Shown in pieces: positions 1 to 45,148 of a DNA stretch of 45,148 nt; the stretch's first letter is position 1; every line of letters starts with the position of its first letter. Origin of the DNA: an uncultured Eubacteriales bacterium (GTDB taxonomy: Bacteria; Bacillota; Clostridia; Christensenellales; Aristaeellaceae); assembly GCA_902785105.1 (NCBI GenBank), contig CACZXF010000051.1:43520-88667 (forward strand). Reading direction: 5' to 3'. The notes under the pieces were generated by a model, which did not search any database, had not been told where the DNA came from, and saw only the letters and a program-made list of their open reading frames with translations. The position numbers and the translations under genes were made by a program.

Positions 1-135
1 TGAGGAGCATCGAGCGCCCGGAAAACAGTCCAGTGGACTGTTTTCAGTGAGATGGGGCCGGCAGGCCCTTGTCAAGTGCCCGTGAGGGCGGATGAGGTGT
101 CCTTGAACAAACATCTCAACAAATCCCTGTTTATC
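1..135 (-). repeat. Core-B dispersed repeat, truncated by window edge
   Basis: This is the reverse orientation of the core-B element seen at 930, 11626, 38658 and 42748. It carries the palindrome GAAAACAGTCCAGTGGACTG (24-46 region), the GGGCGGATGAGG arm, and the shell end AAATCCCTGTTTATC at 121-135. The left part lies outside the window. Confidence 0.9.
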
Positions 136-170
136 AATAATACGCATATACGAAGGAGAGATGACCGACA

Positions 171-899
171 ATGTCCAGGAAGAGTGCGAAATCCAAGGGT
201 TACCGGAAGGCGGCGGCGAAGAAGCCCTATCTGTCGGGGCGGGACATCAAGCTGCTTTGCGTGATTGTGGCGATACTGGCCGTGTGCGTGGCGCTGCTGG
301 TCAACTATGACGACGGGGCGCTGAAGATGAAGGACGGCAAGCTCCCGGACGCGGGCGAGAACTGGCTGATCGTCAACGGCGCCGCCAGCGGCGGCAAGCG
401 CTATTACAAGCTGGGCGAGGCTGGGGAGATCGAGGGCTTCACCCGCGCCGCGGAACCGCTGGTCAGCGACGACAACCTGTTCACCCTGCGCTACACCCCC
501 AAGGACGAGAACAGCCCGATCCAGTCCATCGCCCTGGGCACCACCGCCGCCAAGGCCGACCGCACGGCGGAATACTATCACAACCTGATCGCCTCGCTGG
601 CCCCCGGCGACATCCAGACCGCCAAGGCCGGCGACACCGATTACACCTACTTCACCTATCAGACCACCTTCTTCGCCGATGAGGATCTGACTGCGGAGGA
701 CGCGGAGAAAGCCGAAGCGGCGGAGAACACCGACCGCTATGAGCAGGCCCTCCACGCCTATGTGGACGCGCCCCACAACGCCTCCATCGGCATCACCGTG
801 GTGACCAATGCCAAGAGCGAGGAGGACTTCCTCACCGACGAGCAGCTCATGGACTACGCCGCCAAGGCCATTGAGGCCATACAGGTGGCGGCGAAGTAA
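171..899 (+). CDS. Membrane-anchored extracytoplasmic protein, unknown function
   Basis: I do not recognise this 242-residue protein. A basic N-terminus (about residues 1-26, rich in Lys/Arg/Ser) is followed by one hydrophobic segment at about residues 28-46 (LLCVIVAILAVCVALLV). The remaining 190 residues are polar and acidic, so the likely topology is a short cytoplasmic tail, one membrane helix and an outside domain. The outside part includes the stretch LIVNGAASGGKRYYKLGEAG and ends in an Asp/Glu-rich helix-forming region. The start follows a GAAGGAGAG ribosome binding site with good spacing. It sits alone between two core-B repeats, so there is no operon context to suggest a role. Confidence 0.8.
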   Translation: MSRKSAKSKGYRKAAAKKPYLSGRDIKLLCVIVAILAVCVALLVNYDDGALKMKDGKLPDAGENWLIVNGAASGGKRYYKLGEAGEIEGFTRAAEPLVSDDNLFTLRYTPKDENSPIQSIALGTTAAKADRTAEYYHNLIASLAPGDIQTAKAGDTDYTYFTYQTTFFADEDLTAEDAEKAEAAENTDRYEQALHAYVDAPHNASIGITVVTNAKSEEDFLTDEQLMDYAAKAIEAIQVAAK

Positions 900-929
900 G
901 CCGAAGGGCAACGGGTTCAGTCCTGCCTT

Positions 930-1128
930 ATAAACAGGGATTTGTCGGGGTGTTTGTTCGAGGCCACCTCATCCGCCCTCACGGGCACTTGACAAGGGCC
1001 TGCCGGCCCCATCTCACTGAAAACAGTCCACTGGACTGTTTTCCCGGCGGTCCCAAAAGCCTTCCCCTTGAGGGGAAGGTGCCCCGAAGGAGCGGATGAG
1101 GTGAACCCCCGCCTCCCACTTCTTTCCC
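930..1128 (+). repeat. Core-B dispersed repeat with left shell
   Basis: The left shell TAAACAGGGATTTGTCGGGG starts at about 931. It is followed by CCTCATCCGCCC, the GAAAACAGTCCACTGGACTG palindrome, the CCTTCCCCTTGAGGGGAAGG palindrome and the closing GGATGAGGTG arm. The right shell is degenerate. The element ends against the stop codon of the minus-strand gene at 1131. Confidence 0.9.
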
Positions 1129-1130
1129 CG

Positions 1131-2366
1131 TCAATTGAACTCATAATTATCATCCCTCAGCATTTGCAGGCTGTAGGCCATGACCACGGCGTCGGGGTGA
1201 TACTTTTCGATCCAGGTCTCCAGGGGGGCGACGTCGCGGCGGAGGTCCACGCAGACCACGTTTTTGGCAAGCAGCGACATGAAGGTGCCGATGGGGGCGC
1301 TGTAGGAGTCCTTTAAGAGAAGGACGGTGTAGTCCGGCGCGGCGGGGTTTTCGAAGATGGAGTAGGCCTCCACCTGGCCGTAATAGGTGTAGGCGAGGGT
1401 GTTCCAGGTCTTGCCGGGGTCGGGCTCCAGTCTGTCCGCGCGGGTGACGGCCTCGCGGAAGGGGGCGGTAACGTCCTCCTCGCTGGTGGTGCGCAGGGTG
1501 TGGCGGTGGATTGTGACGTCGGCCTTGGGCCAGTATTCCACGATGTCGTCAGGGGTGACGAAGGCCGTGCCCACGCGCTGGCCGTACTTGCCCATGAACA
1601 GCCTTTCGTGGCGCTGGGTGTTGAGGTTTTCCATATCCAATATGGACGGGTCCAGCGCCGCGCCGGTCATGGCGTTGAGCCTTTCGGCGATGGCCTGGCC
1701 CATGGTGATGGCGGCCAGCGTGGACCAGTGCTGGTCGGTGACCATCAGCAGGTCGCTTAAGTCGTGGCCGCTGTTTGGCAGCACGTCGCGGCTGTCCAGC
1801 ACCTCTATGCCGCCCGCCTTTAATGTCGCTATGGCCTCGTCCGCCATCTCCCCGGCGTGGTCCAGGGGGGCGTAGCCCTCGGGCATCATGGCCGGGTCGT
1901 AGAGGGTGGGATGCTCGTAGACGAACAGGAAGGGGAGGCCGCCGAGCTGCTCATTTCTGAGGGCGACGATGTTCTCCGCGCCTGATTTCAAGGACTGGTA
2001 GGGCGACACGTCGTACAGGTGGCCGGTGGTCAGCGTCAGCATGTTCTGACTGCCGGTGTTGATCATCCGCTTGCCCAGGGCGTATTGAAAGGCGGAGTTG
2101 GCATAGCCCATCTCCGTTTTCAGCCACATGGCGTCCGCGATGCCCGCGGTAAAGCCGCTGATGCGCGCCGCCAGCCGGTCCAGCCGGGTGGGATGCTCGG
2201 GCAGCGTGGCCTTCATGTCGTCGGTCATCTGGACCGATTTTAATATGTCCCGACCGTTGTTCGCCAGCATCACGCCAAAGGCGGTGAAGATGAAGCCTAA
2301 AAAGGCGATGGTCAGTATTGCCGCCGTGACGCGGTGGAGGGGTTTGGATTCGTTTTTATCATTCAT
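1131..2366 (-). CDS. DHHW family SGNH-hydrolase-like protein
   Basis: A 411-residue protein with an N-terminal hydrophobic segment (about residues 12-34, ILTIAFLGFIFTAFGVMLA), indicating membrane anchoring or export. The rest resembles DHHW/AlgX-AlgJ-like SGNH-fold proteins. It has a TDQHWS motif near residue 210, corresponding to the Asp-x-His-Trp signature, and LLLKDSYSAP near residue 350, corresponding to the block holding the catalytic Ser. Family members act in O-acetylation or de-acetylation of extracellular polysaccharides, usually beside an MBOAT acyltransferase. No MBOAT gene is visible here, so the substrate is unknown. It is downstream of gltX, separated by a core-A repeat at 2381-2460. 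The start ATG opens a basic, polar leader (MNDKNESKPLHR) before the helix. Confidence 0.75.
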   Translation of the reverse strand: MNDKNESKPLHRVTAAILTIAFLGFIFTAFGVMLANNGRDILKSVQMTDDMKATLPEHPTRLDRLAARISGFTAGIADAMWLKTEMGYANSAFQYALGKRMINTGSQNMLTLTTGHLYDVSPYQSLKSGAENIVALRNEQLGGLPFLFVYEHPTLYDPAMMPEGYAPLDHAGEMADEAIATLKAGGIEVLDSRDVLPNSGHDLSDLLMVTDQHWSTLAAITMGQAIAERLNAMTGAALDPSILDMENLNTQRHERLFMGKYGQRVGTAFVTPDDIVEYWPKADVTIHRHTLRTTSEEDVTAPFREAVTRADRLEPDPGKTWNTLAYTYYGQVEAYSIFENPAAPDYTVLLLKDSYSAPIGTFMSLLAKNVVCVDLRRDVAPLETWIEKYHPDAVVMAYSLQMLRDDNYEFN

Positions 2367-2380
2367 TGTGAGATAAAGAC

Positions 2381-2460
2381 TGTAGGGGCGGCGTTTCGCC
2401 GCCCGCCGGGTAGTACAATGTGTTTCGTAAGGGGCGGGCGCCGAAACGGCGCCCCTACAG
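2381..2460. repeat. Core-A dispersed repeat (two hairpins)
   Basis: TGTAGGGGCGGCGTTTCGCC opens the first hairpin, and a second hairpin of the type GGCGCCGAAACGGCGCCCC closes the element at CCCCTACAG. The two halves are inverted with respect to each other. No shell ends are recognisable here. It lies between gltX and the DHHW gene and could weaken read-through between them. Confidence 0.9.
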
Positions 2461-2489
2461 GGTTATTCGTATTCAATTCGTCTAACTTT

Positions 2490-4010
2490 CTATTGCAGCT
2501 TTTCGATGGCCTGATTCAGCCGGCGCAGGGTCTCATCCTTGCCCAGCAGGTAGGCGATCTCAAACGCGCCGCCGGGGGTGGACTGCTGGCCGGAGATGGC
2601 GATGCGCATGGGCCAGAGGACCTGGCCGTTCTTCATGCCCAGGGCGGGGATGGCTTCCATGACGCGGTCATGGAGCTCGGCCTCGGTCCAGTTTTCGATG
2701 GCCTCCAGCACGGGCTTCACGGCGTTCAGCGCGGTCTTTGCGGTATCGAGGTTGGACTTCTGCTTCTTGTTGACGTAGAAATCCGACGGGAAGTCGGGCA
2801 TGTCCTTCAAGAAGCGGATCATGTCCGGGAGCTGGCTGAACACCTCGGTGCGGCCCTGGAGCAGCTCAGCCAGGCGCTTGAAGTCGTACTTCGCCGGGTC
2901 GAGGACCTTCGCCATCCAGGGGGTGGCGATCTCCAGGTACTTCGCCGGGTCCAGCTTGCGGATGTATTCGGCGTTGAACCAGTTGAGCTTCTGCATGTCG
3001 AAGAAGGACGGGGATTTCGACAGGCCCTCCAGGTCAAAGGCCTCTTCCAATTCTTTCAGCGTGAAGAACTCCCGCTCGCCCTTGGGGCTCCAGCCCAGCA
3101 GCACCAGATAGTTGATGACGGCATCCACCAGATAGCCCTGCTCCAGCAGGTCCTCGAAGGACGGGTCGCCCTGGCTCTTGGACATCTTGCGGCGGACGAT
3201 GGCCTTGACCATGTTGCCGTTCTCGTCCTCGGTCATCTGATATTCGCCGGTCTTCTTGTCGCGGTAGGTGCCCTCCACCATGACGGGGGTCAGGTGGACG
3301 TAGGTGGGCGGCGTCCAGCCCAGCGCCTCGTACAACAAATTGTACTTGGGCGCGGAGGACAGGTACTCGTTGCCGCGCATGACGTGGGTGATGCCCATGA
3401 GATGGTCGTCGATGACGTTGGCGAAGTTGTAGGTGGGCAGGCCGTCGGCCTTGATGAGCACGTTGTCATCCAGCGTGTCGCAGTCCACCTCCACGTGGCC
3501 GTAGATGACGTCGTCAAAGCCGGCCTTGCCCTCGGTAGGGATGTTCTGGCGGATGACGTACTCCTCCCCCGCGTCCAGCTTGGCCTGTATCTCTTCCTTG
3601 CTCAGGCGCAGGCAGTGCTTGTCGTACTTGAATGCCTCGCCCTTCGCCTCGGCAGCGGCGCGGGCCTCCTCCAGGCGCTCCTTGGTGCAGAAGCAGTAGT
3701 AGGCGTGGCCGGATTCGATGAGCTGCCTGGCGTAGGGCATGTAGGTGTCCTTGCGCTGGGACTGGATGTAGGGGCCGCAGGGGCCGCCCACGTCCGGACC
3801 CTCATCGTGGTTCAGGCCCGCGATTTTGAGGGAATTGTAGATCACGTCGATGGCCCCGGCCACCTCGCGCTCCTGATCGGTGTCCTCGATGCGCAGTATG
3901 AACTTGCCGCCCTTCCTCCGGGCCCAGAGATAGGTGTAAAGCGCCGTCCGCAGGTTGCCCAGGTGCATGTAGCCCGTGGGGCTCGGCGCAAAGCGGGTGC
4001 GTACTTCCAT
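2490..4010 (-). CDS. gltX: Glutamyl-tRNA synthetase
   Basis: This class I aminoacyl-tRNA synthetase ligates Glu to tRNA-Glu in the cytoplasm. The 506-residue length fits the bacterial family. The HIGH-type motif is seen in FAPSPTGYMHLGN (residues 8-20), and the KMSKS loop is intact in RRKMSKSQGD (about residues 271-280). The C-terminal anticodon-binding region ends in IAYLLGKDETLRRLNQAIEKLQ-like sequence with a TAG stop. The ATG follows AGGAG at about 10 nt spacing. It lies 46 bp after the last phosphatase gene of the upstream array on the same strand, so co-transcription is possible. I cannot tell from sequence whether it also charges tRNA-Gln. Confidence 0.97.
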   Translation of the reverse strand: MEVRTRFAPSPTGYMHLGNLRTALYTYLWARRKGGKFILRIEDTDQEREVAGAIDVIYNSLKIAGLNHDEGPDVGGPCGPYIQSQRKDTYMPYARQLIESGHAYYCFCTKERLEEARAAAEAKGEAFKYDKHCLRLSKEEIQAKLDAGEEYVIRQNIPTEGKAGFDDVIYGHVEVDCDTLDDNVLIKADGLPTYNFANVIDDHLMGITHVMRGNEYLSSAPKYNLLYEALGWTPPTYVHLTPVMVEGTYRDKKTGEYQMTEDENGNMVKAIVRRKMSKSQGDPSFEDLLEQGYLVDAVINYLVLLGWSPKGEREFFTLKELEEAFDLEGLSKSPSFFDMQKLNWFNAEYIRKLDPAKYLEIATPWMAKVLDPAKYDFKRLAELLQGRTEVFSQLPDMIRFLKDMPDFPSDFYVNKKQKSNLDTAKTALNAVKPVLEAIENWTEAELHDRVMEAIPALGMKNGQVLWPMRIAISGQQSTPGGAFEIAYLLGKDETLRRLNQAIEKLQ

Positions 4011-4056
4011 GTGTTGCGTTGCTCCTTGTTGTTTTATTATGGTGAATCGACAGTTA

Positions 4057-5232
4057 TTACTTGATGTCCGTTCCCAGACAGGTCTTGAGTGCGCTGATCT
4101 CGTCCTCCGTCATGCCGATCTTCCGCAGGTAGCCCTCGGCGCAGGCGACGAGGTCGGCGCCATCGAGGGTCTCGAGCTCGAAGGCCTTGGGGAGGAACTT
4201 GCGGATGTTGCCGTCGGCGATGGCCTCCCAGGTCTTTGTGCCGGGCTCGACGCCGTAGAAGTTCTTATAGGTGAGCATGTAATCCATCTCGACTTCGTCG
4301 TAGGACGCGCCCATCAGGCATTCCAGCAGGGCGCAGACGAACCCGGTGCGATCCTTGCCCATGGTGCAGTGGATCATGTAGGGGCCCTCATGGCTGATGC
4401 AGTAGCGCAGGCCCTCGGCCAGGGGACGCTGGAAGCGATCGCCCTCAAATTCCACCGACATGTCCAGCGGGATCACGTTCAGCCTGGAATAATAGGTGTA
4501 GGCATAATTCTCGAAGTTCTTCAGTGAGACCTCGGTGTCGCCCAGGTTCATGATCGTGCTGATGCCCGCCTTGTTGACAGCGGCATCGGCCTCGAAGTTG
4601 CGGCCATATTGCGGGTCCACGGGGGAGGAGGAGCGGTACAGCACGTTCGCGCCCATGCCGGTGGTGGCGATATTGCGGAAGTTGGCGTATTCCTCATCGG
4701 ACAGGTTTGGATAATCCTCCCGGACAACGGACATCTCGAGCTGATGCAGCGCCATCTCATCCAGATAGCCGCCCTTCTCCTTCAGCGACAGCCTGATCGA
4801 AACGCCGTCCTTATAGGCGTCCTTATAGTCCCAGACGTAGCCGGGGGCCACGTCGGTATTGCGTTTTTCGGCGATGTCCAGCCAGCCGGTCAGGTTGCCC
4901 ATGTTGATGGCGAGCACCGCGGCGCCCGCATATATGCTTTCGGGCGGCAAAATGGCAAAAACAAAAAGGCCGGCATCCACATAGTTGTAATCCTTACAAA
5001 GCGGCATGTCGATGCTGTGGCCGGCGATGTCCACGGTGACGATGTCGCCGTATTCATAGCCAAGCGAGAACAGCGTGTCACCGGAAATATCCATCGTGAT
5101 GTTGCCGAATACAGTGATCTCCCGAATCCCGGCCTCCACCGGCGGGCAGGTCTCGATCTCCGCGAAGGCCGGCGCGGTGAGCATCAGCAGCGCGGCAAGG
5201 GCAAGAGACAACAGACGATAAAGCTTCTTCAT
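4057..5232 (-). CDS. Secreted tyrosine-phosphatase-like protein, paralog 1
   Basis: A 391-residue protein with a clear signal peptide (MKKLYRLLSLALAALLMLTA then PAFA-E). ATG at 5232 is preferred over one ten codons upstream because it follows GGAGGG and starts the signal peptide shared by the paralogs. Residues of about 35-130 (VFGNITMDI, GYEYGDIVTV, MPLCKDYNYVDAG, LAINMGNL) resemble the C-terminal beta domain of SAM hydroxide adenosyltransferases. The second half is a dual-specificity-type phosphatase: VLYRSSSPV, then MIHCTMGKDRTGF near residue 290 with the CX5R(T) P-loop intact. Phosphatase activity is expected from the motif. The substrate (phosphoprotein, phosphoinositide or other) is unknown. 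It is the last and most gltX-proximal of four tandem paralogs. Confidence 0.85.
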   Translation of the reverse strand: MKKLYRLLSLALAALLMLTAPAFAEIETCPPVEAGIREITVFGNITMDISGDTLFSLGYEYGDIVTVDIAGHSIDMPLCKDYNYVDAGLFVFAILPPESIYAGAAVLAINMGNLTGWLDIAEKRNTDVAPGYVWDYKDAYKDGVSIRLSLKEKGGYLDEMALHQLEMSVVREDYPNLSDEEYANFRNIATTGMGANVLYRSSSPVDPQYGRNFEADAAVNKAGISTIMNLGDTEVSLKNFENYAYTYYSRLNVIPLDMSVEFEGDRFQRPLAEGLRYCISHEGPYMIHCTMGKDRTGFVCALLECLMGASYDEVEMDYMLTYKNFYGVEPGTKTWEAIADGNIRKFLPKAFELETLDGADLVACAEGYLRKIGMTEDEISALKTCLGTDIK

Positions 5233-5266
5233 GACTTTTCCCTCCGTTATGGCTTGATGCATTGGA

Positions 5267-5378
5267 CAAACAGGGATTTATCTGGGAGATGCCTACTCTC
5301 CTGTAGGGGCGGCGTTGCGCCGCCCGCCGGGTATGACGATGCGTTTCGTTAGGGGCGGGCGCCGAAACGGCGCCCCTA
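5267..5378. repeat. Core-A repeat with one shell end
   Basis: The shell AAACAGGGATTTATCTGGGA begins at about 5268. It is followed by both core-A hairpins, ending at CCCCTACA. The opposite shell is missing because the element abuts the 3' end of phosphatase paralog 2, whose TAG stop (5376-5378) lies inside the core. Confidence 0.9.
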
Positions 5379-6554
5379 CAATTTGATGTCCGTTCCCAGC
5401 CGGGTCTTTAACGCGGTGATCTCGTCCTCGGTCATGCCGATCTTCAGCAGATAGGCTTCGGCGGCGGCGGCGAGGTCCACGCCCTGGAGGCTTTCGATGC
5501 CGAAGGCCCTGGGGAGGAACTTGCGGATGTTGCCGTCGGCGACGGCCTCCCAGATCTCGGAGCCGGGCTCGGCGTTGTACAGGTACTTGTAGCTGGCCAT
5601 GTAGTCCTCCTCCACCTCTTCGGCGGAAGCGCCCATCAGGCATTCCAGCACGCCGCAGACGAAACCGGTGCGATCCTTGCCCAGGGTGCAGTGGACCAGA
5701 TAGGGACCCTCGTGGCTGGCGAAGAAGCGCAGGCCGTCGGCCAGGGGATGCTGGAAGCGCACGTCTTCAAAGTCCACGGCCATGTCCAGACCCATCACGT
5801 CCACCTTGGAATAATAGGTGTAGGCGTAATCCTCATAGCCCTTTATGATGAGGTCGCTGTCGCCCAGGTTGATGATGGTGGAAATGCCGGCGGCGTTGAT
5901 GGCGGCGTCGGCCTCGTGGTTGCGGCCATACTGCGGGCACACGGGGGAAGCGGAGCGGTACAGCACATTCGCGCCCATGCCGGTGGTGGTGACGCAGCGG
6001 AAGTTGGCGTATTCCTCATCCGTCAGATCGGGATAGTCCGACCGCTTGAGGGAAATGGTGATCTCGTGCAGCTTGAGCTGCTCCAGATAGGCGCCCGCCT
6101 CCTTCAGCGAAATTTTGATGGCGACGCCGTCCTTGTAGGCGTCGTTATAGTGCCAGACGTAGCCGGGGGCCTCCTCGGTCTTTTCCTTCTCGGCAATGCC
6201 CAGCGCGACGGCGATGTTGCCCATGTTGATGGAGACGGCGGGGGTGTCGCTGTTGCCGGTGTCCGGCGAGGCGGCGCACAGGAGGTATTCGCCAATATCC
6301 ACATTGTTGTAATCCAGGCAGAGCGGCATGTCGATGACGTGGCCGCCGACGTCCACGGTGAGCATGTCGCCGTAATTATAGCCCAGGTTCAGCAGGGTGT
6401 CCCAGGAGATGTCCAGCACAATGTTGCCGAATTGGTCGATCTTCCGGATGCCGGCCTCCACAGTCGGGCATTCCTCGATCTCCGCGAAGGCCAGCGCGGA
6501 GAACATCAGCAGCGCGGCCAGCATCAGCGCCAGCGCACGATACAGTTTTTTCAT
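5376..6554 (-). CDS. Secreted tyrosine-phosphatase-like protein, paralog 2
   Basis: A 392-residue paralog with signal peptide MKKLYRALALMLAALLMFSA then LAFA-E and a strong TAAGGAGGAAAGAGAC leader before ATG. The beta domain shows QFGNIVLDI, GYNYGDMLTV and DYNNVDIGEY. The phosphatase part has VLYRSASPV and LVHCTLGKDRTGF (CX5RT intact, about residue 290). The shared C-terminus GMTEDEI-ALKTRLGTDIK is extended by one Leu, because the codons TTG TAG come from the abutting core-A repeat rather than the TAA seen after DIK in the other paralogs. It probably acts outside the cytoplasm. Substrate is unknown. Confidence 0.85.
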   Translation of the reverse strand: MKKLYRALALMLAALLMFSALAFAEIEECPTVEAGIRKIDQFGNIVLDISWDTLLNLGYNYGDMLTVDVGGHVIDMPLCLDYNNVDIGEYLLCAASPDTGNSDTPAVSINMGNIAVALGIAEKEKTEEAPGYVWHYNDAYKDGVAIKISLKEAGAYLEQLKLHEITISLKRSDYPDLTDEEYANFRCVTTTGMGANVLYRSASPVCPQYGRNHEADAAINAAGISTIINLGDSDLIIKGYEDYAYTYYSKVDVMGLDMAVDFEDVRFQHPLADGLRFFASHEGPYLVHCTLGKDRTGFVCGVLECLMGASAEEVEEDYMASYKYLYNAEPGSEIWEAVADGNIRKFLPRAFGIESLQGVDLAAAAEAYLLKIGMTEDEITALKTRLGTDIKL

Positions 6555-6589
6555 GTCTCTTTCCTCCTTATAAAGGGTGGATCGTGGAG

Positions 6590-6612
6590 CAAACGGGGAT
6601 TTGTCTGCGCGA
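6590..6612. repeat. Orphan shell end without core
   Basis: AAACGGGGATTTGTCTGCG at about 6591 matches the shell sequence of the modular repeats, but no palindromic core follows. It lies between paralogs 3 and 2 and is probably a decayed or deleted element. Confidence 0.55.
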
Positions 6613-6653
6613 CGAGGCCGCCGCAGGGACGCGATTTGCGAGCCGGCCGATGA

Positions 6654-7832
6654 TTATTTGATGTCCGTTCCCAGCCGGGTCTTGAGGGCGCTGATCTCAT
6701 CCTCGGTCATGCCGATCTTCAGCAGGTAGGCTTCGGCGCAGGCGGCGAGGTCGGCGCCTTCAAGGCTCTCGACGTCGAAGGCATAGGGGAGGTACTTGCG
6801 GATGTTGCCATTGGCGACGGCCTCCCAGGTCTCCGTTTCGGGCTCGATGCCATAGAAGTTATAATAGCTGACCATGTAATCCGCCTCCAGCTCCTCCATG
6901 GACGCGCCCATCAGGCTTTCCAGCACGGCGCAGGCGAAGCCGGTGCGATCCTTGCCCAGTGTGCAGTGGACCAAATAGGGACCCTCGTGGCTCGCGAGAT
7001 AGTGGAAGCCCTCGGCCAGAGCATCCCGGAAGCGTTCAGTCTCAAAGTCCACCGCCATGTCCAGCGGGATCACATCCAGCTTAGAATAAAAGCTGTAGGG
7101 ATAATCCACATAGCCCTTCATGACGGCTTCGCTGTCGCTCATGTTCATGACGGTGCTGATGCCCGCGGCGTTGACGGCGGCGTCCGTCTCATGGTTGCGG
7201 TTGTATGCCGGGTTTACGGGGGAAGCGGAGCGATACAGCACGTTCGCGCCCATGCCGGTGGTGGCGACATTTCGGAAATTGGCGAACTGTTCATCCGTCA
7301 GGCCGGGATAGTCCTCCCGCGCGTTGGAGATCTTGAGCTGGTGCAGCGCCAATTGCTCCAGATAGCCGCCCTTCTCCCTCAGCGACAGCTTGACCGGGAT
7401 ATTGTCGCTGTATTTCTCATCGTAATCCCAGAAGAAGCCGGGCTCCTCGTCGATCCCGCTCTTTTTGGCGATCTCCGTCCAGGTGGCCAGGTCACCCATG
7501 TTCAGGGCGGCGGACGCGGTCTTCACGGTCTCAGTGTTGTCCACCGAGGCGTTGCATACGACCAGCGCGCCGACATCCACATTGGTGTAATCCTCGCAGA
7601 GCGGCGCGTAGAAATTAATGTCGCCGATATCCACTCTGAGGATGTCGCCGTATTCATAGCCCAGATCCAGCAGTGCGTCGATAGTGATGTCAAACAGGAT
7701 GTTGCCGAATTGGTCGATCTTCATGACGCTGGTCTCTACCGGCGGGCATTCCGCGATCTCCGCGAACACCGGCGCGGTGAGCGCCAGCATCGCCGCCTAC
7801 GTCAGCGCCAGTACGCGATACAGTTTTCTCAT
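6654..7832 (-). pseudogene. Secreted tyrosine-phosphatase-like paralog 3 with amber codon in signal peptide
   Basis: The frame homologous to the other paralogs starts at ATG 7832 (MRKLYRVLALT) and meets TAG at 7799-7797, codon 12. It continues AAMLALTAPVFAEIAECPPV. The paralogs have Leu at this position, so one TTG-to-TAG change would explain it. The remaining 378-codon frame is intact, including QFGNILFDI, VLYRSASPV and LVHCTLGKDRTGF, so the lesion is recent, or is bypassed, or is a sequencing error. Restart at ATG 7790 would give a signal peptide without its basic n-region and thus probably no export. TAG is an ordinary terminator here (gltX and paralog 2 use it), which argues against code reassignment. 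Confidence 0.8.
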
Positions 7833-7866
7833 AGTTATTTCTCCGTTACAATAGTGAAGCGGGGGG

Positions 7867-8014
7867 AAAACAGGAATTTGTCTGGGAGTTACCCGCTCTC
7901 CTGTAGGGGCGGCGTTGCGCCGCCCGCCCGGTAGAACGCGCCGTTTCGCAGGGAGGCGGGCGCCGAAACGGCGCCCCTACAGGGTTGGTGTGACTCCCCT
8001 ACAAATTCCAATTT
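7867..8014. repeat. Core-A repeat with both shell ends
   Basis: A complete example of the modular element. The left shell (AAACAGGAATTTGTCTGGGA) and right shell (CTCCCCTACAAATTCCAATT) are inverted with respect to each other. Between them lie the two core-A hairpins with a short linker (GGTAGAACGCGCCGTTTCGC). It sits between phosphatase paralogs 4 and 3. Confidence 0.9.
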
Positions 8015-8030
8015 ACCAGCCGACTGAAAA

Positions 8031-9212
8031 CTACTTGATGTCCGTTCCCAGGCGGGTCTTCAGCGCGTCGATCTCCTCGGCGGTCATGCCGATCTTCAGC
8101 AGGTAGGCCTCGGCGCAGGCGGCAAGGTCGGCATCCTCCAGGCTTTCGATGCCGAAGGCCTTGGGGAGGAACTTGCTGATGCTGTTTCTGATGACGCCGT
8201 CATAGGCCGCCGTTCCGGGGGCGATGCCGTAGTAATTATAATAGCTGACCATGTAATCCGCCACCACCTCGTCGGCGGTCGCGCCCATCAGGCATTCCAG
8301 CACGGCGACGGCGAAGCCCGCCCGGTCCTTGCCCACGGTGCAGTGGATCAGGAAGGGGGTCTCGTGACTGGCGAGGAAGCGGTAGCCCTCGGCCAGCTTG
8401 CCCTGGAAGTCGGCCTTCTCAAAGTCCACCACCATGCCCAGCGGGATGACGTCCAGCTTGGAATAATAGCTGTAGGCGTAATCCTCGTAGCCCTTCATGA
8501 CGACCTCGCTGTCCGCCATGTTCATGACGGTGCGTATGCCCGCGGCGTTGACGGCGGCGTCCGCCTCTCGGTTGCGCTTGTATTTCGGGTTGACCGGGGA
8601 GGAGGAGCGGTAGAGCGCGTTCGCGCCCATACCGGTGGTGCTGACGGGGCGGAAATTGGCGTACTGCTCGTCCGTCAGATCGGGATAGTCCTCCCGCTTG
8701 ATGGACAGATTGTACTGGTGCATTTTGAGCTGCTCCAGATAGCCGCCCTTCTCCTTCAGCGACAGCGTGGCCGCGACGCCGTCCCGCCAGGCCTCGGTCA
8801 GGTGCCAGGTGTAACCGGGCGCTTCCTCGATCACAGTCTTTTCGGCAATGCCCAGCCAGGTGGCCAGATCGCTGCCGTTGATGGAGAGGGTGACCCTGCT
8901 CTCGCCGTTCTTGCTGGTCCTGGAGCTTTCGACGCGCATGACCAGTGCCCCGGTGTCCACGTCGTTGTAATCCGTGCATATCGGCATGTCGAGAGCCTTG
9001 CCGCCGATGGTCACGGTGATGATGTCGCCGTATTCATAGCCCAGGGCCAGCAGGTCGTCCCCATTGATGTCCAGCACGATATTGCCGTATTTCTGAATCT
9101 CCCGGATGCCGTTCTCCACCGGCGGGCAGGCCTCGATCTCCGCAAAGGCCAGCGCGGTCAGCGCCACCAGCGCGGCCAGCGTCAGCGCCAGCAGGCGGAA
9201 CAGCTTTCTCAC
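8031..9212 (-). CDS. Secreted tyrosine-phosphatase-like protein, paralog 4
   Basis: A 393-residue paralog closest to galM. It begins at GTG (9212), preceded by GAGGGGG overlapping the galM 3' end, and only 3 bp separate it from the galM stop, so the two are almost certainly co-transcribed. The signal peptide is MRKLFRLLALTLAALVALTA then LAFA-E. The beta domain is the clearest of the four: KYGNIVLDI, GYEYGDIITVTIGG, DYNDVDTGALV, LSINGSDLATWLGI. The phosphatase P-loop reads HCTVGKDRAGF. The nucleophilic Cys and Arg of CX5R remain, but the usual Thr/Ser after Arg is Ala, which in this superfamily slows phosphoenzyme hydrolysis. It may therefore be a slow or substrate-trapping enzyme. Confidence 0.85.
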   Translation of the reverse strand: MRKLFRLLALTLAALVALTALAFAEIEACPPVENGIREIQKYGNIVLDINGDDLLALGYEYGDIITVTIGGKALDMPICTDYNDVDTGALVMRVESSRTSKNGESRVTLSINGSDLATWLGIAEKTVIEEAPGYTWHLTEAWRDGVAATLSLKEKGGYLEQLKMHQYNLSIKREDYPDLTDEQYANFRPVSTTGMGANALYRSSSPVNPKYKRNREADAAVNAAGIRTVMNMADSEVVMKGYEDYAYSYYSKLDVIPLGMVVDFEKADFQGKLAEGYRFLASHETPFLIHCTVGKDRAGFAVAVLECLMGATADEVVADYMVSYYNYYGIAPGTAAYDGVIRNSISKFLPKAFGIESLEDADLAACAEAYLLKIGMTAEEIDALKTRLGTDIK

Positions 9213-9215
9213 GGC

Positions 9216-10298
9216 TTATTCCCCCTCGTCGGTCACGCCGAAGGCGAAGATGGTGGTGAAGTCGTACTTCTCACCGGCGCGGAGCACGGAGTCGATGAAC
9301 TCGGGATGGTTGATGGAATCCGGGGCGAACTGAGTCTCCAGGCAGAAGCCGTCGTGAGGCGCGTAGACCCTGCCGGAAGCGCCGGGATTGACGCCCTCGA
9401 GGCAGTTGCCGGCATAGAACTGCACGGCGGGCATGTCGGTGAACACGTCCATCACGCGGCCGGACTCGGGGTCGGTGACCTCGGCGGCGAAGCGCAGGCC
9501 GGCCTCGAAGTCATTGATGTTGAAGTTGTGGTCGATGCCGGAGCCGAAGCGGAGCTGCTCGTCGTTCGGGGTCATGTCCAGCCGGTCGCCGACCCGGGCG
9601 GGCTCGCGGAAGTCGAAGGGCGTGCCGGTGACGTCCCGCTGTTCGCCGGTGGGGATGCAGCGGTCGTCCACCACGGTGAAGGTGTCACAGTTCATCTCAA
9701 AGATGTGGTCAGAGATCTTCTTCCCGGCAGGCTCGCCGCAGAGGTTGAAGTAGGTGTGGTTGGTCAGGTTGCACAGCGTGTCCTTGTCAGAGACCGCCTC
9801 GTAGCGGATCATCAGCTCGTTCTCGTCGGTGAAGGTGTAGGTGACCATAACCTTCAGCGTGCCGGGATAGCCCTCCTCGCCGTCGGCGCTGGTATATTTC
9901 AAAATCAGATGGTCCTCGCAGATGCCCTCAATGGGGGTGACGTCCCACAGCTTCAGATTGAAGCCCACGTTGCCGCCGTGGAGGTGGGTGACGCCCCGCT
10001 CGTTCTTGGCAAGGGTCAGCTTCTGTCCGTTCAGCACGCACTCGCCGTTGGCAATGCGGTTGCCCACGCGGCCGATCAGCGCGCCGATGTAGCCCACGGT
10101 GGGCACGTAGCCGTTTACGTCGTTGTAGCCCAGCACGACGCTCTCAATCTTGCCCGACTTGTCCGGAACGTTGATGGCCCGGATGATGCCGCCGAAGTTG
10201 GTGATCTCCACAGACGCGCCCGTGGCGTTGGTCAGGATGTACAGGTCCGCCTGCCGCCCGTCGGCCAGGGTGCCAAAGCTCTTCTTTGCGATGCTCAT
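9216..10298 (-). CDS. galM: Aldose 1-epimerase (galactose mutarotase)
   Basis: It interconverts alpha and beta anomers of galactose/glucose, normally in the cytoplasm (no signal peptide is visible). The 360-residue length fits the family. Recognisable blocks are ANGECVLNGQ, TLAKNERGVTHLHGGNVGF (substrate-binding His), LTNHTYFNLCG (catalytic His), DHNFNIND, and CLETQFAPDSINHP, which holds the catalytic Glu. The ATG follows AAAGGAAG at normal spacing. It is the first gene of the minus-strand array leading into the four phosphatase-like genes. No other Leloir pathway gene is present, so its link to the phosphatases may be incidental or point to a sugar-related substrate. Confidence 0.95.
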   Translation of the reverse strand: MSIAKKSFGTLADGRQADLYILTNATGASVEITNFGGIIRAINVPDKSGKIESVVLGYNDVNGYVPTVGYIGALIGRVGNRIANGECVLNGQKLTLAKNERGVTHLHGGNVGFNLKLWDVTPIEGICEDHLILKYTSADGEEGYPGTLKVMVTYTFTDENELMIRYEAVSDKDTLCNLTNHTYFNLCGEPAGKKISDHIFEMNCDTFTVVDDRCIPTGEQRDVTGTPFDFREPARVGDRLDMTPNDEQLRFGSGIDHNFNINDFEAGLRFAAEVTDPESGRVMDVFTDMPAVQFYAGNCLEGVNPGASGRVYAPHDGFCLETQFAPDSINHPEFIDSVLRAGEKYDFTTIFAFGVTDEGE

Positions 10299-10422
10299 GA
10301 TGAAAACTTCCTTTCATTGGTTGTTGGATCGATTCAGTCGCGTCAATGTTCTTTACATCATTTGTGTGGTAATCTAATGATACATGTTTTCCCTATGAAT
10401 TTCAAGGGCTTTTGTGTTGTAA

Positions 10423-10451
10423 TTGACATTGCCGGTCGGTTTCCATATAAT
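10423..10451 (+). promoter_or_regulatory. Consensus vegetative promoter
   Basis: TTGACA at 10423-10428 and TATAAT at 10446-10451 are separated by exactly 17 bp, a perfect sigma-A-type match. The start point would be near 10458, immediately before the AAAGGGGTG ribosome binding site of the next gene. This rules out start codons upstream of 10458 for that gene. Confidence 0.9.
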
Positions 10452-10473
10452 GAGAGGACAAAGGGGTGAAACT

Positions 10474-11088
10474 ATGCGCCGTATTTTATCGCTGCTCGTC
10501 AGCGGATTGACAGCGGGACTGGAATTCTGGGTATTGTCAGGTGTGCTTGGACTGCCGGAGGGAACACAGTATCTTAAATACCTGACGGTGCTGTCCAACC
10601 TCTGGCTGGGAATCGCGGAAACCCTTTACGCGCTGTCCCGCTTCATGAATAAAGTACCAACTTGGGTGACGCGCCTCAAATACATCGGTGCCACGCTGAC
10701 CACGCTGACCTTCGTGACAGTACTGCTCTACATCGGCCCAAAAACCGGCTTCGTCAGCGCCTATGAGGACGCCAACCTCTGGCTCCACCTCATCCTCCCC
10801 CTTCTGGCGCTTTTTGAATACCTGATCCTCCACCGCGAGGACATCCTGAAACCCCTCGACACCCTGCTTCCCCTCCTCCCCATCGCGTCCTACGCCACCT
10901 TCTACATCGGCAACCTGATCCAGAACGGCTACGGCGGCAAACATCACCCCAATGACTGGTATGGCTTCGCCGAGACCGCCCCCATCGGGGCTTACATCGC
11001 CTTCGCCGCCCTTCTGCTCGTCGGCTGGCTCATCGCCGTATTTCTTCAAACCGCCTGTATCGAAATCCGCTTCACCGACGACCAATAA
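10474..11088 (+). CDS. Multi-pass membrane protein (Pr6Pr-like)
   Basis: A 204-residue hydrophobic protein with about six predicted membrane segments (for example LLVSGLTAGLEFWVLSGVLG, YLTVLSNLWLGIAETLYALS, LHLILPLLALFEYLIL, AYIAFAALLLVGWLIAVFL). The pattern TVLSNLWLG, a His-containing helix LWLHLILPLLALFEY and the late Asn/Trp/Tyr loop NDWYGF are reminiscent of the Pr6Pr membrane family, whose function is not established. ATG 10474 is chosen because an upstream in-frame ATG at 10450 overlaps the -10 element of the perfect promoter. It is monocistronic and divergent from galM. Confidence 0.8.
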   Translation: MRRILSLLVSGLTAGLEFWVLSGVLGLPEGTQYLKYLTVLSNLWLGIAETLYALSRFMNKVPTWVTRLKYIGATLTTLTFVTVLLYIGPKTGFVSAYEDANLWLHLILPLLALFEYLILHREDILKPLDTLLPLLPIASYATFYIGNLIQNGYGGKHHPNDWYGFAETAPIGAYIAFAALLLVGWLIAVFLQTACIEIRFTDDQ

Positions 11089-11123
11089 AACATAAGAGAA
11101 GGGGCTGTTGCATAAATATCAGC

Positions 11124-11171
11124 AAAAAAACAGGGCATTCCAGGCTGCGGAAGCAGTAGCGGAATGCCCTG
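11124..11171 (-). terminator. Rho-independent terminator
   Basis: CAGGGCATTCC (11131-11141) and GGAATGCCCTG (11161-11171) form an 11-bp perfect stem with a 19-nt loop. Read on the minus strand, the stem is followed by seven T residues (11130-11124). It protects the plus-strand membrane gene from converging minus-strand transcription, or belongs to the insertion-sequence remnant. Confidence 0.75.
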
Positions 11172-11180
11172 AAATGTTGT

Positions 11181-11324
11181 ATACAACAAGATGTGCCGTT
11201 TGCGGTAAATAGACAGTACATCTTAGGAACAGGCGTATTTTCAGATCGGACGGATTGCGGCACGCTGCTCCCACTGCTGGAGAGCATGTATCAATACCCT
11301 TTTCAGAGCAATAAAAAACCTTGA
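11181..11324 (+). pseudogene. IS1182-like transposase fragment
   Basis: In the frame starting at 11181 the plus strand encodes about 47 residues without a start, containing VPFAVNRQYILGTGVFSD and RTDCGTLLPLLESMYQYPF before a TGA. This resembles the segment of IS1182-family transposases where a (V)D-x-EYI-hG stretch is followed by a D-x-x-TL-P-hLE block. Both the N-terminal region and the catalytic C-terminal part are missing. GGGGCTGTTGCATAA at 11101, 80 bp upstream, resembles a typical insertion-sequence terminal repeat. Assignment is by motif memory only. Confidence 0.5.
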
Positions 11325-11345
11325 AAACGCAATGTCTTCAAGGTT
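11312..11345 (-). terminator. Rho-independent terminator of tRNA-Ser pair
   Basis: On the minus strand AACCTTGAA (11345-11337) pairs with TTCAAGGTT (11325-11317), followed by a T-run (11318-11312). It lies about 10 bp beyond the 3' end of the distal tRNA-Ser gene. Confidence 0.85.
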
Positions 11346-11355
11346 ATTCACAGAG

Positions 11356-11444
11356 CGGAGAAGGAGGGATTTGAACCCTCGCGGCAGTTATCCCACCCTA
11401 CTCCCTTAGCAGGGGAGCCCCTTCGGCCTCTTGGGTACTTCTCC
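11356..11444 (-). tRNA. tRNA-Ser (anticodon GCU)
   Basis: The minus-strand sequence begins GGAGAAGTACCCAAGAGGCC, has the anticodon loop CTGCTAA (GCT), a long variable arm typical of type II tRNAs and the T-arm GGGTTCAAATCCC. The acceptor stem GGAGAAG/CTTCTCC is fully paired with G as discriminator. CCA is not encoded. It is about 18 bp downstream of the other tRNA-Ser gene and shares its promoter and terminator. Confidence 0.95.
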
Positions 11445-11461
11445 ACAGCCAATGTTTTGAG

Positions 11462-11547
11462 CGGAGAGAGAGGGATTCGAACCCCCGGTGCCTTTCGACA
11501 TCACTGGTTTTCAAGACCAGCGCCTTCAACCACTCGGCCATCTCTCC
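11462..11547 (-). tRNA. tRNA-Ser (anticodon UGA)
   Basis: The minus-strand sequence begins GGAGAGATGGCCGAGTGGTT, with anticodon loop CTTGAAA (TGA), a long variable arm and T-arm GGGTTCGAATCCC. The acceptor GGAGAGA/TCTCTCC is fully paired with discriminator G, and CCA is not encoded. It is the promoter-proximal gene of the pair. Confidence 0.95.
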
Positions 11548-11566
11548 TCGTCAAACCAGCATGGGT

Positions 11567-11595
11567 ATTATAGCAAATGATGAAAGATTTGTCAA
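11567..11595 (-). promoter_or_regulatory. Consensus promoter for tRNA-Ser operon
   Basis: On the minus strand TTGACA (11595-11590) and TATAAT (11572-11567) are separated by exactly 17 bp. The predicted start lies about 12 bp before the first tRNA. A perfect consensus is expected for a stable RNA promoter. Confidence 0.92.
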
Positions 11596-11625
11596 CCCCC
11601 TTTTTTTGAGCCAAAAGTGACACTG

Positions 11626-11816
11626 ATAAACAGGGATTTGTCGAGATGTCATTCGTAACCCACCTCATCCGCCCTCACGGGCACTTGACAAGGGCCTGCC
11701 GGCCCCATCTCACTGAAAACAGTCCACTGGACTGTTTTCCGGGCGCTCGATGCTCGAAGGTGCCCCGAAGGGGCGGATGAGGTGGATTCCCGCTCACCTC
11801 TGCAAATTCCAATTTG
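11626..11816. repeat. Core-B repeat with both shell ends
   Basis: Left shell ATAAACAGGGATTTGTCG, core-B arms (CCTCATCCGCCC to GGGCGGATGAGG) with the GAAAACAGTCCACTGGACTG palindrome, and right shell GCAAATTCCAATTTGTC. It ends 17 bp before the stop codon of the minus-strand gene at 11833. Confidence 0.92.
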
Positions 11817-11832
11817 TCATCCGCCGCAAGCG

Positions 11833-13428
11833 TTATCCCCGCACAAAATTGAACGTATAGAACGCCCTCATCACCGGGGCGGGGGTGGTCAGCTCGATGC
11901 GGTGAAGGCCGTCGAGGCCGGAAAGCTCGGTTATGCGGGTTTTCAGCTCGCCCTCCCAGGTGAAATCCACGGGACCCAGGCGGAGGCCGGTTGGGGTGGG
12001 TTCGGGGGTCTGGGGCGTGTGGAAGCGGAAGGTGATGACGGCGGGCTCGGCCAGGTCGAAGGCGTCCACCAGGCGGAGCGTGGCGTCGGGGCGCTGTACG
12101 ATGGCGGTGCGCTGGCAGGAGTGGGCCAGCCCCGCAGGCCAGGCGTGAGTCAGCTCCACGGACAGCGTGTCCCGGTCCGGGCGCAGGCTGAAATCCGCCT
12201 CGCAGGCCAGGTCCGGGGCGTCCAGCTCCGGCCTGCCGCCGATAATGGGCAGGTTCGGGCACTTCGCCGGCTCGACGAGTATCGGCTGGCCGTCGCAGAA
12301 CAGGGCGAAACCGCCCGCGTTGCCCTGCCGTCCGCCGGTGTGGAGGGCGCAGGTCATGCCGCTGAAGCGGGACACCATCACCCGGTTCCGGGGCGTCGCG
12401 GCGTTCTTGATGCGCGGCGGCTTGCGGCTCTCCGATTCCAGCCCCTGGAGGCAGCCCATGTCCAGTAGCCGCCCGGTCAGCGTGGCGGAGGGGAGGGGAT
12501 TTGACTTATGTAGGGCCGCGCCCAGGGCGGTCAGCGCGTCGTCGTTGGCGGCCAGGCCCACGCGGTAAAGCTCCGCGCCGGAAATCTGAGGCTGCATCCC
12601 CTCTCCCGCCGGGTCGCAGAAATACGCGCCCTCCAGCCAGGGATAGAGGAGCTGGTCCAGCCAGTCCGGGGTGGGATAGTCCGGAGTCAAGTCCAGCCGT
12701 CCGCGGGTCACATGGCGTATCAGTGCAGCCAGGTCGGTGACCGCGCCGGTCTCGGCCAGTGCGTCCACAAGGGGTTCCACCCGCTCGGAACGGGCGGTGA
12801 CGGCATGGTCGATCAGCCGAAGGGCCTGCTTGATGAGGGAACCCCGGCGCTGTTCGCTGGTCTCCAAGAGTATGGCGGACACCAGTATGTCGGAGAGTAT
12901 GGACAGCGGGCGATGGCCGCGGCCCCGCATGAAGGGGTAGTCCTCATGGGCCAGGAAGGGCGCGAACACCCTGCGGCGCACCTCGTAGAGCAGCTTGCCC
13001 GCCACGCGGGTGGTCAGCCGGTCCCCCAGCGCCCGGGCGGTCCAGCCCAGCAGCGCGGCGGTTTCGGCGCACTGGAAGTCGATCTCCGGGTGGGCCTCGT
13101 CGTCAAAGGGGGTCAGCGCGGCATTGCCAGACCAGCGGGATTCCTCGCAGATGGCGCAGAGCAGGTCTGTGGCAAGGGTCAGGGCCTCGTCGTCCCGGCT
13201 CACCGGCAGCTGCGCTTCGAGGCACCTGCGTCGGGAGAGCTGCAAGGCCCGGTAGGACTCCGGTTCGCTGAGACGCTTTGAAAGCGGCATATCCACGAGC
13301 GCCGCGCCCACATCGCAGGCCCGCCGCGCCGACTCAGCCCGCAAAAGCGCCTCCCCCTGCACCTTCGGCAGAGGCATAGATTCCGCCCGCGCCAGCGCCG
13401 TCAGGATCGAACAACCACGATAGAACAT
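11833..13428 (-). CDS. Heparinase II/III-like protein, probably lacking the usual catalytic His
   Basis: A 531-residue protein without an obvious signal peptide. The first ~320 residues look all-helical (for example ETAALLGWTARALGDRLTTR, LSILSDILVSAILLETSEQ) like the toroid domain of heparinase II/III-family lyases. The last ~200 look like a beta-sandwich with GGFALFCDGQPILVEPAKCP (about residues 368-387), matching the block that in active enzymes reads roughly HNHND-GSF-hY-dG-P-l-D-G. Here the stretch preceding the Gly-Phe is GGRQGNAGG, so the canonical HNHND residues are not present. It may be a divergent lyase or a non-catalytic carbohydrate protein. Start ATG follows AAGGGGGA. Its first codons overlap the extended 3' end of the upstream UPF0340 frame. 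Confidence 0.6.
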   Translation of the reverse strand: MFYRGCSILTALARAESMPLPKVQGEALLRAESARRACDVGAALVDMPLSKRLSEPESYRALQLSRRRCLEAQLPVSRDDEALTLATDLLCAICEESRWSGNAALTPFDDEAHPEIDFQCAETAALLGWTARALGDRLTTRVAGKLLYEVRRRVFAPFLAHEDYPFMRGRGHRPLSILSDILVSAILLETSEQRRGSLIKQALRLIDHAVTARSERVEPLVDALAETGAVTDLAALIRHVTRGRLDLTPDYPTPDWLDQLLYPWLEGAYFCDPAGEGMQPQISGAELYRVGLAANDDALTALGAALHKSNPLPSATLTGRLLDMGCLQGLESESRKPPRIKNAATPRNRVMVSRFSGMTCALHTGGRQGNAGGFALFCDGQPILVEPAKCPNLPIIGGRPELDAPDLACEADFSLRPDRDTLSVELTHAWPAGLAHSCQRTAIVQRPDATLRLVDAFDLAEPAVITFRFHTPQTPEPTPTGLRLGPVDFTWEGELKTRITELSGLDGLHRIELTTPAPVMRAFYTFNFVRG

Positions 13429-14120
13429 AGCAGCGTCCCCCTTGGAGAAGGATATTGTACGGAGAGATAAATTGGGATTTGTCGAGCTGACAAACTATCC
13501 CCTGTAGGGGCGCCGTTTCGGCGCCCGCCCCCAACGAAACGCATCGTACTACCCGGCGGGCGGCGCAACGCCGCCTGGTACTTCGCCCTCTCTCCCCCCA
13601 CCAGCATGGGCCGGGTGCGGGCGGCGGCGATGTGGGCATGGCCGATATGGTCGATGGAAAGGCGGACAGGGACGGCGACGCGCTTTAAGTGCATCCCGAT
13701 GAGGGTCAGCCCCACGTCGAGCCCGGCGTCGGCGGAGATAGACAGCACAGCCACGGGGTCCGTCATGCCGTGCCAGGCGGCGGTGGCCAGGGAGCCGCCG
13801 GCCTTAGGCTGGGGCACCACGCAGACGATCTCATAGCCCCGCTTTTCGGCGGCGGCCCGCTCCATGATGAGGGCGCGGTTCAGATGCTCACAGCACTGGA
13901 AGGCCACGTCGAAGCCCTGCTCCCGCGCCGCGTCCAGCCCCGCCTTCGCCAGGGCCTCGCCCAGCTCATAGGTGGAATTGTGGCCGATGACGCCCCCGGC
14001 GATCTCCGAAGAGCTCCCGCCGATCACCAGCAGCTTCACGGGATTCAGGCCCTCCCGCTTCGCGTTCAAAAGATCATTTATAGCCTGTCGGGCCTCGTTG
14101 TAGATGGATTCGGTTGACAT
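13401..14120 (-). CDS. UPF0340 / TIGR01440 family protein with repeat-encoded C-terminal tail
   Basis: Residues 1-181 match the YwlG-type UPF0340 family, whose biochemical role is not established: LLVIGGSSSEIAGGVIGHNS, FQCCEHLNRALIMER, VVPQPKAGGSLATAA, SIDHIGHAH and RTRPMLVGGERAKY, where the family normally ends. From codon 182 (13577) the frame runs into a core-A repeat and encodes AALRRPPGSTMRFVGGGRR and further residues, adding 58 foreign residues before stopping at 13401 inside the next gene. AGGAGG precedes the ATG. The native part is about 543 bp (13578-14120). The tail is probably accidental but keeps the ribosome running up to the next start codon. Confidence 0.85.
   Translation of the reverse strand: MSTESIYNEARQAINDLLNAKREGLNPVKLLVIGGSSSEIAGGVIGHNSTYELGEALAKAGLDAAREQGFDVAFQCCEHLNRALIMERAAAEKRGYEIVCVVPQPKAGGSLATAAWHGMTDPVAVLSISADAGLDVGLTLIGMHLKRVAVPVRLSIDHIGHAHIAAARTRPMLVGGERAKYQAALRRPPGSTMRFVGGGRRNGAPTGDSLSARQIPIYLSVQYPSPRGTLLCSIVVVRS
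13468..13577. repeat. Core-A repeat with one shell end, inside the UPF0340 frame
   Basis: The shell AAATTGGGATTTGTCG is followed by both core-A hairpins (CTGTAGGGGCGCCGTTTCGG ... GGCGGGCGGCGCAACGCCGCC). At the UPF0340 side the usual TAGGGG border, which would have given an in-frame TAG, is altered to CAGG, so the frame stays open. Confidence 0.85.
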
Positions 14121-14137
14121 AAGCTACCTCCTGGATT

Positions 14138-14291
14138 AATGGGGAATTGGGAATGGGAAATGGGGAATTGCGGTACAAATCCTTCGGATTTGCTTGAACA
14201 TATACATGCGAGTCTCTTCGTTCTCGAATAAAAAGAAATCCGAAGGATTTCCACCATCATTTCCCATTTCCCATTTCCCATTCCCCATTCA
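14138..14291. repeat. Core-D repeat (GGGGAATGGG type), inverted pair
   Basis: AATGGGGAATTGGGAATGGG at the left and a run of TTTCCCATTTCCCATTCCCC at the right form long inverted arms around about 80 bp that themselves contain an inverted AAATCCTTCGGATTT motif. The right arm encodes the last residues of the methyltransferase at 14257. Confidence 0.85.
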
Positions 14292-15003
14292 TGAAAGTAT
14301 AGGTTCCCACGGACACCGCCACGGCCAGGTTCAGGGAATCGATCTCGTCGGACTGCGGGATGCGGACGGACTGGCCGTAGGTGGCGAACACCGGCGGCAA
14401 TCCGGCGGCCTCGTTGCCAAACACCAGCGAGAAGGGCGGCCGGGCGGCGCGGGCGACCTCGTTTAGGGGCTTCGAGGCGTCCAGCATGAAGGGATAGAGG
14501 GGACGATCCGGGAACTCGGCCCGGTAGTCGTCGAAGTTTTCATAGACCTTCACCCGGAGCTTGAAGAACGCCCCCATGGACGCCCGGAGCACATGCGGGT
14601 CGAACACGTCCACGCAGGGCTTGACCACGGCGACATCTTTGACGCCGAAGCCCAGCAGCGAGCGCATGGCCGTCCCGGCGTTGCCCGCGTCAGAGATCTG
14701 GCACAATACCGCGTGATTCAGCGACGGGTCCAGCGCGCAGTCGTATTTATTAAAAACCAGCCCGGCGAAGCAGTTGTCCTTCTTCGACTCCCGCCGCAGC
14801 ACCCGCTCGGCCAGCTCCTCACGGACGCCCAACTTCGCGCAGATCTCGCGCAGCTTGATGACGCCCTCGTTTTCCAGCCCCTGGGGATGCAGCAGCAGCC
14901 GCGCGGCGCACTCCGGCCGCGCCTCCAAAAGCATCAGCGCCGGGAACACGCCCAACTGGTAGCTGTAGGGCAGCTTACGGGAATAGGGTTCGAGCTTGGG
15001 CAT
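14257..15003 (-). CDS. TrmH/SpoU-family RNA 2'-O-methyltransferase
   Basis: A 248-residue SPOUT-fold methyltransferase, expected to methylate a ribose 2'-OH in tRNA or rRNA using SAM. The three family motifs are present: motif 1 DAGNAGTAMRSLLGFGV, motif 2 SLVFGNEAAGLP, and motif 3 VRIPQSDEIDSLNLAVAVSV. The N-terminal ~100 residues are a substrate-binding extension (LEPYSRKLPYSYQLGVFPAL). ATG 15003 is preferred to a TTG two codons upstream because AAAGGGG lies at proper distance. The natural end is near GTYTF. The last residues MNGEWEMGNGK are encoded by the core-D repeat. The target RNA cannot be told from sequence. Confidence 0.88.
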   Translation of the reverse strand: MPKLEPYSRKLPYSYQLGVFPALMLLEARPECAARLLLHPQGLENEGVIKLREICAKLGVREELAERVLRRESKKDNCFAGLVFNKYDCALDPSLNHAVLCQISDAGNAGTAMRSLLGFGVKDVAVVKPCVDVFDPHVLRASMGAFFKLRVKVYENFDDYRAEFPDRPLYPFMLDASKPLNEVARAARPPFSLVFGNEAAGLPPVFATYGQSVRIPQSDEIDSLNLAVAVSVGTYTFMNGEWEMGNGK

Positions 15004-15026
15004 AAGCAACCCCTTTCTAAGATATA

Positions 15027-15132
15027 ATGGGGAATGGGGAATGGGGAATGGGGAATGAAATGCTCAGGAAACCTATATCGTCAGCGCGGCAGCCGCTATT
15101 CATTCCCCATTCCCCATTTCCCATTCCACATT
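15027..15132. repeat. Core-D repeat, inverted pair
   Basis: ATGGGGAATGGGGAATGGGG repeated at the left and CATTCCCCATTCCCCATTTC at the right form an imperfect stem around a ~40-bp loop. It lies between the methyltransferase and the alpha/beta-hydrolase-like gene, both on the minus strand. Confidence 0.88.
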
Positions 15133-15137
15133 GTTTA

Positions 15138-15935
15138 TCAGTCATTGTATTTCAGCCACCCCCGCAGATAATCCCGCAGCGCCCGGGAGTGGGTCTCGGT
15201 GGGGAAGTGGCCGGCGGAGCGGATGTTGTGGCGCTCGGCGTCGGGGAGCAGGCTTGCCGCAGCCTGCTGGTTCATGTCGTCCCAGAGGGGGTCGCGGCCG
15301 CCGAGCAGCGCCATCGTTGGGCAAAAGCCCATGCCCTGCTTCGGCGGCGTGGCGGCGTATTTCAGCATCCGCGTGAAGGTCTCCTTCATGCCGGGGCGCG
15401 TAAGGGGGCGGCGCATCCGGTCCACCACGTAGTCGTCCATGGGATAGCCCGCCCAGCGCTCGATGAGCTGGTGAAAGCGGCGGGGGTCCGGGATGTTGGC
15501 GTCGTACCAGGCGGCGGGATTCTGGGCGGTGAAGGCGAAGAGGGGCGCGATGTGGACCTGGGATTTTACGCTGTCCGGGAAAAGCGTGCCCATCTTGAGT
15601 ATCGTGCCGCAGGCGGTGCCGTGGGCGGCCAGGTGCCACATGGACATGGGCGCGGAGGTTTCCCCGTCAATCTCGTCCAGCACGCCCCAGAGCATGTTGG
15701 CCCGCTGGGTGTTGGTCTGGGGGGCGCGGGGGTCGCTCATGCCGAAGCCCGGCAGGTCCGCCAGCACGCAAAGACAGCCCAGGTCCCGAAGCTCCGGCAC
15801 CAGCTTCCGCCAGTGGAAGCAGTTGATCAGCGGCGAGGACAGCAGCAGTATGCGGTTCTTCACCGGTCCCTCGGGCTCCGCGACCTCAAACCGCACGCGC
15901 AGCCCCGAAAAGGACAGATACCGGCTCTCGCCCAT
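15138..15935 (-). CDS. Alpha/beta-hydrolase-fold protein without canonical nucleophile
   Basis: A 265-residue alpha/beta-hydrolase-fold protein. Seen are an oxyanion-side block (ILLLSSPLINCFHWRKLVPE), ADLPGFGMSDPR, the acid region LLGGRDPLWDD (about residue 215) and the late His in SAGHFPTETHS (about residue 243). The nucleophile elbow, usually GxSxG, reads HLAAHGTACGT near residue 105 and offers no Ser at the expected place, so ordinary Ser-hydrolase chemistry is doubtful. ATG 15935 is chosen over a TTG three codons upstream. No strong ribosome binding site is visible. Substrate unknown. Confidence 0.72.
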   Translation of the reverse strand: MGESRYLSFSGLRVRFEVAEPEGPVKNRILLLSSPLINCFHWRKLVPELRDLGCLCVLADLPGFGMSDPRAPQTNTQRANMLWGVLDEIDGETSAPMSMWHLAAHGTACGTILKMGTLFPDSVKSQVHIAPLFAFTAQNPAAWYDANIPDPRRFHQLIERWAGYPMDDYVVDRMRRPLTRPGMKETFTRMLKYAATPPKQGMGFCPTMALLGGRDPLWDDMNQQAAASLLPDAERHNIRSAGHFPTETHSRALRDYLRGWLKYND

Positions 15936-15987
15936 CAAGCGCAAACACCACCAAATGCTAATATTAAAGCGATTCAGATAGGGCGGT

Positions 15988-16156
15988 AATCAGGTATTTA
16001 TCGGAGAGGGGTCACGCCCTCTCAGTCAGCTTCGCTGACAGCTCCCCCAGAGGGGGAGCCAAGGGGGAACCGTTCTCCTGGCTCCCCTTTTAAGGGGAGC
16101 TGTCAACCGCAGGCTGACTGAGAGGTTCGTCGCCCCAATAAATCCCTGTTTTTCGC
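15988..16156. repeat. Core-C repeat with both shell ends
   Basis: Left shell AATCAGGTATTTATCGGAG, then core C (CCCTCTCAGTCAGCTTCGCT, GACAGCTCCCCCAGAGGGGG, GGCTCCCCTTTTAAGGGGAG, ending GCTGACTGAGAGG) and right shell CCCAATAAATCCCTGTTTTT. With the promoter below, this accounts for most of the 411-bp gap 15936-16346. I see no gene in it. Confidence 0.85.
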
Positions 16157-16260
16157 AGAACCGAATCATCATTTCCCATTCTATCTTACCATATTCCCTC
16201 AATTTTGGCAATAAAGTGTCAGGCTTACGCGCAGAATCTTCACGGTAATAACCCTGTAAA

Positions 16261-16289
16261 TTGACTTGCCCCTTTGGGGGAACTATGCT
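16261..16289 (+). promoter_or_regulatory. Promoter for zinc-ribbon gene and murA
   Basis: TTGACT (16261-16266) and TATGCT (16284-16289) with a 17-bp spacer. Further TA-rich -10-like sequences (TATATT, TATTAT) follow just downstream. It is the only good promoter in the gap before 16347. Confidence 0.6.
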
Positions 16290-16346
16290 ATATTATAGAG
16301 TGCCCAGAAATACACGGGCGAATTATGCCCGTTTGGAGGCGGTCAA

Positions 16347-16565
16347 ATGCCGATCTATGATTTCAAATGCGCGGCGTGCGGCCATAAATTTGAAAAGCTG
16401 ACCTCTATCTCCCGCCGCGGCCAGGTGACCTGCCCCAAGTGCGGCGGCCCCGTGGGGCGCGTCTACGAGGGCAAGTGGTCCATGGGTATAAAGTCCTCCG
16501 GCGGGGGCGGCTGTTCCTGCGGCGGCAACTGCGCCGGGTGCGCAGGCTGCGGGGGAACGAATTGA
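16347..16565 (+). CDS. FmdB-family zinc ribbon protein
   Basis: A 72-residue protein opening MPIYDFKCAACGHKFEKL and continuing VTCPKCGG, giving the paired CxxC knuckles (Cys 8/11 and 29/32) of the FmdB/CxxC putative regulatory family. The C-terminal third is Gly/Cys-rich (SGGGGCSCGGNCAGCAGCGG), which is common in these small proteins and could bind metal. Start follows TTGGAGGCGGTCAA. It is 69 bp upstream of murA with no clear terminator between, so it may be co-transcribed. Cellular role unknown. Confidence 0.88.
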   Translation: MPIYDFKCAACGHKFEKLTSISRRGQVTCPKCGGPVGRVYEGKWSMGIKSSGGGGCSCGGNCAGCAGCGGTN

Positions 16566-16634
16566 AAACTGATATTTTTCATTTTCGTTTAATCAAACAG
16601 GTTCACAACTTGAAGGGAGCCGACGGGCATTAGT

Positions 16635-17897
16635 ATGAAGGAAAAACTGCGAATCGTCGGCGGGGAGCGCCTGGAGGGCGAGGTCATGGTCAGCGGGGGC
16701 AAGAATGCCGCCGTGGCCATCATACCCGCGTCACTCCTGGCGGATTCTCCGTCCGTGCTTGAAAACGTGCCGGACATCGACGACGTCCATGTGCTGATCC
16801 AGATCATGCGCTATCTCGGCGCGGAGGTCGAATTTCAGGACAATGTACTGAAGGTCGATCCCCGGCAGGTGGACAAGTTCGACCTGCCCTACGAGCTGGC
16901 CAGCCGTATGCGCGCTTCCTACTACATGGTGCCGGTGCTGCTGGGCAACTTCATGCGGGCCGAGGTGCCCCTGCCCGGCGGCTGCGACCTGGGCCTTCGC
17001 CCCATCGACCAGACCCTGAAGGGCCTGCGTGCGCTGGGGGCCGAGGTGGACACCCGGGGCGGGATATTCTCGGCCAGGGCGGACGAGCTCATCGGCGCGG
17101 ACATCTTCCTGGAAATGCCCTCCGTGGGCGCGACGGTGAACGCCATGCTCACCGCCGTCTCCGCCAGCGGCATGACCGCCATACACAACGCGGCCAAGGA
17201 GCCCCACATCGTCGATTTAGCCAACTTCTTAAACAGCATGGGCGCGTCGGTCAAGGGCGCGGGCACGGATATGATCCGCATCCGCGGCGGCCGCCACCTC
17301 CACGGGGCCAACTACACCGTGGTGCCCGACCAGATCGAGACCGGCACGCTGATGATCGCCGCCGCCGCCACCGGGGGCGACGTCACCATCACCGGGGCCA
17401 TCCCCACCCACATGGAGGCGCTGTCGGCGAAGCTGCTGGAGATGGGCGTTCACGTCACCGCCGAGGACGACTGGATTCGCGTGCGCAGCAACCAGAACTA
17501 TCGCGCCGTGAATGTGAAAACCCAGGGTTACCCCGGCTTTCCTACCGATTTACAGCAGCCCCTGACCGCCCTTTTGACCGTCGCCAACGGCACCAGCATC
17601 GTCACCGAGACCATATTCGAGTCCCGCTTCAAGTTCCTGGACGAGCTTCGCAAGATGGGCGCCAACACCCGCGTCATCGAGACCACCGCCATCATCACCG
17701 GCGTCGAGGGCCTCACCGGGGCCCGCGTCAACGCCACCGACCTGCGCGCCGGGGCCGCCCTGGTCATCGCCGCGCTGATGGCCGACGGCGTCACCGAAAT
17801 CTCCGGCGTCAGCCACCTCATGCGCGGCTATGAGCGCATCGACGAAAAGCTCAGGGGGCTGGGGGCGGATATTGAGCTGGTGAAGGTTGAAGATTGA
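16635..17897 (+). CDS. murA: UDP-N-acetylglucosamine 1-carboxyvinyltransferase
   Basis: First committed step of peptidoglycan synthesis: it transfers enolpyruvate from PEP to UDP-GlcNAc in the cytoplasm and is the fosfomycin target. The 420-residue length is standard. The UDP-GlcNAc loop SGGKNAAVAI is at residues 18-27. The catalytic Cys is present at residue 117 in LPGGCDLGLRPID, so the enzyme should be fosfomycin-sensitive in principle. The later block DLRAGAALVIAALMADGVTE is typical. Many Firmicutes have two paralogs (MurAA/MurAB), and I cannot decide which this is. The AAGGGAG site is rather far (about 15 nt) from the ATG. Confidence 0.96.
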   Translation: MKEKLRIVGGERLEGEVMVSGGKNAAVAIIPASLLADSPSVLENVPDIDDVHVLIQIMRYLGAEVEFQDNVLKVDPRQVDKFDLPYELASRMRASYYMVPVLLGNFMRAEVPLPGGCDLGLRPIDQTLKGLRALGAEVDTRGGIFSARADELIGADIFLEMPSVGATVNAMLTAVSASGMTAIHNAAKEPHIVDLANFLNSMGASVKGAGTDMIRIRGGRHLHGANYTVVPDQIETGTLMIAAAATGGDVTITGAIPTHMEALSAKLLEMGVHVTAEDDWIRVRSNQNYRAVNVKTQGYPGFPTDLQQPLTALLTVANGTSIVTETIFESRFKFLDELRKMGANTRVIETTAIITGVEGLTGARVNATDLRAGAALVIAALMADGVTEISGVSHLMRGYERIDEKLRGLGADIELVKVED

Positions 17898-17900
17898 CCC

Positions 17901-17982
17901 CCCGTAGGGGCGGCGTTTCGCCGCCCGCCAGGTACGACGTATCGCATCGCGCAGGGCGGGCGGCGAAACGCCGCCCCTACAG
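17901..17982. repeat. Core-A repeat after murA
   Basis: CGTAGGGGCGGCGTTTCGCC at the left and CGGCGAAACGCCGCCCCTAC at the right. Here both hairpins have the GGCGGCG form, so the element is close to a perfect large palindrome. No shell ends. It directly follows the murA stop and could act as a terminator-like barrier. Confidence 0.9.
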
Positions 17983-18066
17983 TGTTTGTTCGATATTCCA
18001 GGCCTTGATATTCTTGAAATATAACAGAAATCTCCAATGTTCGTCGCTATTTTCGCGTAAAATTGG

Positions 18067-18095
18067 TTGTAATATCCGGAAAAGCGTGGTATAAT
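18067..18095 (+). promoter_or_regulatory. Promoter of the rimP-nusA operon
   Basis: TTGTAA (18067-18072) and TATAAT (18090-18095) with a 17-bp spacer. The predicted start near 18102 gives a ~115-nt leader before rimP. Confidence 0.8.
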
Positions 18096-18116
18096 TAATC
18101 TGTATATTGTAGTTAT

Positions 18117-18195
18117 CCGGGTCGGAATATGCCCTTTGAGGGTTCCGGCAAACGATAGGATGGACTGCCGCCGGTTCAATCGGCGGCGTGTTTTT
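18117..18195 (+). promoter_or_regulatory. Structured rimP leader with attenuator-like hairpin
   Basis: The leader contains a hairpin with arms CGGAA (18123-18127) and TTCCG (18143-18147) enclosing an inner CCCTttgAGGG stem. A second hairpin, GCCGCCG (18167-18173) with CGGCGGC (18181-18187), is followed by GTGTTTTT (18188-18195). The second looks like an intrinsic terminator lying before the rimP ribosome binding site, suggesting transcription attenuation of the operon. Regulation by NusA itself or by a ribosomal signal is inference. Confidence 0.5.
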
Positions 18196-18217
18196 GGAGT
18201 CGGCTTGGAGGGATTTA

Positions 18218-18709
18218 ATGCCAAGGCATTCGATGCCGGTGAAGGAAGCCAGGGAAATTGCACAGAGGATCGCACAGGAGATGCAGGTTGAGCTGGTCGA
18301 TGTGGAGCTCGTGAAGGAGCCGACCGGCCATTTCCTGCGCTTTTATATTGATAAGCCCGATGGAATTTCCTTGAATGAGCTGGAAGCCTATCACCGCAGG
18401 ATACTCCCGCTTGTGGAGCGGGTGGAGTACGACTACATGGAGGTCTCCTCCCCCGGCGCGGACCGTCCGCTCAAGACCGAGGCCGATTTCGAAAAGGCCC
18501 GGGGCACCGAGGTCGAACTCAAGACCTACAAAAACGTGAACGGCGCCAAGCGCTTCACCGGGGTGCTGGAGGGCCTGGAGGGCGACGAGATCGTCATCAC
18601 CGCCCCGAATGGCGAGCCGCTCCGCTTTGAAAGAAAAGCCGTGGCGATGGTCCGCCCCCTCATAGAATTTGACGAGGACGATCTGAAGGACGACGCGCCG
18701 ATGGAATAA
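18218..18709 (+). CDS. rimP: Ribosome maturation factor RimP
   Basis: It assists 30S ribosomal subunit maturation in the cytoplasm. From ATG 18218 it is 163 residues. This start follows TTGGAGGGATTTA and is preferred over one ten codons upstream. Recognisable are VELVDVELVKEPTGHFLRFYID (N-terminal alpha/beta domain), LPLVERVEYDYMEVSSPGADRPL, the hallmark YxLEVSSPGxDRPL-type motif, and a C-terminal SH3-like part (RFTGVLEGLEGDEIVI). It is the first gene of the nusA operon, as in most bacteria. Confidence 0.96.
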   Translation: MPRHSMPVKEAREIAQRIAQEMQVELVDVELVKEPTGHFLRFYIDKPDGISLNELEAYHRRILPLVERVEYDYMEVSSPGADRPLKTEADFEKARGTEVELKTYKNVNGAKRFTGVLEGLEGDEIVITAPNGEPLRFERKAVAMVRPLIEFDEDDLKDDAPME

Positions 18710-18793
18710 CAATTGACAATTGAAAATTGATAATTGAAAATTATTGGCTGCCGACGTGCGGTAACTCAATTTTCCATTTTCAATTTTCAATTC
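18710..18793. repeat. Core-D repeat (AT-rich), inverted pair
   Basis: AATTGACAATTGAAAATTGA at the left and TCAATTTTCCATTTTCAATT with a further TTCAATTCC at the right are inverted copies around a ~30-bp loop. It sits inside the operon between rimP and nusA and must be transcribed. It also creates a false in-frame N-terminal extension for nusA. Confidence 0.88.
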
Positions 18794-18832
18794 CTCTATC
18801 GTCCCGATTTCACCATAAAGGAGGAATTTCCC

Positions 18833-19966
18833 GTGGCAAACGGCGGAATTGATTCCACTGAATTTTTCAGCGCTTTGGACGAACTGAGCAAGGAGCGCCG
18901 AATCGACAAGCAAAGGCTCTTCAACGCCATCGAGCAGGCGCTGATTTCCGCATATAAGAAGAACTTCGGCAAGAACGCCAACGTCCGCGCCACCATCGAT
19001 CCCCAGAAGGGCACGGTGGAGGTGCTTTCCCGCAAGGTCGTGGTGGACACGGTGGAGGACCCCCAGACGGAGATGACCCTGGAGGAGGCCCGCGCCATAC
19101 AGCCCCGCTACGAGATCGGCGACCTTGTGGAGGTTCTGGTGACGCCCAAGAACTTCGGCCGCATCGCGGCGCAGACCGCCAAGCAGGTGGTCGTGCAGCA
19201 CCTTCGGGAGGCCGAGCGCGGCGTCATCTACGAGGAGTACAGCCAGAAGGAGAACGAGATCCTCACCGCCATCGTCCAGCGCATCGAAAACAAGCAGGTC
19301 TTCGTGGAGCTGGGCCGCACCGAGGGCCTTCTGGACGTGTCCCAGCAGATGCCCACCGAGGAGCTGAACATCAACGACCGCGTGAAGGTCTACGTGCTGG
19401 AGGTCTCCCGCGCGGGCCGCGGTCCCCAGGTCATCGTCTCCCGCACCCATCCCGGACTGGTCAAGCGCCTGTTCGAGCTGGAGGTGCCCGAGATCGTCAC
19501 CGGCGTGGTGCAGATCAAGTCCATCGCCCGCGAGGCCGGGTTCCGCACCAAGATGGCCGTATTCTCCACCGACCCGCTCATCGACGCCGTGGGCTCCTGC
19601 GTGGGACCCCGTGGCATGCGCGTGGAAAACGTGGTGGAAGAACTCAAGACCGAGAAGATAGACATCATCAAGTGGTCCTCCAATCCGGCGGAATACATCG
19701 CCAACGCGCTGAACCCGGCGCGGGTCATCAGCGTATTCGTCTCGGAGGGCGAAAAGTCCGCCGCCGTGGTGGTGCCGGACAACCAGCTTTCGCTGGCCAT
19801 CGGCAAGGAGGGCCAGAACGCCCGCCTCGCCGCCAAGCTGACCGGCTGGAAGATTGACATAAAGAGTCAGAGCCAGGTGGAGGCCGCCGCCGCACAGGCC
19901 GCCGAGGCAAATGCCGAAGCGGAAACTGAGGAAGCTGCGGCTCCCGAAACCGAGGAGGAAGCCTGA
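18833..19966 (+). CDS. nusA: Transcription termination/antitermination protein NusA
   Basis: It binds RNA polymerase and modulates pausing, termination and rRNA antitermination. Start is GTG 18833 after AAAGGAGGAATTTCCC. The longer in-frame ORF from 18734 is encoded by a repeat and is not used. The 377-residue product has the N-terminal polymerase-binding domain (EFFSALDELSKERRIDKQRL), an S1 domain (about residues 135-200, TAIVQRIENKQVFVELGRTEG), two KH domains with VGPRGMRVENVVEEL and LAIGKEGQNARLAAKLTGWK, and an acidic Ala/Glu-rich tail. Its TGA overlaps the next ATG. Confidence 0.97.
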   Translation: MANGGIDSTEFFSALDELSKERRIDKQRLFNAIEQALISAYKKNFGKNANVRATIDPQKGTVEVLSRKVVVDTVEDPQTEMTLEEARAIQPRYEIGDLVEVLVTPKNFGRIAAQTAKQVVVQHLREAERGVIYEEYSQKENEILTAIVQRIENKQVFVELGRTEGLLDVSQQMPTEELNINDRVKVYVLEVSRAGRGPQVIVSRTHPGLVKRLFELEVPEIVTGVVQIKSIAREAGFRTKMAVFSTDPLIDAVGSCVGPRGMRVENVVEELKTEKIDIIKWSSNPAEYIANALNPARVISVFVSEGEKSAAVVVPDNQLSLAIGKEGQNARLAAKLTGWKIDIKSQSQVEAAAAQAAEANAEAETEEAAAPETEEEA

Positions 19967-20247
19967 TGCCGGTAAAGCCGCGCAAGATTCCCATGCGCAT
20001 GTGCGTGGGGTGCCGCGAGATGAAGCCCAAGGCCACGCTGCTGCGGGTGGTCAAGCCCCAGGAGGGCGAGGCCCACATCGACCGCACCGGCAAGTCGCCG
20101 GGACGCGGGGCCTATGTGTGCGACAGCATTGAATGCCTCAAAAAGGCCCGCAAGACACGGGCTCTGGAGCGGGCGCTGGAATGCGCCATCGCCCCGGAGG
20201 TCTTCGACGCCTTGGAGGCCCAGATCGACCCGGAGGCGGAATCGTGA
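19966..20247 (+). CDS. rnpM: RnpM (YlxR), RNA-binding RNase P modulator
   Basis: A 93-residue DUF448 protein. In Firmicutes YlxR is reported to bind and modulate RNase P RNA. Signature features are MRMCVGCREMKPKATLLRVV and the conserved GRGAYVCDSIECLKKA. The start ATG overlaps the nusA stop as TGATG, indicating translational coupling, and the gene in turn overlaps ylxQ. Position between nusA and infB is the canonical one. Confidence 0.94.
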   Translation: MPVKPRKIPMRMCVGCREMKPKATLLRVVKPQEGEAHIDRTGKSPGRGAYVCDSIECLKKARKTRALERALECAIAPEVFDALEAQIDPEAES

Positions 20248-20552
20248 ATCAGAGGGCGCTGGGGATGCTCGGGCTGTGCGCCCGGGCCGGGAAGGTCGTC
20301 ACCGGCGAAAAGGCCGTGGTGCAGGCCATCAGAAACGGGACCTGCTGCCTCGCCCTGCTGGACGGCGGCGTCGCCGGGAATGGCGAAAAGGCCGTCAGTC
20401 AGGCGTGTACGACCCACGAGGTGCCGCTTCTGCGCACCGAGCCCGGCGAGCTGGGCAGCGCCATCGGCAAGCCAAACCGCATGGCCGCCGCCATCACCGA
20501 TCCGGGCATGGCAAAAAGACTTCAGCAATTATGCGAACCAACCGGGGAGTAA
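20244..20552 (+). CDS. ylxQ: YlxQ, L7Ae-family RNA-binding protein
   Basis: A 102-residue L7Ae/L30e-fold protein, probably a kink-turn RNA binder. Start is GTG 20244, overlapping the rnpM stop (GTGA), with GGAGGCGGAATC upstream. Seen: LGMLGLCARAGKVVTGEKAV, RNGTCCLALLDGGVAGNGEK and MAAAITDPGMAKRLQQL. A core-C repeat separates it from infB. Confidence 0.92.
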   Translation: MNQRALGMLGLCARAGKVVTGEKAVVQAIRNGTCCLALLDGGVAGNGEKAVSQACTTHEVPLLRTEPGELGSAIGKPNRMAAAITDPGMAKRLQQLCEPTGE

Positions 20553-20569
20553 CGGCCCCGGAGATGGCG

Positions 20570-20732
20570 AATGGATTTATTGGGAGTGACGGACTCCCTC
20601 CGACCCGCTTCGCGGGCCACCTCCCTCTGAGAGGGAGGCTTTTGGGAAACGTCACACGAGATGGTACTTCCAAAAGGCTCCCTCTCAGAGGGAGCTGTCA
20701 CCGCAGGTGACTGAGGGAGGCCGTCCCCTTTT
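20570..20732. repeat. Core-C repeat with degraded shell
   Basis: A shell-like AATGGATTTATTGGGAGTG is followed by GACTCCCTCCGACCCGCTTC, GCTCCCTCTCAGAGGGAGCT and GTGACTGAGGGAGG. AACCAACCG occurs on both sides (about 20538 and 20767), hinting at a target duplication. Confidence 0.8.
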
Positions 20733-20794
20733 CTTCTATACCGTCCGCCGTCCATATACTTAAAACCAACCGAACACGGGGGTGCAGTGAGGGA

Positions 20795-23632
20795 ATGACC
20801 AAAGTCAGGGTTCAGGACGTAACCAAAGAATTGAGCGCCAATGCCGGCAAGATGCTGGATAACGTGACGCGCATGCGCAAGCGGTCCCAGGACATGCTCA
20901 ATTCGTTGCGCAAGATCTCGGATGGGTTTGTCCGCGAGGAAAAGGAGCGCCAGGAGCGCGAGGCCAAGGAGGAGCTGCGCCGTCAATACGAGGCCAGCGC
21001 GTCCTACATGACCGCCTATTCCAGCGAGCAGGTGCCCGATATTCCCGCTGCCCCGGTGGTAGAGGAGAAGCCCGCGCCCGCCCCGGAGGTGAAGCCCGAG
21101 GCTCCCAAGGCAGAAGCTGCCCCCAGGGCAGAAGCGCCCAAGGAAGAAGCCCCGAAGGCTGAGGCTCCGAAGGCCGAGACTTCCAAGGCGGAAGCCCCGA
21201 AGGCAGAGGCTGAAAAGCCCGCGCCCGAAGCCAGGCCCCAGCGCCCCGCGGCACAGCAGGGCAATGCGCCCCGCGGTCAGCAGCAGCGTCAGCCCGGACA
21301 GGGCCAGCGTCAAGCGGCTCCCGGTCAGCAGGGCCAGCGCTCTGGCCGTCCCGCGCAGCCCGGCCAGCAGGGTCAGGGACAGCAGCAGGGCCAGCGCTTC
21401 GGTCGTCCCGCCGCGCCCGGCCAGCAGGGTCAGGGTGGTCAGCAAGGCCAGCGCTTTGGCCGTCCGGCACAGCCCGGCCAGCAGGGTCAGCGCCCCGCGG
21501 GCGGGTTTGGCGGTCGTCCCGGCCAGCCCGGTCAGGGTCAGCGTCCCGCCGGCGGCTTCGGCGGCGGTCGTCCCGGCCAGCCCGGCCAGGGCCAGCGTCC
21601 CGCGGGCGGCGGCTTTGGCGGCGGTCGCGGCGGCTTCGGCGGACGGAAGGGTCCCGACCTCGTTCCCTCCGTGGAGAAGGAGCGCGTGTCCAACTACGAT
21701 CCCAACAAGAAGCAGTACGTGCGTCAGAACGATCCCGAGCGCAGCCGCAACACCGGCCGCACGGCCCAGAAGCAGCGCGGCGGCGCGTCGAATCTGACCA
21801 GTTATGATGAGGATTTTGTCCGGAACCGCAAGAAGCGGAAGGCCGCCGCGCCCAAGGCGAGGATCGAGCAGACCGTCATCGACAAGGCCTACATGACCGC
21901 CGAGACGATCACCGTCCGCGACCTTTCGGAGCGCATCGGCAAGCCCGCCGGCGAGATCATCAAGAAGCTGATGATGCTGGGCATCATCGCCACCATCAAC
22001 AACGATCTGGACTACGACACCGCGTCGCTGGTCTGTACCGAATTCGGCATCGAGCTTGAAATGAAGCTGGCCGAGACCGCCGAGGACGCCCTCGAAAAGG
22101 AGGACGTGGAGGATGCCGAGGAGAACCTGGTGTCCCGTCCCCCGGTCGTCACCATCATGGGCCACGTTGACCACGGCAAGACCTCCCTGCTGGATTACAT
22201 CCGCAAGACCCGGGTCACCGCCGGCGAGGCGGGCGGCATCACCCAGCACATCGGCGCGTACACCGTCGAGCTGGACGGCCGCCGCATCACCTTCCTGGAC
22301 ACCCCCGGCCACGAGGCCTTCACCTCCATGCGTCTGCGCGGCGCCCAGGCCACGGACATCGCCGTGCTGGTGGTCGCCGCCGATGACGGCGTGATGCCCC
22401 AGACCATCGAGGCCATCAACCACGCCAAGTCAGCGGGCGTTCAGATCATCGTCGCCATCAACAAGATGGACAAGCCCGCCGCCAACCCCGAGCACGTGAA
22501 GCAGCAGCTCACCGAGTACGACCTGGTCACCACCGAGTGGGGCGGCAACACCGAGATGGTGCCCGTCTCCGCGCTGACCGGCGAGGGCGTGGATGACCTG
22601 CTGGAGACCATACTGCTCACCGCGGATGTCGAGGACTACCGCGCCAACCCGGACCGCAAGGCCCGCGGCATCATCATCGAGGCCAAGCTGGACAAGGGCC
22701 GCGGCCCCGTCGCCACCGTGCTGGTGAAGAACGGCACGCTGAACGTGGGCGACACCGTGGTCGCCGGCACCGCCTATGGCCGCGTGCGCGCCATGGTCAA
22801 CGACCGGGGCGAGCGCGTCAAGTCCGCCGGTCCCTCCGATCCCGTGGAGGTCATCGGCTTCAACGACGTGCCCGACGCCGGCGACCAGATCATGGCCGTC
22901 GAGGACGAGCGCCTCAGCCGCCAGGTGGCCGAGGAGCGCAAGGACAAGCTCCGCGCCGCCCTCATCAAGAGCCAGCAGAAGACCACGCTGGACGACCTGT
23001 TCAGCCAGATCTCCGCGGGCGAGATCAAGGATCTCAACATCATCATCAAGGCCGACGTGCAGGGCTCCGTGGAAGCCGTGCGCCAGAGCCTGGAAAAGCT
23101 CTCCAACGACGAGGTCCGCGTGCGCTGCATCCACGGCGCGGTGGGCGCGATCAACGAATCCGACACCCTGCTGGCCTCCACGGCCAACGCCATCATCATC
23201 GGCTTCAACGTCCGCCCGGACAACAACGCCAAGGAGATGGCCGAGCGGGAGAAGATCGACATCCGCCTCTATCGCGTCATCTATCAGGCCATCGAGGACG
23301 TGGAGAACGCCATGAAGGGCATGCTGGCCCCGAAGTTCCGCGAGGTGCTGCTGGGCCACGCCCAGGTGCGCCAGACCTTCCGCGTCTCCGGCGTGGGCAC
23401 CATCGCCGGCTCCTACGTCACCGACGGCAAGATCGCCCGCAACGCCCAGATCCGCCTGCTCCGCGACAACATCGTGGTCCACGAGGGCAAGATCGATTCC
23501 CTCAAGCGCTTCAAGGACGACGCGAAGGAAGTCGCCAGCGGCTACGAGTGCGGCATCGGCATCGAACGCTACAACGATGTCAAGGAAGGCGACGTCATCG
23601 AGTGCTTCATCATGGAAGAGATCGAGCGCTGA
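20795..23632 (+). CDS. infB: Translation initiation factor IF-2
   Basis: GTPase that brings fMet-tRNA to the 30S subunit. The 945 residues start [13 protein letters not shown] after GTGAGGGA. Residues about 1-75 are helical. About 85-150 are repeats of the type [10 protein letters not shown]. About 155-285 are tandem [27 protein letters not shown] repeats, giving a very long disordered Gln/Gly/Arg/Pro region. The IF2_N domain ([20 protein letters not shown]) is near 365. G-domain motifs are intact: GHVDHGKTS (about 456), DTPGHEAF (about 503), NKMDKP (about 556). C-terminal domains II-IV follow, ending [14 protein letters not shown]. Only the linker is unusual. Confidence 0.97.
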
Positions 23633-23648
23633 TGAAAAGCATATATCA

Positions 23649-23672
23649 TGGGGGCGCCAGTTGGCGCCCCTG
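23649..23672 (+). repeat. Short GC hairpin after infB
   Basis: GGGGGCGCCAGTTGGCGCCCC is a perfect short palindrome about 17 bp after the infB stop, related in composition to the core-A arms. No T-run follows, so it is not a classical terminator. Confidence 0.6.
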
Positions 23673-23718
23673 TGGCGTATAAGGAATAATTAAGGCCTGT
23701 ACATCCATATGTCATCCC

Positions 23719-23920
23719 TATGATGAAACAGCCCTGTTTATCGACAGGACAGAAAAGCAAAGAAACAGCTACAGCTAACCCTGTAGGGGCGGCGTTTCGC
23801 CGCCCGCCCTCTACGCACATATTCGCAGTCTACGACTGGCTGTGAATAAGCGTTTCCCAAAAGCCCCCTCTCAGAGGGAGGTGTCACGGCAAAGCCGTGA
23901 CGGAGGGAGTCCACGACCCA
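23719..23920. repeat. Composite of shell, half core-A and half core-C
   Basis: CAGCCCTGTTTATCGACAGG is shell-like. CCTGTAGGGGCGGCGTTTCG starts a single core-A hairpin (about 23780-23812). CCCCTCTCAGAGGGAGGTGT and CACGGCAAAGCCGTGACGGA form a core-C half (about 23862-23915). With the preceding hairpin this explains the 314-bp gap between infB and rbfA. No gene is visible in it. Confidence 0.8.
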
Positions 23921-23946
23921 TTCACCTATAAATTTGGAGGAACAAA

Positions 23947-24312
23947 ATGGCATCATTTGACCGCATAGACCGCATTTCCCAGGAGTGCCACAAGGCCATT
24001 GACGGCATCATCCGGGACGAGCTGAACGATCCCCGTATCGGGGGGACCTGGTCCATCGTGCGCTGCGAGGTGACGCGGGACCTGCGCTACTGCAAGGTGC
24101 GGGTGAGCATACTGGAAAACGAGCGGCGCAAGGACATGATGGCCGCGCTGAAAAAGGCGGCGGGCTTTGTGCGCCGGGAGCTGGGGCGTCGGGTGGACCT
24201 GCGCTATGTGCCGGAGATACAGTTCGAGCTGGACACCAACATCGAATACGCCGCCCACATCAACCAGCTTTTGAAGGAGACCCAGCGCCATGACGAGACG
24301 AGCGACGATTGA
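23947..24312 (+). CDS. rbfA: Ribosome-binding factor A
   Basis: A 30S maturation factor with KH-like fold. 121 residues: RIDRISQECHKAIDGIIRDE, VRCEVTRDLRYCKVRVSI, AAGFVRRELGRRVDLRYVPE, FELDTNIEYAAHINQLL. ATG follows TTTGGAGGAACAAA. The C-terminal coding sequence (GAAGGAGACCCAGCGCCATG and onward) is duplicated just before nrnA, on the other side of a repeat. Confidence 0.96.
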   Translation: MASFDRIDRISQECHKAIDGIIRDELNDPRIGGTWSIVRCEVTRDLRYCKVRVSILENERRKDMMAALKKAAGFVRRELGRRVDLRYVPEIQFELDTNIEYAAHINQLLKETQRHDETSDD

Positions 24313-24346
24313 TGCAATCACCCGTCATCTCATGAACGGCGAGTAA
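24290..24346 (+). pseudogene. Duplicated, truncated nrnA 5' end
   Basis: An ATG inside the rbfA 3' end opens the 18-codon frame MTRRATIDAITRHLMNGE followed by TAA, parallel to the true nrnA start MTRRATIDEMARWLSERD 181 bp downstream. The upstream ~55 bp are nearly identical at the two places. It is a relic of the original rbfA/nrnA overlap, not a functional gene. Confidence 0.75.
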
Positions 24347-24364
24347 CGCAGCGGAAGCAAGCGA

Positions 24365-24441
24365 CCCTGTAGGGGCGGCGTTTCGCCGCCCGCCCTCCGG
24401 GCCTGAGGGTTCGCCGCTTTTCAAAACAATTCCAATTCATT
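24365..24441. repeat. Half core-A repeat with one shell-like end
   Basis: CTGTAGGGGCGGCGTTTCGC and CGCCCGCCCTCC form a single hairpin. ACAATTCCAATTCATTC (24426-24442) resembles the right shell. It lies between the two copies of the rbfA/nrnA junction. Confidence 0.8.
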
Positions 24442-24470
24442 CGACCGGCTTTGGAAGGAGACCCAGCGCC

Positions 24471-25445
24471 ATGACGAGACGAGCGACGATTGACGAAATG
24501 GCCCGCTGGCTCAGCGAACGGGACGATTTCGTGATACTGGGCCACATCTTCCCCGACGGCGACGCGGCGGGGAGCACGCTGGGCCTGTGCCACGCCCTGC
24601 GGGCGGTGGGCAAGCGGGCCGTGGTCTGCCTGCCGGAGGGCGTGCCAAACCTCTACGCCGACCTGCCGGGGGCCGGGGAGATCATCCCCACCGGGGAGAA
24701 GCTGCCCTTTGAACCCAGGACCGCGGTGTCCGTGGACGTGTCCGACCGGCCCCGGCTGGGGGAGGCGGGCATCGCGCTGTTTGAAAGCTGCCCCGACCGA
24801 GTGTGCATCGACCATCACAGCACCAACGAGGGCTTCGGCCAGATGATGCTGCTGGACGGCGAGGCGGCGGCGGTGGCGGAGGTCATCGTGGACGTGATCG
24901 CGGCCATGGGCGTGGCGCTGTCCAGGGACATGGCCCACTGCCTGTTCGTCGCCATCTCCACGGACAGCGGCCATTTCAACTACACCAACACCCGCCCCCA
25001 GACCTTCATCGCCGCGTCGAAGTGCGCGGCGGCGGGGATCGACATCGAGGCCATCACGTCGAAGCTCTACCGCACCCGCACCCGCGCCCGGACGAAGCTG
25101 CTGGGGCTGGTGCTGGCGGGGCTGAACACCTCCGAGGATGGAAAGCTGGCCTGGGCCTTCCTCACCGAGGACATGCTCAGGGAGGCCCACGCGCTCCGGG
25201 AGGACAACGAGGGCGTGGTCAACTATCTCCGGGAGATCGAGGGCGTACAGTTCGCCGTACTGGTGGAGGAGCGGGGGAAGCAGACCAAGCTGTCCATGCG
25301 CTCCACCACGGCCATCGACGTGGCGAAGGAGGTCGCCTGCCCCCTGGGCGGCGGCGGTCACGCCTGCGCCGCCGGGGCGACCGTCGATTTGCCCATGGAG
25401 GAGGCGCTGCAAAGGGCGCTGGCATTGGCGAGGGCCGCGCTATGA
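24471..25445 (+). CDS. nrnA: DHH-family oligoribonuclease / pAp phosphatase NrnA
   Basis: It degrades nano-RNAs and dephosphorylates pAp in the cytoplasm. The 324 residues carry the DHH metal-binding motifs: VILGHIFPDGDAAGSTLGL (about residues 19-37), DRVCIDHHSTNEGFG with the DHH triad (about 111), and STDSGHFNYTNTRPQ. The DHHA1 domain has CPLLGGGGH-type sequence, here CPLGGGGHACAAGATVD. ATG follows GGAAGGAGACCCAGCGCC. Its TGA overlaps an ATG (ATGA at 25442) that opens a bridging frame toward truB. Confidence 0.95.
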   Translation: MTRRATIDEMARWLSERDDFVILGHIFPDGDAAGSTLGLCHALRAVGKRAVVCLPEGVPNLYADLPGAGEIIPTGEKLPFEPRTAVSVDVSDRPRLGEAGIALFESCPDRVCIDHHSTNEGFGQMMLLDGEAAAVAEVIVDVIAAMGVALSRDMAHCLFVAISTDSGHFNYTNTRPQTFIAASKCAAAGIDIEAITSKLYRTRTRARTKLLGLVLAGLNTSEDGKLAWAFLTEDMLREAHALREDNEGVVNYLREIEGVQFAVLVEERGKQTKLSMRSTTAIDVAKEVACPLGGGGHACAAGATVDLPMEEALQRALALARAAL

Positions 25446-25597
25446 ACGGGTTTCTGAACGTCCGCAAGCCCACGGGAGGCGCGTCAGAGCTCCCGCCACA
25501 TTGCCAGGTCTGTAGGGGCGGCGTTGCGCCGCCCGCCCTCCCACGAAGCGCATCGGCTTTGACGACCATAAAAGAGGCACTGGGAGGCGAAGCATGA
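25442..25597 (+). other. Bridging ORF: duplicated truB 5' end fused to a repeat
   Basis: A 51-codon frame that begins MNGFLNVRKPTGGASE, a diverged copy of the truB N-terminus (MNGFLNVYKPTGRTSS). It runs through a core-A hairpin (CRGGVAPPALPRSAS) and ends in TGA overlapping the truB ATG. It starts as ATGA with the nrnA stop and ends as ATGA with the truB start, so ribosomes could be handed from nrnA to truB. The peptide itself is unlikely to be functional. Confidence 0.6.
25509..25545. repeat. Half core-A repeat
   Basis: TCTGTAGGGGCGGCGTTGCG with CGCCGCCCGCCCTCC forms one core-A hairpin. It lies between the duplicated truB start and the true truB start. Confidence 0.85.
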
Positions 25598-26487
25598 ACG
25601 GGTTTCTGAATGTGTACAAGCCCACGGGGCGCACGTCCTCGGACCTGGTGGTGTTCGTCCGAAAGCGGCTCCCGCGGGGGACGTCCGTCGGCCACGGCGG
25701 GACGCTGGACCCGGAGGCCTCCGGAGTGCTGCCGGTCTGCGTCGGCTCGGCCACCCGGCTGTTTGACTACATCATCGACAAGCAAAAGACCTATGTCGCG
25801 CGGCTCAAGCTGGGTGTCGTGACGGACACTCAGGACGCCACGGGGCAGGTGGTCGAGACCAACCCCGTCAACGTCGGCCCGGAGGCTGTCAAAGCCGCCC
25901 TCCCCCACTTCATCGGCGACATCGAGCAGGTCCCGCCCATGTATTCCGCATTGAAGCGGGACGGCCAGCGGCTCTACAAGCTGGCGCGCAAGGGCGAGAC
26001 CATTGAGCTTGAGCCGAGAAAATGCCGGGTGGACGACATCGAATATCTGGGCACGGAGGATGAAAACGTCCACCTGCTGAAAATCGACTGCGGCAAGGGC
26101 GTCTATATCCGAACCCTCTGTCACGACATTGGCCGCGCTCTGGGCTGCGGCGGCCACATGGCGACGCTGGAGCGCACCGCGGCGGGCATCTTCAAAATTG
26201 AGGACGCCCTGCCCCCGGAGGCCATCGACGCGCTGGCGCGGGAAGGCAGACTGGAAACCGCCCTGCTGCCTCTGGACGCGCCGCTACAGCATCTGCCCGC
26301 CGTGCGGGTGAGTGAGAAGTTCCGCCACGCGGTCATCAATGGCAATCCGTTGAAGGCAAGATGGCTGGACAGTCCCGCCCCACAGGCGGAGGCCGTGCGG
26401 GTGTACCTGGGCGAAGCCTTTGCCGGCATCGGCCAGCCCCAGGCGGACGGCAGCGTGAAATTCAAGGCGATGCTTTATCAGGGATAA
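25594..26487 (+). CDS. truB: tRNA pseudouridine(55) synthase
   Basis: It makes Psi55 in the T-loop of tRNAs. 297 residues. The catalytic Asp is in GHGGTLDPEASGVLPVC (about residues 34-50). Also seen are KTYVARLKLGVVTDTQDATG and MYSALKRDGQRLYKLARKG, plus IDCGKGVYIRTLCHDIGRAL, all typical. Start ATG follows GGGAGGCGAAGC. Operon order nrnA-truB-ribF is standard for Firmicutes. Confidence 0.97.
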   Translation: MNGFLNVYKPTGRTSSDLVVFVRKRLPRGTSVGHGGTLDPEASGVLPVCVGSATRLFDYIIDKQKTYVARLKLGVVTDTQDATGQVVETNPVNVGPEAVKAALPHFIGDIEQVPPMYSALKRDGQRLYKLARKGETIELEPRKCRVDDIEYLGTEDENVHLLKIDCGKGVYIRTLCHDIGRALGCGGHMATLERTAAGIFKIEDALPPEAIDALAREGRLETALLPLDAPLQHLPAVRVSEKFRHAVINGNPLKARWLDSPAPQAEAVRVYLGEAFAGIGQPQADGSVKFKAMLYQG

Positions 26488-26564
26488 TTTGAAACATAGA
26501 CCATCGTAGGAACGATAGCCAGACATTGTTTATTTTCAATTCCAAAAGACCGGGAGAGACGATC

Positions 26565-27131
26565 ATGAAAATCATTTACGACGAGATTTCCTTCCTGGAG
26601 GAGGCCAGCGTGGCAGCGCTGGGGATGTTTGACGGCGTGCACATCGGCCATCAGGAGCTGATCCGCAACGCGGTGATACTGGCCCGCTCGCTGAACGCCC
26701 GCAGCGTGGTCTGCACCTTCGACCGGCACCCGCTGACGGTGCTGCGGCCCGAACGCGCGCCGAAGCCCATACTGACCCTCCAGCAGAACCTGCTGAAATT
26801 CGAGCGGCTGGGGGCGGACTACGCGCTGGTGAAGCCGTTCACCAAGGAGTTTGCCGACACGGAGCCGGAGGACTACATCAAACAGCTCGTAGAGAAGATG
26901 CGCGTCAAGGCCATCGTCGTGGGCGAAAACTACACCTTCGGCGCGGGCGGCAAGGGCGACGCGGCGCTGATCCGCAAAATGGCGGGCGAGCTGGGCTTCC
27001 GGGCGCTGGTTGTGGCCCCGGTGATGGACGGCAGCGTCGTGGCGTCCTCCACCTATGTCCGGGCCTTGCAGGCGGCGGGTGAGACGGCCCACGTTCATCG
27101 CCTGCTGGACATCCCGACGAAGCGGGGGTAA
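26565..27131 (+). CDS. ribF: RibF-like FAD synthetase domain protein, lacking the riboflavin kinase domain
   Basis: Only the FMN adenylyltransferase module of bifunctional RibF is present: 188 residues against about 300 usually. Nucleotidyltransferase motifs are LGMFDGVHIGHQELI (HxGH), CTFDRHPLTVL, VGENYTFGAGGKGD and VASSTYVRALQAAGE (the ISSTxIR-type motif). The protein stops at DIPTKRG soon after, where the flavokinase domain would begin. It could make FAD from FMN. Riboflavin phosphorylation would then need another enzyme. ATG 26565 follows CGGGAGAGACGATC. No frameshifted kinase remnant is visible downstream because the next gene starts 3 bp later. Confidence 0.85.
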   Translation: MKIIYDEISFLEEASVAALGMFDGVHIGHQELIRNAVILARSLNARSVVCTFDRHPLTVLRPERAPKPILTLQQNLLKFERLGADYALVKPFTKEFADTEPEDYIKQLVEKMRVKAIVVGENYTFGAGGKGDAALIRKMAGELGFRALVVAPVMDGSVVASSTYVRALQAAGETAHVHRLLDIPTKRG

Positions 27132-27133
27132 GC

Positions 27134-27769
27134 ATGGACTGGCACTGGGTGGACATGGAGCACAGCCCCCGAAAGGCTCATTTCGACTACTTCCGGAGCC
27201 TGCAAAACCCAATGGTGGGCGTGACCGTCGATGTGGACGTGACGAAGCTGGTTCAGCGTTGTAATTCGGAGGGCGTGTCCTTCTACCTCGCCTTCATGCA
27301 CACCGCCGCACTGGCGGCCAACGGTGTGCCGGAGCTTCGACGGCGGATACGTGATGGAAAAGTGGTGGAATACGACATCTGCGGCACCTCCCACGTGGAA
27401 CCCCTGCCCGACGGCAGCTATGCCTATTGCACGCTCTGGCACGACAGGGATTGGAATGAATACTTTCCCTACGCGGAGGGAGCGCGTAAAAAATGCCGGG
27501 AGCATCCCTCCATCGACGAGGATGAGGACGTAGAGGGGCTGTATTTCGTCACCTGCGTGCCCTGGCTCCACTATTCCCAGCTCATACAGCCCACCGCCGG
27601 AGGCGATGAGACCAACCCCCGCATCTCATGGGGCCGCTATGAAGCGGACTGGCGGGGGCGGCTGATGCTGCCCGTGACGCTGCTGTGTCATCACGCGCTG
27701 GTGGACGGGATACACATTGCGCAATTCTACGAGGCTTTGAACGAACGACTGCTACACGGAGGCGAATGA
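27134..27769 (+). CDS. Chloramphenicol acetyltransferase (CAT)-family acyltransferase
   Basis: A 211-residue homolog of trimeric type A CAT enzymes, which acetylate chloramphenicol from acetyl-CoA. The catalytic motif HHALVDGIHIAQF is intact (about residue 188), and the family blocks NPMVGVTVDVDVT, SFYLAFMHTAALAANGVPEL and NPRISWGRYEADWRGRLMLP are present. Many chromosomal CAT-like proteins do not confer resistance, so the substrate should be left open. It begins 3 bp after ribF and ends next to the following start, so it is part of the same operon. Confidence 0.85.
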   Translation: MDWHWVDMEHSPRKAHFDYFRSLQNPMVGVTVDVDVTKLVQRCNSEGVSFYLAFMHTAALAANGVPELRRRIRDGKVVEYDICGTSHVEPLPDGSYAYCTLWHDRDWNEYFPYAEGARKKCREHPSIDEDEDVEGLYFVTCVPWLHYSQLIQPTAGGDETNPRISWGRYEADWRGRLMLPVTLLCHHALVDGIHIAQFYEALNERLLHGGE

Positions 27770-27771
27770 GC

Positions 27772-28542
27772 ATGAAGCGGATAATTGCGGCGGCACTGGC
27801 CGTGCTGATGGTACTGACACTGACTGCGGCGGGACTGGCGGAGGAGACGGACATGGCAGAGCTTCGGGACCTGCGCAAGAGCTCGGAGGACGCCATCCCC
27901 GAGATCAAGGCCCCCAAGCCCTCCGAGACCCCGGAGCCGGGGGAGCCCACGCCCTCGCCCACGCCGGACATGACGGTCTACGAGACGCTGCAAAAGGGCA
28001 TGAACAGCGACGCTGTGCGGCGGCTCCAGGCACAGCTCGCGGCGCTGGGGTATCTCCAGGGCAGCGCGGACGGCGTCTACGGCGGCAAGACTGAGGCGGC
28101 GGTGCAGGCCTTCCAGCAGGCGTCGGGCCTGCCGGTCACCGGCATCGCGGACAGCGAGACCCAGCGGAAGCTCTACGCCGCCAAGGCCCAGGCGATGGTG
28201 TTTGTCAGCTACGACCCGCTGAAATACGACGCCACACAGCCCGACGGCAGCCAGTTCGAGGGCACGCGGGTGGAGTTCACCGGCTATGTCATGCAGGTGC
28301 TGATCGACGACACCTATGCCGAATCTGCCGGGAACTACACCGTCATGCGCGTGGCCACTAAGGGCAAGTGCTACGACGTGGTGTACGTCTACGGCTTCCG
28401 CAGCGCGGAGGCGACGCCCATCCGCGAGGGCAACACCGTGCGCGTGCAGGGCATCACCCGGAGCCACATCATCTATCAGAACGTCAAGGGCGGCTATGTC
28501 GATCTGCCCCGGGTGGAGGCGGAGAGCATTACGGTGGGATAA
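27772..28542 (+). CDS. Secreted peptidoglycan-binding protein with C-terminal OB-like domain
   Basis: 256 residues from ATG 27772 (after GGAGGCGAATGAGC). Signal peptide residues 1-24 (MKRIIAAALAVLMVLTLTAA). A Pro/Glu-rich linker (about 45-66, PKPSETPEPGEPTPSPTP). A PG_binding_1 domain at about 68-132 (LQKGMNSDAVRRLQAQLAAL, DGVYGGKTEAAVQAFQQASG). The last ~110 residues (VEFTGYVMQVLID, KGKCYDVVYVYG, REGNTVRVQGITRSH) read like an OB-fold beta-barrel; this is inference. It likely sits in the wall. The TAA stop lies within the shell of the next repeat. Confidence 0.82.
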   Translation: MKRIIAAALAVLMVLTLTAAGLAEETDMAELRDLRKSSEDAIPEIKAPKPSETPEPGEPTPSPTPDMTVYETLQKGMNSDAVRRLQAQLAALGYLQGSADGVYGGKTEAAVQAFQQASGLPVTGIADSETQRKLYAAKAQAMVFVSYDPLKYDATQPDGSQFEGTRVEFTGYVMQVLIDDTYAESAGNYTVMRVATKGKCYDVVYVYGFRSAEATPIREGNTVRVQGITRSHIIYQNVKGGYVDLPRVEAESITVG

Positions 28543-28656
28543 ACAGGGATTTATCGGGGAGATGCACACGTTCCTGTAGGGGCGGCGTTGCGCCGCCCGC
28601 CGGGTAGGACGTGTCGTCTCGCTGGGGGCGGGCGCCGAAACGGCGCCCCTACCCCT
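28539..28656. repeat. Core-A repeat with left shell
   Basis: ATAAACAGGGATTTATCGGG starts at 28539 and supplies the TAA of the preceding gene. Both core-A hairpins follow, ending GGCGCCCCTACC. The right shell is absent. Confidence 0.9.
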
Positions 28657-28688
28657 CCGAAGCATACGATGTTTCGGAGGGATGTTTT

Positions 28689-28865
28689 ATGGGGTATTAC
28701 TGCGCGCCGCGCCGGCGGGGGCCCAACGGGACGAAGGTGGCGGGAATCGTCATGATGATCGCCGGGGCGCTGATGCTGCTGATTTTTGTGCCGCGGTGGG
28801 TGTGGACCGTGGCGCTGTCCATCGTGCTGATCAGCGTAGGGTTTCTGCTGTGGCGGTTTTCGTAA
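28689..28865 (+). CDS. Small membrane protein, 58 residues
   Basis: ATG 28689 follows TTTCGGAGGGATGTTTT, a good ribosome binding site. The product MGYYCAPRRRGPNGTKVAGI has a short basic N-terminus and then two hydrophobic segments (about residues 17-35 and 38-56, IVMMIAGALMLLIFVP and VALSIVLISVGFLLW). I do not recognise a family. It is the last plus-strand gene before the convergent terminator. Confidence 0.7.
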   Translation: MGYYCAPRRRGPNGTKVAGIVMMIAGALMLLIFVPRWVWTVALSIVLISVGFLLWRFS

Positions 28866-28867
28866 AT

Positions 28868-28924
28868 GAAAAAACCCGGCGTCATCACCCCTGTTTTGAA
28901 GGGGAATGATTGCCGGGATTTTTT
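28868..28924. terminator. Bidirectional terminator between converging blocks
   Basis: An outer stem CCCGGC/GCCGGG and an inner CACCCCT/AGGGG stem are flanked by AAAAAA on the left and TTTTTT on the right, so the structure terminates transcription from both strands: the plus-strand operon and rpmB. Confidence 0.85.
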
Positions 28925-28938
28925 CTAAGCATAAAGCA

Positions 28939-29130
28939 TTACAGTGCGCGCTCAACCTTTTTGCTGCGCAGGCAGCGGGTGCACACCGACATGCGCTTCG
29001 GAACGCCATTGATCAGCACGCGAACCTTCTGCGTGTTCGGAGCCCAGGTCCGGCGCGTCTTGCGGTTGGAATGGCTGACATTGTTGCCGTAAACCACGCC
29101 CTTGCCGCAGATTTCACAAAACTTACCCAT
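28939..29130 (-). CDS. rpmB: 50S ribosomal protein L28
   Basis: 63 residues, [20 protein letters not shown] then [18 protein letters not shown], the standard L28 sequence. The Cys pairs CEIC and CTRC indicate the zinc-binding (C+) form. A very strong AAGGAGGTG site precedes the ATG. It has its own promoter at 29178-29206 and the bidirectional terminator after it. Confidence 0.98.
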
Positions 29131-29177
29131 ACTCTATCACACCTCCTTCAAGGCTATGTTTACATCAAAACATTAAA

Positions 29178-29206
29178 ATTATAGCATTGATTGTATGAAA
29201 ACACAA
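29178..29206 (-). promoter_or_regulatory. Promoter of rpmB
   Basis: On the minus strand TTGTGT (29206-29201) and TATAAT (29183-29178) with a 17-bp spacer, about 48 bp upstream of the rpmB start. Confidence 0.75.
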
Positions 29207-29264
29207 TAGGGCGACGTGTAAAAGTTGTGGGAAAACAATTGGACGGAAAACTGGGTAATTCGTT

Positions 29265-29414
29265 GATAAATGGGGATTTGTCGGGGAGTTATCCGCTCTC
29301 CTGTAGGGGCGGCGTTGCGCCGCCCGCCCGATAGAACGCGACATTTCGCAGGGGGCGGGCGCCGAAACGGCGCCCCTACAGGGATAGTTCGACTCCTTGA
29401 CAACTTCCAATTTC
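29265..29414. repeat. Core-A repeat with both shell ends
   Basis: Left shell ATAAATGGGGATTTGTCGGG, both core-A hairpins and right shell CTTGACAACTTCCAATTTCC. It fills the gap between rpmB and the rpe stop codon. Confidence 0.9.
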
Positions 29415-29416
29415 CC

Positions 29417-30079
29417 TTATTTCCCGATCTCCGCATACTCCGCCCGAATGGTGTCGATGAACGCCTTGGCGTCCGGGGCGCCGTAGAGGGCGCTGCCGGC
29501 GACGAGCATGGTGGCGCCGGCCTTCATCAGCATGGGCGCGGTCTGGGTGTTGACGCCGCCGTCCACCTCGATGATGGCGTCCTTCCCCGCCTCATCCAGC
29601 ATGCGGCGAATGGCGGCGATCTTCTCCACGCAGGCGGGAATCAGCTTCTGGCCACCGAAGCCGGGGTTGACGGTCATCACCAGCGCCAGGTCGAAGTCGC
29701 CCAGCACATAGCGCAGACACTCCGGGGATGTGGCCGGATTCAGCGCCACGCCGGCCTTGCAGCCCGCGGCGCGGATCTGCTGGAGGGCCCGGTGCAGGTG
29801 GTTGGTGGCCTCGGCGTGGACGGTGATGTACTCACAGCCCGCCTTGGCGAATGCCTCGATGTACTTCTCGGGGTTCACGATCATCAGGTGGGCATCCACC
29901 GGCAGACCGCAGGTGGCGGCGCGCTCGGCCACGCCCTGGCCGAAGGAGATGTTCGGCACAAAGCTGCCGTCCATCACGTCGTAGTGCAGCACGTCCACGC
30001 CGGCCTCGGCCATGCGGCGAATCTCCTCGCCCAGCTTCAAATAGTCCGCCGCCAGCAGCGACGGGGCGATCTTGAGCAT
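29417..30079 (-). CDS. rpe: Ribulose-phosphate 3-epimerase
   Basis: Pentose phosphate pathway enzyme interconverting ribulose-5-P and xylulose-5-P. 220 residues, TIM barrel. Motifs: PSLLAADYLKLGEEI, LHYDVMDGSFVPNISFG (catalytic Asp, metal), VDAHLMIVNPEKY, VMTVNPGFGGQK and EVDGGVNTQTAP (second catalytic Asp). It follows rsgA as in many Firmicutes. The usual thiamine pyrophosphokinase neighbour is absent. A D/A repeat separates it from rsgA. Confidence 0.97.
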   Translation of the reverse strand: MLKIAPSLLAADYLKLGEEIRRMAEAGVDVLHYDVMDGSFVPNISFGQGVAERAATCGLPVDAHLMIVNPEKYIEAFAKAGCEYITVHAEATNHLHRALQQIRAAGCKAGVALNPATSPECLRYVLGDFDLALVMTVNPGFGGQKLIPACVEKIAAIRRMLDEAGKDAIIEVDGGVNTQTAPMLMKAGATMLVAGSALYGAPDAKAFIDTIRAEYAEIGK

Positions 30080-30097
30080 GATAGTTCCTCCTTTTTG

Positions 30098-30290
30098 TAG
30101 TGGGAAGTGGGGAGTTGGGAGTGGGAAGTTGTGGCACGTTCACCTTACATTATACCGTGGTGCCGATGCCGCGGGGGGCGGGCGGCGAAACGCCGCCCCT
30201 ACAGGGATTGTACGGACTTGAAGCTCCTGCTCCTTATGAGGCTAACTTCAACTTCCCACTCCCCACTTCCAACTCCCAACTTTTAATTGT
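30098..30290. repeat. Core-D arms enclosing a half core-A
   Basis: GTGGGAAGTGGGGAGTTGGG (from about 30099) and CTTCCCACTCCCCACTTCCA (about 30250) are inverted core-D arms. Between them lies a half core-A (GGCGGCGAAACGCCGCCCCT at about 30182-30201). This is a nested or composite element. Confidence 0.85.
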
Positions 30291-31158
30291 AGCGTTCCTT
30301 CCATCGCTGCCGCATGTCCTGCAAAATCTCCACGTATCTGCCGTGACGGTCGGGGTCGATGGTTCCGGCCTCTACGGCGTCGCGGACGGCGCATTTCGGC
30401 TCGGAGGCGTGATAGCACGGCTGGAAGAAGCAGTTGCCCTCGAAGGGGATGAACTCGGGGTAGCTGTCCTTGATCTCCACGGGGTCGAAAACGTCGGTCT
30501 CCAGCAGGCTGAAGCCGGGGGTGTCCAGCACCATGCCGCCGCCCTCCACGGGGATGAGCTGGCAGGAGCGGGTGGTGTTCTTGCCCCGGTCGATCTTGCG
30601 GGAGAGGTCGCCGGTCTCCAGGTCGAGGCCGTAGAGGGCGTTGATGAGGGTGGACTTGCCCGCGCCGGACTGTCCCGCCAAGGCGCAGACACGGCCCCTG
30701 AGGGCGGCTTTCAGCGCCTCTATGCCCTCGCCGGTTTTGGAGGACACCCGCATGGGGGAACACGACGCGCCGCGATACTGGTTCAGTATGTCGGCGGCAA
30801 AGCCCTCGTCCAGGTCGCACTTGGAGATGACCAGCATCACGTCCACATGGCTCCGCCGGGCGTTGATCATCAGCCGGTCCACCATCTGAAGGTCCGGCAG
30901 CGGAGCCGCCGCCGCGGCGACGATGACCACCACGTCGATGTTCGCCACCGGGGGCCGCACCAGCTCGTTCTTCCGGGGGAGGATGGAGAGAATCCAGCCG
31001 TCCTCCTCTCCCTCGCCGGGGCTGATCTCCACACGGTCGCCCACCTTCGGCTTCCGGTCCCGCCGCAGCTTCCGCTGGGCCCGCACCTGATGCACCTCGC
31101 CCGCTTCGTCCAAAGCGTAGTAAAAGCCGCCGATGCCGCGGAGTATGATGGACTGCAT
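30283..31158 (-). CDS. rsgA: Ribosome small-subunit-dependent GTPase RsgA
   Basis: Circularly permuted GTPase that assists late 30S assembly. 291 residues: an N-terminal OB fold (GGFYYALDEAGEVHQVRAQR), G4 MLVISKCDL, the P-loop GQSGAGKSTLINALYG (about residue 165), G3 LDTPGFSLLE, and the C-terminal zinc knuckle CFFQPCYHASEPKC. The order G4-G5-G1-G3 confirms the permutation. Start ATG follows GAAGGGAGCTTTCA. It is downstream of prkC, as in Bacillus. Confidence 0.97.
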   Translation of the reverse strand: MQSIILRGIGGFYYALDEAGEVHQVRAQRKLRRDRKPKVGDRVEISPGEGEEDGWILSILPRKNELVRPPVANIDVVVIVAAAAAPLPDLQMVDRLMINARRSHVDVMLVISKCDLDEGFAADILNQYRGASCSPMRVSSKTGEGIEALKAALRGRVCALAGQSGAGKSTLINALYGLDLETGDLSRKIDRGKNTTRSCQLIPVEGGGMVLDTPGFSLLETDVFDPVEIKDSYPEFIPFEGNCFFQPCYHASEPKCAVRDAVEAGTIDPDRHGRYVEILQDMRQRWKERYN

Positions 31159-31189
31159 TGAAAGCTCCCTTCGTGGTTGTTGCGGGGTG

Positions 31190-31242
31190 GGGGAATTGAA
31201 AATTGGGGTTACCGGCTGGGCACTTAATTCTCAATTTTTCCC
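31190..31242. repeat. Short core-D-like inverted repeat
   Basis: GGGGGAATTGAAAATTGGGG and TTAATTCTCAATTTTTCCCC form an inverted pair around a short loop between prkC and rsgA. Confidence 0.7.
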
Positions 31243-33078
31243 CTACTCAAATGTGATGTTCTGCTCCTCCATCATCACTCCGTCCATGTAGATGTACACC
31301 GCGTGTGCGCCGGGCTCGGCGCAGGAGAGGGCGATGCGGTAGGTTCCGATGTTGAGGGTGCCCTGGTAGACCTCCTGCATGTCGCCGGAATCGAGGCGAA
31401 TTTGGATGCGGACCTGTGTGCCGCTGAGGGGCACCACGACGGACAGCTTGGAGGAGGGGTAATACATGGCGGGGGTCTTCTGGTTGATGGTCAGGTCCAC
31501 GATGGTCCCGGCCAGCACCTGGGAGTTGGCGGCGACGCTCTGGGCAATGACGGTATCCGACTTAGCATCGGCGGCGTAGCCCTCGGAGACGGTGCCCACC
31601 AGCAGCCCTTCGGCGGAGAGCAGGGCCTGGGCGCTGTCCAGTGTGAGGCCGGTCAGCGAGGGCATCATGATGCGCTGGCCGCTGACGATCAGCATCACCG
31701 GCGTCTCCTTGCTCTGCATACCGGGGGCGGGCTCGAAGCTGACGATGGTCCCGGCAGGGCGGTCGGACTGGACGTAGGTGATGTCCACCGTCTCCACGCC
31801 CTGGGCGCCCAATTGCTCGGCCACGTCGGCGGCCTTGCGGCCGGTGACGTCCTCCAGGTAGTAGCGCTCGGAGCCCTTGCTCACCGTCAGGGTCACGGGG
31901 GTGTCGTATTTCACCCTCGCGCCGGGGCGGTGGGACTGGCCGATGACCTTGCCTTCCTCGAAATCCTCGCTGTAGTCGTATTCCACCTCAACGGTGGCCT
32001 TGAGGTGGTCCAGCACGTCCTTGGCCCACACCTGCTCCTGGCCCACCACGTCGGGCATACTGTAGGTGTGGACGATGCGGGAGATGAACCAGACGGTGAA
32101 GGCCACGATGACCGCGGTGATGATGGCCGCGGCGGCGGTGATGGTCTGCTGGACCCGCTTCTTGTCCTTCGCCCGCCTGCGCCGCCGGGCCTCCCGCTCC
32201 TTCTCGATCTCCTCCGGGGTGCGGGGGTACTTGACGAAGCCGCCCTCCGGGTCGGAGACGCACTTGCGCAGGTCGGCGGCCATCTCGGCGGCGGTCTGAT
32301 AGCGCTTGGTGGCGTCCTTGCACAGGGCGCGCATGACCACCTCGTCCAGCGCCTTGGGGATGTCGGCCCGGCGCTCCAGCATGGATTTGGGGGCCTCGTT
32401 GACATGCTTTAAGGCGACGGAGACGCTGGTCTCGCCGTCGAAGGGCACCTGACCGGTGAGCATCTCATACATGACCACGCCCACGGAATAGAGGTCGCTC
32501 TTCTCGTCGGCCACCTCGCCCCTGGCCTGCTCCGGGGAGAAATAGTGGACGCTGCCCATGGCGGTCAGCTTCTGGCCGTCCTCGATGGTGGTGGTCTGGG
32601 TGGCCTTGAGACGGGCGATGCCGAAGTCGGCCACCTTCACCCGGCCCTCCGAATCCACCAATATGTTCTGGGGCTTGATGTCCCGATGGACGATGCCGTT
32701 GCGATGGGCGTGGTCCACCGCCGCCAGTATGCGAATGGTCATGCGTATGGCGGTGTCGGGGTTGATGAAGCCCTGCTGCCGGATCATCTCCTTGAGGGTC
32801 TGCCCGTCCACGAATTCCATGACGATATAGCGCAGATCGCCGTCGATGCCCACGTCCAACAGATTGACGATGTTCTCGTGGGACACCTTTGACGCGGCCT
32901 CCGCCTCCCGGCTGAACCGCCGGACGAATTCCTCGTCGGATTCGTATTCGGGTCTCAACACCTTGATGGCGACGACTCGGTTCTTCTTTTTATCGAAGGC
33001 GCGGTACACGATGGCCATGCCGCCGGTGCCGACGATGGCCTGCACGACATACCTGCCCGATATGACGCGACCGATCAT
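31243..33078 (-). CDS. prkC: Serine/threonine kinase with PASTA domains
   Basis: Membrane Hanks-type kinase that senses muropeptides or lipid II through PASTA repeats. 611 residues. The kinase domain spans about 10-270, with GTGGMAIVYRA, VAIKVLRPE (Lys), GIVHRDIKPQNIL and VADFGIARL. A single helix lies at about 313-335 (TITAAAAIITAVIVAFTVWF). Three PASTA repeats begin at YSMPDVVGQEQ, YYLEDVTGRKA and IMMPSLTGLTL, followed by a ~65-residue beta-rich C-terminal part with no recognised name. ATG overlaps the prpC stop as ATGA. Confidence 0.97.
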   Translation of the reverse strand: MIGRVISGRYVVQAIVGTGGMAIVYRAFDKKKNRVVAIKVLRPEYESDEEFVRRFSREAEAASKVSHENIVNLLDVGIDGDLRYIVMEFVDGQTLKEMIRQQGFINPDTAIRMTIRILAAVDHAHRNGIVHRDIKPQNILVDSEGRVKVADFGIARLKATQTTTIEDGQKLTAMGSVHYFSPEQARGEVADEKSDLYSVGVVMYEMLTGQVPFDGETSVSVALKHVNEAPKSMLERRADIPKALDEVVMRALCKDATKRYQTAAEMAADLRKCVSDPEGGFVKYPRTPEEIEKEREARRRRRAKDKKRVQQTITAAAAIITAVIVAFTVWFISRIVHTYSMPDVVGQEQVWAKDVLDHLKATVEVEYDYSEDFEEGKVIGQSHRPGARVKYDTPVTLTVSKGSERYYLEDVTGRKAADVAEQLGAQGVETVDITYVQSDRPAGTIVSFEPAPGMQSKETPVMLIVSGQRIMMPSLTGLTLDSAQALLSAEGLLVGTVSEGYAADAKSDTVIAQSVAANSQVLAGTIVDLTINQKTPAMYYPSSKLSVVVPLSGTQVRIQIRLDSGDMQEVYQGTLNIGTYRIALSCAEPGAHAVYIYMDGVMMEEQNITFE

Positions 33079-33800
33079 CGACCATTAGCCTCCTCATAAA
33101 CCGCGAACATCGCCGTGATGTTGTCCGACCCGCCGTTTTCCAGGGCGACGCCCACCAGCCGGCGGAGCTTTTCGTTCCAGTCGGCGCGGGACGTGGCCGC
33201 CCGGAGGATCTCACGCTCCGGGACGTGGTTGGTCAGCCCGTCGGAGCAGAGGAAGAACACGTCCCCCGCGCGCATTTCGAGCTGTATGACGTCGATCTCC
33301 ACCCTTGGCTCCGTGCCCAGGGCCCGGGTGATGATGTTGCGCCTGGGATGGACCCGCGCCTCGCGGGCGGTGATGAGTCCCTTCAACACCATCTCCTCCA
33401 CCAGCGTGTGGTCCAGCGTGAGCTGCATCAGCGTGCCCCGCCGCACCAGATACACCCGGGAGTCGCCCACGTGGGCGATGAAGCACTGCTTCCCCTCCAT
33501 GGCCAGCGCCGAGAAGGTGGTGCCCATGCCGCTGACCTCCGGGGACTCCTGGCTGGTGCGGTAGACGACGTCATTGGCCTGAGCCACCGCCGCCCGGAGC
33601 GCATCGCCGGTGATGTGGTTCACCCCGCGCATGTAATTGCCGTAGGTCTCCACCGCAAGGGCGCTGGCGACCTCGCCCGCGTTGTGCCCGCCCATGCCGT
33701 CGGCCACCGCGCAGAAGCGCTCCCCGGGCTGGGGCTGATAGCGGGAATCCTCGTTGAGCTGGCGTACCCGTCCGATGTCAGTCATAGAATAAACCTTCAT
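33075..33800 (-). CDS. prpC: PP2C-family protein phosphatase
   Basis: It dephosphorylates PrkC and its targets in the cytoplasm. 241 residues with the metal-binding motifs NEDSRYQPQPGERFCAVADG (residues about 16-35) and MGGHNAGEVAS, FIAHVGDSRVYLVRRG, and FFLCSDGLTNHV. It is translationally coupled to prkC (TGATG overlap), and GAGGAGG near its end serves as the prkC ribosome binding site. Confidence 0.96.
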   Translation of the reverse strand: MKVYSMTDIGRVRQLNEDSRYQPQPGERFCAVADGMGGHNAGEVASALAVETYGNYMRGVNHITGDALRAAVAQANDVVYRTSQESPEVSGMGTTFSALAMEGKQCFIAHVGDSRVYLVRRGTLMQLTLDHTLVEEMVLKGLITAREARVHPRRNIITRALGTEPRVEIDVIQLEMRAGDVFFLCSDGLTNHVPEREILRAATSRADWNEKLRRLVGVALENGGSDNITAMFAVYEEANGR

Positions 33801-33864
33801 GCGCGTTTACCTCCGTGTGGGGTGTGGGCAGTATTTGCAAAAATCAATCGTAGGGACGTTCTGT

Positions 33865-34920
33865 CTATGGCTTTGCCTGGGTCAAAACCTTCCGCCTTAG
33901 CTGCCCGCAGGCGCCCTCGATGTCCGCGCCCATTTCGCGGCGGACGGTGGCGGAGATGTTTTTGAGGGCGAGGCGGCGCTGGAAGGCCTCGACGGTCTGG
34001 CGGGTGGGGGCGCTGAGGTTGCGCTCCTTCACGTCATTCAGGGGGATGAGGTTGACATGGCACTGGAGACCGCGCAGGCGCTTTGCCAGCTCGTCGGCGC
34101 ACTTTGTGTCGCTGTTGACGTCCTTCACCAGCGCGTATTCGAAGATCACCCGGCGGCCGGTCTTTTCCACGTAATTTTTGCAGGCGGCAATGACCTGCTC
34201 GTAGGGGTAAGCGTTGGCCACGGGCATCAGCTTTTTGCGAATTTCGTCATTGGGCGCGTGGAGGGACAGGGACAGCGTCACCGGCAGGCCCTCCTCGGCG
34301 AAGTCATACATCCTCGGCACCAGGCCGCAGGTGGACAGGGAGACGTTCCGCAGGGAGATGTTCAGCCCCGCCGGGTCGTTGACCAGCTTCAGGAACTTCA
34401 CCACGTTGTCGTAGTTGTCCAGCGGCTCGCCGGAGCCCATCAGCACGATGTTGTGGACGCGACGGGAGGGGTCCTCCTTTTGGATGTGCCGGTTCGCCGC
34501 CGCCACCTGGCCAAGAATTTCACCGGGCGTCAGATTGCGCACCCGGCCCTCCAAGGTCGAGGCGCAGAAGGCGCAGCCCATGCGGCAGCCCACCTGGGTG
34601 GAGACGCACAGCGTGTCGCCGTGGTGATAGCGCATCACCACGCCCTCGATGAGGTTGCCGTCGGGCAGGGCGTAGAGGAATTTCTCCGTCTCATCCAGCT
34701 TCGACTTGTAGCTTTCCATGATCGTCACCGGGTTCGCCACGGCAATTTCACTGAGCTTTGACCGCAGGGCGGCGGAGAGATTGGTCATCTCGTCGATGGC
34801 CGCGCCCCGGTTCAGCCACTCCCGTATCTGCTTTGCCCGGAATTTGCTCTCGCCCAGGGTGTCCGTGACGAAGGTGAGCAGTTCAACATCGTCCATGCCG
34901 AGAAGCTGTAGCCTGTCCAT
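33865..34920 (-). CDS. rlmN: Dual-specificity RNA methyltransferase RlmN
   Basis: Radical-SAM enzyme making m2A2503 in 23S rRNA and m2A37 in tRNA. 351 residues from ATG 34920 (after AAAGGACC). A longer frame from 34974 is repeat-encoded. The CxxxCxxC cluster is in VGCRMGCAFCASTLEGRVRN. The methyl-carrying Cys is expected in the C-terminal block following RLRGLQCHVNLIPLNDV. SGEPLDNYDNV and SLHAPNDEIRKKLMP are also typical. Confidence 0.97.
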   Translation of the reverse strand: MDRLQLLGMDDVELLTFVTDTLGESKFRAKQIREWLNRGAAIDEMTNLSAALRSKLSEIAVANPVTIMESYKSKLDETEKFLYALPDGNLIEGVVMRYHHGDTLCVSTQVGCRMGCAFCASTLEGRVRNLTPGEILGQVAAANRHIQKEDPSRRVHNIVLMGSGEPLDNYDNVVKFLKLVNDPAGLNISLRNVSLSTCGLVPRMYDFAEEGLPVTLSLSLHAPNDEIRKKLMPVANAYPYEQVIAACKNYVEKTGRRVIFEYALVKDVNSDTKCADELAKRLRGLQCHVNLIPLNDVKERNLSAPTRQTVEAFQRRLALKNISATVRREMGADIEGACGQLRRKVLTQAKP

Positions 34921-34960
34921 GTGTGTGGGTCCTTTCTGTTGGTGGGGGATGGGGGAACGG

Positions 34961-35132
34961 ACTCCCTCAGTCACCTTCGGTGACAGCTCCCTCTAAGAGG
35001 GAGCCTTTTGGTCAGCCGTGTTCTCCAAAAGCCTCCCTCATAGAGGGAGGTGGCTCGGCGAAGCCGAGACGGAGGGAGTACGTTCTCCTGTCGCTGGGGG
35101 CGGGCGGCGAAACGCCGCCCCTACAGGGTTTG
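34961..35132. repeat. Core-C repeat followed by half core-A
   Basis: GGACTCCCTCAGTCACCTTC, GAGGGAGCCTTTTGG and the inverted half ending GAGACGGAGGGAG form core C (34961-35081). GGCGGGCGGCGAAACGCCGC then CCCTACAGGG (about 35100-35132) is a single core-A hairpin. It lies between rsmB and rlmN. Confidence 0.88.
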
Positions 35133-35139
35133 TGCGTTC

Positions 35140-36606
35140 CTATATCTCCTTCCTCACCATCCGGGCGATGAAGAAGCCCTCGAAATCCTCCCGGTCGGGG
35201 GAGAGGGTCAGCATACCGTCCACGAGCTGATTGCGAAGAAATTCGGGCAGCCAGTCCGCGCCGTTGTCCGGGGCGAACTCGGGGTGCTTTTTGAGGAAAG
35301 CGTTCACCACGTCCTCGTTTTCGGCGGGGAGGACGGTGCAGGTGGCGTAGATCAATTTGCCACCCACCTTGACCACCTGGGCGCAGGCCTCGAGGATTTC
35401 CCCTTGCAGCGGGGGCAGGCTGTCCAGATTTTCGGTATTTGTCCGGTATTTGATGTCGGGTTTTTCGGCGATGACGCCCAAACCGGAGCAGGGGGCGTCC
35501 ACCAGCACGGCGTCCATGGTCAGTTTGATGCTTTCCATGGGCATCCGGGCGTCGTAGACCGTGGCGCGGACGTTGTCCAGCCCCAGCCGCGCCGCCGCGG
35601 CGCGGATCAGCGCCACCCGGTGGTCGTGGACATCCCAGGCGTAGACCCGGCCCGCGTTGTTCATGGCTTCGGCCATCAGCGCCGTCTTGCCGCCGGGGGC
35701 CGCGCAGGCGTCCAGTATCTGCATACCGCCTTTGGCCTGAACGGCTTGCGCCGCCAGCATGGCGCTCTGGCCCTGGATGGAATAGAGGCCCTGACGGTAG
35801 CCGTCGGTGTCGGCCAGATTGCCGCCGTTTTCGATGATGTAAGCGCCGTCGATGGCACCGGGATGATATTTTAATTCGTGGTCGTCAAGCCACTTTTCAA
35901 ACCCGGCCTGATCGATCTTCAGACGGTTGTAGCGGATGGCCTGGCCCCGATTCGGGTGGGACTTCACAAAGCCCTCGGCCCGGTCCAGCCCGTAGGCGTC
36001 GATCAATCGCTCAGCGATGACCGGGGCCACGGAATACTGGACGGACAGCCACTGGACCGGCTCGGTCTCCCGGTCGGGCAGGGTCAGCTCCCCGGCGTCT
36101 CGGGCGCGGATGAGGTTGCGCAGCACGCCGTTCACCAGACCCGTCAGGCCCTCCCGGCGGGCGGCGCGGACCTGCTTGACCGCTTCGTCCACCGCCGCGT
36201 GGTCGGGCACGCCGCCCATGAACAGAAGCTGTGCCGCCGCAATGTGGAGGATGTCGTTGACCACCGGCTCGGGCTTGCCGTCCAGGAACTTGCCCAGCAT
36301 GGTCTCGATGTAGAGCCGGTTTTCCACGGCGAAGTAGAACAGGCTGGCCGCGAATTTCCTGTCCTCCGGGGTGAGCTGCGCCCCCGTGAGCGCCTTGTCC
36401 AGCGCCTGGGCGGCATAGGCGTCGGCCCGCACCACGCCCTGGAGCGCCCGCAGCGCCACATCACGGGCCGAGGGGCCGGTCTCACGCCTGGGCATGGGCC
36501 GACGCTCTCCGGGCTTCGGCGCGGGGCGGCGGTTGTTGCCTTTATAATTTCCCCGCTGGCCGCCTCTGCCGGGGGTCCGGGGCTTCTTGTCTCTCGTATC
36601 GCTCAT
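35140..36606 (-). CDS. rsmB: 16S rRNA (cytosine(967)-C5)-methyltransferase
   Basis: 488 residues. An Arg/Pro/Gly-rich N-terminal tail (about 1-43, GRGGQRGNYKGNNRRPAPK) precedes a NusB-like RNA-binding domain (about 45-175, ARDVALRALQGVVRADAYAA) and the methyltransferase domain. SAM loop DACAAPGGKTALMAEAM. Motif IV DAPCSGLGVIAEKPDIKYR and the catalytic Cys in LIYATCTVLPAENEDVV. The basic tail is longer than in the E. coli enzyme and may help RNA binding. It follows fmt, with the zinc-peptidase gene usually between them missing. Confidence 0.95.
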   Translation of the reverse strand: MSDTRDKKPRTPGRGGQRGNYKGNNRRPAPKPGERRPMPRRETGPSARDVALRALQGVVRADAYAAQALDKALTGAQLTPEDRKFAASLFYFAVENRLYIETMLGKFLDGKPEPVVNDILHIAAAQLLFMGGVPDHAAVDEAVKQVRAARREGLTGLVNGVLRNLIRARDAGELTLPDRETEPVQWLSVQYSVAPVIAERLIDAYGLDRAEGFVKSHPNRGQAIRYNRLKIDQAGFEKWLDDHELKYHPGAIDGAYIIENGGNLADTDGYRQGLYSIQGQSAMLAAQAVQAKGGMQILDACAAPGGKTALMAEAMNNAGRVYAWDVHDHRVALIRAAAARLGLDNVRATVYDARMPMESIKLTMDAVLVDAPCSGLGVIAEKPDIKYRTNTENLDSLPPLQGEILEACAQVVKVGGKLIYATCTVLPAENEDVVNAFLKKHPEFAPDNGADWLPEFLRNQLVDGMLTLSPDREDFEGFFIARMVRKEI

Positions 36607-36657
36607 GAATCGGTGTCCTTTCGAAATGTGTCAACGGGTCGGCGGGCGGCAAAGGTT

Positions 36658-37614
36658 TCAAACAGGCTTTTCTGCTGTCATGCCGAAGCGCGTTCCCACG
36701 TCGATCTTCTTGCCTGCCAGATAGGCCTTGGGGGCCATGCGCTTGCCGCCGGGAGCCTGCATTTCGAGGATCTCCAGGGAGCCCTCGCCGCACTTGACGA
36801 TCAGGCCGGTCTTGGGACCGGAGACGGTGACGACGCCGGGCTCGGCATCGGCGGCATCAGGAACGGGCTTTGCCAGATAGATTTTAAGCACTCCGCCGGG
36901 CATTTCCGTGTAAGCGCAGGGCCAGGGATTCAGGCCGCGGATCTGATGGGCGATGGTCTCGGCGCTGCGGGTCCAGTCGATTTGGCCCATGGCCTTGTTC
37001 AGCATGGGCTGATAGCTGGCCTTGCTCTCGTCCTGCTTGACGGGGGTGATTTTACCATCCAGATACTGGGGCAGCGCCTCGCCCAGCAGCTCGCCGCCGA
37101 TTTGGGCCAGACGGGCGGTCAGCTCGCCGGCGGTCTCCAGCGCGCCGATGGGGGTGGCGCGGGAGATGAGCATGTCGCCGGTGTCGATGCCCACGTCGGT
37201 GAGCATCAGCGTGACGCCAGCCTCCTTCTCGCCGTTCAGTATGCACCAGTTGATGGGCGCGGAGCCGCGGTAGGCGGGCAACAGGGAAGCGTGGACGTTC
37301 ACCGTGCCGCGCTTGGGGATGTCCAGCAGTTCCCTTGTGAGGATTTGACCGAAGGCGGCGGTGACCATCACGTCCGGGGCCAGCGCCTTCAACTGCGCCA
37401 CACCCTCCGGGGTCTTGACCTTTTCAAACTGATAGACAGGAAGCCCCAGCTCCAGCGCCCTCTGCTTGACCGGGCAGGCGGTGAGCTTCTTGCCGCGGCC
37501 CGCGGGGCGGTCGGGCTGGGTGAACACCCCGACGATGTCAAAGCCCTTCTCATACAGCGCGTTCAGTGAGGGCACGGCGAAATCCGGGGTGCCCATGAAT
37601 ACGACCCGCGTCAT
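36658..37614 (-). CDS. fmt: Methionyl-tRNA formyltransferase
   Basis: It formylates Met-tRNAi using 10-formyl-THF. 318 residues from ATG 37614, which overlaps the def stop as ATGA. Motifs: RVVFMGTPDFAVPSLNALYE, FGQILTRELLDIPKRG, NVHASLLPAYRGSAPINWCI (catalytic Asn/His region) and MLTDVGIDTGDML. The gene order def-def-fmt links formylation and deformylation. Confidence 0.97.
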   Translation of the reverse strand: MTRVVFMGTPDFAVPSLNALYEKGFDIVGVFTQPDRPAGRGKKLTACPVKQRALELGLPVYQFEKVKTPEGVAQLKALAPDVMVTAAFGQILTRELLDIPKRGTVNVHASLLPAYRGSAPINWCILNGEKEAGVTLMLTDVGIDTGDMLISRATPIGALETAGELTARLAQIGGELLGEALPQYLDGKITPVKQDESKASYQPMLNKAMGQIDWTRSAETIAHQIRGLNPWPCAYTEMPGGVLKIYLAKPVPDAADAEPGVVTVSGPKTGLIVKCGEGSLEILEMQAPGGKRMAPKAYLAGKKIDVGTRFGMTAEKPV

Positions 37615-38120
37615 TTGCCCTTCGCCTCCTGCCTGCGCTTCATTTCCTCGGTGGCGTCCTCGATCATCTTGTCCACGTAGAGTATGCCGTCCAGGTGGTC
37701 GATCTCGTGGCACAGGCAGACCGCCAGCATCTTCTCGCCGGTGATCTCAAAGGGCTTGCCGTTTCGGTCCTGGGCCTTTACCGTCACCTTTTCCGGACGG
37801 ACCACCCGACCGGAGCGGCCGGGGACGGAGAGACAGCCCTCGATGACCGTGCACTCGCCCTCGCTGGAGACGATCTCCGGGTTGACCAGCTCCAGCACCT
37901 TGGGCTCCTCGCTCTGCTCGATGATGCCGAGATCGATGACCACGGCCCGCTTCAGCACGCCCACCTGGGGCGCGGCCAGGCCCACGCCGTCGCCGGCGCG
38001 CATGGTCTCCGCCATGTCGTCCAGCAGGATGGCCAGCCGCTCGTCGAATTTGTCCACCTTCCGCGCGTGCTTGCGCAGGATGGCATCCTTGTCAATTTCC
38101 ATGATTGCGCGTATCGCCAT
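37611..38120 (-). CDS. def: Peptide deformylase, copy 2 of tandem pair
   Basis: It removes the N-formyl group from nascent proteins. 169 residues with all three motifs: [21 protein letters not shown] and [15 protein letters not shown] (HExxH). Start ATG 38120 is chosen because the product aligns with the tandem neighbour (MAIRAIMEIDKDAILRKHAR against [20 protein letters not shown]). No strong ribosome binding site lies at ideal spacing, so coupling to the upstream copy (15 bp apart) is likely. Confidence 0.95.
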   Translation of the reverse strand: MAIRAIMEIDKDAILRKHARKVDKFDERLAILLDDMAETMRAGDGVGLAAPQVGVLKRAVVIDLGIIEQSEEPKVLELVNPEIVSSEGECTVIEGCLSVPGRSGRVVRPEKVTVKAQDRNGKPFEITGEKMLAVCLCHEIDHLDGILYVDKMIEDATEEMKRRQEAKGK

Positions 38121-38135
38121 ATTGAATATCGGGGA

Positions 38136-38630
38136 TTATGCCTCCCCGTCCCCTTCCTGTTCTTCCTCTTCCAGCTTGTCGGTGACGTCCTCGATCATCT
38201 TGTCCACGTAGAGTATGCCGTCCAGGTGGTCCAGCTCGTGGCAGAGGCAGCGGGCCAGCAGGCCGTCGCCCTCCACCTCGATGTGGCGGCCCTTCCGGTC
38301 CTGGGCGTGGACGCGCACCTTTTCGGGGCGTGCCACGGTGCAGCGGCGGCCGGGCACGGAGAGACAGCCCTCCACGTCCACGACCTCGCCCTCGGCCCAC
38401 AGAATCTCCGGGTTCACCAGCTCGATGAGCCCCTCGCCCACGTCGATCACCACGCAGCGCTTCAGTATGCCCACCTGGGGCGCGGCCAGGCCCACGCCGT
38501 CCGCCTCGTACATGGTGTCCGCCATGTCGTCCAGCAGCACCGCCAGCCGCTTGTCAAATTTGTCCACGCGACGCGCGTGCTTGCGCAGTATGTCGTCCGT
38601 GCCCATTTCTACGATTTTGCGAATTGCCAT
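38136..38630 (-). CDS. def: Peptide deformylase, copy 1 of tandem pair
   Basis: 164 residues from ATG 38630, preceded by AAGGATGG. The in-frame extension upstream to 38741 is repeat sequence. Motifs [21 protein letters not shown] and [15 protein letters not shown] are intact, so both copies should be active. The C-terminus is very acidic ([13 protein letters not shown]). The two copies are clear paralogs from a tandem duplication. Some bacteria keep a second Def with different inhibitor (actinonin) sensitivity; whether that applies here is unknown. Confidence 0.95.
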
Positions 38631-38657
38631 TGATGTTCCATCCTTATTGTCTATATC

Positions 38658-38893
38658 GATAAACAGGGATTTGTCGGGGAGTTTGTGCGGGCCCACCTCA
38701 TCCGCCCTCACGGGCACTTGACAAGGGCCTGCCGGCCCCATCTCACTGAAAACAGTCCACTGGACTGTTTTCCGGGCGTTCGATGCTCCTGGGCTGGGCT
38801 ACCGGTAACCAAAAGCCTTCCCCTTGAGGGGAAGGTGCCCCGAAGGGGCGGATGAGGTGAACCCCCGTCTCCCCGATAAATTCCAATCTGTCA
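38658..38893. repeat. Core-B repeat with both shell ends
   Basis: Left shell GATAAACAGGGATTTGTCGG, core B with GAAAACAGTCCACTGGACTG and CCTTCCCCTTGAGGGGAAGG plus the GGATGAGGTG arm, and right shell CCGATAAATTCCAATCTGTC ending at the priA stop codon (TGA at 38893-38891). Confidence 0.92.
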
Positions 38894-41110
38894 AATCATG
38901 TTCACCGGATTGACCTCCAGCTCCCCCTTCACTCCCTCCGGGGCCTCATCGGCGAGGGCGCGGAGGCGTTCGGCGAAGGCGTCGGCGTCGGCGCGGAAGT
39001 AGAGCTTTAAGTAGAGCTGCCAGCGGAACTCGCCGCGAAGCAGGGAGATGGGAGCCTCGGCGGCGCGGAGTTGCAATACATCCTCATGGAGGTCCTGCTC
39101 GGTCACCCAGGCGTCGAGGGCCTTTTCGGCGGCCTCAGCGGCGTTTCGGGCACTGTCCGACGATTTCGACGCAAACACCACCCGCATGATGACGGAGAAT
39201 GGCGGGTACATCGCCAGCCGACGGCCCGCGGACTCGCGGGTGTAAAAGGCCCGGTAATCCTGGGCGGCGGCGCAGCGGATGCCGTAGTGCTCCGGCTCGT
39301 AGGTCTGAAGTATCACCTTACCCGGCAGGTCGGCGCGGCCCGCCCGGCCCGCCACCTGGGTGATGAGCTGGAAGGTGCGCTCCACGCTGCGGTAGTCAGG
39401 GAGGTTCAGCGTCATGTCCGCCGCCACCACGCCCACCAGCGTCACGTTGGGGAAGTCCAGTCCCTTGGCGATCATCTGCGTGCCCACGAGGACATTCGTC
39501 TCGCCCCGGCGGAAGGCGTCCAGTATCTGCTGGTGCGCGTCCTTGCGCTGGGTGGTGTCGATGTCCATGCGGGCCACGCGGGCCTTTGGGAACAGCCGCG
39601 CCACCTCGGCCTCCACCTTCTGGGTGCCTGCGCCGAAGTATTTGATGTAGACGCTGCCGCAGTTCGGGCACTTCTTCGGCGGGGCCATGGTGTTGCCGCA
39701 GTAGTGACATCGCAGGTTTTCCTCCGACTGGTGATAGGTCATGGACACGTCGCACTGGTCGCACTTCACCACATAGCCGCACTTGCGGCAGGATACGAAG
39801 GTGGAATGTCCCCGCCGGTTGATGAACAGCATGGCCTGATGGCCCCCGTCCAGGCAGGCTTGAAGCTCGATGGCCAGCCGCTCGGAGAATATGGAGCGGT
39901 TGCCCTTGTCGAACTCCCCCCGGAGATCCACGATCTCCACCTCCGGGAGGGGACGGTTCTTCACCCGCTGCCGAAGCTCGATGAGTTCCAGCCGGTTCTC
40001 CGGACGGACGCCGCGCTCGGTGCGCATGTAGGTGGCGATGGAGGGCGTGGCGCTGCCCAGCACCAGCACGGCCCCGTGGGTCTGCGCCCGCTTCCACGCG
40101 ATTTCGCGGGCGTCGTAGCGGGGGCGGTGGTCGGACTGGTAGCTGCTCTCGTGCTCCTCGTCCACGATGATGCAGCCGATGTTTTGGATCGGCGCGAATA
40201 TGGCGCTCCTCGCCCCGATGACCACCCGGGCCTCACCGGAGCGGATGCGCCGCCATTCGTCGAACCGCTCCCCCGGCGACAACGCCGAATGCAGCACCGC
40301 CGCGTCCGCGCCGAAGCGGCCGTGGAGCCAGGACACCATCTGCGGCGTCAGCGCGATCTCCGGGACCAGCACGATGGCCGTCCGCCCCAGGTGAAGCGCC
40401 TGACGGATTAAACGGATGTAGACCTCCGTCTTGCCGCTGCCCGTGACCCCGTGAAGCAGGAACCGTCCGCCGCCATCCAGCGCCGCCGTCAGCGTCTCCA
40501 CGGCGCGGGCCTGGCCCGGCATCAATTCCGGGTCCACCGTCCGCCGCTCGTCCGCCAGCGCCGTGGGCGTGCGCCGCGTCTCCTGCGCGGAGATGACGAC
40601 CGCGCCCTTCTTCTCCAGCGCCTTCAGCGCCGCGGAATCCAGCCCCGCCGTTTCCAGCGGGCCGGCTTTGAGCTGTTCGACGATTTCAAGCTGCTTCTTC
40701 GCCCGCGGATTGGACGCGATGAACTGCTCCAGGGCGTCCCCCTCCAGCGCCAGCGCCGCGTATCGCCGGGTCTTTTCCCGGACCCTGCCGCCGCGAAGCT
40801 CCGAGGGGATCATCAGCCGCAGGGCGTCCACCAGATTGCAGAGATAGCGGTCGTGCATCCAGTCCGCCAGTTCCATCAATTCGGGCAGCACCACCGGCTC
40901 GTGACGGGCCAATTTGGTTATTGGCTTCACGCGGGACGGGTCGAGGGAACACTGGTCTTTTATGCCGACGACGAAGCCGTCCAGCGTCCTCGGCCCGAAG
41001 GGCACCGTCACCAGCATACCGGGGGTCAGCGCCATGCCTTCGGGGACGGCATAGCTGAACCGCTTGTCCACCGCCTCGGCGGAGAGGTCAACGATCACTT
41101 CGGCGTACAT
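38891..41110 (-). CDS. priA: Primosomal replication restart helicase PriA
   Basis: 3'-to-5' helicase that restarts stalled forks. 739 residues. An N-terminal 3'-DNA-binding domain (YAEVIVDLSAEAVDKRFSYA), Walker A LLHGVTGSGKTEVYIRLI, Walker B box IIVDEEHESSYQSDHRPRY, and the two-zinc Cys cluster from CRKCGYVVKCDQCD to CHYCGN and CPNCG. Later helicase motifs are QVAGRAGRADLPGKVILQTY. All are intact. It lies between coaBC and def as usual for the phylum. Confidence 0.97.
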   Translation of the reverse strand: MYAEVIVDLSAEAVDKRFSYAVPEGMALTPGMLVTVPFGPRTLDGFVVGIKDQCSLDPSRVKPITKLARHEPVVLPELMELADWMHDRYLCNLVDALRLMIPSELRGGRVREKTRRYAALALEGDALEQFIASNPRAKKQLEIVEQLKAGPLETAGLDSAALKALEKKGAVVISAQETRRTPTALADERRTVDPELMPGQARAVETLTAALDGGGRFLLHGVTGSGKTEVYIRLIRQALHLGRTAIVLVPEIALTPQMVSWLHGRFGADAAVLHSALSPGERFDEWRRIRSGEARVVIGARSAIFAPIQNIGCIIVDEEHESSYQSDHRPRYDAREIAWKRAQTHGAVLVLGSATPSIATYMRTERGVRPENRLELIELRQRVKNRPLPEVEIVDLRGEFDKGNRSIFSERLAIELQACLDGGHQAMLFINRRGHSTFVSCRKCGYVVKCDQCDVSMTYHQSEENLRCHYCGNTMAPPKKCPNCGSVYIKYFGAGTQKVEAEVARLFPKARVARMDIDTTQRKDAHQQILDAFRRGETNVLVGTQMIAKGLDFPNVTLVGVVAADMTLNLPDYRSVERTFQLITQVAGRAGRADLPGKVILQTYEPEHYGIRCAAAQDYRAFYTRESAGRRLAMYPPFSVIMRVVFASKSSDSARNAAEAAEKALDAWVTEQDLHEDVLQLRAAEAPISLLRGEFRWQLYLKLYFRADADAFAERLRALADEAPEGVKGELEVNPVNMI

Positions 41111-41141
41111 AGCATTTGAGCGCAGGTGCGCGGTCGGTTGG

Positions 41142-41304
41142 AAAATTGGAAGTTGTCGGGGTGACGACTCCCTCAGTCACGCTTCGCGTGACAGCTCCCT
41201 CTGAGAGGGAGCCTTTTGGAAGGCGTCCTAAGGCTCCCTCTCAGAGGGAGCTGTCGCCGAAGGCGACTGAGGGAGTCTTCCTCCCCTACAAATACCTTCG
41301 TTTA
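41142..41304. repeat. Core-C repeat with both shell ends
   Basis: Left shell AAAATTGGAAGTTGTCGGGG, core C (GACTCCCTCAGTCACGCTTC, GCTCCCTCTGAGAGGGAGCC, its inverted partner, and CGACTGAGGGAGTC) and right shell CCCCTACAAATACCTTCG. It occupies nearly the whole coaBC-priA gap and is the best example of the shell around core C. Confidence 0.92.
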
Positions 41305-41314
41305 TGCAGACACA

Positions 41315-42499
41315 TCACATCAGCCCCGCCACCCGGTCCAGTATGGCATCGGCGGTCTGGCGCTTGGTCATCAGGGGGTATTCGGTGACGTGGGTGCGGG
41401 TGATGAGGGTGACGGCGTTGGTATCGACGCCGAAGCCGGCGTCCTTGCGGGAGACGTCATTGGCGACGATGAGGTCGGCATTCTTCCGGTCCAGCTTGCC
41501 CTTGGCGTTGTCCAGCAGATTGTCGGTCTCGGCGGCGAAGGCCACCAGTATCTGTCCGGGGCGCTTGCGGCAGCCCAGCTCGGCGGCGATGTCGGTGGTG
41601 TTTTTGAGGGCCAGCGTCATGCCCTCGCCGGTCTTTTTGATCTTCAGCTCGGCGAAGGTGGCGGGGGTGAAGTCAGCGGGGGCGGCGGCCTGGATGATCA
41701 CGTCCGCCCACCGGCTGTTGGACAGCACCGCCCCGCAGAGCTCGGCGCTGGATTCCACGTCCACCACTGCCAATCCGCTGGGCCTCGCCAGACTGACCGG
41801 CCCGGAGACCAGCACCACCTCGGCGCCCCGGTCCCGCGCCGCCTCGGCGATGGCGTAGCCCATCTTGCCGGAGGAGCGGTTGGTGATGTAGCGCACCGGG
41901 TCGATGCGCTCCACCGTGGGCCCGGCGGTGACCAGCACCCGGACGTCCTGAAAATCACGGCGGGGGTTCAATATCGCGTTGATGGCCTCCACGATGGCGG
42001 CGGGCTCGGACATGCGGCCCACGTCGTCATCCCCGCAGGCCAGCCGCCCGGACTCCGGGCCGACGAAGCGCACGCCCCGCCCTCTCAGCGTCTCCAGATT
42101 CGCCTGTGTGGCGGGATGGCGGTACATGTTGGCGTTCATCGCCGGGGCCACCAGCAGCGGGCAGGTCATGGCCAGCGCCGTGGTGGACAGCAGGTCGTCC
42201 GCCAGCCCCCAGGCCAGCTTGGCGATCATATTGGCCGTGGCGGGGGCCACGACGAACAGGTCCGCCCACTTCGCCAGGGCGATGTGCTCCATGCCATCCC
42301 GGGGGGCGAAGGTGTCCACATGGGCGGGATTGCCGCTCAGCGCCTCGAAGGACAGCGGCGGCACGAATTTGCAGGCGTGCTCCGTCAGCACCACCCGCAC
42401 CTCGGCCCTCTGCTTTTTAAGCCTGCTCACCAGATCGCAGGCCTTGTAGGCCGCGATGCCCCCGGTGACGCCCAACACGATCCGCTTGCCTGCAAGCAT
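41315..42499 (-). CDS. coaBC: Bifunctional phosphopantothenoylcysteine decarboxylase / ligase
   Basis: Two steps of CoA synthesis. 394 residues from ATG 42499 (after AAAGGGTG). The frame upstream to 42643 is repeat-encoded. The CoaC half contains the FMN-binding GVTGGIAAYKACDL, VVAPATANMIAKLAWG and VAPAMNANMYRHPA, with the Cys flap GRLACGDDDVGRMSEP. The CoaB half begins near DVRVLVTAGPTVERIDPVRY and has NRSSGKMGYAIAEAA. Confidence 0.96.
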   Translation of the reverse strand: MLAGKRIVLGVTGGIAAYKACDLVSRLKKQRAEVRVVLTEHACKFVPPLSFEALSGNPAHVDTFAPRDGMEHIALAKWADLFVVAPATANMIAKLAWGLADDLLSTTALAMTCPLLVAPAMNANMYRHPATQANLETLRGRGVRFVGPESGRLACGDDDVGRMSEPAAIVEAINAILNPRRDFQDVRVLVTAGPTVERIDPVRYITNRSSGKMGYAIAEAARDRGAEVVLVSGPVSLARPSGLAVVDVESSAELCGAVLSNSRWADVIIQAAAPADFTPATFAELKIKKTGEGMTLALKNTTDIAAELGCRKRPGQILVAFAAETDNLLDNAKGKLDRKNADLIVANDVSRKDAGFGVDTNAVTLITRTHVTEYPLMTKRQTADAILDRVAGLM

Positions 42500-42514
42500 G
42501 GATATGCACCCTTT

Positions 42515-42625
42515 CGGAATTGAGAATTGAAAATGGAAAATTGATAATTGAGGGCGACGGGAGGCACGGCGATGAACATCGCACAAGCCCTTGTAGGGGC
42601 GGCGTTTCGCCGCCCGCTCCCCGCG
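42515..42625. repeat. Core-D arm and half core-A upstream of coaBC
   Basis: AATTGAGAATTGAAAATGGA is a single core-D arm. CTTGTAGGGGCGGCGTTTCG with CCGCCCGCTCC is a half core-A. With the core-B element that follows it explains most of the 455-bp gap 42500-42954. I see no gene in the remainder (42626-42747). Confidence 0.8.
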
Positions 42626-42747
42626 GAATGCGACAGCTCGCACCCGGCTGGAGAAGAAATGTCAACCCCGATTTTAGCACAACAAGCGAAAGCCGATCTG
42701 TGCAATCGGGTTTCGCCCTGCTGTGCGGTATTGAATTGTTGGGATGT

Positions 42748-42945
42748 CGATAAACAGGGATTTGTGGGGGTGTTTGTTCGAGGCCACCTCATCCGCCCTC
42801 ACGGGCACTTGACAAGGGCCTGCCGGCCCCATCTCACTGAAAACAGTCCACTGGACTGTTTTCCAAAAGCCTTCCCCTTGAGGGGAAGGTGCCCCGAAGG
42901 GGCGGATGAGGTGACCTACCCGCTCACCCCTACAAATTCCAATTT
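42748..42945. repeat. Core-B repeat with both shell ends
   Basis: Left shell GATAAACAGGGATTTGTGGG, core B with both palindromes, and right shell CCCTACAAATTCCAATTTAC just beyond the rpoZ stop codon. Confidence 0.92.
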
Positions 42946-42954
42946 ACCGAAATA

Positions 42955-43173
42955 TCAGATCTCGGTGTCCTCCGCGTCCTCGCCGCGGGAATAGGTGATC
43001 AGCCGGCGGTTGATCTCCTCGATGGCGATGGTCAGGGGCTTGGTTTCCTTGGTGTCGATCAGCGGCAGGCTGCCGCCGATGAGCTCGCGGGCGCGCTTGG
43101 ACGCCTCCACCGCCAGCGTGTAGCGGCAATCGACCTTTTCAAGCAGTTCGCCGATGGGGGGTTCGGTCATCAT
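42955..43173 (-). CDS. rpoZ: RNA polymerase omega subunit
   Basis: A 72-residue omega subunit that stabilises RNA polymerase assembly. Seen: IGELLEKVDCRYTLAVEASK and RARELIGGSLPL, then TIAIEEINRRLITY. ATG 43173 is preferred because AGGAGG lies 10 nt upstream. The next in-frame ATG follows directly. It is 20 bp after gmk. Confidence 0.93.
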   Translation of the reverse strand: MMTEPPIGELLEKVDCRYTLAVEASKRARELIGGSLPLIDTKETKPLTIAIEEINRRLITYSRGEDAEDTEI

Positions 43174-43192
43174 GGTGCAAATACCTCCTGAT

Positions 43193-43831
43193 TTAAGCGT
43201 TGAGGGATTCATTCAGATCATCGAGGAAGGCCCGGTTGCGGTCCAGCGTCCGGCGCTGGGCGGTGATGATGGCGTAGACCTCGTCCGCCGCCACCTCAAG
43301 GGCGTCGGGGCGCACCGACCAGTCCTCGTGGATGATGATGTAGTGATATTTATAGGCCGTGGCGCATTCCTTTGCCACGTTGTTCAGCCGCACGCGGATG
43401 GATTCCTCCGTCTCGGTGCCGCGGTGCCGCAGCCGCGCCTCCAGGTTTTCCCGGCTGGGTGGACAGACGAATATGCCCGTCACCGTGGGGTCCTGGGCCA
43501 TGGCCTGGAGACAGCCCTGGACGTCGATCTCGAGGATCAGGTCGTGCCCGGCGTCAAGCTGCTTCCGCACGACCTCCTTCAAGGTGCCGTAGCGGTTCTG
43601 GTGGACGTGGGCCCACTCATAAAAGGCGTCCTGAGCCACCAGTTCATCGAAGCGTTCCTCGGTCACGAAGTGATAGCTCACCCCGTCGATCTCCCCCGGC
43701 CGGGGCTGCCGCGTGGTGCAGGACACCGACAGCGACACGTCGGGATGGCGCTTTAGGAGCATTTTCACGATTTCAGACTTGCCCACGCCCGCGGGCCCGG
43801 AGATGACGAACAGCCTGCCACGATTTGCCAT
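43193..43831 (-). CDS. gmk: Guanylate kinase
   Basis: Phosphorylates GMP to GDP. 212 residues. P-loop VISGPAGVGKSEIVKMLLKR (the usual GPSGVGKGT reads GPAGVGKSE), GMP-binding SVSCTTRQPRPGEIDGVSYH, FYEWAHVHQNRYGT and LILEIDVQGCLQAM. Lies between yicC and rpoZ. The remA gene often found between yicC and gmk is missing and a repeat occupies the place. Confidence 0.96.
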   Translation of the reverse strand: MANRGRLFVISGPAGVGKSEIVKMLLKRHPDVSLSVSCTTRQPRPGEIDGVSYHFVTEERFDELVAQDAFYEWAHVHQNRYGTLKEVVRKQLDAGHDLILEIDVQGCLQAMAQDPTVTGIFVCPPSRENLEARLRHRGTETEESIRVRLNNVAKECATAYKYHYIIIHEDWSVRPDALEVAADEVYAIITAQRRTLDRNRAFLDDLNESLNA

Positions 43832-43889
43832 AGGAAATTTCCCCTTTATTCATATGTATGTATAAATCACGTGACTATTCAGCGTCCTG

Positions 43890-44041
43890 ACAAATCGGAA
43901 TTTGGCGGGGAGTCAAACCAACCTTGTAGGGGCGCCGTTTCGGCGCCCGCTCCTAACGAAACACATCGTCCTACCCGGCGGGCGGCGCAACGCCGCCCCC
44001 TACAGGAGAGCGGATAACTCCTCGACAAATCCCCATTTACA
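43890..44041. repeat. Core-A repeat with both shell ends
   Basis: Left shell CAAATCGGAATTTGGCGGGG, both core-A hairpins (TTGTAGGGGCGCCGTTTCGG ... GGCGGGCGGCGCAACGCCGC) and right shell CCTCGACAAATCCCCATTTA. Lies between yicC and gmk. Confidence 0.9.
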
Positions 44042-44060
44042 GGGCTGAATAGCTGCCAAA

Positions 44061-44930
44061 TCACTCTACATTCTGAAGCTGTTCCCGCAGCTTCTCGATC
44101 TCCGCCTTCATGTCAACCGTCAGGCGGGTGATGGGGATGTCCTGGGACTTGGAGGAGATGGTGTTGGTCTCCCGGTTCAGCTCCTGGACCAGGAAGTCCA
44201 GACGGCGGCCGATGGGCTTTTCGTCCTCGAAGAGCTTGCGCAATGCCTCCACATGGCTGCCCAGGCGGACGATCTCCTCGTCGATGGCGCTGCGGTCGGC
44301 CATGACGGCGACCTCGGTCAGCAGGCGCGTCTCGTCCATCTGCTGGCCGATCAGCTCATCAACGGCGGCTTTCAGCCGGTTCCGGTATTCCTCCACGGTC
44401 TGGGGATAGCGGGCCTTGATTTCGCCGGTCATCCGCTCGATTTCATCCACATGGGCCGAAAGGTCCCGCTTCATGGCCTCGCCCTCCCGGCGGCGCATGT
44501 CCACGAGCTGGTCCAGCGCCGCGTTCAGCGTCTCCACCATCAGCGCGGTCACGGCTTCCTGGTCCTCCTCGGCCTCCGTCACCGTCAGCACGTCCGGCAG
44601 CTTCGCGATGGCCATCAGGCTCCGGTCGTCCTTGAGTCCCGCCTCCGAAACCGTGCCCAGCGCGCGGGCGTAGGCGTCGTAGAGCGCCCGGTCCACGTTC
44701 ACCGTCCGGGCGTCCGAGCGCAGGTTTTTGTAGGTGGCGAACACGTCCACATGCCCCCGGCTCAGCCGCGCCCCGATGGCCTTGCGGGCCGCTTCCTCAG
44801 CGAACATCAGGTTTCTGGGCATACGAAAGGCCAGGTCCAGAAACCTGTGGTTGACGCTCTTCAATTCTATCGTCAATTGCCGCCCGTCGATCTCCCGAAA
44901 GGCGCGGCCATAGCCCGTCATGCTCAGCAT
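44061..44930 (-). CDS. yicC: YicC family endoribonuclease-like protein
   Basis: 289 residues from ATG 44930 (MLSMTGYGRAFREIDGRQLT). The N-terminal YicC-like domain has SVNHRFLDLAFRMP, and the C-terminal DUF1732 part has GRRLDFLVQELNRETNTISS. In E. coli YicC is reported as an RNase acting on a small RNA. In Firmicutes it heads the gmk-rpoZ block. An in-frame TTG further upstream is less likely because the conserved family start is MxSMTGYG. Confidence 0.93.
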   Translation of the reverse strand: MLSMTGYGRAFREIDGRQLTIELKSVNHRFLDLAFRMPRNLMFAEEAARKAIGARLSRGHVDVFATYKNLRSDARTVNVDRALYDAYARALGTVSEAGLKDDRSLMAIAKLPDVLTVTEAEEDQEAVTALMVETLNAALDQLVDMRRREGEAMKRDLSAHVDEIERMTGEIKARYPQTVEEYRNRLKAAVDELIGQQMDETRLLTEVAVMADRSAIDEEIVRLGSHVEALRKLFEDEKPIGRRLDFLVQELNRETNTISSKSQDIPITRLTVDMKAEIEKLREQLQNVE

Positions 44931-44969
44931 AACCCCGATATCCTCCCCCAAAAGTCACTTACCCCTTTT

Positions 44970-44998
44970 ATTATAACACATCCCGCTTCTTTTGCCTA
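44970..44998 (-). promoter_or_regulatory. Promoter of the yicC-gmk block
   Basis: On the minus strand TAGGCA (44998-44993) and TATAAT (44975-44970) with a 17-bp spacer, about 40 bp before the yicC start. The -35 matches consensus at four of six positions. Confidence 0.65.
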
Positions 44999-45048
44999 TG
45001 CGGTAGCAGAAAATTAAAGTTGAAAGGGAACGATTCAGTCTGTTCTGG

Positions 45049-45148
45049 TAAATTGGAATTTGTCGGGGAGACGGGGGTTCACCTCATCCGGCGCTTCGGT
45101 GCCGCGCCTCAAATCTTCGATTTGAGCCGTGGCAGTCTGGCCTTTGGC
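45049..45148. repeat. Shell end and start of another repeat core, cut by window edge
   Basis: AAATTGGAATTTGTCGGGGA is a clear shell end, followed by CACCTCATCCGG and a core with CGCTTCGGTGCCG and AAATCTTCGATTTGAG hairpins that differs from cores A-D. This may be a further core type or a core-B variant. The rest lies outside the window. Confidence 0.75.

Follow-up and report, generated by a model that had tools for sequence, protein, structure and literature searches.

Hundreds of hairpins in the genome of this gut bacterium share their ends and differ in their centre, and these repeats are probably IS66-type miniature inverted-repeat elements (MITEs) with modular palindromic cargo. The shared end, here called the shell, is far more abundant than expected by chance, with 789 end matches in the whole 3.44-Mb genome and 2 for the reversed pattern. 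In the window, the 45,148-nt stretch of DNA that was analysed, 13 copies of AAACAGGGATTTGTCGGGG were counted at ≤3 mismatches, where 100 shuffles gave 0.01 on average. A position-weight scan detected 23 shell ends at ≥10 bits, two of them weak (17 bits at 6588 and 11 bits at 7689). The ends are systematically asymmetric, the left reading GATAAACAGGGATTTGTCGGGG and the right, as its reverse complement, GATAAATTGGAATTTGTCGGGG. Among 70 paired elements from the first 0.41 Mb of the genome, this asymmetry is kept on both sides in 51, 44 and 59 elements at the three sites where the ends differ. Conservation of the shell is strong, and variant forms of it recur in sister species.

Within the window, core A is enclosed by a shell at 7865..8017 (+ strand; a weak IS66-like outer end trace on one side, score 5.9), at 29265..29416 (+; no IS66 outer end) and at 43889..44041 (−), the last within a larger unit described below. 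It also follows a left shell end lacking its right partner at 5265..5379 (+) and 28538..28652 (+; overlapping the stop codon of an ORF that ends at 28542), and one shell end lacking the other at 13466..13575 (+). Core B lies in a shell at 11625..11818, 38658..38892 and 42749..42948 (all +), the last forming a single long RNA hairpin (z −10.7), and behind a left shell end with no right end detected at 929..1113 (+; end coordinate set by eye). Core C occurs in a shell at 15985..16154 (−; flanked on each side by a weak IS66-like outer end, scores 8.5 and 6.2) and at 41140..41308 (+; end set by eye), where the right arm has diverged; the latter element is missing from L052, L053, L054 and L060. 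The copies at 929, 5265, 13466, 28538 and 41140 have a single end above threshold. A further shell end at 45047..45072 (+) stands behind an IS66-type outer end (outer score 13.4), the remainder of the element lying beyond the window, and a solitary one is found at 110..135 (−). Core A is also present without a shell, as palindrome pairs at 2382..2458 and 17904..17980, as single arms at 23783..23808, 24369..24394 and 25512..25537 (all +), and as further A-type palindromic cores without shell ends at 30202, 35124 and 42593; such shell-less cores are perhaps the type D that an earlier sequence-only reading gave without positions. That reading held that cores A, B and C share the same inverted ends. 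All three are real and were located with shell ends, but the ends are asymmetric, some copies are one-ended, core types beyond A-C exist, and units such as the one at 43871..44056 run past the shell.

Seven core types, under labels set in this analysis, were distinguished among the 70 paired elements, of which 9 are nearly empty. When shell arms were compared across 51 elements, the nearest neighbour carried the same core in a fraction of 0.487, against 0.423 after permutation (p = 0.14). Arm pairs identical at the 36 compared positions join A with B and A with C; the consensus arms of A and B agree fully across 22 nt on both sides, and those of C and the near-empty elements are one or two positions off. 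Given this lack of sorting by core and the agreement between the A and B consensus, A, B and C elements do not fall into shell clades of their own, and the modular proposal stands on this point. Listing the elements by core type, by eye, revealed similar linkers and a mostly constant orientation within each type, with sub-hairpins of core B in both orientations. Exchange does not look as if it proceeded copy by copy; because linkers and orientation are shared within a type, each combination of core and shell probably formed on a few occasions and was amplified afterwards.

Outside the shell, at a distance of about 15-20 bp, lies an outer repeat starting GTAACTATTCAG. Of 177 ends, 35 carry this motif at ≤3 mismatches, compared with 10 for reversed and 11 for reverse-complement flanks used as controls; the spacing is 7-8 nt in 24 of the 35. 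A matrix scan at spacings 6-9 also placed 35 of the 177 ends over threshold (control mean 0.8, maximum 3). IS66 ends accompany 20 of the 70 elements, on both sides in 9 and on one side in 11. A scan for 8-bp duplications gave four best cells (2-3 of 70 elements each), whose offsets all sum to 38, an average of 19 bp outside each shell end. Among 46 candidate inverted pairs, 8 had at least 6 of 8 matching bases, all of them shell-bearing, and the other 38 had 0-4. At ≤2 mismatches, duplications matching at 7-8 of 8 positions flank 12 of 486 pairs in the window's own genome versus 1 of 684 for the reversed motif (Fisher p 2e-4), and 36 of 398 versus 1 of 398 in a sister species, G001 (Fisher p 3e-10). 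At ≤1 mismatch the proportions are 8/16 versus 0/3 in the own genome (p 0.23, with too few controls) and 32/51 versus 0/4 in G001. The 12 own units are short (127-256 bp) and carry no transposase gene. The 36 G001 pairs, two of which overlap, span at least five interior types: shell with C (15), C2 with D and no shell (12), shell with 7-mers and A (3), shell with other 7-mers (2), and one each of shell with 7-mers, shell with B, a tandem double and a chance-looking pair.

The window contains one complete unit of this kind, a 186-bp element at 43871..44056 (−) with inverted ends GTGACTATTCAG and GCAGCTATTCAG, around shell and core A. It is flanked by the target duplication copies TAAATCAC (43863..43870) and CAAATCAC (44057..44064), which match at 7/8 positions, and it folds into one long hairpin (z −6.8); units such as this one reach 15-18 bp past the shell. 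It is missing from four relatives (L051, L052, L053 and L060), and the site measures ~207 bp here versus 17 bp in L051 and ~20 bp in L052 and L060. At least some hairpins appear to have hopped with IS66 ends. The proposal of one mobilisation unit with exchangeable hairpin cargo, ended by the shell, is retained as to the single set of ends and the many palindromic cargos, but where a duplication demonstrates insertion, the mobilising ends are the IS66-type repeat further out.

A Pfam scan of 30 window ORFs, from 104 overlapping ORFs of ≥120 aa, found no transposase, as the sequence-only reading had stated. The own genome (92% complete) holds only a 73-aa fragment of an IS66 transposase, and none was found in G001; IS copies are often lost from metagenome assemblies. 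Among relatives, G009, G020 and G017 have IS66 matches that span most of the profile. Fourteen loci with IS66 transposase matches were fetched, 13 of them over the family cut-off, and GTNRCWRYTCAG matches exactly in 5 of the 14 (L134, L136, L138, L143 and L144). In G006 and G018, where one end only was seen, it reads GTAACT[A/G]TTCAGTC[CT]ACCCCGAATAAT, lies 130-190 bp from the transposase match and shares >20 bp of identity with the terminus of the L040 1984 unit. G017 has a 543-aa open frame with an IS66 transposase domain between inverted GTTACCATTCAC ends, without an 8-bp duplication. No GTAACTATTCAG end was found within 1.5 kb on each side of the full-length genes of G009 and G020.

We propose that the repeats are a layered mosaic of miniature inverted-repeat elements, and consider this explanation as a whole likely. 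Outermost, where present, would be the IS66-type terminal repeat, recognised in trans by an IS66-family transposase that inserts the unit and generates the 8-bp target duplication. The asymmetric shell of 22-26 nt would lie 7-8 nt inward of the conserved 12-mer of the outer repeat and enclose either very little or a palindromic core, drawn from many unrelated kinds that include A, B, C and iterated 7-mer arrays. A transposase that needs the ends only would leave the centre free to be replaced, lost or enlarged, each successful combination of end and core being amplified as its own family. The role of the IS66 transposase as mover is inferred, and shells without IS66 ends would either descend from IS66-ended units or have moved by another route.

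These shells are the majority: the outer-end scan found no IS66 end on either side of 50 of the 70 elements. As a group, they show no remaining inverted similarity beyond the shell (mean 3.76, where mismatched pairs average 4.07). One of the 50, at L050 2498, has IS66-like ends at another spacing in the duplication search. Core B is prominent here, with IS66 ends in only 2 of 22 elements and no representative among the 12 own units flanked by duplications. Mean shell mismatches per 40 positions are 3.15 for B without outer ends (n=20), 4.23 for A with them (n=13) and 6.58 for A without (n=12); A of both kinds differs from B at p = 0.013, and A with outer ends from B at p = 0.32. Simple decay fails for core B, because it is the least diverged large group yet has IS66 ends in so few elements. 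It is possible, though somewhat unlikely, that two systems are superposed, IS66 moving the IS66-ended units and another enzyme moving the shell-ended ones, mainly B, with the shell arms as ends and no detectable duplication. The conservation and asymmetry of the shell and its variants in sister species are consistent with such a role, as are several boundaries: the priA side of the element at 38658 starts ~2 nt or less from the insertion boundary, at 42749 the shell lies within 6 and ~2 nt of sequence that aligns to a relative, and the element at L038 16708 directly adjoins, on one side, sequence alignable to G004, although orthology there is uncertain. However, L050 15987 has 17 and 12 nt extra outside the shell relative to two empty sites, one paralogous and one related, and the shell is therefore not always the boundary. 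The 50 elements show no duplication at any tested offset, and the own genome yielded no Y1 or IS110 match, just PF01609 pieces and a single rve match that contains an internal stop; no shell end occurs in the five fetched loci holding PF01609, rve and the IS66 fragment.

Nesting is one-way, with the IS66 end outside the shell in 7:0 cases and the shell outside A in 18:0, B in 17:0, 7-mers in 6:0 and C in 1:0; no reversed nesting was seen among the nested cases counted. A genus-wide fixed stack (IS66 end > shell > 7-mer arrays/B/C; 7-mers > A) could account for this order, since each new unit would enter the apex of an existing hairpin, with the shell as a second end set having its own mobilising activity and leaving no duplication. 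In G001, 10 of 34 insertions flanked by 8-bp duplications fall in hairpin sites, versus 4 of 68 control positions; 9 of the 10 lie in one repeated hairpin, GAAATCC-GCAA-GGATTTC. The corresponding figure in the own genome is 0/12. We regard this scheme as rather doubtful.

REPs consist of GTAG followed by a G+C-rich hairpin, are arranged as inverted pairs (BIMEs) and are associated with a RAYT (Y1) transposase. Core A resembles them in its GTAG and hairpin and in its inverted pairing, it occurs without a shell in 22 of 62 clusters (some by chance), and Y1 genes are present in 17 of 41 genomes searched. A RAYT-driven spread of the cores as REP sequences, with the shell as a by-product, is nonetheless very improbable. 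The search for a RAYT gene suggested by the sequence-only reading came back negative: the own genome has no Y1 gene, and by the exact word, 0 of 10 sister-species Y1 loci (of 35 matches) are flanked by GTAGGGG palindromes, the six GTAGGGG words in three of these loci having no palindrome after them. RAYT would also leave the shell, the other cores and the 8-bp duplications unexplained. Equally hard to credit is retention of the hairpins for a function such as termination or RNA stability, with the shell as a selected structural motif. Both elements tested fold very stably, and 22 of 32 double arm changes are compensated against ~10 expected, but double changes are not in excess (32 vs 30.7 under independence), convergent-gene gaps are not enriched (14/70 vs a background of 57/216), tandem gene pairs show no strand bias (17 and 18), and empty sites and 8-bp duplications mark the elements as insertions. 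Chance or convergent similarity between the ends of unrelated families, which the mutually unrelated cores might suggest, is almost certainly wrong, because the A and B consensus arms match over 22 nt, asymmetry included, C and the near-empty elements hardly deviate, and arms show no grouping by core.

The layered mosaic can be compared with known systems. IS66 elements have 20-30 bp inverted repeats starting GTAAGCG and 8-bp direct repeats, as outlined in PMC11946415; the ends described there differ from the GTAAC start found here. The present elements resemble IS66-family MITEs in their GTAAC/GTTAC ends, their 8-bp duplications and the occurrence of the ends beside some PF03050 matches in relatives, but differ in their layered exchangeable palindromes, their second conserved subterminal shell and the lack of IS66 ends on most copies in the window's genome. 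In architecture, they are similar to the BOX elements of Streptococcus (boxA-boxB(n)-boxC, to which S. suis adds boxE/F ends and boxD modules), which, in the account of PMC3049150, flank variable inner modules with conserved end modules, fold into hairpins, insert into each other and are proposed to be mobilised via an IS with similar ends. As far as that architecture is described, BOX copies one or two types of inner module, whereas seven core types share one shell here. The NIME of Neisseria likewise combine short repeats, the 20-bp dRS3 (almost 700 copies), with varied units, RS families of 30-160 bp, into an intergenic mosaic (PMC3898611). According to that source, dRS3 serves as a target for phage integration and reads ATTCCC(N8)GGGAAT, a pattern from which the shell consensus differs in sequence, in contrast to the IS66-type outer ends and 8-bp duplications found here. 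Correia/NEMIS elements also have 26-bp inverted repeats around an internal sequence of variable length, but their interiors, as presented in PMC2229807 and PMC3049150, are few and related, while those found here are many and unrelated.

Bacterial interspersed palindromes are usually listed as separate families, and one genus here suggests how such families relate: an unchanging mobilising end and a subterminal shell are combined with swappable palindromic cores, and one genome has several hundred shell ends. Questions that thereby become testable are the way in which MITE interiors change, a possible preference for hairpin apices as sites of landing or exchange, and the possible conversion of a MITE subterminal repeat into a new mobile end.

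The shell motif, a 22–26 nt asymmetric inverted end, is genuine and common: the window contains 13 matches at no more than three mismatches versus 0.01 expected, and there are 424 + 365 in the organism's own genome (3.44 Mb in 131 contigs, 92% complete) versus 2 for the reversed pattern. Among 27 same-genus species searched at no more than two mismatches, the sister species (G001) held 60 matches, G009 23, G025 14 and G007 8, mostly of the variant TAAATTCTGATTTGTCGGGG in the last three, and the remaining species held 0–6 each. Outside the genus, 1–2 matches occurred in four genomes, a rarity similar to that of the control pattern. This distribution points mainly to a genus-level trait with species variants; judged by PriA, the closest named relatives are MAGs of Clostridia from rumen and gut (77–83% identity).

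Element anatomy was determined in the window and 20 further stretches of the genome, 0.41 Mb picked for shell matches. Scanning with a trained 26-nt matrix gave 202 end calls at a threshold of at least 16 bits, with none in the reversed control, and 177 non-overlapping ends at 12 bits. Pairing yielded 70 inverted pairs spanning 53–270 bp and left 111 end calls single, many being the weaker reverse reading of an already counted end. The arms differ consistently, the left reading GATAAACAGGGATTTGTCGGGG and the right GATAAATTGGAATTTGTCGGGG. By short words chosen by the analyst, which also define the core types assigned to units with duplications, the interiors comprise A (25), B (22), near-empty (9), H (4), C (4), F (2), A+E (2), E (1) and G (1); the two A+E elements are counted outside A here (13/25) and were grouped with A in the Fisher test (13/27). 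Inspection of the element listing by eye showed core B to be a mosaic of swapped sub-hairpins. Four of the nine near-empty elements look like B elements in which the whole segment between two CACCYC-like repeats is absent, a form that could reflect either slippage across a palindrome or a pre-insertion state. Sister species also contain a coreless form, a simple hairpin reading AAATTCTGATTTGTCGGGGAGCGACAAATCAGAATTT (loci L154 and L157). Cores also occur without a shell: 22 of 62 A clusters, at least three C copies (by eye) and 6 of 43 B clusters, the last comprising, by eye, one real element (two clusters) and four that look coding.

A second repeat, GTAACTATTCAG, lies outside some shells at nearly constant spacing, and the strongest 8-bp duplications sit directly outside it. 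When both ends were required, 8 of 46 candidate pairs had at least 6 of 8 duplicated bases and the remaining 38 had 0–4; all eight bear a shell, seven with core A and one with core C. In a larger sample, 7–8 of 8 bases were duplicated in 12 of 486 pairs from the own genome (first 20 stretches selected for shell matches, second 20 partly so) versus 1 of 684 for the reversed motif, and in 36 of 398 pairs from the sister species (45 stretches, 18 selected around shell matches and 27 not) versus 1 of 398. In the sister species, the interiors between these ends are C within a shell, shell-less C2+D, 7-mer arrays of two kinds, 7-mers combined with A and, in one case, B. IS66 is described as producing 8-base duplications and having ends that start with GTAA (PMC11946415). 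An exact end-motif match was present at 5 of 14 loci matching the IS66 transposase, including those in the related genomes G006 and G018, and in a third relative (G017) GTTACCATTCAC ends stand on both sides of an open frame that contains an IS66 domain; no such end was found near the full-length IS66 genes of G009 and G020.

Empty-site comparison, proposed in the sequence-only reading, showed the entire 186-bp unit at window 43871–44056 to be missing in four related stretches (L051, L052, L053 and L060); in L054 the same position apparently holds a different unit with similar outer ends, an A-like core and no shell. The earlier proposal of one unit with palindromic cargo is upheld in outline; where duplications mark an insertion, its ends are copies of GTAACTATTCAG outside the shell. 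Two further arrangements were observed: an IS66-ended unit in L034 (12094–12318) that contains an additional left IS66 end and has a perfect outer duplication, AGCCGGGC, and a 56-bp minimal unit in L031 (2173–2228) with two IS66-like ends around one shell half, itself a hairpin (GATAAACAGGGATTTATC), and no 8-bp duplication (1/8).

The claim that cores A, B and C share the same inverted ends was borne out, as shell arms did not group according to core type (p = 0.14), and some matched exactly across types. Nesting was one-way in all counted cases, with the shell outside A (18:0), B (17:0), 7-mer arrays (6:0) and C (1:0), the IS66 end outside the shell (7:0) and A (5:0), and a 7-mer array outside A (1:0). 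Because linkers within a core type are alike and orientation is mostly fixed (by eye; flipped sub-hairpins in B excepted), exchange of cores in individual copies is improbable. It is more likely that each combination of ends and core arose rarely and was then amplified.

After exclusion of two of the 36 sister-species hits, one in L248 (apparently coding) and one in L249 (too near the stretch end), 34 insertions with duplications were compared with 68 control positions; 10 of the former and 4 of the latter fell in a hairpin site (p = 0.002). Nine of the ten lie in one repeat, GAAATCC-GCAA-GGATTTC, of which 0.62 Mb contains 58 intact copies. Since the own genome gave 0 of 12, apex insertion is considered only a candidate lead to how nesting arises. 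Recurrent IS66-type MITE insertions, with GAAATCCG or CAAATCCG as the target within a hairpin repeat, were seen in sister-species loci L194, L199, L203, L242, L243, L245, L247, L249 and L251, the last carrying a tandem MITE pair at the common hairpin site (13079–13395); the targeted repeat is often bordered by CATTCTCCATT-like arrays.

IS66 ends were detected on one or both sides of 20 of the 70 elements, and by the same scan on neither side of 50. It is possible that a second route moves shell-ended units, because the 20 B copies without IS66 ends have the lowest mean divergence of the larger groups (3.15 mismatches; not significantly different from A with ends, p = 0.32) and some boundaries coincide with the shell. 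Those at window positions 38658 and 42749, and at L038 16708, lie at the shell or a few bases off on at least one side, but at L050 15987 there are 12–17 extra bases outside it; the L038 and L050 boundaries were used with caution, orthology being uncertain at the former. One further empty-site query matched a many-copy gene, so that orthology there is uncertain, and another returned only distant relatives of the flanking gene and a paralogue. Against a second route, the five families searched in the own genome (PF01797, PF03050, PF01609, PF01548 and PF00665) yielded no candidate enzyme. The shell itself was rejected as a duplication-generating end, the 50 elements giving no signal at offsets of 0–39 on both sides for lengths of 3, 4, 5, 6 and 8 bp.

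Loss of the outer ends by decay is plausible for core A, in which the copies lacking them have diverged further than those that keep them (6.58 versus 4.23 mismatches of 40, p = 0.06). Decay in all remaining elements was rejected: as a group, the 50 retain no inverted similarity in their flanks, and for core B the low divergence makes decay implausible.

The proposed search for a transposase or RAYT-type gene flanked by the repeats found none among the five families covered. Two of them had no match in the own genome, and the other three gave only fragments or a stop-bearing frame, with no shell end of at least 12 bits in the five matching loci and their flanks of up to 1.5 kb per side. A RAYT origin was rejected, as the own genome has no Y1 gene and the ten Y1 loci inspected in relatives lack flanking GTAGGGG palindromes. 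The own genome thus has few matches to the five families despite several hundred shell ends: three PF01609 pieces, one rve frame with a stop and one 73-aa IS66 fragment, with no Y1 and no IS110. A terminator function was dismissed, with no enrichment by gene orientation and an Rfam scan of the window matching only two tRNAs.

Several other features were observed in the window. Four tandem paralogues of ~390 aa each occupy 4057–9212 (−), with core A elements between some copies; two were tested, and both match PF13350, a tyrosine phosphatase family, with an additional SAM_HAT_C match in one. Two diverged tandem copies of one stretch (37648–38630, 76–81% DNA identity) adjoin priA. Repeat elements supply or overlap the stop codons of priA (38891–38893) and of an ORF with a peptidoglycan-binding domain (28538–28542). 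An ORF at 27134–27769 (+) matches PF00302, a CAT-fold acyltransferase family (62 bits), between an FAD-synthetase-like and a peptidoglycan-binding ORF.

An IS66 end with an 8-bp duplication is present in a subset of the elements, which are candidate IS66-derived MITEs, with mobilisation by IS66 putative. By analogy, the elements appear to work as a family of MITEs that IS66 moves in trans, carrying modular cargo comparable to that of BOX and NIME elements.
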